49,655 nucleotides of DNA, from assembly GCA_904420215.1 (NCBI GenBank), contig CAJFUR010000156.1, positions 1 to 49,655 of the forward strand. The letters are read 5' to 3'. The position numbers and the translations under genes were made by a program. This DNA comes from an uncultured Eggerthellaceae bacterium (lineage in GTDB: Bacteria; Actinomycetota; Coriobacteriia; Coriobacteriales; Eggerthellaceae). The notes under the pieces were generated by a model. The model saw only the letters and a list, made by a program, of their open reading frames with translations. It had not been told where the DNA came from and made no database searches. Shown piece after piece: positions 1 to 49,655 of the stretch. The first letter of the stretch is position 1; every line of letters begins with the position of its first letter.

Positions 1-741
1 CACGCGCTCGGCGTAGTCGCGCGTGTTGATGCCCGCGCCCACCATGTAGCGCTTGTGGGCGTCCAGCATCTCGTTGGGGTTCGACTTGTGGGAGTCGTAG
101 TCCTTGCGGAACACCAGGTACATCAAGTGGTCGTCGGCGTCCACCACCGGCAACGAGTTCAGCTTGTGGTCCCAAATGAGGTCGTTGGCCTCCTTGAGCG
201 ACGTGTCGGCCGGCGCCACCACCATCTTCTCGCGCGGCGTCATGAAGTCCGCCACCTTCTCGTCCAGCGACATGCGCGACAGGCGGTAGTCGCGCCCGGT
301 CACGATGCCCAGCAGCTTGCCGTGCGCCGTGCCGTCCTCGGTGACCGGCATGGTGGAATGGCCGTGTTCCTCCTTCAGCGCCACCACGTCGGCAAGCGTC
401 ATGTCGGGCGACAGGTTGGCGTCGCTGGTCACGAAGCCGGCCTTGTAGTCTTTCACGCGCGCCACCATGGCAGCCTGCTGCTCGATGGTCTGCGAGCCGT
501 AGATGAACGAAAGGCCGCCCTCGGTGGCCAGCGCAATGGCCATGCCGTCGTCGGAAACCGCCTGCATGATGGCCGACACCATGGGGATGTTCAGGGAAAT
601 GGCCGGCTCCTCGCCGCGGCGGTACTTCACCAACGGCGTTTTCAGGCTCACGTCCTGCGGGACGCAGCGCGAGGACGAATACCCGGGAACCAGCAGGTAC
701 TCGTTGAAGGTGCGGGACGGCTCGTCGAAGTAGTAGGCCAT
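1..741 (-). CDS. guaB: IMP dehydrogenase, N-terminal part with CBS domains (truncated by window start)
   Basis: Reverse-strand reading from ATG at 741: [23 protein letters not shown]...[42 protein letters not shown]...; CBS segment [33 protein letters not shown] upstream. Absent from the ORF track because it has no stop inside the window. Confidence 0.93.
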
Positions 742-1031
742 GATTCCTCCATCTGCTCTCGGTCTCGGCGTGGCACGGTGCGGAACGGTGCGCCCGCGGC
801 GGCGTTTCGTCATGCACCCGTTACTCATGTGTTACCCGCTATTATAGCCACGCAGCCAGCCCCGACGCGATGATTCCGGCGAAAAGCCCGAATGTGGAGA
901 AATCTCCCGCCCGCCCAAACAGGCGGCCCAAACGCAGCTGGGCCGGGGCAGGCTTGCGCCTAACCCCGGCCCAGCGTTCCCGCCATGCCGCCGCGGCCCT
1001 CGCCGGAAAGCGCGAAGGCCGCAAAATGCCG

Positions 1032-1661
1032 CTACCCGCTCACGAGGTCCGCCACGGCGCGGGCCGCCATCCCGCACACCTGCGAATACAAATCCTCCCC
1101 GCGCTCGCGCAGTGCATCGGCTGCATCGGGCATCCACCGGGCGGCATGCTCGTCCGCGAACTGGACGAGCAGGTCGCAGGAGTGCCCGTCTGCGGCGCCC
1201 GCCTTTTCGGCGAGCGCCGCCATGAACAGAAGCTCGCACGCCATGGAGTCGGGCTTCAGGTTCTTCACCGCCAGATCGTATCCCGCGATGGCGCGGCAGT
1301 CGAACCCTGCGGCCTGATAGCACCGCAGCACATGGGCCGCGTGCATGCCACCGAACGACCCGAACCGGCGCACCCCTCCTTCCACGTGCGCGGCCCGCAC
1401 GCAGCTTTCTGCCAACGGAACGAAGCAGCTGCTTGCGGGAACGAAGAACCGGTCGTAATACCGCTGCACGAGGTCTTTTCCCTCCATGCCCCGATAGGGC
1501 GGCTCGCCAACCTCTTGCTGCACGCGGCGCACTCTCTCGACAAGCGCCTCATCGGGAAGCGTCAGCAATGCCTCCGCGCACAGGCCGGCAATGGTGGCGA
1601 ACCCGCGCAGCTCTTCCGCCGAAAGGCGGCTTTCGCGTTCCACGTTATCGCTCCCCCGCAT
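1032..1661 (-). CDS. TorD/DmsD-like molybdoenzyme maturation chaperone
   Basis: Predicted helical protein with YYDRFFVPASSCFVPLAES..., last gene of a molybdoenzyme operon; family typical of this position. Confidence 0.75.
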   Translation of the reverse strand: MRGSDNVERESRLSAEELRGFATIAGLCAEALLTLPDEALVERVRRVQQEVGEPPYRGMEGKDLVQRYYDRFFVPASSCFVPLAESCVRAAHVEGGVRRFGSFGGMHAAHVLRCYQAAGFDCRAIAGYDLAVKNLKPDSMACELLFMAALAEKAGAADGHSCDLLVQFADEHAARWMPDAADALRERGEDLYSQVCGMAARAVADLVSG

Positions 1662-1670
1662 CGGCGAACC

Positions 1671-2525
1671 CTAGGCGAAAATCGCCACGGCGGCCACCAC
1701 GATCACGTAGCGGAATGCGAAGGCGCCGATGACGATGCACACGTACTCCGCAATCTTCAGCGCGCCGGCCGACCCGGGGGCCTTTTTCGCCGCAATGTTG
1801 CACGCAAGGGGGGCAACCAGCCCGACGACAACCACGCCAAGCCAGAAAACGACCGCGTAATCGCCCGACACGATGCCGGCCACGGAAGCCTGGGCGGCAA
1901 TGCCGGCCGATCCCTGAACGGAAGCGGCAACCGCCAGAACGACGGCGATTGCCGCACCCGCCAAAACGGGCAGCGCAATGCCGAGATGCAGCTTCTCTGC
2001 CAGCCCGCCCGCTTCGCCTTCGCCCGCAAGGCGCGCAACGAGGCCGTATGCCGCATAGCCCGCATAGGCGGCCGAGAAAAGGAACGCCACCGGCAGAGCC
2101 ACGATGTTCCAAAGCGGGAAAGCCGCCGCCGAACCAAGCAGGACCCCCGTGTACAGGGAAACGCACAGGCCAATGACGCACACGACCACTTCCAACGCCC
2201 GCGGCACCGCCCGCTTCATCGCCATCATGACGATGCACACGAACGTGCCCAGCAAAAACAGGCTGATGAAGATCACGCCCCACGCCATCACCGAGCCAAG
2301 GTTGCTGATCAGGTTGAAGAACTTGAGCGGGTCCCTCATTCCGCCCTGGGCGTCAACAGCCAGTATGACCGCGCCGAGCGCCACCGTCACGAACGCGACG
2401 ATCATTCCCACGAACCGGTCCTTGGAAAGCCCTTCGCCCTTGCGGGCAAGGGTGGCGAAAATGAACGTCCAGGCCCCAAGGCCAGCCAAAAACAAATCGC
2501 ATGCCACCAAACCATCCCAAACCAT
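1671..2525 (-). CDS. NrfD/DmsC-like polytopic membrane anchor (quinol-interacting subunit)
   Basis: Multiple hydrophobic helices, directly downstream of the Fe-S subunit gene. Confidence 0.75.
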   Translation of the reverse strand: MVWDGLVACDLFLAGLGAWTFIFATLARKGEGLSKDRFVGMIVAFVTVALGAVILAVDAQGGMRDPLKFFNLISNLGSVMAWGVIFISLFLLGTFVCIVMMAMKRAVPRALEVVVCVIGLCVSLYTGVLLGSAAAFPLWNIVALPVAFLFSAAYAGYAAYGLVARLAGEGEAGGLAEKLHLGIALPVLAGAAIAVVLAVAASVQGSAGIAAQASVAGIVSGDYAVVFWLGVVVVGLVAPLACNIAAKKAPGSAGALKIAEYVCIVIGAFAFRYVIVVAAVAIFA

Positions 2526-2530
2526 AGTAG

Positions 2531-3157
2531 CTACCTGCCCTCATACGGAGTTTTGACATTGCCTCCCTTGTGGATTGCAGAAACGCGCTGCAACGACAGG
2601 GTCTTATCAAGGCCGATATAGCGCACCCGCGGGTTCATCCCCATATCGTCCATCAGCGCTTCGCCGCCGCCACAGGAGGCAAGGAGCTTCGATATGTCGC
2701 TATCGGGGTCGTTCGTGTCGCCGAACACGCGCGCCGTGGTGATGCACGTGTCCACGCAGGCCGGCAGCAGGCCGTTTTCCACACGGTGGTGGCAGAACGT
2801 GCATTTCTGCACGACGCCGGAATCGCCTGCCATGTGGCGCACGCCGTAGGGGCATGCCGCCATGCAGAACTTGCATCCGATGCACTTGGACTCGTCAACC
2901 TGCACCGACCCGTCCTCGGCCACGTAGCTTGCCCCCGTCGGGCAAACCGACACGCAGGTGGGGTTTTCGCAGTGGTTGCAGATCTTGGGCAGGTTGGCCC
3001 GGCAGATGGTGCCGTTCTCGTCGGTGTCCCAGCTTTCCACCCATGTGTTGAAAACACCCAGATCGATGCCGTTTTCCTGTTTGCATGCTATCGTGCACGC
3101 GTTGCATCCGATGCACCGCGACAAGTCGATGAGCATCCCGTATTTCACGTCGCTCAC
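2531..3157 (-). CDS. 4Fe-4S ferredoxin-type electron transfer subunit (DmsB/TtrB/NrfC-like)
   Basis: CIGCNACTIACKQENG, CNHCENPTCVSVCPTGA, CIGCKFCMAACPYGVR motifs. Confidence 0.93.
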   Translation of the reverse strand: MSDVKYGMLIDLSRCIGCNACTIACKQENGIDLGVFNTWVESWDTDENGTICRANLPKICNHCENPTCVSVCPTGASYVAEDGSVQVDESKCIGCKFCMAACPYGVRHMAGDSGVVQKCTFCHHRVENGLLPACVDTCITTARVFGDTNDPDSDISKLLASCGGGEALMDDMGMNPRVRYIGLDKTLSLQRVSAIHKGGNVKTPYEGR

Positions 3158-3172
3158 AGCAATCCCCCTCCC

Positions 3173-6100
3173 TTACGCCTTCTCTATCTTGAACATGCCC
3201 CCGCAGCGCCCGGGACTCGAAGCGTCGTTGTCGGCAATGATCGCCATGGCGCCGTCTTTCGAGGCTATGGGGTCGAGCATCGTCACAATGCGCGTTCCGG
3301 CGGCTATGGCCTTGTTCCCCGGCACCAGCTCCCCGTCGATTTCGATGTCCTGCGCGCCGTAGGCAAGGTGCCCGTACCCGAACGATACGGCGAACGCCCC
3401 TTGCACCTGGCCGGCCCTGACCATGGCCTCGCCTTCCGTGACGTCGCCGGCCGGGGTTATGCAGCGCACCGTGTCCCCGTCGCGGATGCCGAGGTTCTTC
3501 GCATCGACCTCGTTGATCTCGACGTAGTTGTGCTCGCACAGATCGCGCATGAGCGGGCTGTTGGCAAGCATGGACACCGAGCGGAACTTCGCCTTGTGCT
3601 CGGACCCGGTGAACGGGTATTCTTCGGCCGAGTAGTAATCCGTCATGGGAGACAGGTCGCTGAACACCTGGGGATGGTACGCAAGCGTCCCCTCGAACGT
3701 CTTGCCGGAGTAGCAGTTCGGCGTGGTGGCGCGCTTCTCGTTGTACACCCAGATCTCCATCGGCTTCGACTTCTTCATGCGCCCGTCCTTGGAGAACAGG
3801 TAATTGGGTTCCTCGTACCGCCCGCCGCGGGACAGGATCTTCATCACCTTGGGCAGCTCCTCGGCGCTTATCGCGTCCTTGAAAGCCTGGGGCAGCTCGT
3901 CAAGCCCCTGCATCTCCATTTCCTCCGGGGTGATGTCGTCCACGGGCGTTTCCTCGGCATAGGCCAAATTGGCGAGGGCCTTGGCATAGTAATCGTAGAC
4001 GTTGTTGAAATCCCACTTGGTGCCGTCGGCGGCCGTGAAGGCGCCTTCGCCCCATCCGGGCAGGTCGCATGCTTTCGCAATGTCGATGAGCAGGGTTTCC
4101 CAGCAGGCATAGCGCCCGTCGTCAAGCTGCATGACCTTCGGCTTGCTCGCCTCCCAGCGCACCGTGGTGCCATAGCCGCCCGGACGGGTGAGGACCGGGA
4201 ACCCGAAGCTTTCGTACTGCGTCACGTCGGGGACGATGTAGTCGGCGTACTGGGCCATTTCCCCCACGACCACGTCGCAGGCAATGTGCAGCGGCAGCAC
4301 GTCCGGGTCCTTCAGCCTGTCGATGACTTCCTGACGGAACGTCCCCGGCCCCGCCTGGATGGGGTTGCCCATCCACGTCAGCATGATCTTGCACTGGTAC
4401 GGATACTGGTTGACCACCGACATGACAGTCTGGGTGTCGGACAGGGGGGCGTTCGCGTACCAGGGGAGCTTCGGCTTCGGGTCCGCCTCGCCAGCCGCCT
4501 TGCGGTTCTTGTACTCGTCGGTTTTCGTCCATGCCTTGCCACCGCGCGATATCCCGGTGGCGTTGGCCTTGCTCACCTTGGGGGCGTCGGCGGGCGTGGA
4601 CGTGTCGTAGCGCTTGCCCTTGCCCTCGATGGTGGGACTCAGTTTCGTCATGCGCCCGCCAACCATGCCGTTGGCGCCAATCATCTGGGTGAGGACCTCG
4701 CGCCCGATGGGGGCGTCCATGCCAACGACGTTGGCGGTGGCCGCAGAGGTGGTGCAGACGCTCGCCCTCACGCCGTGGCTTGCGAATTCCTTGCCCATGC
4801 GCTCGAACTCGTCGGCGGGAACGCCGGTTATCTCGGCATATTCGGCAATCGTGTAGTAGTTCACGGTTTCCTCCATGAGCGAGAACCCCGTGCGCACCTT
4901 GATGCCGTTCACCTCGCCTTCGAAGAACAGCTCGCCCTTCGCAACTGCGGTATGGGCCGCAGGCGCGCCCGTCTCGGCGTCTATGACGACATGTATTTCC
5001 GCGGCGTCTTCGCCTTCCGCCACGGCCACGCCCGCCTCGTCCGCGCGCAGCAGGCGCTTGTAGTGGGGATGGCTTTCGTCCACCACGACAAGATGGCTCG
5101 CGTTCGAATAGGCGTTGTACCCTCCGGCCACGGCCGCCTTGTAGTTGGCGAAGGCCATGGCATCGGCGTTGTACGTCTTGTCGCGCATGAGGATTTGCGC
5201 AATGGCCGCATAGAGGGCGCCGTTGGTGGCGGGCTTGATGGGGATCCACTTGATGTTCTCCATCGTGGGCGTGACGGCGCCGTTGGACAGGGTGGGGTCG
5301 AGCACGTCTATTTTGAGGGTGCCCGCCTTCAGGCATTCCACGACGTGCTTGCCAACGAGCTGGAAGTTGTTGCCGTTGGCGCCCGGGAACGACCCGCTCC
5401 AAAGAATGTACTCGGCTCCGTCGATGTCCGACACCGTTGCCGAGCCGCTCTTGTACAGCGACGTCGCGCCGCCTGCCGCAGCGCAGCTGGAATTGTGGCC
5501 CATCGAGTTCATCGTCCCGAAAGTGGACGCGAAGCGCGTCTTCAGCCCGCCTCTGCCGTCGCCGCGCGAAGACCACATGAGAAGCTGGTTCGACTTCGGC
5601 CCCAAGCCGGGCTGTTCGGGGTCCATCGGCGTGACGGGGTCGTGTATGCTCTTGAAGCCTTCGATCTCCCGGTCCTCTCCGAGTTCGGCGAACAGCTTGC
5701 CGCCCTCGGTTATTTCCTCTATCAGTTCATCCCACGAAATGGGACGCCATTTCCCTTCTCCGCGCGCGCCCGCGCGCTTGAGGGGAACCGTGATCCTGTC
5801 CGGCTGGCTGACCGCGTCGAGCGTGCCCTTCCCGCGGGCACACACGGTCGCATGCAGCTTCGCGCCCTTGCCGTTTGCGAAGCTCATGGCGCGGTATGCG
5901 TCTTCAAGCGGCGCGTCGAAGGGAAGATAGGGCTCCGCGCATGCCGGATTGTAGGGGTTGCCGCCAACGGACAGTATCTCGCCCGTGGCGCGGTCGAGCT
6001 TCAGGCGGTTCGCGCACGAGCTGTAGCACCCCACGCACGAAGAATAGCGAATGATGACGTCCTTGTTGACCGTGACTTCCCCCGTTTTGGGATCGACCTT

Positions 6101-6262
6101 CGCCTCGACGGGCTTTCCTTGCGCGGGCTTGGGAAATGCCGTGTCGTCGGCGATTGCAACCCCGGGGTTTCCCACCGAAAGGCTCCCTCCTGCAGCCGCC
6201 GCAACGCCCAATGCCCCAGCCGCCTTGAGAAAACTCCGCCGGGGTATGCTTGGTGAAACCAT
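3173..6262 (-). CDS. Tat-exported molybdopterin oxidoreductase, TtrA-like catalytic subunit
   Basis: Start at 6262 (MVSPSIPRRSFLKAAG, Tat motif) preceded by AAGGAGG; N-terminal cluster CVGCYSSC; PLKRAGARGEGKWRPISWDELIEEITEGGKLF and LGPKSNQLLM resemble TtrA-type proteins. Confidence 0.9.
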   Translation of the reverse strand: MVSPSIPRRSFLKAAGALGVAAAAGGSLSVGNPGVAIADDTAFPKPAQGKPVEAKVDPKTGEVTVNKDVIIRYSSCVGCYSSCANRLKLDRATGEILSVGGNPYNPACAEPYLPFDAPLEDAYRAMSFANGKGAKLHATVCARGKGTLDAVSQPDRITVPLKRAGARGEGKWRPISWDELIEEITEGGKLFAELGEDREIEGFKSIHDPVTPMDPEQPGLGPKSNQLLMWSSRGDGRGGLKTRFASTFGTMNSMGHNSSCAAAGGATSLYKSGSATVSDIDGAEYILWSGSFPGANGNNFQLVGKHVVECLKAGTLKIDVLDPTLSNGAVTPTMENIKWIPIKPATNGALYAAIAQILMRDKTYNADAMAFANYKAAVAGGYNAYSNASHLVVVDESHPHYKRLLRADEAGVAVAEGEDAAEIHVVIDAETGAPAAHTAVAKGELFFEGEVNGIKVRTGFSLMEETVNYYTIAEYAEITGVPADEFERMGKEFASHGVRASVCTTSAATANVVGMDAPIGREVLTQMIGANGMVGGRMTKLSPTIEGKGKRYDTSTPADAPKVSKANATGISRGGKAWTKTDEYKNRKAAGEADPKPKLPWYANAPLSDTQTVMSVVNQYPYQCKIMLTWMGNPIQAGPGTFRQEVIDRLKDPDVLPLHIACDVVVGEMAQYADYIVPDVTQYESFGFPVLTRPGGYGTTVRWEASKPKVMQLDDGRYACWETLLIDIAKACDLPGWGEGAFTAADGTKWDFNNVYDYYAKALANLAYAEETPVDDITPEEMEMQGLDELPQAFKDAISAEELPKVMKILSRGGRYEEPNYLFSKDGRMKKSKPMEIWVYNEKRATTPNCYSGKTFEGTLAYHPQVFSDLSPMTDYYSAEEYPFTGSEHKAKFRSVSMLANSPLMRDLCEHNYVEINEVDAKNLGIRDGDTVRCITPAGDVTEGEAMVRAGQVQGAFAVSFGYGHLAYGAQDIEIDGELVPGNKAIAAGTRIVTMLDPIASKDGAMAIIADNDASSPGRCGGMFKIEKA

Positions 6263-6603
6263 ACTCACATCCTCCTTCTTTGCCTTTCCCGCCATGACCG
6301 GCGGGCTTCGTCCCCGCCCATCCCGCGCGATTCGCCCCTGTTCCACCCTGCCCGATGAGAATCGTGCGGGCATGGCGCATGCGGCATCCGGCAGAAAGCC
6401 ATGCGAAAGCACCGGCCTTTCGGTCGGCAATGCGCTTGGAAGATTCGTGTTCGGACGCAACGGCGCAGCGCGGGCAAGGCGCGACTGGCGTGCAGAAGGT
6501 GGCCACCCCTACAGCAGTGACATTATCCTTCCCTTCGACGCGCCGGGCCATCTCGAAAAGCTGATAGCCCTATAACGAGAAAAGAAGCGCCTTGGGGAAA
6601 TCG

Positions 6604-7560
6604 TTATCGCCCGCGCCCGCGAAGGCCGTCGGGCGAAGCCGCGGCCTGCCCCCGCAAATGCGCCAAGAGCATTCGAAGCGCGGGGTTGTCGTTTTTCTTG
6701 GAGTAGACGAAAGCGGGGCTGAACGTCTTGCCATCAACGGACATCTTCTTGAAGACCCTGTTTTCCACATGGGCGTACTGGGGTTTGCGCGTGTCCGCCT
6801 CGCACAGCCAGACGACTTCGTCGTCGCACACGGACAGCAGCGCCTCCATGTGGGAACCCGCATGCCGCACGATTTCAAGCGCTATGCCCCAGCGCTCGCA
6901 CAGGGCGCGGACGCACGCCCGAAAGGCATCCCAGCGGGCGTCGGCCGCAACGAACATGCGGCACCCGTCGAGGTCCTGGATCGTGATAACGTCGCGCGAG
7001 GCGAGCGGATGGCTTTCGTGCACCCACAGGCACCGGTCGTATTCCGCCTCGCCGGGAATGCACTCGTAGCCGAAATCGTCCCGCATCGAAGGGTCGTCCT
7101 CGATGATGCAGGGGTCGAAGACGACCCCCGTGTCGGCGGACCCGTCCGCCAGAAGGTCGAAAAGCGCATGCCCCTCGGACACCGTCTGGGCCACGGAAAC
7201 CGCGGGGTTTTCCTTCATGAAGCCGACGACGGCCGTTTCGTACATGAAAATGACGTCGCTTGTTTCCACGGGCCGTTCTATCACCAGCCGCACCGGCTCC
7301 CCCCGCGAGAGGTCCCGGCATTCGGCGACGGTTTTCTCGTAATGGGAAAGCATCCACTCGGCCTCTCGGTAGAACTTGCCCCCCGCGGGGGTGAGCGCAA
7401 GGGGCTTTCCGCGGATGACGAGGTCGAAACCCAATTCGCGCTCCATGGACGCAATGTGGTTCGAAAGGGCCGGCTGGGTGATGAACAGCTCCGCAGCGGC
7501 TTTGCTGAAATTCAGGCAGCGCGCCAAAACGACGAATTCATGGAAGTCCTCTACCCTCAT
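6604..7560 (-). CDS. LysR-family transcriptional regulator
   Basis: MRVEDFHEFVVLARCLNFSKAAAELFITQPALSNHIASMERELGFDLVIRG... is a classic LysR HTH. Confidence 0.93.
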   Translation of the reverse strand: MRVEDFHEFVVLARCLNFSKAAAELFITQPALSNHIASMERELGFDLVIRGKPLALTPAGGKFYREAEWMLSHYEKTVAECRDLSRGEPVRLVIERPVETSDVIFMYETAVVGFMKENPAVSVAQTVSEGHALFDLLADGSADTGVVFDPCIIEDDPSMRDDFGYECIPGEAEYDRCLWVHESHPLASRDVITIQDLDGCRMFVAADARWDAFRACVRALCERWGIALEIVRHAGSHMEALLSVCDDEVVWLCEADTRKPQYAHVENRVFKKMSVDGKTFSPAFVYSKKNDNPALRMLLAHLRGQAAASPDGLRGRGR

Positions 7561-7568
7561 ATGAACTG

Positions 7569-7577
7569 CCCCCCCCC
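7569..7577. repeat. Homopolymer C9 (G9 on the LysR coding strand) at the ribosome-binding position
   Basis: ctgccccccccccgcg read directly; 8 nt from the LysR start codon. Confidence 0.9.
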
Positions 7578-7749
7578 GCGACAACGGTCAAGACAGGTCG
7601 CGCAACGAGACAGGCCAAACTATACCACATCGCCGGGACGCGCCGCCCGCACGGGCGCCACTGCGCGCGTTCAACGCCACGGGCTGGTGCTCCTTCCATG
7701 CGCGCCAGTTGCCCGATGCCGGCAGCTTTTGCCATAATGGTTCGCCACA

Positions 7750-8436
7750 ATGCAAACGGGGATGCAGTCAATGCCAACAAAAGCCACGGAAGCGACCGGG
7801 GACGCAGAGCGGAACGCCCAGGCGCACCGGCGCCATACGGCGCCTTCCCCATGCCCCGGCACGCCTGGGCGCAACGGGGCGGTCCTTCCCGCGGACGGAA
7901 AGACGCCGTTGCGCTGCACGGGCACGGCCGGGGAGGCGAGAGGCGCAGGCCCGTGCCGCCGAGGCGAAAGGGCCCTTCCCCACGGCGGCGCGGGACGCCG
8001 AAGCGGTCGCGCCGCCATTCGCAACCACCTGGCAGGCACGCGATTGAGCCTCGCATCCCTCCTGTTCGCGCTCCTTCTGGCCACGACGGCCTGCACCGCA
8101 AGTGCGGGCGCCGGCGGGAGCGAAGGGCGCAGTGCCGCGGGATCCCCCTCCGCAGCGGCCGAAGCCGCGGCGCCCTCGGCCGAAGCCGCCCCTTCGCCAG
8201 AATCCGAAGCCCCCGACGTTGCCGGCCCTGCAGACGAGCGTCCCCAAGGCACGTACTCCCTTGAAAACGTGCCGGACTACGCGGGAAGCCCCTCCGTGGA
8301 AGTGGATGGCAACGCCCCCTCCTTCTCCGAAGCCAAGCGCGCCGATGCCAGCGCCGAAAACCGGCGAGGCTGGAACGGCACGCTGGAAGAAGCCCAAGCC
8401 CAAGGCTACCAGCCCTGCGGCAGATGCAACCCTTGA
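7750..8436 (+). pseudogene. Putative internally deleted DNA-entry-nuclease-like lipoprotein
   Basis: Lipobox-like LLFALLLATTAC; N-terminal nuclease-like motif YSLENVPDYAGSPSVEVDGNAPSFSE; C-terminal GTLEEAQAQGYQPCGRCNP; the nuclease body between them is missing. Confidence 0.45.
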
Positions 8437-8552
8437 GTGGAGCACACCCCTTCCGAAACGAATTGGCGACCCCCGGGACGCAACCTGTCGAACACCGCAA
8501 GAGAGCCCCCGCAAAACCACCCAACCTGTCCCACGACGGCTTTATTGTTTAA

Positions 8553-8580
8553 TATTTTCGTGATATGATATTGTAAAATA
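8553..8580. promoter_or_regulatory. AT-rich imperfect palindrome/promoter upstream of the TA-like module
   Basis: TATTTTcgtgatatgatattgtAAAATA in otherwise GC-rich DNA, 35 bp before the first gene. Confidence 0.4.
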
Positions 8581-8614
8581 AAAAGCAGCGGATCCGGAGT
8601 TGCGGAGTCTCTAT

Positions 8615-8872
8615 ATGGAAGGCGAGATAAACGTGCTTCCCTGCGCGCTGAAGCACGGGTTGTCGGAAGACGACGTGAAACTTGCTTGGAGGTGCGCCAA
8701 TGCGGTGAGGATGAGGAATTTCGACATTCCCTGCATCTATGCCGCCGCCGGACCCGATACGAGAGGCAATCTCGCCGAACTGCTTGTTGCAGAACAAGAG
8801 GATGGATCGTTCATTGCGTTTCATGCGATGAAGCTGACCGGCAAAATGGCCAAGGAACTGGGACTGGGTTAG
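8615..8872 (+). CDS. Putative small toxin of a TA-like module
   Basis: MEGEINVLPCALKHGLSEDDVKLAWRCANAVRMRNFDIPCIYAAAGPDTRGNLAELLVAEQEDGSFIAFHAMKLT...; paired with a downstream RHH protein 10 bp away. Confidence 0.6.
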   Translation: MEGEINVLPCALKHGLSEDDVKLAWRCANAVRMRNFDIPCIYAAAGPDTRGNLAELLVAEQEDGSFIAFHAMKLTGKMAKELGLG

Positions 8873-8882
8873 GAGGAAGGCC

Positions 8883-9158
8883 ATGGATTACAAGATGAAG
8901 GGCGGCGCAACGCTCACCGATGCCGACTTCGAACGCATGGCCAGCGAAGCCGCAGCGGGGCAATACCCGGGAACTCCGGGGACATGGGTCGTGCGACCGC
9001 AAGGACGTCCCACCCTTTGCGACGAGGAACTTGTTACCATTGCGTTCAAGGTTCCACGTTCGCAGCGCGACGCGCTCGACCGCCAGGCGGCAAGCCGCCA
9101 TGAAACCCGCAGTCAATTCATGCGCAACGCGCTTGACCGCGCTCTCGCAGCCAGCTAG
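8883..9158 (+). CDS. Ribbon-helix-helix (CopG-like) putative antitoxin
   Basis: C-terminal LVTIAFKVPRSQRDALDRQAASRHETRSQFMRNALDRALAAS. Confidence 0.7.
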   Translation: MDYKMKGGATLTDADFERMASEAAAGQYPGTPGTWVVRPQGRPTLCDEELVTIAFKVPRSQRDALDRQAASRHETRSQFMRNALDRALAAS

Positions 9159-9190
9159 GAACGGCCGACACGGGAAAGCGACACCAAGCC

Positions 9191-10447
9191 ATGAAGTCGA
9201 ACGAAACACGAAACGCCGCCCCGCACGGGCGGGAACCCCTCGCGCAGCCGCAGCGGTTCTTCACCAGCGCGTCCCTGCTGGCGGCGTGCGCGTGCATCAC
9301 CATGGTGCTGTGGATAGCCTACGACGCGGTCATCCCCGCGCTCCCCTCCATATCGGCGGAGTTCGGCGCGTCCAGCGGCATCACGAACCTGGTGCTGTTC
9401 CCGTTTCTGCTGGCCATGGCACTGGGGCAGCTGATGAGCGGCACCTTGAGCGACCGCTTCGGGCGCAAGCCCGTCCTCGTCGCCAGCGGCGCGCTGTTCT
9501 TCGTCTTCTCGGCACTGTGCGCGCTTGCGCCCAGCATCTGGCTGCTCGTGTTGTTCCGCATTCCCGAAGGGCTGGGGTGCGGCGCCATGATGACCATGCT
9601 CATCACCGTGGTGACCGACAGCTACCGCGGCAAGGCGTTCGACCGCGCCATGACCATCATGCAGGCGCTCCCCATCATCGGCCCCGTGGCCGCTCCCTTC
9701 CTCGGGTCGCTCATGATGACCCTGTTCACGTGGCACGCCATCTTCGTGCTGCTTGCCGTTCTGGGCGGGGCGTCGCTGGTGGCGGTCCTGCTGCTCGACG
9801 AGACGCTTCCCGCATCCGAACGCCAGACCACCGGCCTGGCCGCCAACCTGCGCAGCATGGTGCCCGTTTGCCGGGAGCCAGGATTCTTGGGAACCACGCT
9901 GGTGCTGGCGCTCATCGGCATGCCCATGATGGCGTTTCTGGCCGTGAGTTCGTACATCTATCTTGAGCAGTTCGCCATAGGGTACGTGGGCTACAGCGCG
10001 TTCTACGCGTTCACGGCGGGAGTCGGGGTGCTTTCGCCCTTCGTGTACCTGCGGCTTTCCGGGCGCGTGGGCGAAAACGCCATCGCGAAGGCGTGCCTTG
10101 TCGTCATGGGCGCCTCCGGCGTGATGACCGGGCTGTTCGGCTATGCGAGCGCGCTGGGCGTGCTGGTGGCCAGCGTGCCTTTGTTCTTCGTTGAGGCCGT
10201 TTTCCGCGCGCAGGGCTTCGTCGCCCTGCTGGAAGACCGCGCCGAGTCGCGCGGGGCCGCCAATTCGGTGGCGACTTTCCTCTACAGCGCCATCAGCGCA
10301 TTGGGCACCGTTGCCGCCAGCTTGCCTTGGGGCAACTTCGTCACGGGCGTCATGGTCATCACGCTGGGATGCACCGTCGTGGCAGCAGCCATCTGGCTCT
10401 ACCTAACCAAGAAGCACCGCCTGCTGAAACGCTACCGGAACGGCTAG
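9191..10447 (+). CDS. MFS transporter, Bcr/CflA-like drug efflux family
   Basis: 12-TM pattern; GQLMSGTLSDRFGRKPVLVASGALFFVFSALCALAPS motif A. Confidence 0.9.
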   Translation: MKSNETRNAAPHGREPLAQPQRFFTSASLLAACACITMVLWIAYDAVIPALPSISAEFGASSGITNLVLFPFLLAMALGQLMSGTLSDRFGRKPVLVASGALFFVFSALCALAPSIWLLVLFRIPEGLGCGAMMTMLITVVTDSYRGKAFDRAMTIMQALPIIGPVAAPFLGSLMMTLFTWHAIFVLLAVLGGASLVAVLLLDETLPASERQTTGLAANLRSMVPVCREPGFLGTTLVLALIGMPMMAFLAVSSYIYLEQFAIGYVGYSAFYAFTAGVGVLSPFVYLRLSGRVGENAIAKACLVVMGASGVMTGLFGYASALGVLVASVPLFFVEAVFRAQGFVALLEDRAESRGAANSVATFLYSAISALGTVAASLPWGNFVTGVMVITLGCTVVAAAIWLYLTKKHRLLKRYRNG

Positions 10448-10510
10448 CAGCCGGACGCCGGCGCGGCGCATAGGCCGACGCGGGGTCGCCCCGCAGCGGG
10501 GCCGCGGGGC

Positions 10511-10539
10511 GGCAGCACGCCTCACTGCACCGTGCTGCC
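10511..10539. terminator. Hairpin between convergent genes
   Basis: GGCAGCACG-N11-CGTGCTGCC perfect 9-bp stem. Confidence 0.5.
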
Positions 10540-10606
10540 ACAAGACGGGGCCGCGCCCCACGACGGCCGGCGGCGCTGCGCGGCGGTCGGCGTCCGGCGG
10601 TGCGCC

Positions 10607-12214
10607 CTAGGCGTTCTTCAGGAACGCCTGATAGCCTTTGTATGCCTCGTAGATGTCGGCCTTGCTGGTGACCTCCCAAGGCGAGTGCATGGACAGCACC
10701 GCCACGCCGGAATCGATGACGTCCATGCCGTACTTGGCGGGAATGTAGGCGATGGTCCCGCCGCCGCCAGCATCCACGCGGCCCAGTTCGGCGGTCTGGT
10801 ACGCCACGCCGGCGTCGTCCATGACGCGGCGGATGCGCGCCATGTATTCGGCACTTGCGTCGTTGCTGCCGCTTTTGCCCCGCGAGCCGGTGTACTTGTT
10901 GAACACCAGGCCGCGCCCCAAGTAGGCGGAGTTCTTCGCCTCGAAGACGCCGGCGTAGGCCGGGTCGAAACCCGCCGACACGTCGGAGGACAGCATGCAC
11001 GAGGCCGCCAGCGCGCGGCGCAGCGGCAACGCGCCGCCCTCGCCCGCCAGCTCCATGATTTCGGCAATGGTGTTCTCGAAGAACTGCGAGGCCATACCCG
11101 TGGCGCCCACGCTGCCTATTTCCTCCTTGTCCACCAGCACGCACACCGCCGCCTTGCGGGGGCGCTCCACCTCCAGCTGCGCCACGAGCGAGGTGTAGGC
11201 GCACACGCGGTCGTCCTGCCCGTAGCCGATGACCATGCTGCGGTCGAAGCCCAAATCGCGCGCCGGGCCGGCCGGCACCGCCTCCAGTTCGGCGGAAAGG
11301 AAGTCTTCCTCGGCAATGCCGTACTTGCTTGCCAGCAGCTTGAGGGCGAACGCCTTCACCGGCTCCTTTTCGGCCAGCTCCTCGAAGGCGGGCTTGCCGG
11401 CGGCGGGGTCTTTCGGGTCTGCGGGGGCAGCAGCCGCCGCGGACTCCGCGACTGCGGCGTCCACGGCAGTCTCCGCGTCTCCTGCAGCTTCTGTCGCCCC
11501 TGCGTCCACGATGCCTGCGGCGCCCTGCACGCCGGCATCGCCAACGCCCGCGCCAGAACCCACCGCCGCGCCGGCTTCGACGCCGCTGCCGTCCTCGCCC
11601 CCAACGCGCAGGGGCCGGTTGCCCACCAGCAGGTCCAAATCCTCGCCTTCCACCACCTTGCCGGCCTTTTTGTCCATCTGCTGGTTCGCCAAATGAATGA
11701 GCAGGTCGCTCACGCAAAACACCGGGTCGCCGTCCTCGTCGCCCACGTTCACGTCCACCACGGTGCCGTCGGTTTTCGCCACCACGCCATGCAGCGCAAG
11801 CGGCAGCGTGACCCACTGGTAGTTCTTGATGCCGCCGTAGTAATGCGTGTCCATGAGCGCGAACCCGTTGCTTTCGTACAGCGGGTTCTGCTTGAGGTCG
11901 AGGCGCGGGCTGTCGATGTGCGCGCCGAGGATGTTCATGCCGGCGGCGAACGGCTCGCTGCCCACCTGCACCAGAATGAGCGCCTTGCCATGCGCGGCCG
12001 CCCACACCTTGTCGCCCGACACCAGTGCGCGGCCCTCGCGTATAGCCTCGTCAAGTGGGCGATAGCCGTGGGCCTCGGCCATTTCGATGGCGGTTGCGGC
12101 GCAGGCGCGCTCGGTCTTGTTCCGCGAAATGAATTCCTTGTATTCCGCCGCCAGCGCTTCAAGCGCCTCTTCGTCGGCTTCGTCGTAGTTCTTCCATGCC
12201 ACGTCGCGTTCCAT
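10607..12214 (-). CDS. M18-family aminopeptidase with an Ala/Gly-rich internal insertion
   Basis: NILGAHIDSPRLDLKQNPLYES, DKEEIGSVGATGM, SSDVSAGFDPAYAGVFE motifs; start MERDVAWKNYDEADEEALE at 12214. Confidence 0.92.
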   Translation of the reverse strand: MERDVAWKNYDEADEEALEALAAEYKEFISRNKTERACAATAIEMAEAHGYRPLDEAIREGRALVSGDKVWAAAHGKALILVQVGSEPFAAGMNILGAHIDSPRLDLKQNPLYESNGFALMDTHYYGGIKNYQWVTLPLALHGVVAKTDGTVVDVNVGDEDGDPVFCVSDLLIHLANQQMDKKAGKVVEGEDLDLLVGNRPLRVGGEDGSGVEAGAAVGSGAGVGDAGVQGAAGIVDAGATEAAGDAETAVDAAVAESAAAAAPADPKDPAAGKPAFEELAEKEPVKAFALKLLASKYGIAEEDFLSAELEAVPAGPARDLGFDRSMVIGYGQDDRVCAYTSLVAQLEVERPRKAAVCVLVDKEEIGSVGATGMASQFFENTIAEIMELAGEGGALPLRRALAASCMLSSDVSAGFDPAYAGVFEAKNSAYLGRGLVFNKYTGSRGKSGSNDASAEYMARIRRVMDDAGVAYQTAELGRVDAGGGGTIAYIPAKYGMDVIDSGVAVLSMHSPWEVTSKADIYEAYKGYQAFLKNA

Positions 12215-12326
12215 ATGCCCACCTTTCCGACGACACCCTGCCGCTTTCCGGCAGCGGCGCGCCACGCCGTCCGTTTTCCGGAGTGCCCGGGCGCCCGCTC
12301 CCAGGCAACGCACTCCCGGGAGCGCG

Positions 12327-12387
12327 TTGCCGCTGGCGCACCGCGCTCCCGCCTGCCGCCTTGCCGCTGGCGCACCGCGCTCCCGCC
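12327..12387. repeat. Tandem repeat, 27-bp perfect copy at 34-bp period
   Basis: TTGCCGCTGGCGCACCGCGCTCCCGCC at 12327 and 12361. Confidence 0.9.
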
Positions 12388-12561
12388 GCCGCCTGCTGCC
12401 TTTTGCGCCATTATCCCCGACCGCAGTCCCTGCGGCCAGAGCGCGCGCCGATTCTCCACCGCGTTGCCAAGACGCCGGCCGAACTGTGAATGTTTGCTGA
12501 AGGGCGCGTATCGGCATGCCCCGCTCCCTTGCAAATGCTGTCCAAAAAGCCTAAGATTATC

Positions 12562-12584
12562 TTATTGAGATTCAGTCTCATTAA
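12562..12584. promoter_or_regulatory. Fur-like inverted repeat upstream of rubrerythrin
   Basis: TTATTGAGATTCAGTCTCATTAA near-perfect palindrome 47 bp before the start codon. Confidence 0.5.
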
Positions 12585-12630
12585 GGAACCACCAGAGGAG
12601 CAAGACGAGATCAAGAAGGAGCCTGCAGAC

Positions 12631-13245
12631 ATGACCATGAAAGTCCGTCCTGAAATCCCTACCGCCGAGAATTCCACGAACTTCAGCGTTGCCACGGGCA
12701 GCACCACGGTCGTTGGCACCACGCTTGACAACCTGAAGGCCGCCATTGCGGGCGAGACCGGCGCCTCCGCCAAGTACGCCGCCTTTGCGAAGGCTGCCAA
12801 GGAGCAGGGCTACGACCAGATCGCGCGCCTGTTCGAGGCCACTTCTGCCGCCGAGCAGATCCACATTGGCCTTGAGTACGCGCTCGTGGCCGAGGTCGAA
12901 CCCGATTACGAGAAGCCCACGGCCGACGCCCCGTCCGCCGAAGCGTCCGACCTGAACCTCATCTCCGGCGCCTGCGGCGAAATCTACGAGACGTCCGACA
13001 TGTACCCCGCCTTCATCAAGAAGGCCCAGGAAGAGGGCAACGCCAAGGCCGTGCAGGTGTTCACGCGCGCCAAGCTGGCCGAGTCCGTGCATGCCGAGCG
13101 CTACATGGACGCGTACAACAACATCGACGCCCCCGACGACGACAAGTTCTACCTGTGCCCCATCTGCGGCTACATCCACAAGGGCGAGAACTTCGAGAAG
13201 TGCCCCATCTGCTTCTGCCCGAAGGCCACCTTCAAGGCGTTCTAA
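12631..13245 (+). CDS. rbr: Rubrerythrin
   Basis: Diiron helices (GETGASAKYAAFAKAAKEQG, AEQIHIG, ESVHAERY) and rubredoxin-like CPICGYIHKGENFEKCPICFCPKATFKAF. Confidence 0.95.
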   Translation: MTMKVRPEIPTAENSTNFSVATGSTTVVGTTLDNLKAAIAGETGASAKYAAFAKAAKEQGYDQIARLFEATSAAEQIHIGLEYALVAEVEPDYEKPTADAPSAEASDLNLISGACGEIYETSDMYPAFIKKAQEEGNAKAVQVFTRAKLAESVHAERYMDAYNNIDAPDDDKFYLCPICGYIHKGENFEKCPICFCPKATFKAF

Positions 13246-13263
13246 GACACAAACCGCACAACC

Positions 13264-13295
13264 CGCGCGCCCGAGCGAACAGGCTCGGGCGCGCG
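13264..13295. terminator. Strong hairpin downstream of rubrerythrin
   Basis: CGCGCGCCCGAGC-GAACAG-GCTCGGGCGCGCG, perfect 13-bp stem. Confidence 0.6.
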
Positions 13296-13320
13296 AACCT
13301 TGGTCCCGCCAAGGCCGCAA

Positions 13321-13357
13321 CGGCGCCCGCGCAAAAACGTGCGGGCGCCGTCTTTCG
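13321..13357 (+). terminator. Second terminator-like hairpin
   Basis: CGGCGCCCGC-N10-GCGGGCGCCG followed by TCTTTCG. Confidence 0.6.
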
Positions 13358-13582
13358 TGGGGTCGCCGTCTTGCATGGTTTCATGGTGCAAATGCCCCTT
13401 GCCCGCTCTCCCCGCTTCCCCAAGAACGAAACCCCTCCGAAACTCCGCCCTTCGCCTTGCCTGGGGCATGCTTCGGCCTCCTTGCGGCGTCGAAGGCGAA
13501 AATGTTAGTCTTTGTTGCTTGCAGCAACGGCGCATGCGATCTTCAATGGAGCCGCAAAGCAAATTCGAAGGAGGGTTTTCGC

Positions 13583-14203
13583 ATGTTGGGCGACAACATC
13601 CGCGTGCTGCGGAAGCAAAAGGGCTATTCTCAGGAAACCTTGGCGGAGCGGCTTCACGTCGTGAGGCAAACGGTGTCGAAATGGGAAAAGGGGCTTTCCG
13701 TCCCGGACGCAGACCTGTTGCAAGCCTTGGCCGACGTTCTGGAGGTGTCTGTCGGCGAACTGCTTGGCAAGGCGGTCTCGGGAAGCGAAGGCGCGCCGCA
13801 GGAAGACGAAGTGGCCAGACAACTTGCCATCTTGAACGACCACCTCGCAAGCCAAAGCGCCAGGCGAAAGAAAACCATTCGCAGGTCTGCAATCGGCGTT
13901 GCTGCGGCAATCTTCGTTCTCATCGCCGTTTACGTTTTCTGCTTTTGGGCGTTCAAAGTGCAGCCGCAACAGGACGCAGAGCTCACGAGGGCAACGATTG
14001 AATGCAGTCTGAACGGCGAGACGTATTGCTACGAGGTCATTTACGACGAGCAGCACAGAATCCGCGAAATGGGTGGCGACGCATGGATAGAGTACCACGT
14101 CCAAACAGGGGAATACGACGATGCCAATGTGTTAATCGCCCAGATAGAAGACTACTTTGCCGACCGTGGGGGAACCTGCACCGCAACGAAAGCCACCGAG
14201 TGA
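13583..14203 (+). CDS. XRE-family HTH regulator with single TM segment and extracytoplasmic tail
   Basis: MLGDNIRVLRKQKGYSQETLAERLHVVRQTVSKWEKGLSVPDADLLQALADVLEVSVGELLG then AAAIFVLIAVYVFCFWAF. Confidence 0.9.
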   Translation: MLGDNIRVLRKQKGYSQETLAERLHVVRQTVSKWEKGLSVPDADLLQALADVLEVSVGELLGKAVSGSEGAPQEDEVARQLAILNDHLASQSARRKKTIRRSAIGVAAAIFVLIAVYVFCFWAFKVQPQQDAELTRATIECSLNGETYCYEVIYDEQHRIREMGGDAWIEYHVQTGEYDDANVLIAQIEDYFADRGGTCTATKATE

Positions 14204-14260
14204 CGCAACCGCGCTGGAAAGGGCGCCGGCAGCGGCTTTCCAGCGCCTGCAACCCGGCAG

Positions 14261-14791
14261 CTAGCCCGCCCACTCCATGACCGCGCTCCCGTCAAGCGTC
14301 TCGATGCGCGCCGAAAGCAGACGGCCGGCCTCCACTTCCACTTTCGCGATGCAGCGGGGGAAGCCGCTGCGGGGGCGGAACACGGCCCCGGGACACAGAA
14401 CCAGCGTGGCTGGCCGGGCGTCCGGGCCGGTGACCAGTTCGGGAACGTGGGTGTGGCCGTGGACGCACACCTGCGGCAGCGGGTCGCCCGGGGCCAGCGC
14501 CGCCGACCCCGCGAAGGTGACCTTCACGTCGTGCGGGTAATGCGCCACCAGGAACCGCACGCCGTCGATGACCGGATGCGCGAACCGCCCCACGTGCGCG
14601 CCGTACTCGTTGAAGTCGTTGTTGCCCAGCACGGCCGTCACCGGCGCCAACGCCTCCAGTTCCAACAGGATGCCCGGGTCGCCGATGTCGCCCGCATGGA
14701 TGATGTGGCCGCACGTGGCCAATGCCGCCGCGGCCTCGGGCTGCAGCCTGCCGTGCGTGTCCGATATGATGCCCACCGTCGTCATGCCCAC
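14261..14791 (-). CDS. YfcE/MJ0936-like metallophosphoesterase
   Basis: MTTVGIISDTHGRL, HAGDIGDP, LGNNDF, VHGHTH motifs. Confidence 0.92.
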   Translation of the reverse strand: MGMTTVGIISDTHGRLQPEAAAALATCGHIIHAGDIGDPGILLELEALAPVTAVLGNNDFNEYGAHVGRFAHPVIDGVRFLVAHYPHDVKVTFAGSAALAPGDPLPQVCVHGHTHVPELVTGPDARPATLVLCPGAVFRPRSGFPRCIAKVEVEAGRLLSARIETLDGSAVMEWAG

Positions 14792-14894
14792 CCGCTTTCT
14801 CGCCGCCCCGCAGCCTCTCGCCGCCGCTCAACCGTTCCGCCCATGGTACACAAAGCGCCCGTCAACGGCAACGGCAAGAAAGGGTGGCGGGAAT

Positions 14895-14970
14895 GCGGCC
14901 CGGCAACAGCGCAGGAGGCGGGAAAAGGCGAAGCGGCCCGGCAACAGCGCGGAAGGCGGGACAAAGCGAG
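14895..14970. repeat. Imperfect 38-bp tandem duplication, GC-rich
   Basis: GCGGCCCGGCAACAGCGC(A)GGAGGCGGGA repeated at 14895 and 14933. Confidence 0.75.
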
Positions 14971-15230
14971 ACGGCAGGGGCACGAAGCCACCCCGCCAAG
15001 GCAAGCCGAGACGGGGCGGTCGGAATCGAATGCAACCGGAGCAGGATGTGCGGCCAGGAGGGGGGAGCAGGGTGCGCGGCCTGGAGTCGCGCGCGACCGA
15101 GGAGGCGAAGTACGCGGCCCGGAGTCGCACGCGGCCGGGGGCAGGGGGACAGAGCGGGAGACGGATGGCGGAAACGCCAAGAGTTATCGGATTTACGTCA
15201 ACCCGTTCCCTTTATCTACCAAGAATAGCA

Positions 15231-15269
15231 GACTTTCAAAACTGAGAAATTTTTTAAGTTTTGAAAGTC
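15231..15269. promoter_or_regulatory. Perfect 13-bp inverted repeat with AT-rich spacer
   Basis: GACTTTCAAAACT-N13-AGTTTTGAAAGTC. Confidence 0.7.
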
Positions 15270-15276
15270 ATGGGAA

Positions 15277-15303
15277 GAAAGGAGGCTGTCGCAGCCTCCT
15301 TTC
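15277..15303 (-). terminator. Terminator of the flavoprotein gene
   Basis: GAAAGGAGGCTG-TCG-CAGCCTCCTTTC, perfect 12-bp stem just past the stop codon. Confidence 0.75.
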
Positions 15304-15319
15304 TTCATGCATCAAAACC

Positions 15320-17185
15320 CTAGATGCCCTGCGCCGCGTTCTTGCCGGCCAGACGCCCATACGACAGAGCGCCTGCGTGGTTCACGCCCATGGCCGTGTT
15401 GGGATAGACGTTCCAGAAGCGACTGCCCATGATGGTGCCGGCAACGTAGAAGCCGGGGATGGCGTTGTTGTTCTGGTCGATCACGCGCGTCTGCTCGTCG
15501 CAGCACACGCTGCCGTAGAACGTCTGGTATCCCAGCGGGCCCATCTGCGCCGCATAGAACGGAGGCGTCCTGACCTCGGTCAGGCGGTCGGCGCGCTTGC
15601 CGAAGTCGGTGTCTTCGCCCTGGTCGTGCATCGCGTTGTAGCGCTCCACCGTCGCCTTGAAGGTTTCGGGGTCCACGCCCATGTTCTCGGCAAGCTCCTC
15701 AAGGGTGTCCGCCGGCTCGCACAGCCCCGGCCACGACTCCACCTCTTGGCGCGTGATCATGCCAATGGGGTCGAGGAACAGGCCCATGGGTATTTCGTCG
15801 TAGTCATCGACGACCTTCCAGTACGTGCGGTGCCCAACGGGCATGTGCGCAATCTGGTCGGGATAGTTGCTGTCGAACACCTGCCAGATGACCTCGCCGG
15901 CAACGCGGTTGACCTTCTCGCCCAGAATCTCGCCCGTCACGTCCTCGTTCATGAAGCGCTCGCCCTTGCCGTCCACGAAAAGCATGGGGTCGCAGCCGAG
16001 CGCCCCGCCGTAGTGGTCGTTGCAGCAGGCATGCGTGGTGTCGGTCTTCGCGCCAATCCAGTAGGCCATGCTCAGGCCCTCGCCCAGGTTCGTGCGCTCC
16101 CCCTTGGCGTCGATGTCGGGCCAGCCCAAGTCGCCGCCCTGCAAAAGGCGGTGGCAGTCTTGGAAGTAGTTCACCATGGCCAGGTTGCCGGCGAAGTCGC
16201 CCGTGCACAGGATGACGCCCTTGGAAGCGTTGACCTGGTGGTAGACCCCGTCCTCGTCCTCGTAGACCAAACCCGTCACGCGGCCGCTCTCCTCGTCGCG
16301 CAGGATGCGCCGCGCCCAGCACGCGTACTTGACCGTCGCGTTCTCCTCCACGAAGGCGGCGACGTTGTTGCCCAGAATCTCGTGCGTGGGCTCCACGGTC
16401 ACCACGCCGGGAGACATGGGGTAGCGCTCGGACGCCAGATCGAAATTCGGGTTGAGCGGGTGGTTGAACACGCAGATGTAGGGGGCGTTCTCCAGAACCG
16501 CCTTCTCGCGCTCCTCGCTCACGTCGTCGAACACGCGCCCGACGATGCCGCCCAAGCCCGCCGTACACACGTTGACGAGCGCCTTCGCGTCCAAGCTCGT
16601 CTCTCCCACCAACTCGTTCGGATCGACCACCGTGTAGGAGTCGGTCAGGGAAAGGTACCAGTCGAAGTCCTCGCCACAGTGGTTCAGCAGGTAACTCCAC
16701 ATGCGCCGGTCGATGCGTTCGTGGAAGTTGTTCATTTCGGAATCCACCAGAAGGTCTATCTCCTCCTGGGTCAACTCGGCGCCGTGGTCTTTCGCCGCCT
16801 GGCAGTTGATGGCATGGAACTGGTGCGAGTGGGTGTGGTGCGTCGTGCCCTTTTCGATGACGAACACCTCCGCGCCTTCCTCCAAGGCGGCACGCGCGGC
16901 GCTCATGCCGGCAAGCCCCATGCCCACCACGGCCACTTCCGTGTCGGTCACGTCCGCGATGTCTTCTTCGGGTATGGGACCCGGATCGATGAGGAACTGC
17001 GGGGTAAACATGCCGTTCTCGTCGAAGGTTCCCCATTCCGACGAGGCCGCCTGCGCCGCATCGCCGGCGTCGGTTGCACCCGAGGAATTCGGGCTGCAGC
17101 CGCCCATGCCGCTTGCCGCAAGCGCCGCCGCGCCGGTGAGCGCAGCACCCTTGAGGAATTGGCGCCTGTTCATGTCCAAAGCCAT
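15320..17185 (-). CDS. Tat-exported FAD-dependent reductase, fumarate reductase/flavocytochrome c flavoprotein family
   Basis: MALDMNRRQFLKGAALTGAAALAASGMGGCSP (Tat plus lipobox), VAVVGMGLAGMSAARAALEEGAEVFVIEK, GVILCTGDFAGN, NTAMGVNHAGALSYGRLAGKNAA; RBS GGGAGGT. Confidence 0.93.
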   Translation of the reverse strand: MALDMNRRQFLKGAALTGAAALAASGMGGCSPNSSGATDAGDAAQAASSEWGTFDENGMFTPQFLIDPGPIPEEDIADVTDTEVAVVGMGLAGMSAARAALEEGAEVFVIEKGTTHHTHSHQFHAINCQAAKDHGAELTQEEIDLLVDSEMNNFHERIDRRMWSYLLNHCGEDFDWYLSLTDSYTVVDPNELVGETSLDAKALVNVCTAGLGGIVGRVFDDVSEEREKAVLENAPYICVFNHPLNPNFDLASERYPMSPGVVTVEPTHEILGNNVAAFVEENATVKYACWARRILRDEESGRVTGLVYEDEDGVYHQVNASKGVILCTGDFAGNLAMVNYFQDCHRLLQGGDLGWPDIDAKGERTNLGEGLSMAYWIGAKTDTTHACCNDHYGGALGCDPMLFVDGKGERFMNEDVTGEILGEKVNRVAGEVIWQVFDSNYPDQIAHMPVGHRTYWKVVDDYDEIPMGLFLDPIGMITRQEVESWPGLCEPADTLEELAENMGVDPETFKATVERYNAMHDQGEDTDFGKRADRLTEVRTPPFYAAQMGPLGYQTFYGSVCCDEQTRVIDQNNNAIPGFYVAGTIMGSRFWNVYPNTAMGVNHAGALSYGRLAGKNAAQGI

Positions 17186-17509
17186 AGATCTACCTCCCTT
17201 TCCCTTTTTCCCAAAATTGCCCAAGGCCGCCGCCTGCGCGGCTGCCTTGGGTCGTTTCGCATCGTAGGCGCCAACCGGGAACACGCTCAATCAACAGGAC
17301 GTGTGTTTTGCCGCAGAAAGCCTCTCAACAAAATGATGATGCCCGCCCATCAGGCAATACGCCTGAAACGCGTTCAAGGGGAAGAGAAGAAGGGCACGGG
17401 AGGGCAAAGAGAGAGGGAAGTGGCGGCGCATCAAGCGACTGGGCAAGAAAGAAAACGCCCGGGCCCGCCCGTCACCCGCGACCCACCCCTCGCGTGCGGC
17501 ACCGCGCTC

Positions 17510-17620
17510 CATCCGCACCGCACGCAGCGCCCATGCCGCCCGTCGGCGCGCCGCGCGCGCCACCCACCGCACCATCCGCACCGCACGCAGCGCCCATGCC
17601 GCCCACCGCACCATCCGCGC
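17510..17620. repeat. 63-bp-period tandem repeat (32-bp perfect core)
   Basis: CATCCGCACCGCACGCAGCGCCCATGCCGCCC at 17510 and 17573, partial third copy. Confidence 0.85.
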
Positions 17621-17684
17621 CGCGTGGCGCACTGCATCCGCGGCGCGCCGCCTGCTGCACGCCATGCGCCCGCCGCACGCCGCA

Positions 17685-19337
17685 CTACAGGGAGTCGATG
17701 TAGTTCAGGAGGTCTTCCTGCGAGGAAACGCCGATCTTGCGGTAGATATTCCGCGCGTGCGTGCGCACGGTCGCCTCGGAAATGTAGGCGCTTTCCGCAA
17801 TGAATCCGTAGCTGTGCCCGCGGCTCAGCAGGGTGAGCATTTCGGCTTCGCGCGGCGTGAGGGCGTGGGTTTCCGCAACCGCCTTGCAGCGCGACGCAAT
17901 GTACGTCTCAACGATGCTTCTTTCCTGCTTGCGCGCCATCGGCTCTTCCGACCCGTCCACTGCCAAGAACACCACCGTGGCGCACAAATACGCGACGAAC
18001 ATGATGATTGCCACCACGTTCGCCGCCGTGCCCACTGCATGGTGAATGGCGAAGCCCACAAGCGACATGCCCGCCACGAAGGCGAGGCATCCGCCAAACG
18101 CCACGCCCGTGGGAAGCCCGGAAGCGCGCGCAGATGCCAGCAGAAGCGACCACGTGCACACGATGAGCGCCGCCGAGCCGCCGTTTTGCAAGTTCGCCAC
18201 CAGCGCGTTCCACCCTGCAGAACCTATGTCGTCGAACAGCGGCGTGATCACGAAAAGCGCCGCTACCACGGGCATGACCACCCAGAAGAAGCGCTTCGCT
18301 TCGGCGTAGCCCTGAAGACGCCGGGCCGCGCACGCCATTCCGCCTGCCACGATAAGGGGGCCGACAAACCCCACGTTTCCCCAGATCGAACTACTGCCTG
18401 ACACATGCGTGGGAGCTTCTTGCGCCCACAGCAGCCCTAGCAGGAAGGCACACACCGCCAAGCCGCACAAGGCCGCCCACGAGGGCCGCAGAAGCGCCAC
18501 CAGGCGATGCCGCTTCCCCAAGGGCTCCAACCCCGCGTCGGCGCCCTGCCGCCCCTGCTCCCCGGCAAACGCGTGGGCGCCGGAGCCGGCGGACGCACAT
18601 GCGCCGGGGGCGGACGCACGCGTGCCAAGGCCGGCAGGCGCGCGCTTTTCGGCCAACCCCGTCCCCTCGGCTGCCGCATGCCCCCCGGCAGGCTCCCTCC
18701 TGCCGGCCGGCACCTGCCCGCCTGCGGAATCCTGCAGGGCGAACACCACCGAAACCGCAGACAGCGCCAGCAGCACGACGACGCACAGCGCCATGGGAAG
18801 TCCCGAAGGCGCCCACTGCCCAACGGCCGCCAACGCCACTCCCCAAAGAAGCGAAAGGGAGCCTTTCCTGAAAGCCTCCACGAAAGAAAGCGCCGCATAG
18901 GCGGAAGTCCAAACCAGCGCCAGAGAAAGGCAGCCCACGCCGAAAGCGACCCCCGCCGCGCCATGCGCCCCGTCTGAAAGCGCCGCGGAAGACCCCTGCA
19001 TCTGCCCCATGAGGCCGCCGACGGCACACGCAAGCGCCACGATGGCCGCCACAACGCCCACCAGCGAATGCACCGCAAGGCCCCGGCGGCGGGCAAGCAC
19101 GCCAACCGCAACCGCCCCCGCGCCGGCAGCGACCATGCCCAAGGAGCAGCCTGCGAAAAACACGTTCGCCCCGCTCTCCCATCGGGCCACGCTCCCCACA
19201 TGCCCAATGGCCACCAAATACGCCGCGAACAGCGCGCCGAAGCCGAGGTAGCACGCCCCCTTCCCATTCGGGCGGCGGCCATCCTCCCGTTCAGGCCGGG
19301 GCCTTTCGTCTGGCGAAGCCTCCCGTATGGCACGCAT
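17685..19337 (-). CDS. Membrane-bound LuxR-family regulator (N-terminal multi-TM, C-terminal HTH)
   Basis: C-terminal LTPREAEMLTLLSRGHSYGFIAESAYISEATVRTHARNIYRKIGVSSQEDLLNYIDSL; upstream hydrophobic helices. Confidence 0.9.
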   Translation of the reverse strand: MRAIREASPDERPRPEREDGRRPNGKGACYLGFGALFAAYLVAIGHVGSVARWESGANVFFAGCSLGMVAAGAGAVAVGVLARRRGLAVHSLVGVVAAIVALACAVGGLMGQMQGSSAALSDGAHGAAGVAFGVGCLSLALVWTSAYAALSFVEAFRKGSLSLLWGVALAAVGQWAPSGLPMALCVVVLLALSAVSVVFALQDSAGGQVPAGRREPAGGHAAAEGTGLAEKRAPAGLGTRASAPGACASAGSGAHAFAGEQGRQGADAGLEPLGKRHRLVALLRPSWAALCGLAVCAFLLGLLWAQEAPTHVSGSSSIWGNVGFVGPLIVAGGMACAARRLQGYAEAKRFFWVVMPVVAALFVITPLFDDIGSAGWNALVANLQNGGSAALIVCTWSLLLASARASGLPTGVAFGGCLAFVAGMSLVGFAIHHAVGTAANVVAIIMFVAYLCATVVFLAVDGSEEPMARKQERSIVETYIASRCKAVAETHALTPREAEMLTLLSRGHSYGFIAESAYISEATVRTHARNIYRKIGVSSQEDLLNYIDSL

Positions 19338-19403
19338 GCGCGCTTCCCCTTCCCCGTCGTGCGCCTTGCCAGCCACTATACCAGATTGGGAAAGGGCCTG
19401 CGC

Positions 19404-19573
19404 TATAATGGAGGGCGCGGGCAAGCCGGAACGATCTGGACTCGGCGGAAAGCCTGCGGAAAGTCCCGCAGAAGGTCCCACGGGCATGGCCGACTGCTCG
19501 GCCAATCACCCAGCAGGACGCCCAACCGGGCAGTCGGCCAACCGCCCGCACCACGTTATAAGGAGCACGAGAC
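19404..19573 (+). promoter_or_regulatory. TATAAT promoter element and potentially structured leader upstream of apbE
   Basis: TATAAT at 19404; hairpins CTGCGGaaagtcCCGCAG and TGGCCGACTGC(T)CGG...CCG(G)GCAGTCGGCCA (19487-19540). Confidence 0.35.
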
Positions 19574-20839
19574 ATGCCCGACGCCACGCGTCCCCAATCA
19601 CCCGAAGAAGCGTCCAACAGCATGCAGTCCCGGCCATCCGGGGCCGCCGGCGAAATGGGCGCCAGCGCCGCCGCTCCCGACGCCGCCGCCGTCGATGGCG
19701 GCGGCGCCACCGATGACACCGCCGCCGCTCCCGACGCCATACCGCTGGAAGACGCGTTCACGTTCAACGAACCTAATGAGGCGGGCATGTCAACGGCCCT
19801 GTTCTACGCCTTCAACACCGTCATCACCCTGCAGGCGTTCGGAAACGCCGCCCACGTGCGCGCCGCCATGGAGGAGGCGCGCGACCGCTGCCGGTTCTTC
19901 GAGCGGCTTTTCTCCCGCACGCTGCCCCATTCCGACATCGCCCGCCTGAACGCAGCCGCCGGGGCGGCGGTGGAAATCCACCCGGAAACGCTGCGGCTGC
20001 TGCAGGCCGCGCAGCGCTACTGCGCCCTCAGCCAGGGCGCCTTCGACATCACCATTGGCGCGGCGGCGCGGCTGTGGAACTTCCACACGGGCGCCATGCC
20101 CTCCGAACAGGAACTTGCGCAGGCGGTTCGCCACGTGAACTGGGAAGCGCTCCACGTGTGGGAGGAAGCGCCGACGGCAGGGGCTGATGCAGGCAGCGCG
20201 AGCGCGGGGGCGGGCGTAGGCGGTGCGATCGCGGGGGCGAAAACGCCGCAGTCGCAGGGGGCTGTCGCAAGCGCGGGTCGCCCGGAGACGCACCCGACGG
20301 CCCCGGACGCACCGGAAGCGCCGACACGCTGCTTCGCCCGCCTCGACGACCCGCACGCGGGAGTGGACGCAGGCGGCATTGCCAAGGGCTACATTGCCGA
20401 CGACCTCGCCAACCTGTTCGCGCAGCGCGGCCTTGAGGCCTTCGTCGTGAACCTGGGCGGCAACGTGGTGGCCCACGGCACGAAGCCGGACGGGACGGCA
20501 TGGAAGATAGGCCTGCAGGACCCCAAGCGCAAGGACGGCATTCTGGGCGCCATCCAGCTGACCGACGCCTCGGCCGTGACCAGCGGGGTGTACGAACGCG
20601 GCTTCGAGCGCGCCGGCAGGCTCTACCACCACATCCTGAACCCGCGCACGGGCATGCCCGCGGAAACCGACGCCGCGGGCGTCACGGTGGTGGCCGACGC
20701 GTCGCTGGACGCCGAGGGGTTCTCCACCACGCTTCTGGCCTTGGGCATTGCCCGCGGCGCGGAGTTCGCGAAGGCGCGCCCCGAAATACAGGCGGCGTAC
20801 TTCGTGGATCGTCAAGATCGCGTGGTGACGGTGCTGTAG
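19574..20839 (+). CDS. apbE: FAD:protein FMN transferase (ApbE) with Ala-rich insertion
   Basis: FNTVITLQAFG, FSRTLPHSDIARLNAAAG, GVDAGGIAKGYIADDLANLFAQRGLEAFVVNLGGNVVAHG, HHILNPRTGMP. Confidence 0.94.
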   Translation: MPDATRPQSPEEASNSMQSRPSGAAGEMGASAAAPDAAAVDGGGATDDTAAAPDAIPLEDAFTFNEPNEAGMSTALFYAFNTVITLQAFGNAAHVRAAMEEARDRCRFFERLFSRTLPHSDIARLNAAAGAAVEIHPETLRLLQAAQRYCALSQGAFDITIGAAARLWNFHTGAMPSEQELAQAVRHVNWEALHVWEEAPTAGADAGSASAGAGVGGAIAGAKTPQSQGAVASAGRPETHPTAPDAPEAPTRCFARLDDPHAGVDAGGIAKGYIADDLANLFAQRGLEAFVVNLGGNVVAHGTKPDGTAWKIGLQDPKRKDGILGAIQLTDASAVTSGVYERGFERAGRLYHHILNPRTGMPAETDAAGVTVVADASLDAEGFSTTLLALGIARGAEFAKARPEIQAAYFVDRQDRVVTVL

Positions 20840-20909
20840 CGGCAGGCGTTGTACTACAATCGCAGGCGAAAGCAAAAGCGGGAAACCCGCACCGGAGCAA
20901 AGGAACCCC

Positions 20910-21701
20910 ATGGCAGTCATCGACATCCACGCGCACGTCTATCCCGACAAAATAGCCGAACGGGCCGCCCAGAGCGTCGGCGAGTTCTACAACGTGGGCA
21001 TGTACAAGGGCGGGTCGGTGGAAGGGCTGCTGGAAGCCAAAACCACATCCCCCATCACGCACTTCGTCGTGCATTCCGTGGCCACCAAGCCAGGCAACGT
21101 GGAACACATCAACGACTTCATAGCCGAGCAGTGCCGCATCCACCCCGAGTTCATCGGCTTCGCCACGCTGCATCAGGACTACCCCGACCCCGAGGCGGAA
21201 ATAGAACGCGCCATTGGCCTGGGCCTCAAGGGGCTGAAGCTGCACCCCGACACGCAGATGGTGGACATGGACGATCCACGCCTCATGCGCATCTACGAAA
21301 TCATCGAAGGGCGCCTGCCGCTCATCGTGCACACGGGCGACTACCGCTACGACTACTCGCACCCCCGCCGCCTGAAGAAGGTGTTGCGCGCGTTCCCCAA
21401 CCTGGTGGTGGACGCGGCGCACTTCGGTGGCTGGTCGATCTTCGACTTGGCCGTAGAGTATCTGGAGCACGAGAACTGCTTTCTGGACATGTCCAGCTCG
21501 CGCGCGTTTCTGGGCGCGCGGCGCACGCAGGAGCTCGTGCGCATCTACGGCACCGACCGCATCCTGTTCGGGTCGGACTTCCCCATGTGGAGCCCCACGA
21601 AGGAATACGAGGACTTCGCCGCGCTCGACTTCACCGAGACGGAACTCGCGAACATGACCTGGCACAACGCCGAACGCTTCTTGGGAATGAAAGTGGAGTG
21701 A
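20910..21701 (+). CDS. Amidohydrolase family (amidohydrolase_2-like TIM barrel)
   Basis: IDIHAHVYPDK, GLKGLKLHPDTQM, LPLIVHTGDYRYD, DRILFGSDFPMWSP. Confidence 0.9.
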   Translation: MAVIDIHAHVYPDKIAERAAQSVGEFYNVGMYKGGSVEGLLEAKTTSPITHFVVHSVATKPGNVEHINDFIAEQCRIHPEFIGFATLHQDYPDPEAEIERAIGLGLKGLKLHPDTQMVDMDDPRLMRIYEIIEGRLPLIVHTGDYRYDYSHPRRLKKVLRAFPNLVVDAAHFGGWSIFDLAVEYLEHENCFLDMSSSRAFLGARRTQELVRIYGTDRILFGSDFPMWSPTKEYEDFAALDFTETELANMTWHNAERFLGMKVE

Positions 21702-21715
21702 GGCGCCCGCAGCCT

Positions 21716-21791
21716 GCAGGTTGACTCTCGTCTCGCAGGTTGAGCAAATCCTCGCAGGTTGAACAAAATCCCACAGATTGACTCTCGTCTC
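21716..21791. repeat. Four contiguous 19-bp tandem units
   Basis: GCAGGTTGACTCTCGTCTC / GCAGGTTGAGCAAATCCTC / GCAGGTTGAACAAAATCCC / ACAGATTGACTCTCGTCTC. Confidence 0.92.
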
Positions 21792-22148
21792 GCAGTGTTT
21801 GACCTCCCCAAGCGAGGGAGACAAGCCGAAGGCTCCGGTAGCTCAGGTTCTTTCGGCTGTAATGCTTTGCGTTTCCGTTCGGAACGACAACGCAGAACCT
21901 AGCCGGCATTGTCCCCAATTCGGCCAACACTGCCTCGAATTTGCCACGCCACAAAAGAATGTTCCGTGAAAGTGGTGCTGGATTTCGATTTTCGTGCGAG
22001 AATCCGACCCCTCGAAAGGCCTCATGCGGTTCCACGAAACATCGCCCTGCGGTTTTCCCGGTTCGCCGATTTCGTCAATGGCACCCAATTACGGTTTTCG
22101 TGCATCCAAGTGACCAACATCGCAATCCAATGCCACTTTCGTGGCTCG

Positions 22149-22173
22149 TTCCGCCGTTCCGCGAACGGCGGAA
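22149..22173 (-). terminator. Hairpin downstream of the HlyC/CorC-like gene
   Basis: TTCCGCCGTTC-CGC-GAACGGCGGAA perfect 11-bp stem; no clear U tract. Confidence 0.5.
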
Positions 22174-22193
22174 ACCAAAGGCTCCGTCGGCCG

Positions 22194-23495
22194 TCAGGCC
22201 GGCGTAACCACAACCTGTATCTTGTCGATGCGGTGGCGGTCCATGTCCATGACGGTGAAGGCGACTTCGGCGTCGCGGCTGCTCACGCTTACCGTGTCGC
22301 CCTCGCTGGGAATGCGGTCGAACAGCGTGAGCAGCAGGCCGCCGGCCGTTTCGCATTCGGAAGCCTCTTCGGGCACGAAGCCGATGAGGTCTTCCACCTC
22401 GTCGATGGAAAGCGACCCGTCGATGAGGTAGGTGTTGTCGTCCAGTTTCACCACTTCGTCGGAGCTGCCGTGGCGGTACTCGTCGTCGATGCGCCCGACG
22501 ATCTGCTCCATGATGTCGCTCATGGTCACGATGCCCGCCGTGCCGCCGTGCTCGTCCACCACCACGGCGATTTTCGTGTGCTTCTCCTGCAGCGTTTGGA
22601 GCAGCTTGGCAATGGGCACGCTTTCGGGCACCGCCTGGATGGTGCGGATGCGCAGGTCGTCCATCGTGCTGTCGGCCGGCAGCGTGTACAGGTCCTTCAC
22701 GTGCACGAACCCGACGATGCGGTCCTTGCTGCCCTCGCACACCGGGTAGCGCGTGTACTTGTAGCGCACCACGGTTTCAAGGTTCTCGGCCAGCGTGTCT
22801 TCCTTGTCCAGGCAGATGACGTCGGTGCGCGGGGTCATGATGGCCTCGGCGTCCTTGTCGCCCAAGTCGAAGATGTTGTCCACGTATTCGTGCTGTTCCG
22901 GGTCGATGAGGCCGCTTTCCGAGCTCTCGTCGATGAGCAGCTGAATTTCCTCTTCCGTGTACACCTCGTGCTCGTTGGCGATGTCGTGCCCCAGAAGCTT
23001 CATGACGCCGTTCGTGATGGAGTTGAACAGCCACATGACCGGGTAGGTGATGCGGTAGAACCACACGAGCGGCGCCGCCGTGAACAGGGCGTAGCGCTCG
23101 GTGGAGAAGATGGCCAGCGACTTGGGGATGAGCTCGCCCACCACAATGTGCAGCGCCGTGATGATGACGAAGCCGATGGCCACCGCAATGGCGGAGATAG
23201 CGGCATCCGGCAGGCCCAGGGCCGCAAGCGCCGGGTGGATGAGCTCGGACACCGCCGGCTCGCCCAGCCAGCCCAAGGCCAGCGATGCCAGCGTGATGCC
23301 CAGCTGGCAGGCGGACAGATAGGCGTTCACGTTGTCGGCGACCAGCTTGGCGTACTTGGAACCCGCCTTGCCTTCCTCCACCGCCATTTCCACCTGCGAT
23401 TTCCGCACGCGCACCAAAGAGAACTCGGCCACCACGAAAAACGCGTTCATCAGCAAAAAGAACAGGACCAGAAACAGACTGAGGGCAACGGGCAT
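22194..23495 (-). CDS. HlyC/CorC-family protein (DUF21/CNNM, CBS pair, CorC_HlyC domain)
   Basis: LFFLLMNAFFVVAEFSLVRVRKSQVE, EEEIQLLIDESSESGLIDPEQHEYVDNIFDLGDKDAEAIMTPRTDVICLDKEDT, VVDEHGGTAGIVTMSDIMEQIVG. Confidence 0.94.
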   Translation of the reverse strand: MPVALSLFLVLFFLLMNAFFVVAEFSLVRVRKSQVEMAVEEGKAGSKYAKLVADNVNAYLSACQLGITLASLALGWLGEPAVSELIHPALAALGLPDAAISAIAVAIGFVIITALHIVVGELIPKSLAIFSTERYALFTAAPLVWFYRITYPVMWLFNSITNGVMKLLGHDIANEHEVYTEEEIQLLIDESSESGLIDPEQHEYVDNIFDLGDKDAEAIMTPRTDVICLDKEDTLAENLETVVRYKYTRYPVCEGSKDRIVGFVHVKDLYTLPADSTMDDLRIRTIQAVPESVPIAKLLQTLQEKHTKIAVVVDEHGGTAGIVTMSDIMEQIVGRIDDEYRHGSSDEVVKLDDNTYLIDGSLSIDEVEDLIGFVPEEASECETAGGLLLTLFDRIPSEGDTVSVSSRDAEVAFTVMDMDRHRIDKIQVVVTPA

Positions 23496-23752
23496 AATAG
23501 CGGATGTTCCTCCTTGAGATGATGGTCTTACCCAGCAATATCCTACGATATCCCCTAGGGCCGCACCCGTTTCGGGCAATGAAACCTAGGGACTTCCACA
23601 TTTCGAGCAATAGCACACCACAATTAGGGCGTATGATTGGGAATTTGAAACCACGTTGTAATCTATCACCCACTTGCATACGAGCATCGATGCGCACGCC
23701 ACGGCCCGGCCATGGCCTCTGACCGGGTTTGCAGGGAAAGGACGGAAACCGC

Positions 23753-25642
23753 ATGGGATTGACACGCAAGCAGCAATTGATGATGGCCGTGCTCATATTC
23801 GGCACGTTCGTCACCGTTTTGAACCAGACCGTCGTCACGCCGGCGCTGCCTTCGGTCATGGCGGAAATGAACGTGGACGCCTCCACGGCGCAGTGGCTCA
23901 CCACGGGCTTCACGCTGGTCAACGCCATCATGATTCCCATCACGGCCTACCTGACCGACCGCTTTTCCACGCGCGGCCTGTTTCTGGCGTCCATGGCCAT
24001 CTTCGCGTGCGGCAGCCTGCTTGCCGGCTGGGGGCCGAACTTCCCCGTGCTGCTGGTCGGCCGCCTGGTGCAGGCGTCGGGCGCGGGCATCCTCATGCCC
24101 ATGGTCATGACCGTGCTCATGCTGCTGTTCCCGGTGGAAAAGCGCGGCACCGCCATGGGCCTGTTCAGCATCGTGATAGCCTTTGCCCCGGCCATTGGCC
24201 CCACCGTGGCCGGCGTGGTGATAGACCAAGCCGACTGGCACATCATGTTTTACCTGATCACCGCGCTTTCGGTGCTGGTGATACTGTGCGCGGCCTTTGC
24301 GCTGGAAAAGATGAACGCAGCCGGCAAGGAGGCGGCGACGCTCGACAAGCCCTCCGTTCTGCTTTCCAGCGTGGGCTTCGGCGCGCTGCTCTACGGGTTC
24401 TCCACCATTGGGGCGCAGGGCGTGAACGCGTTCGACATTGCCATGACGCTCGTTGGGCTGGTGGCGCTGGTGTTCTTCTTCCGCCGCCAGTTGCGCATGG
24501 AGCGCCCCATGCTGCAGGTGCGCGTGCTGAAGAACCGCAAGTTCCTCATTGGAACCGTCATCGGCATGCTGGTGCAGGCGGCGTTGTTGGCCGGCGGCAT
24601 CCTGATGCCCATCTACGTGCAGTCGCTGCTGGGCCTTTCGGCCACCATGTCGGGGCTCATTCTCATGCCGGGCGCCATCCTCATGGGCATCATGGGGCCC
24701 ATCACCGGGCGCATGTTCGACCGCCACGGCCCGCGCGTCATCAGCATCGTGGGCACCGGCCTGCTCACCGTGACCACGTTCGCCTTCGCGTTCTTGAACA
24801 CCCTCGCCCCCGTTTGGCTGCTGACGGTTCTGTACACGGCGCGCATGTTCTCGCTTTCGCTGGTGAACATGCCCATCACCACGTGGGGCATGAACGCGCT
24901 GGACAACAAGGTCATGAACCACGGCACGTCGGTGAACAACACGCTGCGCCAAGTGGCCGGGTCGCTGGGAACGGCCGTCATCGTGTCGGTGAACACCATG
25001 GTGGCGAACGCCAACGTGGAGACGCTGGGGGCCACGCAGGCCAGCATGCTGGGCATCAACGTGGCCTTCGCCGTTTCGGGCGCGCTGTGCCTCATAGGGT
25101 TTGCCATGGTGGTGTTCCTGGTGAAAGACCGCCCGAACGACGCCTCCGAGTCCGACCCCGACAACACCCGCAAGAACCTGCTGGAAACCATCATGAAGCG
25201 CGACGTGTTCACCGTGCCCGAAACCGCCACCATTTCCGACGCAGTACAGCTGTTCGTTGACAAGGGCATCAGCGCGGCGCCCATCGTGAACGCGGCAGGG
25301 GAAGCCGTCGGGTTCATCTCCGACGGCGACGTCATGCGCTCGCTTTCGCGGCGCGACCGCACCTACATGGACCCCATCGTCATGATCATGCGCACCGAAT
25401 CCGACGACCACGACTTCAACGAGAAGCTGGAAAAGCTCATGAGCATGAACGTGCGCGAGATTGGCGCGGCAGGCTCCATCGGCGTGGACGTCCATGCCGA
25501 CTTGGCCGACGTGTGCCGTGTTCTGGGCGAAAACCGGCTGAAGAAGGTGCCCGTCATGGACAAGGGCCGCATCGTGGGCATGATCAACCGGTCGGACATC
25601 ACACAGTACTCCATGAAGAAGTACCTGGAAAGCCGAAAGTAA
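23753..25642 (+). CDS. DHA2-type MFS transporter fused to a C-terminal CBS-domain pair
   Basis: 14-TM EmrB/QacA-like N-terminus (GTFVTVLNQTVVTPALPSVMAEM...QWLTTGFTLVNAIMIPITAYLTDRFSTR) then LLETIMKRDVFTVPETATISDAVQLFVDKGISAAPIVNAAGEAVGFISDGDVMRSL...VCRVLGENRLKKVPVMDKGRIVGMINRSDI. Confidence 0.92.
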   Translation: MGLTRKQQLMMAVLIFGTFVTVLNQTVVTPALPSVMAEMNVDASTAQWLTTGFTLVNAIMIPITAYLTDRFSTRGLFLASMAIFACGSLLAGWGPNFPVLLVGRLVQASGAGILMPMVMTVLMLLFPVEKRGTAMGLFSIVIAFAPAIGPTVAGVVIDQADWHIMFYLITALSVLVILCAAFALEKMNAAGKEAATLDKPSVLLSSVGFGALLYGFSTIGAQGVNAFDIAMTLVGLVALVFFFRRQLRMERPMLQVRVLKNRKFLIGTVIGMLVQAALLAGGILMPIYVQSLLGLSATMSGLILMPGAILMGIMGPITGRMFDRHGPRVISIVGTGLLTVTTFAFAFLNTLAPVWLLTVLYTARMFSLSLVNMPITTWGMNALDNKVMNHGTSVNNTLRQVAGSLGTAVIVSVNTMVANANVETLGATQASMLGINVAFAVSGALCLIGFAMVVFLVKDRPNDASESDPDNTRKNLLETIMKRDVFTVPETATISDAVQLFVDKGISAAPIVNAAGEAVGFISDGDVMRSLSRRDRTYMDPIVMIMRTESDDHDFNEKLEKLMSMNVREIGAAGSIGVDVHADLADVCRVLGENRLKKVPVMDKGRIVGMINRSDITQYSMKKYLESRK

Positions 25643-25740
25643 CGCGACGGCGCGGTGCAGCGGGAGGCGCAGCAGCGGGCGCGCAAAGTGCTCCCGCAGC
25701 CGCGGATGCCGGCCTTGCGAGAGATGCGGGCGCAAGCGAG

Positions 25741-27468
25741 TTACCTCGCCAGCCGGTAAGAAACCCCCGGGCCGCGCGCGCCTCCCAAGCGCTCGATGCT
25801 TCCGCTGTTCAATAGGCTGTTTATAGCGCGGTTGACCGTCGCCTTCGACTTGCCCACCGCCGCCGCTATGCGACTGGCGCCCACCGGCCCTTCTTCCTGC
25901 GCCATGAACTCGATGATGGCGTATTCCGTGCGGGAGCGAAAGGGCACGTGCCGCGCGCCCGCCCGAACGTCCCGGTCGCTTTGCAAGCAGCCTTGCCCGC
26001 TTGAACCGTCAGCCGGCCGGCCGGCCCGACCATCCCGCACGCCTCCACATTCCCCCGGACAACCGCTTTGACCGCCACTCCACTCGCCTTGATCGCCCTT
26101 GCCGGCACATGCACCGGCTCCCGTACCGCCAGAAGCGCCCCTGTCGCCAGAAGCTCCCGCGCCGCCACGGGCGAAGCGGTCGGGCACGAGTTCCTGCCGC
26201 CGTTTCATGGTGAGGACGAACGACGATATGACGTCTTGGGGAACGGGCGGACTCATGGAAGCTTGGGCAAGGCTCGACTGTATCTGGTAGTAGCCGGTGC
26301 CTTTGTTCTCCACCACGAACCCCTGCTCGGCGTAGTTCTGGGGATAGGCCGTGAATTCCAAGATGCGGGCGAGCGTGCGGTTGCGGCGCGAAGACTCGCC
26401 CAGTTTTCCCAGCTTGTCGATGGTCATGGTGCCGAACAGGCCTCCGGGGTTCATGATTTCCAAGCGGTCTTCGTACATGTTCACCTGCACCTGCGAGCCA
26501 AGCCCCTCGGGCGAGTAGTCCCGGTGCACGAGGGCATTCACCAAAGCTTCCCGCACTGCCACCTCGGGATACTCGGGCACTTCGTAGCGAAACGCCCCCT
26601 CCACGCGCGATGCGGTGCGCATGTTGCGGCGAATGCGCGCCATGGCTTCGCACACCATGTAGGGAATGGAGCCGTCGAAGTTCTTCGAATCCACGAAACG
26701 CTCCCGTCCGGGCGCCACATCGGCCTTGCTGAAGCCGGGAACCAACAGGAAGGTCACGTTGGCCGCAGGAAAGAACTGCTGGGGGAACACGCCAAGAGCC
26801 ATGATGCCCGCAACCGTGGGGAGCAGCCCTCCTGCCTCATCGCGAATCGCAACGCCCATGGCGCACAACAGGTCTTCGTCGCCGAGGCTCTTAATGGCAG
26901 GCGCCGATTCGCTGCGCACGCGCTTCAAGAAGCCTTCCACCATCAGCGGGTCAAGGTGGTGCAGGGCGGCCCCTTCGACAACCCTCCTGTCATGTTCCGG
27001 CTGATGCTGCCCTTCCACGATGCGGCTCACTTCGTACCGGTTCAGGCGGTGGTCGCCGTCCGCCATGCGCACGAAGGCGCCGTCGAGCATGGTTCTGCTC
27101 TTGACATAGCACGGCTTCAAATACGGATCCATTTCGGGAATGTAGGCCCACACCACCGGCGACCCTTCGAATTCCTCCAAGGTTATCTCGGCGCGCACCG
27201 GCGGCTCCACCCGATCGGCGCACGCCTGTGCCAGAGCGTCGGACACCCGTGCTGCATCGAAGCCGGGGGCGGGCGCGAACCCGTTTTTCTCCGACAGGCC
27301 ACACACGATGACGCCGCCCGAGCCGTTCGCGAATGCGGAAACGGTTTCGGCGATGCTCTTGGGAAGCCCGCCGGCCGCCTCCTTCACCTCCACCAAACGC
27401 GTGTCGGTGCCCGTTTTGCGCGCAATGCCCACGAACTCGCCAAGCTGGAACGTGTTGCGCGATGCCAT
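25741..27468 (-). CDS. AlbA_2/HATPase_c_4-type putative transcriptional regulator with C-terminal winged-helix-like segment
   Basis: ESTE...-like N-terminus TRLVEVKEAAGGLPKSIAETVSAFANGSGGVIVCGLSE; VREALVNALVHRDYSPEGLGSQVQVNMYEDRLEIMNPGGLFG; C-terminal GASRIAAAVGKSKATVNRAINSLLNSGSIERLGGARGPGVSYRLAR. Confidence 0.9.
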   Translation of the reverse strand: MASRNTFQLGEFVGIARKTGTDTRLVEVKEAAGGLPKSIAETVSAFANGSGGVIVCGLSEKNGFAPAPGFDAARVSDALAQACADRVEPPVRAEITLEEFEGSPVVWAYIPEMDPYLKPCYVKSRTMLDGAFVRMADGDHRLNRYEVSRIVEGQHQPEHDRRVVEGAALHHLDPLMVEGFLKRVRSESAPAIKSLGDEDLLCAMGVAIRDEAGGLLPTVAGIMALGVFPQQFFPAANVTFLLVPGFSKADVAPGRERFVDSKNFDGSIPYMVCEAMARIRRNMRTASRVEGAFRYEVPEYPEVAVREALVNALVHRDYSPEGLGSQVQVNMYEDRLEIMNPGGLFGTMTIDKLGKLGESSRRNRTLARILEFTAYPQNYAEQGFVVENKGTGYYQIQSSLAQASMSPPVPQDVISSFVLTMKRRQELVPDRFARGGAGASGDRGASGGTGAGACAGKGDQGEWSGGQSGCPGECGGVRDGRAGRPADGSSGQGCLQSDRDVRAGARHVPFRSRTEYAIIEFMAQEEGPVGASRIAAAVGKSKATVNRAINSLLNSGSIERLGGARGPGVSYRLAR

Positions 27469-27548
27469 AAAACCCACCTTCTCCCTAATGCTCTGTTCCG
27501 CCACGCACCGGCATCCGACCGTCCTTGAAGGGAGGCGGGCGTTTTGAC

Positions 27549-27665
27549 TGCATGTGCGCCTGCTTGCACACCTGCATGTGCGCCCGCACGCAGGCATGCA
27601 TACCTGCGTGTGTGCCTGCATGTGCGCCTGCTTGCGTGTGCGCCCGCATGCCCGCCTGCACGCGC
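27549..27665. repeat. 12-bp tandem repeat array in the AlbA_2 gene 5' UTR
   Basis: TGCATGTGCGCC / TGCTTGCACACC / TGCATGTGCGCC ... ; TGCATGTGCGCCTGCTTGC occurs twice exactly. Confidence 0.9.
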
Positions 27666-27685
27666 CATTGGACTTCCGTTGCCCA

Positions 27686-27745
27686 TAGTCTCATAATAGT
27701 CTCAATAAATGAGCCTATTATGAGACTACTGTGAGACTATTTCAA
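27686..27745 (-). promoter_or_regulatory. Promoter plus five-half-site operator for the AlbA_2 gene
   Basis: TAGTCTCA at 27686 and 27697; TGAGCCTA/TGAGACTA at 27710, 27721, 27732 (11-bp steps); minus-strand TTGAAA-N17-CATAAT. Confidence 0.8.
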
Positions 27746-27771
27746 GAGGCAAAAGCAAGAAACGGGCAGCT

Positions 27772-27925
27772 TCGCGCAAAATGCTCCGGACGACGGAGGC
27801 CAAACGCCACGCCACGGCAGCAGCAACGGCGATTGCGGCCGCAGCCGTCGTGGCTGCCGGCCTTGCAGGAGGCGCGGGTGCGCTACCTCACCAGCCGGTA
27901 AGACACCCCGGGGCCGCGCACGCCA
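27772..27925 (-). pseudogene. Relic duplicate of the 3' end and downstream flank of the AlbA_2 gene
   Basis: GVRGPGVSYRLVR* versus GARGPGVSYRLAR* at 25741; matching GCAAGGCCGGCA and GCGCAAA(A/G)TGCTCC flanks. Confidence 0.75.
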
Positions 27926-28111
27926 GCGCATGCGTGGCCAGAAGCGCCCACCCCCGCCCCCACCCCGCCATGCGGCGGGGGGCGTCAACGGGGACGTGAA
28001 CCTTTCATAATCGTTAGCGAGCGAAAAGCCAAGCGCAAGGTTTCCGCAAGGTGGTTCCCGTAAAGTGGAACCGCTCGACGAAACGCGGCATCCATGGAAC
28101 AGGAGACGTAC

Positions 28112-28210
28112 ATGAAGAAGACTTGGCTGATTGCGGCACCGGTTTTGGCCCTCGGCGTTTTGGGCGTGTGCCTCATCCTGCAAACGCCCCGGCTGACGAA
28201 GGCGCGCTAG
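28112..28210 (+). CDS. Small 32-aa predicted single-pass membrane peptide
   Basis: ATG preceded by AGGAGA; MKKTWLIAAPVLALGVLGVCLILQTPRLTKAR*; below the ORF-track length cut-off. Confidence 0.5.
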   Translation: MKKTWLIAAPVLALGVLGVCLILQTPRLTKAR

Positions 28211-28395
28211 AAGCGTGGGTGCGGCGCACCCTGCCTTTCTCCATTCTGCCCGCAATTATAGCATCGTACCCCGCATTGCCGCCTTCCCCTTCGCCGTATC
28301 GAAAAGATGCGGCTTCGCAAGCGGGGCAGAGAGGTCGGCGCGCTCGTGGTCGGGCCTGCAGGTGCGCAAAGCCTAGACGGGAGCCTTGCGCCAAA

Positions 28396-28495
28396 GGAAG
28401 CCTGACCACGCGCTCCCGCAGGAGGCCTGACTGCACGCCCCCGCGAAAAGCCCGGCCGTGCGCCCCGACAGAAAGCCCGAACGCGCTCCGGCCGC
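28396..28495. repeat. Four 25-bp imperfect tandem units abutting the HipA-like stop codon
   Basis: ggaagcctgaccacgcgctcccgca / ggaggcctgactgcacgcccccgcg / aaaagcccggccgtgcgccccgaca / gaaagcccgaacgcgctccggccgc. Confidence 0.8.
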
Positions 28496-28499
28496 ACCC

Positions 28500-29702
28500 C
28501 TACCGCGCGATGCGGTCAAGAGCATCCAGATTCCTGCGAACACCGCCTACAACTGCAGCGATACGATGCTCGGGGATGTTGGGGTTCTTCGAAAGGATGG
28601 CCTGCACGGCCTCGGGGAAGTCCGCGAGCGTGCTCATGTCCAGCCAACCGAAATGCCCTTCGAACAGGCGCACCTGATCAGCCGGCTTCATGCCCTGGGC
28701 CTTGAAGGGCTTGGCCCGGTAGAGGAAATCGCCGGGCACCTCCAGAAGCTCGGCGTCCGACCACAGGCACGAGCCCGTGTCGAACACGGGGGCCAAACGC
28801 GTGACCGACAGCGTTTCCACATTGCGGATGAGGCCGAAGTTGCGGTAGTGGCGGTCGCGGTTCGCCAGCACGAAGTCGCCGACGAACATTTTCGCAAGCG
28901 CGGTTACAACCTCGTTGCCGTCAAGTCCCACATCCTCGCAACGGCGCACGTAGAACTGCAGCTCGGAAAGGTTGTTCGGCCGCTTCGCGTTGCGCACCAC
29001 GTCCCATGCGGCCACCAGCTCCTCGTCGGGACCCAGCATGTTCCCGCACGCCGAGTACGTGCGCCGGCCGTCCTCGAAAAGCCAGTAGGGCACGAACTCG
29101 CCGGGCTCCATGAGGCGTCGGTGCAGTTCCGTGGCCACCACCTCGTTGTACGGTTCCTGATTCGCAAGGCCCACGCCGGCCTTCAGCAGCACGCGCCGAC
29201 CGTCGATGATCTTCCATTTCTTCAAAAGGTCGCCGCCAAGGGTGCTGTTGGGCGACGAGAGGCTCATGCGCGCGTAATCGGGCGCGTCGGGCGATGAGCC
29301 TGCGGAATCCTGCCCCAATGTGAGGAAACCCAGATCGTCGGTGAAATCGTTGTCGAAGAAGTTGATGGCGTCCCATGTCTTCGGATCGCTTGCGTCGTTG
29401 AGCCAGTAGCGGTCGGAAAGCGACAGGCCGAAGCTTTTCTCTGCCAGCTCCAACGTGCTTTCCAGATGCAAGTTCTCAAGCAGCCGCCTCACCTGAGCCC
29501 GCGAGGCAGGAATGGCCCGGTGCCGCCACCAATAGTTCAACTCGCGCTTCGAAACGCTGCCGTGGCGGTCGGCCAGCCCGAACGGGGCCGCCTCGGGGTT
29601 GACCACCTCGCAGATGCGCACCGCCTTGTGACCGTCCAAATCGTAGTCGAAGGAGAACACCGGTGTGTTCTTGTTCATGAGCATGTAACGGGCAAGCGGC
29701 AC
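28500..29702 (-). CDS. HipA-like kinase-fold protein without adjacent HipB
   Basis: GVGLANQEPYNEVVATELHRRL, FVGDFVLANRDRHYRNFGLIRNVETLSVTRLAPVFDTGSCL; RBS AGGAGG favours GTG start at 29702 (track start 29708). Confidence 0.75.
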   Translation of the reverse strand: MPLARYMLMNKNTPVFSFDYDLDGHKAVRICEVVNPEAAPFGLADRHGSVSKRELNYWWRHRAIPASRAQVRRLLENLHLESTLELAEKSFGLSLSDRYWLNDASDPKTWDAINFFDNDFTDDLGFLTLGQDSAGSSPDAPDYARMSLSSPNSTLGGDLLKKWKIIDGRRVLLKAGVGLANQEPYNEVVATELHRRLMEPGEFVPYWLFEDGRRTYSACGNMLGPDEELVAAWDVVRNAKRPNNLSELQFYVRRCEDVGLDGNEVVTALAKMFVGDFVLANRDRHYRNFGLIRNVETLSVTRLAPVFDTGSCLWSDAELLEVPGDFLYRAKPFKAQGMKPADQVRLFEGHFGWLDMSTLADFPEAVQAILSKNPNIPEHRIAAVVGGVRRNLDALDRIAR

Positions 29703-29763
29703 GGGCACCTCCTTTTCCCTGTCCTCTTCGTTGTCGGGAGCGGGCCGGAATCTGCTTTAGGAA

Positions 29764-30324
29764 TTATCGGGGAACGCCAGTTTCGCAATACTTCAAGCTC
29801 TCCTGCGCAGACACTCCCCAATGAACATGCGGCAAATCCAATCCGTAAGAAACTATGTCGCCCGATCCTAAACCGTCTTCGCTTTTCCCGGTACGAATAC
29901 TGTATCCGCACCAGGTTCTGTAGTGGCATTCCGTGTAGAATTCATAATCCTCTTGAAAAGTGTCCGCACAGACTTCCACATAAAACCCCTCGGGTCTGCG
30001 ATCGGCTTCGCAGAGAATCGTGAGTTCGCGTGGCTCCTTTCCGTCTATGGTGAATTTAAACTCTCCGCGGAAATCTCCGAAAGTGTATGCGGGAACAACT
30101 TTTACGCTTTTCGGAATGAAAACACAGCACATGCTTTCCGTCACTTCGGAAAAGGCATCTTTCGCCAAGGCGTAGATTCCGTCGGGAACCGAAAAGAACG
30201 ATCCCTCGCCACGGATTTCAAGCAGAACACGGTTTTGATGCTCGTCGAGTCCTTCTCTTATCTCGAAACCCCGCTCGTCGGTATAGGTGGATTCCGAAAC
30301 AATCTCGGCCTTTGCTTCAGACAC
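29764..30324 (-). CDS. Hypothetical protein (lower GC than neighbours)
   Basis: 186-aa ORF, GTG start with AAAGGAGGG upstream; no family recognised with confidence. Confidence 0.7.
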   Translation of the reverse strand: MSEAKAEIVSESTYTDERGFEIREGLDEHQNRVLLEIRGEGSFFSVPDGIYALAKDAFSEVTESMCCVFIPKSVKVVPAYTFGDFRGEFKFTIDGKEPRELTILCEADRRPEGFYVEVCADTFQEDYEFYTECHYRTWCGYSIRTGKSEDGLGSGDIVSYGLDLPHVHWGVSAQESLKYCETGVPR

Positions 30325-30478
30325 GCCTGTCCCTCCTTTCAGCGTTCGTTACATTTTATGGCATTTTTTCAAGCGCCAAATCGACACTTTTGCAAGGTTT
30401 TTTAGAGAGACATCGGCCATGCAGCGGAAAGGACGCCCAAAGCGCGCGGCGGGCAAGACAGGACGCCCACGGGTTGCA

Positions 30479-30538
30479 GGCCCCGCGGGTGCCCAAACGC
30501 GCCGCAAACCGCGGGCCCCGCGGGTGCCCAAACGCGCC
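30479..30538. repeat. 25-bp perfect repeat at 35-bp period
   Basis: GGCCCCGCGGGTGCCCAAACGCGCC at 30479 and 30514. Confidence 0.9.
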
Positions 30539-30573
30539 CGCGGGCGCGCGGGGCCGCAAGGCTGCAACGGGAA

Positions 30574-31572
30574 CTACGCGCCGGGGGAAGCCTGGCTGCG
30601 CGCCGCTTTCAGCGAGTCGGCCATGTTGTTGAGCGCGGCGTCGCTGAAGCCTTCGCTGTAGGCACTCGGGATGACCACCGTGCCGCCCGACCCCTTCACG
30701 CTTTCGTACAGAAGGTGCATGGTGCGCAAGCGCAGGGCCACCTCGTTTTCCTCGTACACCTTCGCGGCGTCCACGAGCATGGACGAGATGTCCTTTTCCA
30801 CCTCGGCCAACACCATGCGGGCGTTCTTGTCGCGCTCGGCTTGGGCCTCCACGGACATGGCCTCCTGCAGGCCCTGCGGAATGACGATGTCGCGGATTTC
30901 CACCGACAGCACCGTGATGCCCCAAGCCGACGTGCGCTCCTCGATGACCTCCTGCAGTTCCTGGTCCAGCTGGTTGCGCCGGACGGCCACCTCGGACACG
31001 CTCGCGCGGCCAATGGCGTCGCGCAGCGCCGTCTGCGCCGCCAGCGACACGGAGTTGTAGTAGTTCTCCACCTCCAGGCACGCCTTTTCGGCGTCCCACA
31101 CCATCCAGAACAGCACGGCGTCCACGTTGATGGGCACCAAGTCGCTGGTCAGCGTTTCCTCGGCGCTGAAGCCCGTGACCATGATGCGCTGGTCCACCTT
31201 GAGCGCCGTCTGCTCCAGAAACGGAATGGTGAAGTACAGCCCCGGCCCCTTGGTGCGGCTGAACTTGCCGAACCGCAGTACCACCACCCGCTCCCACTGC
31301 AGCGCAATGTGCACGGACATGACGGCCAGACACGCCACCGCGAAGGACACCAGAACCGCCCAGACGTTGAACCTGCCCACCAGCGCAAGCGCAACGGCAA
31401 GCACGATGCAGAACGCCACCACGAACACGAACGCCGAAAACGCCAGCGACCCGTTCTGGGAGGTTCGGGGCTCGACGCGCGAGTTGTACCCTTCCAGCGA
31501 CGCCGACTTGCGCGAACGCGCGCCCGAGGCTTCGGCGGCCTCGGCCTTATTCTTTCCCTTGGGATTTCTCAT
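30574..31572 (-). CDS. SPFH/Band 7 protein (slipin/stomatin-like)
   Basis: ERVVVLRFGKFSRTKGPGLYFTIPFLEQTALKVDQRIMVTGFSAEETLTSDLVPINVDAVLFWMVWDAEKACLEVENY. Confidence 0.94.
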   Translation of the reverse strand: MRNPKGKNKAEAAEASGARSRKSASLEGYNSRVEPRTSQNGSLAFSAFVFVVAFCIVLAVALALVGRFNVWAVLVSFAVACLAVMSVHIALQWERVVVLRFGKFSRTKGPGLYFTIPFLEQTALKVDQRIMVTGFSAEETLTSDLVPINVDAVLFWMVWDAEKACLEVENYYNSVSLAAQTALRDAIGRASVSEVAVRRNQLDQELQEVIEERTSAWGITVLSVEIRDIVIPQGLQEAMSVEAQAERDKNARMVLAEVEKDISSMLVDAAKVYEENEVALRLRTMHLLYESVKGSGGTVVIPSAYSEGFSDAALNNMADSLKAARSQASPGA

Positions 31573-31987
31573 ACCCGCCTCGTCTCATGCTCGTCTTGCC
31601 CGCCGCGTCCGCCTGAACGCGATGGGCAACGTCTATCATCTTCAACATCACCTCGTCGATGGACATTCCCAGCGACAGACACCGCTTGATGGCGCTTTCT
31701 ATCTCGGTGTCCGCAATCGACTGCACGTCGTCGGCCGCCAAGTTGCCTATGTCGCGCACGAACACGCCGCGCCCGCGGACGGATTCCACGTAGCCGTCGT
31801 GCTCCAGATTGACGTACACCTTGCTCACGGTGTTGTAGTTGATGGCGGCCTCCACGGCCAAGGTTCGCACGCTGGGAAGCTGGTCGCCGGGCTTGTAGTA
31901 GCCGGTCTTGATCAGGTAGACGAACCGGTTGCGCAGTTGCACCCACACCGGCAGCCCCGACGATTCGTCTATCTCGAACAGCGCCAT
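31547..31987 (-). CDS. GntR-family (YtrA-like) regulator, overlaps the slipin start by 26 bp
   Basis: MALFEIDESSGLPVWVQLRNRFVYLIKTGYYKPGDQLPSVRTLAVEAAINYNTVSKVYVNLEHDGYVESVRGRGVFV. Confidence 0.93.
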   Translation of the reverse strand: MALFEIDESSGLPVWVQLRNRFVYLIKTGYYKPGDQLPSVRTLAVEAAINYNTVSKVYVNLEHDGYVESVRGRGVFVRDIGNLAADDVQSIADTEIESAIKRCLSLGMSIDEVMLKMIDVAHRVQADAAGKTSMRRGGYEKSQGKE

Positions 31988-32106
31988 GTCGCTTCTTTCA
32001 CTCGCGCGCGGAACGGCCCATGCCGCCGCCCAGTCGGGCATGCCCCCTTCGTCCGCTTCGCATTGTACCGGATAATCGCCCCGCACGGCCGCAAACGAAG
32101 CCCAAC

Positions 32107-32979
32107 TCAATGCATTCCCGACCAAACTACGCAGAAGCGCAGGATCAACCCGCCGGCAATGCACAGCACGTCCACCGGAAGCAGCCGCAACGCGCGCCGG
32201 GTGACGGCCATGAACGCCTCGACCACCAACGGCGCCGCCAACCCCAGCGCCGCGACGCCCACCACCAGCCAGCCGCCGAAGCCCTCCGGATCCAGCAGCA
32301 AACGCAGGGACTCGTGCGCCACCGGGTTTGCGAACGCAAGCGCCAGAAACGCCGCGAGAGCCACCGCCTCCAGACACAGCACCGCCAGATGCGCGCGGTG
32401 CAGCGCGGCCAGCCAGCCGCCCAGCAGGCTCCCAGCCCGGCCGAACGACGCCACGATGAACGTTGCCGACAGCCCCGCCGAAAGCGACGACAGCAAAAAC
32501 AGCGCCGGAACGGCCGCGTTATTCCACAGCGCAACCGCCTCCACGCACGCCACGAACACGCCCGTGTACCCCATCATGCACAAAGATGCCGCCACGCACA
32601 CGACCTCGGCCGCCTTGCGCGCGCGGGCGCGGACGGCAGGAACGCGCGCCGCGCTCGTCACTGCCAGAAACCCGCCCACCAGCAACGAGACGAGCAGCGT
32701 GTACGACCCGAACGACAGGACGGACAGCGTCGGGCGCGTGAACAGCAGGTAGAACAAGTCGGGACGCCCCAAATCCAACAGCAGGCACAGGGCGGCAAGG
32801 CACAGCACCACGAAGCCCGCGACGTAGCACGCGGCTTTCAGCCGCTCGAACGCCTCCGTCTGTTCGCGGGAACGGTTCCGCCTCCGGTGGAACGCGAGCG
32901 ACCACAGCGCCGCCGTGCACAGCAGGCCCGCGCCGAATCCTCCCAGAAACAGGTACGTCATCACCAGCGTCCCGAGCAT
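32107..32979 (-). CDS. DmsC-like membrane anchor subunit
   Basis: Multi-TM protein (MLGTLVMTYLFLGGFGAGLLCTAAL...LLLDLGRPDLFYLL) in a dms-type operon. Confidence 0.8.
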   Translation of the reverse strand: MLGTLVMTYLFLGGFGAGLLCTAALWSLAFHRRRNRSREQTEAFERLKAACYVAGFVVLCLAALCLLLDLGRPDLFYLLFTRPTLSVLSFGSYTLLVSLLVGGFLAVTSAARVPAVRARARKAAEVVCVAASLCMMGYTGVFVACVEAVALWNNAAVPALFLLSSLSAGLSATFIVASFGRAGSLLGGWLAALHRAHLAVLCLEAVALAAFLALAFANPVAHESLRLLLDPEGFGGWLVVGVAALGLAAPLVVEAFMAVTRRALRLLPVDVLCIAGGLILRFCVVWSGMH

Positions 32980-33137
32980 CTTCGTCTCCCCCTCCCCCTA
33001 GATGCCGTGGACCATGATAGGCCGTCCGAACGCGCCGCGCCACCCGCCGCGGCAAAAAGGGGGCAGCAAGGCGGGCGGGGCCGGCGGCCATGCGGCTTTG
33101 CGGGGCGGGACGGGCAACGAGCCCGCCCCGCCCCGCC

Positions 33138-33797
33138 TCACGCCCGCTGCTGCAGAAGCGAGTCGAGCGACTCCTTGTCCGTACGGAGGAGCGCCAGCAG
33201 CAGTTCGCACAGCAGCACGAAGAACTCCGCGCCCTCGGCTTCTCCAAGGCGCTGCGCAAACCGGGGCACCCACTTCAAAAGGTGGGCTTCCAGAAAGTCG
33301 CGTTGAGCCTTTGCCGTCTCGGCGTCGAAGGAAGGGGCTCCCTCCGCCAGACGCAAACTCAGCCGCCTCATGAAGTCGAGTTCGATTGCAAGGTGGTCAT
33401 CCGCCTCGTTGCCTTGGCCCTCCAACGCAAGCCCGCACGAGGCGTACACGCGGCGGACTTCCAGCGTGCTCTCCTGAAACAGCAGGCCGTCGTCGGAAAC
33501 GTACACCGATTCCCAGATGGGGGCCTCCAGAAACGAAGGCCCCTCGAACAGGCGGGCGTACACTCCCCGCTGGTCGGAAACGAACGCTGCGCGTTCGTCG
33601 TCCGCGAAGGAGGCCCAGAGGTCCCGATAGCGGGCATAGCTTTCCCGTTCGCCCTCGGGGAGCAGCGCGTCGAACACGGCACGCGTTTCTTTGGAGAACA
33701 GGACATCGAACAACTCCCTTTCAGGCTCTGCGGCGAAAGCTGAGCCGAACACCTGATAGCAATAGGCACGGGCTACCATGTCGCTTGCGAAATCCAT
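33138..33797 (-). CDS. TorD/DmsD-like chaperone
   Basis: YARLFEGPSFLEAPIWESVYVSDDGLLFQESTLEVRRVYASCGL...NEADDHLAIELDFM. Confidence 0.88.
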   Translation of the reverse strand: MDFASDMVARAYCYQVFGSAFAAEPERELFDVLFSKETRAVFDALLPEGERESYARYRDLWASFADDERAAFVSDQRGVYARLFEGPSFLEAPIWESVYVSDDGLLFQESTLEVRRVYASCGLALEGQGNEADDHLAIELDFMRRLSLRLAEGAPSFDAETAKAQRDFLEAHLLKWVPRFAQRLGEAEGAEFFVLLCELLLALLRTDKESLDSLLQQRA

Positions 33798-33836
33798 CGA
33801 TGCCCCCTTCCGGCACTCCTTCGCGTTTCAGCGTCC

Positions 33837-34415
33837 CTACAGGGCCTTTTGCAGGTAGTCGGGTTCCAGGGCCGCCGGTTTCACGTCAATGAGGACGGCG
33901 GGAGACGTGACGCCGGAATCCGGCAGGCAGGCAATGTCCGAAACCGCATCCAGGTGCGCCGCCTTCAAGTCCTCCAGCTCGCCCCATTCGAGGGCGCGGG
34001 TCAGGCACGTGGACACGCAGGCAGGAGCCTCGCCCGCGTCGCGCAGGGGCTTGCACATGCTGCACTTCGCCACAATCCCCCGTTCCTCCAGATACTGCGG
34101 AACCGAATAGGGGCACGACACCTGGCAGGTCTTGCACCCGATGCACGCCGAATCGTCGTGCTGCACCGTTCCGTCTTCCTCGTCTATGTACATGGCCCCC
34201 GTCGGGCAGTTGGCAACGCATGCCGGCTCCTCGCAGTGGTTGCAACTGCTCGAATAGTGGTACAGGACCGCGGAGGGGTACGCCCCCGTCTCGAACGAAT
34301 CGACGTGTCGGAACAGGGTTCCGACTTCGAGGTCGTTGACGTCCTTGCAGGCGATCTGGCACGTGCGGCACCCGATGCAGTTCGCCATGTTGAAGTAGAA
34401 AGCTTTCTTCCCCAT
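33837..34415 (-). CDS. DmsB-like 4Fe-4S subunit
   Basis: CIGCRTCQIACKDVND, CNHCEEPACVANCPTGA, CIGCKTCQVSCPYSVPQ. Confidence 0.94.
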   Translation of the reverse strand: MGKKAFYFNMANCIGCRTCQIACKDVNDLEVGTLFRHVDSFETGAYPSAVLYHYSSSCNHCEEPACVANCPTGAMYIDEEDGTVQHDDSACIGCKTCQVSCPYSVPQYLEERGIVAKCSMCKPLRDAGEAPACVSTCLTRALEWGELEDLKAAHLDAVSDIACLPDSGVTSPAVLIDVKPAALEPDYLQKAL

Positions 34416-34427
34416 AATGAATCCCTC

Positions 34428-37037
34428 CTACAAAACGACGTTGATGGGCCGGTCCACGTCGGCAACAAGGTCCTCGCCCGTCCATTTCTCCAGTTTGACG
34501 AGGCAGGAATTCCACCCGGACACGCCGCCTCCGTAGCTTGCCGGCGTGCTTAATATGTTGTCCGCGCCGCCGAAGTCGATGCCCGTTTCCTCGTCAACCG
34601 CAATCCACGAGCCGTGGGGCTGGATGACGACGCCGGGCATCAGGCGGCCAGTGACCGTGACAAGACGCGCGGTCTGCCCGTTGTTGTTGGACAGCAAGAC
34701 GGCGTCGCCGTCGGAAATGCCCAAGGCCTCGGCGTCCACGGAACTGATGTAGACGTTGCTCGAGAAGGCCTCCCTCAACTGGCCGATGTTGTCGAACACG
34801 GTGTGGGCGCGCCGCATGTAGTGCGGGGTGATGCGCTGGAAGGCGAATTCGCCCTTGACCTTGTTGTCCCAGTCGCTGAACGTGTCTTCGTAGCCCTCGA
34901 CCGGACGGATGTAGGTCGGGATGGGCTGTATCTCGCTTCGCCCGATGTCGTTGACCATCTTCGCCCATGCGCGGCTGTATATTTCCATCTTGCCGCTCTC
35001 GGAGTTCGCGCTCGGGTTGGCTTCGGGGTCTTTCGCAAACGCTTCGAAGGCGATGTAGCCGAAATTGTCCCCTTCGTGGCGCTCCACTTGGTACCCGCCG
35101 TTGGAAATGAGTTCCTGCAAGGGCACCCGGCCCTCCTGCGGTTCGCCCTCAACGCCCCATTCGGCTATGTCTTCTGCGGTGATGGTGGCAAGCGGCTCGT
35201 AGTCCACGCCGTTCTCCATCACCACGGTGGCGCCGGCAAGCTGGTTGAAGTACTGCTGGCGTTCGCTGATGGGGTACGCGTCCGCCTCGTTGCCCCCCAG
35301 GCGTTTGATGAGTTCGCGAGCAATCCACTGGTCGCTTTTCGCCTCGTACAAAGGCTCGACCACGTTCTCGGAAATCTGCAGGAACTCGCGGTTGCCCTGA
35401 ACCAGATAGCCCTCGCGCTCCCACTGGCTCGTCACGGGGAGGACGATGTCGGCATACATGCAGTTGGCTTGCGGGAACAGGCTTTGCGCCACCACGAAGT
35501 CCACCTTGCGGTGCGCCTCAATGGCCAAGTTCGTCCCCGACTGCGTTTGGGTGGTGGCGCCGCCGGTGTGGTAGATGACGCGGATGTCTATGTCGCGCTG
35601 CTCGCCGGGAACGTACACCTTGAAGGAAGACCCGCCGTTGCCGCTGAACAGGTACGTGCCCTCCAAAATGGCTTTCCAGAGGTCCGTGTTGCAGATGGCG
35701 TCATCGACGGGATTGGTCAAGGCAGGAAGGCCGCTCGCGCCCTGCTTGACCAAAGCGTCCCCGCCGTTGTAGGCATGCTGCTGGTTGCTGTTGCCGCACA
35801 TGTGTCCCGATTTCCCGAAATGCCCCGTCATGGCCCCAATGGTCATCATCAGCTGGGGCAGGCAGTCCGCGTTGTTCGTGCGGCTGGGAGCATACGCCGA
35901 AGTGATGGCCACCTTCACTTCGGGCCTGATCTCGTAGGCGAAGTCGTGGATCTGCTGGGCGGACGCGCCGCATATCTCGCTTGCCCATTCGGGCGTTTTG
36001 GGCAGGCCGTCATACGTGCCCAGGACGTAGTCCTTGAAGTTCCCGGCGGGGTCTTCCCCCTCGGGCATGTGCTCGGCATCGAAGCCGATGGTGCACCTGT
36101 CGAGGAAGTCCCAGTCTATCAGCACGTTCGAGGACGGGTCGTCCTCCGTGATGAGCACGTAGGCCACGCCTATCAGGAAAGCCATGTCCGTGCTCGGCCG
36201 GATGGGAATCCACTCGGCATCCACCAGCACCGCCGTGTCGTTGTAATAGGGATCGACGCAGATGAACTTTGCACCAGCTTTCTTGGCTTGAAGGATGTTA
36301 TAGCAAACGCTGCCCGAGCTTGCCCATGCGGGGTTGGATCCCATCATCACGATGGTTTCGCAGTTCCGCCAGTCGAAGCGGTCGTTGATGGTTTCGGCCC
36401 ACCATCCATAGCCCACCACGAACGGGTTCTTGATCCAGGAACCGTAGCTGTTGGTGCCCCAATTGACCGTGCAACCGCCCGTGACGTACAGGGCTTTCAT
36501 GATTTCGGTGTGGGCTATCATGGAAGTTGCCAGAACCGAGTTGTTCCCGTAGTTGTCCCGGGCGTGCTTGATCTCGGCGGCAATGTAGTCCAGCGCCTCG
36601 TCCCAGCTGATGCGTTCCCATTCGTCCTTGCCGCGCAGCGATTTGTCGCCGCCCGTCAACGGCTCCCAATGCTTCCGCTTCATGGGGTATTTCAACCGGT
36701 CGGCGGCAAACACCTCCTTGCGCAGGGAACGCCCGCGCAGGCACCCGCGCTGTTGGACGTAATCGGGGCTGTCCTCATGCGTGTCGTCCGTTTTCTGGCG
36801 AATGACGACCCCGTCCTTGACGAGGGCTTTGTTCAGGCAGCGCCCGCCGCACACTTCCCAGCAAGCCACCGCTTTCCACACGCCCCCGCTTTCGGCGCTC
36901 GGGGTGCTTTGGTCGGCGTCGGACGTTTCTTGGAGGCTGTTCCCACAAGCGGTCAAGCCGATTCCAGATGCGGCAATCGCGCTGATCTTCAAGAACGACC
37001 TTCTGTCCAGCGCGAGGCCTTTTTCCTTCTTCGTCAT
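34428..37037 (-). CDS. DmsA-like Tat-exported molybdopterin oxidoreductase
   Basis: DRRSFLKISAIAASGIGLTACG Tat motif; CWEVCGGRCLNKALVKDGVV cluster; YVQQRGCLRGRSLRKEVFAADRLKYPMKR. Confidence 0.92.
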   Translation of the reverse strand: MTKKEKGLALDRRSFLKISAIAASGIGLTACGNSLQETSDADQSTPSAESGGVWKAVACWEVCGGRCLNKALVKDGVVIRQKTDDTHEDSPDYVQQRGCLRGRSLRKEVFAADRLKYPMKRKHWEPLTGGDKSLRGKDEWERISWDEALDYIAAEIKHARDNYGNNSVLATSMIAHTEIMKALYVTGGCTVNWGTNSYGSWIKNPFVVGYGWWAETINDRFDWRNCETIVMMGSNPAWASSGSVCYNILQAKKAGAKFICVDPYYNDTAVLVDAEWIPIRPSTDMAFLIGVAYVLITEDDPSSNVLIDWDFLDRCTIGFDAEHMPEGEDPAGNFKDYVLGTYDGLPKTPEWASEICGASAQQIHDFAYEIRPEVKVAITSAYAPSRTNNADCLPQLMMTIGAMTGHFGKSGHMCGNSNQQHAYNGGDALVKQGASGLPALTNPVDDAICNTDLWKAILEGTYLFSGNGGSSFKVYVPGEQRDIDIRVIYHTGGATTQTQSGTNLAIEAHRKVDFVVAQSLFPQANCMYADIVLPVTSQWEREGYLVQGNREFLQISENVVEPLYEAKSDQWIARELIKRLGGNEADAYPISERQQYFNQLAGATVVMENGVDYEPLATITAEDIAEWGVEGEPQEGRVPLQELISNGGYQVERHEGDNFGYIAFEAFAKDPEANPSANSESGKMEIYSRAWAKMVNDIGRSEIQPIPTYIRPVEGYEDTFSDWDNKVKGEFAFQRITPHYMRRAHTVFDNIGQLREAFSSNVYISSVDAEALGISDGDAVLLSNNNGQTARLVTVTGRLMPGVVIQPHGSWIAVDEETGIDFGGADNILSTPASYGGGVSGWNSCLVKLEKWTGEDLVADVDRPINVVL

Positions 37038-37132
37038 ACCTTCCCCCTAACCTGACTGCGGCCAAGGCGGCGCCTGCCCAGCGGCACCTTCCGGCCATTC
37101 TCCCATCTTCCCCCCATGCATGAGTACAATCC

Positions 37133-37355
37133 GTCATACTTCCATATGACAGGTTATGCGGCCAGACTATCACCCGACTGTAGGACAGTCAAGGGGCAAC
37201 AGGGAATTATGCTATCTAGTTTAAGGATAATTTTTGCTGAAAAATGATCGGTTTTCTGCGAAAATGTCGGTGATTGACAGGAGTTCGCACTATTGTCTGC
37301 GACTCTTGCGCAGCAGCGTTCTTTTTCGACCATCTATACTATGACAGTATGACAA
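37133..37355. promoter_or_regulatory. Cluster of short palindromes/TATGACAG repeats upstream of dmsA
   Basis: GTCATA-N6-TATGAC (37133-37150), GACTGTAGGACAGTC (37176-37190), ATACTatgacAGTAT (37336-37350); TATGACA at 37145, 37340, 37348. Confidence 0.5.
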
Positions 37356-37488
37356 ACGGCGAAATGCAGGGCCTCGAAGGATGCGGGGCGACTCGGCCGT
37401 TCCCTTGCCGCAGCACGCTTGCAGGACAGGCCGCCCCTTTGTCTGTAGGCCCAGCTGCTCCCCGCCCACAGCATGCTTGCGTACCCCA

Positions 37489-37580
37489 GCCGCCGCACGC
37501 CCGCAGCATGTTCGCGCGCTCGGCTGCCGCACGCCTGCAGCACGCTTGCGCGCTCGGCCGCCGCCCCGCTCACGCGCTCG
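37489..37580. repeat. 34-bp tandem repeat, about 2.7 units
   Basis: gccgccgcacgcccgcagcatgttcgcgcgctcg / gctgccgcacgcctgcagcacgcttgcgcgctcg / partial. Confidence 0.85.
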
Positions 37581-37602
37581 GCCGTTCCCCCATTCGCAGT
37601 CT

Positions 37603-40572
37603 CTACTCGATGACGATGCGCTTCACCAGCACGTTCGCCAAAGTGGAACGGCACAGGTCGCAGCCGAGGCCGAAGGGGTGGCCCTCGCGGTTGAGCGTCA
37701 CCGTTCCCCGCTCCACGGAATACGGCGGATCGGTGACATCGACGGGGAAGTAGCGCGACGTGGCGCCCACGTCGCCCGGCACGTCCATGCCCGGCAGCGT
37801 TTGGAACGCCGCATGCACGCGCTTCGAAATGCCCGTGTCGTACATGCCGCCCATCCACACCCGCGCGCCGCGCGCCTGCGCCGCGCGCACGAATTCCAGC
37901 GCACCCAACACGCCGCCGAACTTGCCCACTTTGACGGCGAAGCAACGCAACTCGGGATGTTCGAGCGCCCGGTAGGCGTCTTCGGGGCGGACAAACGACT
38001 CGTCAAGGCAGATGGGCGTGGCAAGAGAGCGCTGCAGGCGCGCCAACTGCTCGAACGCGCCTCCCCGGCCCCGCGCCGAAAGGCCGCCCACGTCCAACGG
38101 CTCCTCCATCCACGCCGCGCCGCACGCGTCCAAGGCGCGCAACTCGTCCCAGTCGCGCTCGCCGAAGCTCTGGTTGGCGTCCAGCGTGATCACCAACTGC
38201 GGAAACGCCTGCCGCACCGCACGCACGCAGGCCGCCGAACCCGGCGCCACCTTCAGCTTCACGCGGCGGTACCCCGCCTCCACGCAGCGCCTTGCCGCTT
38301 CCACCGTTTCCTGCGGCGTGCCCAGCCCCACCACGGCGCCGGCAGCCACCTTCGCCGACGTTCCCACACGAGGAAGGACGGCACCGGCACCGGACGCGCC
38401 CGCAGCGCCGAAAGCCGGCTCGCCGCCAGCACCGCCCGCACCGGCGGCCGCTTGCACGGGGCCGGCCGCGCCTGCGCCGCCGGTCGCGGGCGCGGCATCG
38501 CCCCCAAACGCCGCGCCAGTTCCGCCAGCGCGCCCGCCGTCCACGACGCCGGCCATGCCCATGCGCGCCGCTTCCTCGCGCACGAGCTTCCACAGCGGCT
38601 TGCCCACTATCTTGCCGTACAGGTCCCACAGCGCCGGCTCAAGCGCCCCGCGCGCCAGCGGGAACGCCGCAGCCTCCAGAACGCCGTTCAGCGCCTCGGC
38701 GGCCTCGCGCGGATGCAGGTACGCCCGCGCAAGCACTCGCGGGATCAGGAAACGCTGCAGCACCGTCGCGTCGTGCTCCAGCGTTTCGGGAAGGTACCAG
38801 TCGGTTGCAAACGCCACGCATTCGCCCAGGCCCGTGCGGCCCGCATGGTCCACCACTTCCACGATGAGGGAATCGCGGGCGTTGAGCGTGGCCTTCGCCG
38901 TCTTGAATGGCCTGACGAAGGGGAGGCGGACGTGGTAGAGGTTCACGCGCTTGACCTCGATACGCTGCTCGTAGAGGCGCTCCGCTGCGGCGCGGTCGAT
39001 TTTCCCAATGCCGGTGCGCGGCAGCTCGTCCACCGCGAAAATGTGCTGCGGCAGGTAGATTTTCGAGAGATTGGGGCGCAGGGCGGCATACACGGTTTGG
39101 ACGAGGTCTTGCGTGGGAGCGCCGGCGCCACCCGCTTGCGAAACGCGCTCGCGTTCCACGAACGCGACGGGACGCCGCCCCCACGTAGCGTCGGGCGCGC
39201 CGAACACGTATGCGTCGGCCACGCCGGGCACGCGCACGAGCTTGTCCACGATCTCCGCCGGGTACACGTTCTCGCCCCCCGACACGAACATGTCGGCCGT
39301 GCGCTCCTTCACGTAGAGGCGCCCGCCTTCGAAGGCGGCCACGTCGCCTGTGAGGAAGTAGCCATCCACCGTGAACGCCGCCCGGGCGTTCAGGTAGCCC
39401 GAGAAAACCCCCGGCCCGCTGACCGCAAGGCGCCCGTACCCTTCGGCGTTCGCATCCACAATGCGCGCCCGGTAGCCGGGAAGCAGGCGCAGGCCTCCCC
39501 GGAAACCGTCATCCACCTGCCCGTGCGCAATTTGGCTGGACGTTTCGGTCATGCCGTAGCTGGCATACACACGCGCCTTGGCGGAAAGGGCGCGCGCCAG
39601 CGTCCTGCGGTTCAGCGCGCCGCCGCCCAGAAGGATGCACCGGTACCCCTGCAGCGCCTCCGCGTCGCCAACCGCCAGCAGGTCCTGCAGCATCTTGTCC
39701 ACCACCGACACGTGCGTCGCATGGCGGCTTCGCGCATCGTTCAGGACGCGATTCGCGTCGAAGCGCGCGTACAGCAGAAACGGGTTGCGGTTCATAACGC
39801 TGCGCACCACCACCTGCAGCCCGCCAATGTGGTACAGCGGCAGCGCCGCCTGCCACAGCCCTTCGGCGGGCCGGCTGAGCGCCGCGTTCGACGCCTGCGC
39901 CGCACTTGCAAGCTGCCGCCACGTCAAAGGCACCGCCTTGGACTTGCCCGTGGTGCCGGACGTGAACATGACCAGCGCCAACGCCTCGTCGTCGAACAGG
40001 TGCGCCTGCCGCTCCGCGAAATGGATGGCTTCCTCTTCCGCATCCTGCCGCGCCCCCATGATCACGCGCCCCCGGCGGCCTCCCGCCGAAGGGGCGGACG
40101 GCGCCTGCGTGCGCTGCGCCCTGAACGAAGGGAGTTGCCAGGGCCTTCCCGCACGCGCCTGGCCCTCGCCGCCGGCGCGCCTGCCCATGAGGTCGTCCTT
40201 CACTTGGGAAACTAGCTTTTCGGCACGCCGCTTGTCAATGCGGCAGGACAGGCGCACGCCGCGCAGGCGCTCCAGCTCCATCAGGCGCGCCTGCTTCTCT
40301 GCCGGGGTGAGACGGTAATTGACGGGGACGATGGCAAACGACGCATAGGCGGCAGCCAGCAGCAGGAACACGAACGCCGGGCAATTAGGCAGGTCGAGCG
40401 CCACGCAGTCTCCCCGCTGCACGCCCGCGTCCTGCAGCCGGCGCGCCAAGCCCGCCGCTATCAGGCGGGTCTGGCGGTAGGTGTAGCGCTCCTCTTGGCC
40501 CGATTCATCGACAAAAGTGAAGCATGCCCGTTCGGGATACATCCTCACCATGCTTTCGAATATGCCAATCAT
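37603..40572 (-). CDS. Fused o-succinylbenzoate-CoA ligase (MenE) and o-succinylbenzoate synthase (MenC)
   Basis: N-term ligase motifs VMFTSGTTGKSKAVPLTW, YGMTETSSQ, TADMFVSGGENVYPAEI; C-term enolase-superfamily motifs RRVKLKV, LDANQSF, WMEEPL, CLDESF, FAVKVGKFGG. Confidence 0.92.
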   Translation of the reverse strand: MIGIFESMVRMYPERACFTFVDESGQEERYTYRQTRLIAAGLARRLQDAGVQRGDCVALDLPNCPAFVFLLLAAAYASFAIVPVNYRLTPAEKQARLMELERLRGVRLSCRIDKRRAEKLVSQVKDDLMGRRAGGEGQARAGRPWQLPSFRAQRTQAPSAPSAGGRRGRVIMGARQDAEEEAIHFAERQAHLFDDEALALVMFTSGTTGKSKAVPLTWRQLASAAQASNAALSRPAEGLWQAALPLYHIGGLQVVVRSVMNRNPFLLYARFDANRVLNDARSRHATHVSVVDKMLQDLLAVGDAEALQGYRCILLGGGALNRRTLARALSAKARVYASYGMTETSSQIAHGQVDDGFRGGLRLLPGYRARIVDANAEGYGRLAVSGPGVFSGYLNARAAFTVDGYFLTGDVAAFEGGRLYVKERTADMFVSGGENVYPAEIVDKLVRVPGVADAYVFGAPDATWGRRPVAFVERERVSQAGGAGAPTQDLVQTVYAALRPNLSKIYLPQHIFAVDELPRTGIGKIDRAAAERLYEQRIEVKRVNLYHVRLPFVRPFKTAKATLNARDSLIVEVVDHAGRTGLGECVAFATDWYLPETLEHDATVLQRFLIPRVLARAYLHPREAAEALNGVLEAAAFPLARGALEPALWDLYGKIVGKPLWKLVREEAARMGMAGVVDGGRAGGTGAAFGGDAAPATGGAGAAGPVQAAAGAGGAGGEPAFGAAGASGAGAVLPRVGTSAKVAAGAVVGLGTPQETVEAARRCVEAGYRRVKLKVAPGSAACVRAVRQAFPQLVITLDANQSFGERDWDELRALDACGAAWMEEPLDVGGLSARGRGGAFEQLARLQRSLATPICLDESFVRPEDAYRALEHPELRCFAVKVGKFGGVLGALEFVRAAQARGARVWMGGMYDTGISKRVHAAFQTLPGMDVPGDVGATSRYFPVDVTDPPYSVERGTVTLNREGHPFGLGCDLCRSTLANVLVKRIVIE

Positions 40573-40605
40573 GAATGCCCGGGCTGCCCTGCTCTTTCCT
40601 CTATC

Positions 40606-41457
40606 CTACGGGAACTTCGGGAACTGCGAGAAGTCGGGCGCGCGCTTTTCCTTGAAGGCGTCGCGGCCCTCCTTCGCCTCGTCGGTGGTGTAGTACAGAA
40701 GCGTAGCGTCACCTGCCAGCTGCTGGATGCCCGCAAGGCCATCGGTGGCCGCGTTGAACGACGCCTTCATGAAGCGCAGCGCCGTGGGGCTGAACTGCAG
40801 CATCTCGCGCGCCCACGCCACGCATTCGCCTTCCAGCTCTTCGAACGGCACCACCTTGTTCACCAGGCCCATGTCCAGCGCCTCGGCAGCCGTGTACTGG
40901 CGGCACAGGTACCATATCTCGCGCGCCTTCTTCTGCCCCACGATGGCGGCCAGATACCCCGCGCCGTAGCCGGCGTCGAAGCTGCCCACCTTGGGGCCGG
41001 TCTGCCCGAACTTGGCCGTTTCGGCCGCAATGGACAAATCGCACAGGATGTGCAGCACGTGCCCGCCGCCAATGGCGTAGCCGTTCACCATGGCGATGAC
41101 GGGCTTCGGCACCACGCGGATGAGCCGCTGCAGGTCAAGCACGTTCAGGCGCGGGATGCTGTCCTCGCCCACGTAGCCGCCGTTGCCGCGGATCTTCTGG
41201 TCGCCGCCGGAGCAGAACGCCTCGTCCTCGTGCCGGCCGCCGTGGTTCGCCCCCGTGAGGATGATCACGCCCACAGACGCATCGTCGCGCGCCACCGTGA
41301 AGGCGTCGTACAGTTCGTTCACGGTGAGCGGGGTGAACGCGTTGCGGCGCTCGGGGCGGTTGATGGTGATTTTCGCAATGCCGGCGCTTGCGCCCTCGCC
41401 CGTTTCGTAGACGATCTCGCGGTAGTCTTTTCCCTTGCGCCAAGCGATGTCGCCCAT
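40606..41457 (-). CDS. menB: 1,4-dihydroxy-2-naphthoyl-CoA synthase
   Basis: [18 protein letters not shown]...[74 protein letters not shown]. Confidence 0.96.
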
Positions 41458-41738
41458 GGCCGTCCTTCCAAGGATCCGTGGATTTGCGCGATGCCGCCAA
41501 ACCGGCTTCCGGCTGGCACCCGGCTGCCGCTCGCCCCTGCCGTCGTCCGTATTGCCCTGACCCCGCATGTTGCATGAATGGAAGACGGCGAACACAACCG
41601 GTGGTGTAACTTGACCCCATATATTACCGCGACACCCGCCAAGAAGGAACACCTGCGCCAAGAATGCACGCAAGCATCAACTATTCGTTCAGAAATCGCC
41701 AAGAAGACGGGCGAACGTGCGGCGGGCGGGACGGGCGG

Positions 41739-41773
41739 CGGCAGCGCTTGCGAGGGGGCGCACAGGCGGCAAG
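41739..41773. repeat. Direct repeat copy 1 flanking the hipBA/radical-SAM segment
   Basis: CGGCAGCGCTTGCGAGGGGGCGCACAGGCGGCAAG. Confidence 0.85.
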
Positions 41774-41849
41774 GGGGGGCCGGACCAACCATCGCCAAGG
41801 CAGCAGGCAGACATCGCCGGGAAACTGCCCGCCCAAAACGGGCCTTGAA

Positions 41850-43148
41850 TCAGCGGGCGAACGAAGCGAGGACAGAAAGCCGCGAAGCACAGTCTTGCGC
41901 AAGGTCGTCGGCCAAATAGGGAGCCACGGAAAAGCCCCGCGACCCGAGCACATCGCCCGCTTCGCGCAGGCCTCCGACAATGCCGTCGGCCATGCCGGCA
42001 GCCACGCCTTCCATGAACCGCCTTGTCACGCCCAGCTCGCTGGCCAAATGCGCAAAGTCCTCGGCACGCACGTCGTCTATAAGCGCCGCCTTGCCGATGC
42101 GCATTCCCATGCGCCGCGAATACCGTGCGAACAGCGTGGTGCCAACCAGGTCGTAAGCAGGCGCCAGACGCACGCGCAAACCGCGGCTCTCGTGCATGAT
42201 CGAAAGGTTTTTGAGATGGTTGTCGCAATTGCCAACAAGATAGTCGAACACAACGATGCGCGCAAGTTGTTCCAAGTCGGCAGCGGGGCGCAACGAGTAC
42301 CGGCGAAGAAACGCCGCGATGCATGCCGCTGTGGAAGGATGGAGTTCCCCGTACTTGGAACCCGGCAACAATCCAAAAGCCTGCGAGAAGTCCTCTTGGT
42401 GCAGGCGCAAGGGAACGGGCAGCCCGTCCACTCCGCTCCCGCTTTGCGCCACGTGCGCATCCGGCATCGCGCGATCGAAACGCTTGACGCACAAGGCCGG
42501 CCTACCCACATCCAGCAGGAAAGATTCCGGCACGGCTATTCCGCATGCCCGCGCAGCGTCGAGGCAAACCTTCTCCACGACAACCAGATGGGGGTGTTCG
42601 TCGCTAGCGAATTTCACAATGAAATTGGAGGGCGCGCCGCCAAGGGGGAGATGCCAGCCTTCATCCTCGCTTTTTCGGGGATCGTGATAAAGTCCGCATT
42701 TGTCCTGCGTCCCTGCAAGCGACAACCGCGATGCTTCCAGCGCCTCCGTTTGGCCCGCAGGCCGGCGGGCCAGCGAAGCAAGGTCGTCAGGCGAAAGAGC
42801 GCGGTATTCCCGCTTGCACGAAAATGCATCCCGATCCACCACAACGTCGCCAACGCAGTCGAGTCCGCAGCGAAACAGCATGTCAAGCCAGTCGGCCTCG
42901 TCAATTCCCAAGCTCACGGCAAGGCGGCGCAACGGCGGCCCTTCGGGAAGCAAACCTTCGAAGTAGGGACGGAATTCGGCAAGAGCATATGGATCGCCCC
43001 GCAACGGAAGCGAGAACGACAAAGGAGCCGCATCCGGCGCGGCAAGATAGGTTGCATCGTAGCAAAACTCCGGGCCAGATGCTCCTTCCGCCATTATGCC
43101 AACAAGAACGGCCTCGCCCCGGACGTCGCGGTACACGGCGTTTTCCAT
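41850..43148 (-). CDS. hipA: HipA-family kinase toxin
   Basis: LSLAGTQDKCGLY, SNFIVKFASDEHPHLVVVEK, FDYLVGNCDNHLKNLSIMHE, RLAPAYDLVGTT; start at 43148, 5 bp after the hipB stop. Confidence 0.92.
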   Translation of the reverse strand: MENAVYRDVRGEAVLVGIMAEGASGPEFCYDATYLAAPDAAPLSFSLPLRGDPYALAEFRPYFEGLLPEGPPLRRLAVSLGIDEADWLDMLFRCGLDCVGDVVVDRDAFSCKREYRALSPDDLASLARRPAGQTEALEASRLSLAGTQDKCGLYHDPRKSEDEGWHLPLGGAPSNFIVKFASDEHPHLVVVEKVCLDAARACGIAVPESFLLDVGRPALCVKRFDRAMPDAHVAQSGSGVDGLPVPLRLHQEDFSQAFGLLPGSKYGELHPSTAACIAAFLRRYSLRPAADLEQLARIVVFDYLVGNCDNHLKNLSIMHESRGLRVRLAPAYDLVGTTLFARYSRRMGMRIGKAALIDDVRAEDFAHLASELGVTRRFMEGVAAGMADGIVGGLREAGDVLGSRGFSVAPYLADDLAQDCASRLSVLASFAR

Positions 43149-43153
43149 AGGAT

Positions 43154-43369
43154 TCACCCGCGCCTCTGGCAGAAGACGTCCATGCCGAGCGTCTGCACCA
43201 CGCGCAGCGCCTTTCCCAATTCGGCGGTTGCCTTCCCGTGTTCCAACCCCAACACGAACGAAAGGCTCACGCCGCTCAAATCCGCCAGATTCGTTTGCGT
43301 GAGGCCCTGTGCTCTGCGCTCGCGGCGCACGGCCTCCCCCAAATCTCGCGAATCCGCTATTTCGATCAT
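43154..43369 (-). CDS. hipB: HipB-like XRE antitoxin
   Basis: MIEIADSRDLGEAVRRERRAQGLTQTNLADLSGVSLSFVLGLEHGKATAELGKALRVVQTLGMDVFCQRRG. Confidence 0.92.
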   Translation of the reverse strand: MIEIADSRDLGEAVRRERRAQGLTQTNLADLSGVSLSFVLGLEHGKATAELGKALRVVQTLGMDVFCQRRG

Positions 43370-43385
43370 GCGACACGTCCTTTCT

Positions 43386-43482
43386 TTCTTGCGTACACGC
43401 GTTTTTCGCTTTTCGGTATAGTAATTCTTGCGTTCGCAAGAATCAAGACGGTTGCAGAGGAAATTCATGCGAACGCAAGAAA
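43386..43482 (-). promoter_or_regulatory. hipBA promoter with three phased HipB-like operators
   Basis: TTCTTGCG at 43386, ATTCTTGCG-TT-CGCAAGAAT at 43424-43443, ATTCATGCG-AA-CGCAAGAAA at 43463-43482; minus-strand TTGATT-N17-TACTAT. Confidence 0.8.
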
Positions 43483-43517
43483 CGCGACACCCGCCGCGAG
43501 ACAATGACCTCCATATG

Positions 43518-43546
43518 TTGCATAGCACCAATGATAGATATATACT
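43518..43546 (+). promoter_or_regulatory. Sigma70-like promoter for the radical SAM gene
   Basis: TTGCAT-N17-TATACT. Confidence 0.6.
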
Positions 43547-43642
43547 AATATAGGATATTATCTAATAATAAAGGACACGACATTAGGGCAGAGATCTGTC
43601 AAAAAGCCGGAATTCGCACAAGCAGACGAGAGAGGAAAGCCC

Positions 43643-44656
43643 ATGATCGACGGCGACATCAAACGCATTATCGGCAAGGCAACCGACGGCGGGCGCATTG
43701 GCAAAAGCGAACTCGTTGCGCTTTTGAGCTGCAACGACACTTCCGAGGAAGCGTTCGCCATCCGCGCGGCGGGCGGATACCTCATGCGCCAGCGCACCCA
43801 GAACGCCGGCGTCGTCTTCGGGCAGATCGGCATTGAAATGCACCCGTGCGAGGCCAATTGCAGCTTCTGCTCGTTCGCGGCCGACTTCACCCAGATGAGT
43901 GCCACCCGGCTCGACGACGAGGCCATCGCCGAAAGCACGCGCAACTTCACCGGGTCGGGCGACTTGTACGGCCTGTGGCTCATGGCCATGGCAACCTACG
44001 ATCTGGAAGCTTATCTGGACGCGGTGCGGGTGGCCAAGGCGAACCTTGGCGGCCCCACGAACATCTACTCCAACGTGGGCGACACCAGTCGCGAGGACTT
44101 CGAGGCCATGAAGGCTGCCGGCATCGACGGCGTGTACCACTGCTGGCGGTTGCGCGAGGGAACCGACACCCCCTTCAGCGACGAGACGCGCAAGCAAACG
44201 CTCGTGAACGCCAAGGAGGCGGGGCTTGACGTACTCGACGCCGTGGAACCCATCGGACCCGAACACGAGCCGCACGAACTGGCCGAACACATCCTGTTCG
44301 ACGTGGAGATGGAATGCATTCAAACCGGCTCCATGAAGCGCATCCCCGTTCCCGGCACGCCCTTCGAGGGAACGCCCATGATCACCGACCTGCGTCTGGC
44401 AACCATCGTGGCGGCGCAGGCGCTTGCCGTGGCCAACCTCGACCGCGTGCCGTGGCTGGGCATTCACGAACCCAGCCCCATTGGCTACGCGTCCGGGGCC
44501 AACCTCATCACCGCCGAGACGGGCTTCAACCCGCGCGACACCGCCGAGGACACGTCCGCCAACCGCGGACTGGACATCCCGGCGTGCCGCGAAATCCTGC
44601 GTCAAGCAGGCTTTTCCGCCTTGGTGCGCGGCGACGGCAGCAGGGTGGACTTGTAG
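43643..44656 (+). CDS. BioB-like radical SAM protein
   Basis: IGIEMHPCEANCSFCSFAADF (CxxxCxxC), GPTNIYSNVGDTSREDFEAMKAAGIDGVYHCWRLREGTDTPFS, DAVEPIGPEHEPHELAEHI. Confidence 0.88.
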   Translation: MIDGDIKRIIGKATDGGRIGKSELVALLSCNDTSEEAFAIRAAGGYLMRQRTQNAGVVFGQIGIEMHPCEANCSFCSFAADFTQMSATRLDDEAIAESTRNFTGSGDLYGLWLMAMATYDLEAYLDAVRVAKANLGGPTNIYSNVGDTSREDFEAMKAAGIDGVYHCWRLREGTDTPFSDETRKQTLVNAKEAGLDVLDAVEPIGPEHEPHELAEHILFDVEMECIQTGSMKRIPVPGTPFEGTPMITDLRLATIVAAQALAVANLDRVPWLGIHEPSPIGYASGANLITAETGFNPRDTAEDTSANRGLDIPACREILRQAGFSALVRGDGSRVDL

Positions 44657-44679
44657 CCCAGCGACACACCGGACGCAGA

Positions 44680-44717
44680 CGGCAGCGCTTGCGAGGGGGG
44701 GGGGCGCAGGCGGCGAG
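44680..44717. repeat. Direct repeat copy 2 with G10 homopolymer (44695-44704)
   Basis: CGGCAGCGCTTGCGAGGGGGGGGGGCGCAGGCGGCGAG. Confidence 0.85.
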
Positions 44718-44807
44718 TCCAAAACGCTGGGCAGAGTGCGTACCCAAAGCCCCAAGCGCACGAACGCGCGGAACCCGAGCGGAAAACAACAACGCTTTGC
44801 GGCGGTG

Positions 44808-45848
44808 TCAGGCGTGCGAGAATTCCTCGAGGACGCGCACGAAGGCCGCGGGGCGTTCCAGATGCACGTTGTGGCCCGCTTGGGAAACGACGCGCGCGGT
44901 CAGGGGGCGGAACGCGCCTCGGGAGGCGGAAGCGGCTTGGGCGGGGGGAGCGCTCCGGGTGTCCACAGCACCTTGGACGCCCGGAGTGGCTCGGGTTGCC
45001 GGGGCGGCCTGGGTGCCCGCGACAACCCGAACCGGCGGAGCGGCTTGGGTGCCTGCGGCGGGCTGGGCGGCAAGCTGTTCCGCAAGCGCGCGGTACTTCG
45101 CGTCGCGCTCGCCGGCAACATAGCACACGGGGATGCCGCGCGCCTGCAACTCCTGCAGCGTCGCAAGGACTTCGGCGCGGTCGGGCATGCGGTGGGCGCC
45201 GGTTCCCTCGAACGTGCGCGCCAAGGCTTCGGCGTCGTTTGCCAAACGCTGCTCGCGCACACAGGCGCGAACGCCGCTGGGCAAGTCCCGCTGCGTGGCG
45301 AACAGGGGCAGACGCTCCCATGCGTCCATGAACGCAGCCACGCCGTCCTCGCGCAGCCGGCGGGCGTTCTCCCCGTTGCGGCGCGCCGCTTCCTCGCGCT
45401 CCGCAGGCGACGCGGGACCCAAGCCGGCGCTTTCCAGCACGAGCGCACCAAAGGGGAGGCCGCTCGGAAGCGCGCGGGCTGCTGCGGCAAGCGCCATGCG
45501 CCCGCCCATGGAGTAGCCCACCACGCACGGCGCGCACCCGGCGTTTTCGCCCTGCACGTGCTGCAGGAACGCGAGCAGCGCCCCGCAGGCGGCGTCCATG
45601 CCGTAGGCCGCTGGGTCGCAGGGACGCTCGCTTTTGCCATGCCCCACGAAGTCGAATGCATACACCAGACGCCGCGACGCCAGACGGGCGGCAATGTCGT
45701 CCCACGAGCGGGCACTCTGCGCGAAACCGTGCAGCAAGACGAACGGGCGCGAAGCGCAGGCGTCGGCGGCGCGGCCAGCCGCAGCAGCGCCCCAGCACAC
45801 GAACCGGTAACGCACGCCCACATGCGAAAACGTGTCCGACGCCTTCAT
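44808..45848 (-). CDS. menH: Alpha/beta hydrolase, MenH-like, with Ala/Pro-rich insertion
   Basis: FVLLHGFAQSARSWDDIAARLASRRLVYAFDFVGHGKSERP, VVGYSMGGRMAL, SQAGHNVHLERPAAFV; located in the men cluster. Confidence 0.82.
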   Translation of the reverse strand: MKASDTFSHVGVRYRFVCWGAAAAGRAADACASRPFVLLHGFAQSARSWDDIAARLASRRLVYAFDFVGHGKSERPCDPAAYGMDAACGALLAFLQHVQGENAGCAPCVVGYSMGGRMALAAAARALPSGLPFGALVLESAGLGPASPAEREEAARRNGENARRLREDGVAAFMDAWERLPLFATQRDLPSGVRACVREQRLANDAEALARTFEGTGAHRMPDRAEVLATLQELQARGIPVCYVAGERDAKYRALAEQLAAQPAAGTQAAPPVRVVAGTQAAPATRATPGVQGAVDTRSAPPAQAASASRGAFRPLTARVVSQAGHNVHLERPAAFVRVLEEFSHA

Positions 45849-46295
45849 CTTCGCCCCTTTTCCGCACCGCTCAATGCTGCTCGTTCTTTCCCATACGGAC
45901 ACCTCGCAGCAAGAACACACGGGAGTCGCATTTGGACAACCCGCATGAAGTCAAGCAGTATTCAAGCACGTTTTCGCAAAGATGCCAACCGATGCCCAAC
46001 GGCGACCAAACGCACATCCAACAAAAAAGCCACCGAAAGTCGCCAACTCAACGCCCCACCCCCAGGACACGACCGCAAGCACGGCGTAAGGTTTTTGGGG
46101 TTTGGACGAAGTCCTCCGATTCGGAGGGCAGCCCGCAGAGCCGGCCGAGGAATCGGGGCAAGAAAAGAGGAGGTTCCCCCCTATCCTTTGATTTGCCGAG
46201 AATCGAAGGGAGAAAAGGAGAACCCCGCATGACAGACGATACCAACCCTCATGCCCGTGGCTTCCGCGCCCGCCTTGCCGCGCGCCGCAGGTTCG

Positions 46296-48575
46296 TCACA
46301 GTCCCTGATACGGGGCGTAGCGGCTGGTCACGCCAGCGAGGGGCAGCTTCACCTCGATGAGGCTGATGCCCGGGGTCCCCAGCGCGCCCGCATACGCCTC
46401 CCGGAAGGCGGCGACCGTTTCCACCGCGCGGTACGGCACGCCGAACGCGCTTGCGGCGTCGGCGAACCGAACGTCCTGCGGCACCAGGAACAGGCGCTCG
46501 AAATAGGCGTCGTCGGACTTCTGCGGCAACATGTCGAAGATGCCTCCGCCGTTGTTGTTCAGAAGCACGATGACGACGCTGCGCGCGGCGTCCCCGCCGT
46601 GATGCACCAGCAGCTCGCGTTGCAAGGCGAGCGCGTTCAGGTCGTGCAGCATCGTGAAATCGCCGGTGAGGAACGTGGTTTGCACGAAGTGCTGCGCCGC
46701 GCCCAAGGCGGTGGACACCGTGCCGTCGATGCCGTTCTGCCCGCGGTTGCACAGCACCGCCAGACGCTTGTCCTGTTTCACGTAGAACGTGTCAAGCGCC
46801 CGCACCGACATGGAATTGGCCGAGAACAGGCACGACCCCTCGGGCGCCATGTCCAGAAGCGCCTGCACGTAGCCGCCCTCTACGTCGGGTTGCGCCTGCA
46901 AGACCGCGCAGATGCGCGTGCGCGCCCGCGCGTTGAGGGCCTGCCACTGCCGCGCGAACTGGCGCTGCGCTTCGGTGGGGAGGGCGGAGGAGCCCGGCGT
47001 GGCGGCGCTTCCAACAGGCCCGCCTTCGGCACCGCCTTCAAAGCCGCCGCCTTGCCCCGGCACATTCCGCATGCCAGCCTGTTCCATCGAGCGCACGAAC
47101 TCGAGCGGCGTGCAGGCTGCGAACAGGTCGGTCGCCAAGTTGAAGTCGCGCGTTTGGGCCACGTCCACCACCACGTTCAGCGGGCGGGCGGCGGCCAGGC
47201 GCTGCGTGCAGTGTTTGGAGATGGGGTAGCGCCCGAAGCGGACGACGACGTCCGGCAGCGGGCAAGCGGCATCGCCGAACACGTTGTCGTAGTTGTCGAT
47301 GACCGCCTCGTCGGCAAAACCGCGCAGGCCCGACAGGGGATCGGCCAGAAGCGGCAGGCTGCGGCGGCGCGCCCACGCCAGAACCTCGCGCGCCTCGGCT
47401 TCGGTCTCGCACGTTCCCTCGCCCGCCAGCACGAGCGTGCGGCCGCCCTGCAGCAATTCGCCCACCTGTTGCAGGGCCTTGGCGTCCAAGCGCCCTTCGA
47501 CGCCAAGGCGGCAGAAGGAAAACCCGTGCGAGCGGCCCGCCTCGAACAGGCCCTCGACCGCGAAATCGGGCGTGAGAGGCTCGTCAAGCTGGAAGTTCAC
47601 CTGCACCGGACCCGCCATGTGGCGGCACCCGCGCGCGGCCACGACGCCCTCGCGCGCGGCAGGGGCGGCCGGGGCGGCGTCGCAGGTCGCGGACGCGTGG
47701 GTCAAGGGCATGCAAGCAGCCGCTGCCGCGCCAGCGAGATCCGGGGCGTCGGCCGCTGCAGCCGCCATCGAGCCAGCGACGCCCGCCGCACCGGCGGCAC
47801 GCACCGCATCCGCGGCGTCTTCCGCAGCGGCCGGCGGCACGTCCGCCCCCGGCCCCAATGCGGAAAGGCACGCCTCGCGCGCGGCCTGGCGGGCAAACGC
47901 CACGTCGCGCGGCGCGGCACCCGGCATGGTCATCTGCCGGAAGCTGCGCACGTGATCGCCATATGCCTTCACCTGGTCAACCGTCTGCGGCGCCCCGAAG
48001 CCCTGCAGGCGCAGGGGCCGGTCGCCCGAAAGCACCACCAGCGGCACGCGCGAGGTTTCGGCTTCCATCACTGCGGGGTAGTAGTTCGCCAGCGCCGTGC
48101 CCGACGTGCATACCAGCGCCACAGGGCGCCCGCTTGCCTTGGCCAGACCCAATGCAAAGAACGACGCGCCGCGCTCGTCCACGTCCACATACACGCGCAT
48201 GCGCTCGGGAAAGCGCCGGCTCATTTCGAATGCCGTCATGGTAAGCGCCGTGGAGCGCGACCCCGGGCTGATCACCGTTTCGCGCACGCCCCAACGCGCC
48301 AGTTCGTCGAAGAACGCCGAAACGAACAGCGCCGTGGCCTGTTGGCTGGTTGGTGGTTGGCTGGTTGGTGGTTGGCTGGTTGGCTGCTGGCCACTGGCCG
48401 GTTGGTCGCTGGCTGCCTGCCGGTTGCCGGCTGCTGCCTGCTGGCCGTCGGCCTGCTGGTCGGCCACTTGCCGGCCGTCGCCTTCCGCCCGCTGGGCAGC
48501 CGCTGCCTGCTGGCCGCCTGTCGCCGGCTCGGCGTTTGCCGACCCTAGGACGCCCGTCGTTCGCTGGTTGTTCAT
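46296..48575 (-). CDS. menD: 2-succinyl-5-enolpyruvyl-6-hydroxy-3-cyclohexene-1-carboxylate synthase with two low-complexity inserts
   Basis: FVSAFFDELARWGVRETVISPGSRSTALTMTAFEM, DERGASFFALGLAKASGRPVALVCTSGTALANYYPAVMEAE, LCNRGQNGIDGTVSTALGAA, VVIVLLNNNGGGIFDMLPQ. Confidence 0.96.
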   Translation of the reverse strand: MNNQRTTGVLGSANAEPATGGQQAAAAQRAEGDGRQVADQQADGQQAAAGNRQAASDQPASGQQPTSQPPTSQPPTSQQATALFVSAFFDELARWGVRETVISPGSRSTALTMTAFEMSRRFPERMRVYVDVDERGASFFALGLAKASGRPVALVCTSGTALANYYPAVMEAETSRVPLVVLSGDRPLRLQGFGAPQTVDQVKAYGDHVRSFRQMTMPGAAPRDVAFARQAAREACLSALGPGADVPPAAAEDAADAVRAAGAAGVAGSMAAAAADAPDLAGAAAAACMPLTHASATCDAAPAAPAAREGVVAARGCRHMAGPVQVNFQLDEPLTPDFAVEGLFEAGRSHGFSFCRLGVEGRLDAKALQQVGELLQGGRTLVLAGEGTCETEAEAREVLAWARRRSLPLLADPLSGLRGFADEAVIDNYDNVFGDAACPLPDVVVRFGRYPISKHCTQRLAAARPLNVVVDVAQTRDFNLATDLFAACTPLEFVRSMEQAGMRNVPGQGGGFEGGAEGGPVGSAATPGSSALPTEAQRQFARQWQALNARARTRICAVLQAQPDVEGGYVQALLDMAPEGSCLFSANSMSVRALDTFYVKQDKRLAVLCNRGQNGIDGTVSTALGAAQHFVQTTFLTGDFTMLHDLNALALQRELLVHHGGDAARSVVIVLLNNNGGGIFDMLPQKSDDAYFERLFLVPQDVRFADAASAFGVPYRAVETVAAFREAYAGALGTPGISLIEVKLPLAGVTSRYAPYQGL
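48344..48410. repeat. 15-bp GT-rich tandem repeat inside the menD 5' region
   Basis: ggctggttggtggttggctggttggtggttggctggttgg; encodes the PTSQPPTSQPPTSQQ stretch on the minus strand. Confidence 0.9.
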
Positions 48576-48609
48576 GCTGCGTCACCTCGCTTTGCATCTG
48601 AACTCCCCG

Positions 48610-48620
48610 CCCCCCCCCCC
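48610..48620. repeat. Homopolymer C11 (G11 on the menD coding strand) upstream of menD
   Basis: ccccgcccccccccccTC read directly, 35 bp upstream of the menD start. Confidence 0.9.
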
Positions 48621-48983
48621 TCAGAGGGTTCGTTCGTCCATTGCCGCCCCGGCAAGCCCACTTCCCTTGACGTTTGCACGCGTCAGGAGGCATGGCGCCC
48701 GGCAGGGGCCTCGTTCACCATCATACTCGACTTCATCCCCCCTGTCAGCCAAAGGCAAGCGGGCAGATCCGGAGTTTCCTTCCCCAAGCCGCGCAAAACC
48801 ACCGGACGGCGGAACCAAGCTCCCTGACAGGACAGCCCCAACGGGCCGCGTGCGCCTTCGATCCATGCGCGAAGCGCGATTCGCGCCGCCACGGCGAAAC
48901 GGGCGCGCGCGACAGCGCCACGGCGCGACCACCCGTGCCGCCACGACAGCGCGGCCACGTGCGGCGCCGCGGCAACGCAGGCG

Positions 48984-49655
48984 CTACTCGCCCCCAAAGG
49001 CGCCCAGGATGGTTTGCAGCTTCATGTCTATTTCGTCGTATTCGGCATCGGCGTCGCTGCCGGCGACGATGCCGCACCCCGCGTAGACCCAGCCCACCTC
49101 GCCGTCGAACACGCCGGTGCGCAGCGCCACGGAAAACTCGCCGTCGCCCGCGCCGTCCACGTATCCACAGGCCCCGGCGAAAAAGCCGCGGTTGTACGCC
49201 TCGATGCGCCGGATGAGCATCTTCGCCTCGCCCACCGGCGTGCCCGCCACGGCGGGCGTGGGATGCAAATCGCCCCTCATGGTCCACAGGTCCACGCCCT
49301 CCAGCATGCGCGCGCGGGCGGGCGTGCACAGGTGCTGCACGTGCGTGAGCGGCAGAATGCCCGGCTGGTCGGGCACTTCCACGTCGTAGCAGGTGCGCCG
49401 GAACACTTCGCGGATGAACCTGACCACGTAGTCGTGCTCCGCGCGGTTCTTGGCGTCGGCCATGAGCTTTGCGGCAAGCCGCTCCCGCTCCTCTGGCGAA
49501 GCGCCCGCAGGACACGTGCCGGCAAGGCACATGCTTTGCACCCGATTGCCGCTTTTGCGCACCAGCAACTCGGGCGTGCAGCCGCAGAAGAACACGTCGG
49601 CGTAGCGGTAGAGCAGCACCGTGCCGCGCGCCGGACCGTCAATGAGGTTGACCAG
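48984..49655 (-). CDS. menF: Isochorismate synthase, C-terminal part (truncated by window end)
   Basis: LVNLIDGPARGTVLLYRYADVFFCGCTPELLVRKSGNRVQSMCLAGTCPAGASPEE...LHPTPAVAGTPVGEAKMLIRRIEAYNRGFFAGACGYVDG. Confidence 0.94.
   Translation of the reverse strand: MVNLIDGPARGTVLLYRYADVFFCGCTPELLVRKSGNRVQSMCLAGTCPAGASPEERERLAAKLMADAKNRAEHDYVVRFIREVFRRTCYDVEVPDQPGILPLTHVQHLCTPARARMLEGVDLWTMRGDLHPTPAVAGTPVGEAKMLIRRIEAYNRGFFAGACGYVDGAGDGEFSVALRTGVFDGEVGWVYAGCGIVAGSDADAEYDEIDMKLQTILGAFGGE

Follow-up and report, generated by a model that had tools for sequence, protein, structure and literature searches.

The window analyzed here, a stretch of 49,655 nucleotides from an uncultured gut bacterium of the family Eggerthellaceae, encodes seven proteins carrying Ala/Gly/Pro-rich inserts. 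All seven had been picked out in a first-pass annotation of the DNA and all were confirmed, with limits agreeing to within ~35 bp, while MenD proved to have an extra one; the Gln/Pro/Ala-rich N-terminus ascribed to MenD was also found. Insert limits were set against orthologues and solved structures (2GLJ for M18 and 2X7J for MenD), and the features are as follows.

11372..11593, minus strand: M18 aminopeptidase, Ala/Gly-rich insert of ~74 aa (ORF 10607-12517, start probably near 12220)
~18513..18725, minus strand: LuxR-type membrane regulator, Ala/Gly-rich insert of ~71 aa in the central loop (ORF 17685-19505)
~20168..20329, plus strand: ApbE, insert ~47 aa above the family median (ORF 19574-20839)
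~25954..26184, minus strand: AlbA_2/Schlafen-type regulator, Gly-rich insert of ~70 aa separating the ATPase-like domain from the winged-helix domain (ORF 25741-27621)
~38350..38562, minus strand: MenE-MenC fusion, Ala/Gly-rich insert ~51 aa above the median, separating the N- and C-terminal domains of the MenC part (ORF 37603-40572)
44895..45059, minus strand: MenH, insert of ~51 aa net, ahead of the strand leading to the catalytic His (ORF 44808-45920)
~46968..47078, minus strand: MenD, second, shorter insert, ~23 aa above the median (pLDDT < 50 at residues 505-529)
47631..47864, minus strand: MenD, Ala-rich insert of ~75 aa separating the N-terminal TPP domain from the central domain (ORF 46296-48575)
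48366..48575, minus strand: MenD, Q/P/A-rich N-terminal extension, predicted to be disordered (pLDDT < 50, residues 1-71)

The seven inserts are all in frame and lack stop codons, and the core domains of the proteins that bear them are matched by Pfam. The genome is metagenome-assembled, in 185 contigs and 84.7% complete, and an artefact of assembly or gene prediction might therefore be suspected. However, the frames are open with intact cores on either side, and genomes that are single-contig or nearly complete, G070 and G062 among them, show similar loop growth, making an artefact extremely improbable.

AlphaFold models and Pfam domain limits place the inserts at loops or domain boundaries, as had been proposed. 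In structure alignments, 2GLJ has no aligned residues between M18 query positions 209 and 284, and 2X7J has only 3 residues between MenD query positions 235 and 316. Disordered loops are predicted at the inserts of MenH (pLDDT 40-47) and MenD, whose main insert also has low pLDDT. The possibility that the inserts constitute a conserved protein domain was rejected, as they give no profile match and show no conservation across genera.

Turnover of the Loops among Relatives

Loop lengths were compared with those of orthologues from ~30 Eggerthellaceae genomes, one genome per species. These relatives have the same sites, but the sequences there are unalignable and the lengths variable. Neither of the outcomes that the first-pass annotation had named as refuting its reading was therefore seen, none of the inserts being a known domain. 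In the five proteins for which it was tabulated, each site exceeds the family median by 23-59 aa. The M18 insert lies at a place where bacterial M18 enzymes generally vary in length (17-118 aa among relatives), but the window loop is Ala/Gly-rich and longer than in nearly all of them. The main MenD site holds 0-60 aa in relatives, and the AlbA_2 regulator is ~70 aa longer at its insert than its four closest relatives. The aligned LuxR region spans 141 aa here versus 81-102 aa in most paralogues, one of which (L386, in G063) carries an insert of its own at that position, giving 143 aa. MenH provides clear gain events: the insert is missing from 28 of 30 genomes, the protein is 51 aa longer at this site than the insert-free orthologue of the same genus (G036), and the sole other carrier, G080, has an independent insert. 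Both MenH gains carry a degenerate repeat with 36-nt spacing.

In the close species pair G062/G022, core dS is 0.076, yet the M18 loop differs by 30 codons, and the MenD loop is mostly rewritten at a core dS of 0.11. On few sites, selection on the loops appears relaxed: dN/dS is 0.59 in the loop versus 0.18 in the core for M18 of G062/G022, and 0.74 versus 0.40 in a second comparison.

In composition, the inserts are 32% Ala, 19% Gly and 8% Pro, with few hydrophobic or aromatic residues. GC at codon positions 1, 2 and 3 is 0.84, 0.73 and 0.79 in the inserts versus 0.66, 0.48 and 0.85 in genes. At position 1, G (0.66) is far above C (0.18), and therefore selection at the amino-acid level is not absent. 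This G-rich first position, the bias toward small and polar residues and a loop dN/dS below 1 would all fit disordered linkers that are adaptive and maintained for some role, for example in solubility, phase behaviour or regulation. Nevertheless, one and the same site ranges from 0 to 80+ aa among relatives with the enzymes intact, and the sequences can hardly be aligned even in close species, and we consider such linkers an unlikely explanation.

Abundance across the Genome

Ala/Gly/Pro-rich stretches were counted in 215 called genes of the source genome (the window plus 257 kb elsewhere) as internal stretches of 30 aa with at least 60% or at least 70% of these residues, with residues shuffled within each protein as the null. 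At the lower threshold 47 stretches were observed versus 14.3 after shuffling, and at the higher one 18 versus 0.8. Because the seven window sites were selected for being long in this genome, the case for a genome-wide process depends on genes sampled elsewhere without such selection, where 15 of 183 (about one in twelve) have a stretch of at least 70%, compared with 4/309, 2/194 and 10/275 in relatives. The view that the inserts reflect a genome-wide tendency rather than seven accidents thus holds. Loop lengths correlated between proteins across genomes were also considered as proof of a genome-wide trait and were discarded, because the correlation is gone once the source genome is omitted (mean rho 0.04).

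Tandem Duplication as the Probable Source

Internal direct repeats beyond those of codon-shuffled DNA occur in 13-14 of the 47 stretches versus 6 of 80 core segments, and in G062 in 11 of 24 stretches versus 4 of 80 core segments. Within the window, the ApbE insert contains a degenerate 27-nt tandem repeat (20180-20239), the AlbA_2 regulator insert an 18-nt tandem repeat (26117-26167), and the MenD N-terminus a perfect 15-nt x 2.9 repeat (48341-48383, found both by TRF and as direct repeats) that overlaps the end of the extension. A significant internal repeat is missing in about two-thirds of the stretches, including the M18, main MenD and MenE-MenC inserts of the window.

At the level of whole arrays, TRF reports 76 in the source genome versus 7 in dinucleotide shuffles. 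Periods that preserve the frame occur in 156 of 183 arrays (85%) in coding sequence versus 46 of 90 (51%) in intergenic DNA (Fisher p 4e-9), and 19 of 49 coding tandem arrays overlap Ala/Gly/Pro-rich DNA, itself 4.4% of coding sequence. Tandem arrays are common in other sampled genomes too, and array frequency does not by itself account for the larger number of inserts here. Furthermore, the insert DNA of M18 and MenH has a greater tendency to fold than shuffled DNA (z -4.2 and -3.1), unlike the other window inserts, and this counts against tandem duplication, which does not predict it; the 47 stretches as a class show no folding excess over core segments.

Overall, the inserts are probably low-complexity loops that have expanded by in-frame tandem duplication within enzymes that are otherwise normal and functional. 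Short segments (~15-75 nt, usually about two copies) would duplicate in tandem across the whole GC-rich genome, and those copies that stay in frame and lie in disordered loops or in linkers between domains would persist, purifying selection there being weak. The copies would then be scrambled by point mutation and by additional gains and losses, because of which the loops would change in length and sequence more quickly than the cores of the enzymes. The Ala/Gly/Pro make-up may be what a loop tolerates when all three codon positions drift to the genome's ~80% GC; in GC-poor Butyrivibrio, the M18 loop is filled with K/E-rich sequence instead. Duplication by slippage or misalignment would be the main source also of inserts now devoid of visible repeats, and the high number of inserts in this lineage may reflect either more frequent duplication or selection that is weaker.

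Could GC-driven point mutation alone have filled old variable loops? Composition does follow genome GC, and the M18 loop is length-variable in Firmicutes too. However, point mutation adds no length, whereas the MenH gains and the internal repeats are clear, and this explanation is very improbable.

A Palindromic Element in Relatives

The first-pass annotation offered two mechanisms, repeat growth by slippage and a propagating element. The former is supported by the repeats and the frame bias; the latter lacks support in the window, where the all-against-all blastn of insert DNA reached at most 43.7 bits, against 38-47 bits for codon-shuffled DNA, and the genome, when searched with the MenD insert, yielded nothing close to a copy of it. 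It did find a counterpart elsewhere in the family, in an element termed R1, and the earlier interpretation as a whole is partly supported.

R1 is a dispersed palindromic repeat of ~110-150 nt forming a long imperfect hairpin, found in 69 of 119 genomes. Its conserved hairpin shows compensatory changes at 21 of 37 pairs, and the outermost stem varies in sequence from copy to copy with pairing kept. Copies are intergenic or lie in frame within conserved genes (HisH, Mfd, PurL, RNase R, GltA and TsaB), mostly in one preferred frame, and in-gene sites are emptier in relatives. We are highly confident that the element is real and lies in frame within housekeeping genes of relatives. It was found in one plasmid record, from Collinsella aerofaciens, and in no phage, and Rfam matched nothing in the window and R1 loci except one tRNA. 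For Eggerthellaceae, the open-access literature held nothing relevant, whether on low-complexity inserts or on palindromic repeats, and R1 is apparently undescribed so far.

The window inserts might conceivably derive from in-frame mobile palindromic elements, R1 for example, that have since decayed; such elements would land in tolerant loops, lose the hairpin, expand through tandem duplication and finally become Ala/Gly-rich sequence. R1 occupies the same M18 loop in frame in two genomes (G070 and L205), the source genome has 17 R1 matches, and self-complementarity exceeds that of shuffles in the insert DNA of M18 and MenH. On the other hand, the window has no R1 match even with filters off (best E 0.16), its insert DNAs have composition alone in common, the 47 stretches fold no more than core segments do, and the CGTRLV peptide is not found among the called genes of the source genome's sample. 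This origin is doubtful, and growth by in-frame tandem duplication is preferred.

Concluding Remarks

Low-complexity regions that expand by replication slippage are treated in general terms (PMC3523016) and for Plasmodium repeats (PMC2705789). The window inserts appear alike in being length-variable, fast-evolving loop insertions in conserved proteins, with internal repeats, across the proteome. They appear to differ in consisting mostly of 15-75-nt duplications rather than single-codon runs, and in belonging to a GC-rich bacterium. Plasmodium is AT-rich and uses other low-complexity residues, as opposed to the Ala, Gly and Pro seen here. These loops would be a bacterial, GC-rich counterpart to the loop growth of Plasmodium, and close species pairs allow its timing and testing. 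They also carry a warning for annotation, as domain models are broken up by such loops: the family model matches the window's MenD only as three separate pieces.

Rickettsia palindromic elements are protein-coding palindromic repeats (reviewed in PMC2229807 and PMC10969869), which R1 appears, by analogy, to resemble in form and placement: both are dispersed hairpins of ~110-150 nt with intergenic and in-frame genic copies and a preferred frame. R1 differs in belonging to another phylum and in an outermost stem whose sequence changes between copies while remaining paired, and the window inserts themselves are unlike Rickettsia elements in that copies are unrelated across genes. R1 would add a further lineage, distant from Rickettsia, whose housekeeping genes contain a dispersed hairpin repeat that is translated, and it could make the spread and tolerance of such elements testable in cultured relatives.

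Inserts in conserved proteins

Low-complexity, Ala/Gly/Pro-rich inserts had been described in seven proteins of the window, namely M18 peptidase, LuxR regulator, ApbE, AlbA_2 regulator, MenE-MenC, MenH, and MenD, and Pfam, structures, and alignments of relatives bear out the presence of each. The core domains are recognized by Pfam; the M18 insert has zero counterpart residues in the solved structure 2GLJ, and three residues take the place of the MenD insert in 2X7J. When the proteins are aligned with those of as many as 30 relatives, each insert maps to one loop, which most genomes keep short; the seven sites had been picked for their length in the window genome. AlphaFold predicts confident cores and disordered inserts for MenH and MenD: pLDDT is 40-47 in the MenH insert, whose loop precedes the strand that runs to the catalytic histidine, and mostly <50 in MenD residues 1-71, 265-307, and 505-529. 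The window also encodes (37603-40572) a single 989-aa MenE-MenC protein, a fusion shared by most of the family members searched.

The window is one contig of a source assembly that comprises 2.69 Mb in 185 contigs (completeness 84.7%). The M18 loop of the one same-genus genome compared, G036, is identical to that of L159, a metagenome-assembled genome whose deposited name is 'uncultured Gordonibacter sp.', and the near relatives retrieved by name are Eggerthellaceae, so the window genome is a Gordonibacter-like member of this family. An extra 257 kb from this genome (20 stretches chosen regardless of content) was analyzed alongside similar samples of three related and two distant actinobacterial genomes, with one genome per species, using a purpose-built, frame-aware gene caller and A/G/P thresholds set in this analysis. 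As the first-pass annotation had anticipated, such sequence is not confined to the window: of the 183 genes called elsewhere in this genome, 15 contain an internal stretch of >=70% A/G/P, versus 4/309, 2/194, and 10/275 in the relatives and 2/145 and 5/162 in the distant actinobacteria. For the comparisons with the first two relatives, Fisher p is 0.0003 and 0.0008; with G062 it is 0.057, and with G141 0.063.

Shared sites and unrelated sequences

A propagating element had been proposed as one source of the inserts. For the inserts of the window this proposal is not supported; elsewhere in the family a dispersed palindromic repeat, R1, does occur. In an all-against-all comparison, the DNA of 47 stretches (>=60% A/G/P over 30 aa) from the window genome is no more alike than shuffled DNA, no close second copy of the MenD insert was found in its own genome or seven relatives (best match, 41 nt at 85%), and no R1 copy was found in the window. 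The M18 and MenH insert DNA folds more strongly than shuffles, an excess absent for the stretches as a class.

Judging from the alignments, relatives have insert sites in common, not insert sequences. MenD loop 1 ranges from ~0 to ~75 extra residues, and the M18 loop, cut by regular expression between GNRP and KEPVK, from 17 to 118 residues, with a K/E-rich filling in low-GC Butyrivibrio. Of 30 genomes, 28 have a MenH without the insert, same-genus G036 among them; the carriers are the window genome and G080, whose insert lies at the same place, is unrelated in sequence, and, like that of the window genome, contains degenerate repeats at 36-nt spacing. These two inserts are independent gains.

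Tandem repeats and loop turnover

Internal direct repeats exceed those of codon-shuffled copies in 13-14 of the 47 stretches. Among core controls 6 of 80 show this excess, and among G062 stretches 11 of 24. In sampled stretch L249 (14317-14523), two nearly identical 29-nt copies of host coding sequence (WSADALLREA / WPADALLREA), in direct orientation at 129-nt spacing, flank a low-complexity insert, as if the insert had arisen by one 129-nt duplication. Tandem arrays in the window genome, intergenic ones included, are ~10x as frequent as in dinucleotide-shuffled DNA and are concentrated in A/G/P stretches; 85% of coding arrays preserve the frame, versus 51% between genes. Tandem duplications between called genes of the window (14895-14969, 17513-17612, 28395-28444, and 37489-37564; 25-38 nt, matches 68-89%) resemble those inside genes.

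Between the close species G062 and G022 (core dS 0.076 for M18, 0.11 for MenD), the M18 loop already differs by a 30-codon change and the MenD loop is mostly rewritten; dN/dS, with loop values from 48-62 codons, is 0.59 in the loop versus 0.18 in the core for M18, and 0.74 versus 0.40 for MenD. GC at codon positions 1/2/3 is 0.84/0.73/0.79 in inserts and 0.66/0.48/0.85 in genes. This composition fits relaxed constraint, although G exceeds C at the first codon position, which shows residual amino-acid filtering.

The dispersed palindromic element R1

R1 was first seen as a 16-nt core common to the M18 inserts of G070 and L205 and to unrelated sites in other genomes. It is ~110 nt long (~150 nt in a longer form), with conserved CAGTCGCTC-AACAGTCCTGCTCGCACG ... 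CGTGCGGAACTCGCTTGGTG enclosing a variable hairpin, and its outer stem varies in sequence between copies while keeping its pairing. RNAalifold finds compensatory changes in 21/37 pairs among ten hand-picked copies; a higher count, 32/37, is biased towards the structure, because the aligned copies had been fitted to the model and some are weak matches to the opposite strand of loci already present. No Rfam entry for R1 was found. By description, R1 resembles the Rickettsia palindromic elements (PMC2229807; PMC10969869). Of 119 family genomes, 69 have at least one match, spread over 28 of 48 genera; the per-genome maximum is at least 32, the ceiling set by how many candidates were scored in each. 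A relative lies upstream of groES in Collinsella.

R1 copies in sampled genome stretches
L070:2125-2234
L205:2128-2210
L246:7622-7771
L321:1952-2270
L333:13147-13256
L333:15695-15804
L400-L429

Other repeated sequences occur in relatives: a further dispersed repeat, CATCCTGAGCGAGCGAAGC / CCTTCGACTCCGCGCC, at 6-8 places or more in a 385-kb sample of G062 (L329-L348), and TGTTTCACGTGAAACA, a parS-type site, at 14 places in a 400-kb sample of G103 (L259-L278).

R1 within genes

R1 lies in frame in conserved genes at 9 of the 30 best one-per-genome loci, which are top-scoring hits and not a random sample; the in-frame M18 copies of G070 and L205, the discovery cases, are additional.

In-frame R1 hosts
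L400:1011-1835, L410:1218-2177, L421:1264-2112: HisH, same loop, three species in two genera; sense in G062, antisense in G058 and G085
PurL: antisense
Mfd, RNase R, GltA/GltD-type reductase, TsaB
A protein that we take to be DUF1385-like, unnamed in NCBIfam

Sense copies usually translate as ..QSL.QSCSHG....SGSCGTRLV... The R1-bearing HisH, PurL, RNase R, GltA, TsaB, and M18 (G070) still score above NCBIfam cut-offs; Mfd, its gene cut by the locus end, scores below. Emptier sites exist in relatives (PurL and the DUF1385-like protein in G062, GltD in G103, M18 in G103 and G031). The presence of R1 in both orientations at one HisH loop probably reflects repeated insertion. In G085 HisH, an R1 copy adjoins a Gly/Ala-rich repeat within the same loop; R1 insertion and low-complexity growth can therefore use one loop, and old R1 copies may be seeds of low-complexity inserts.
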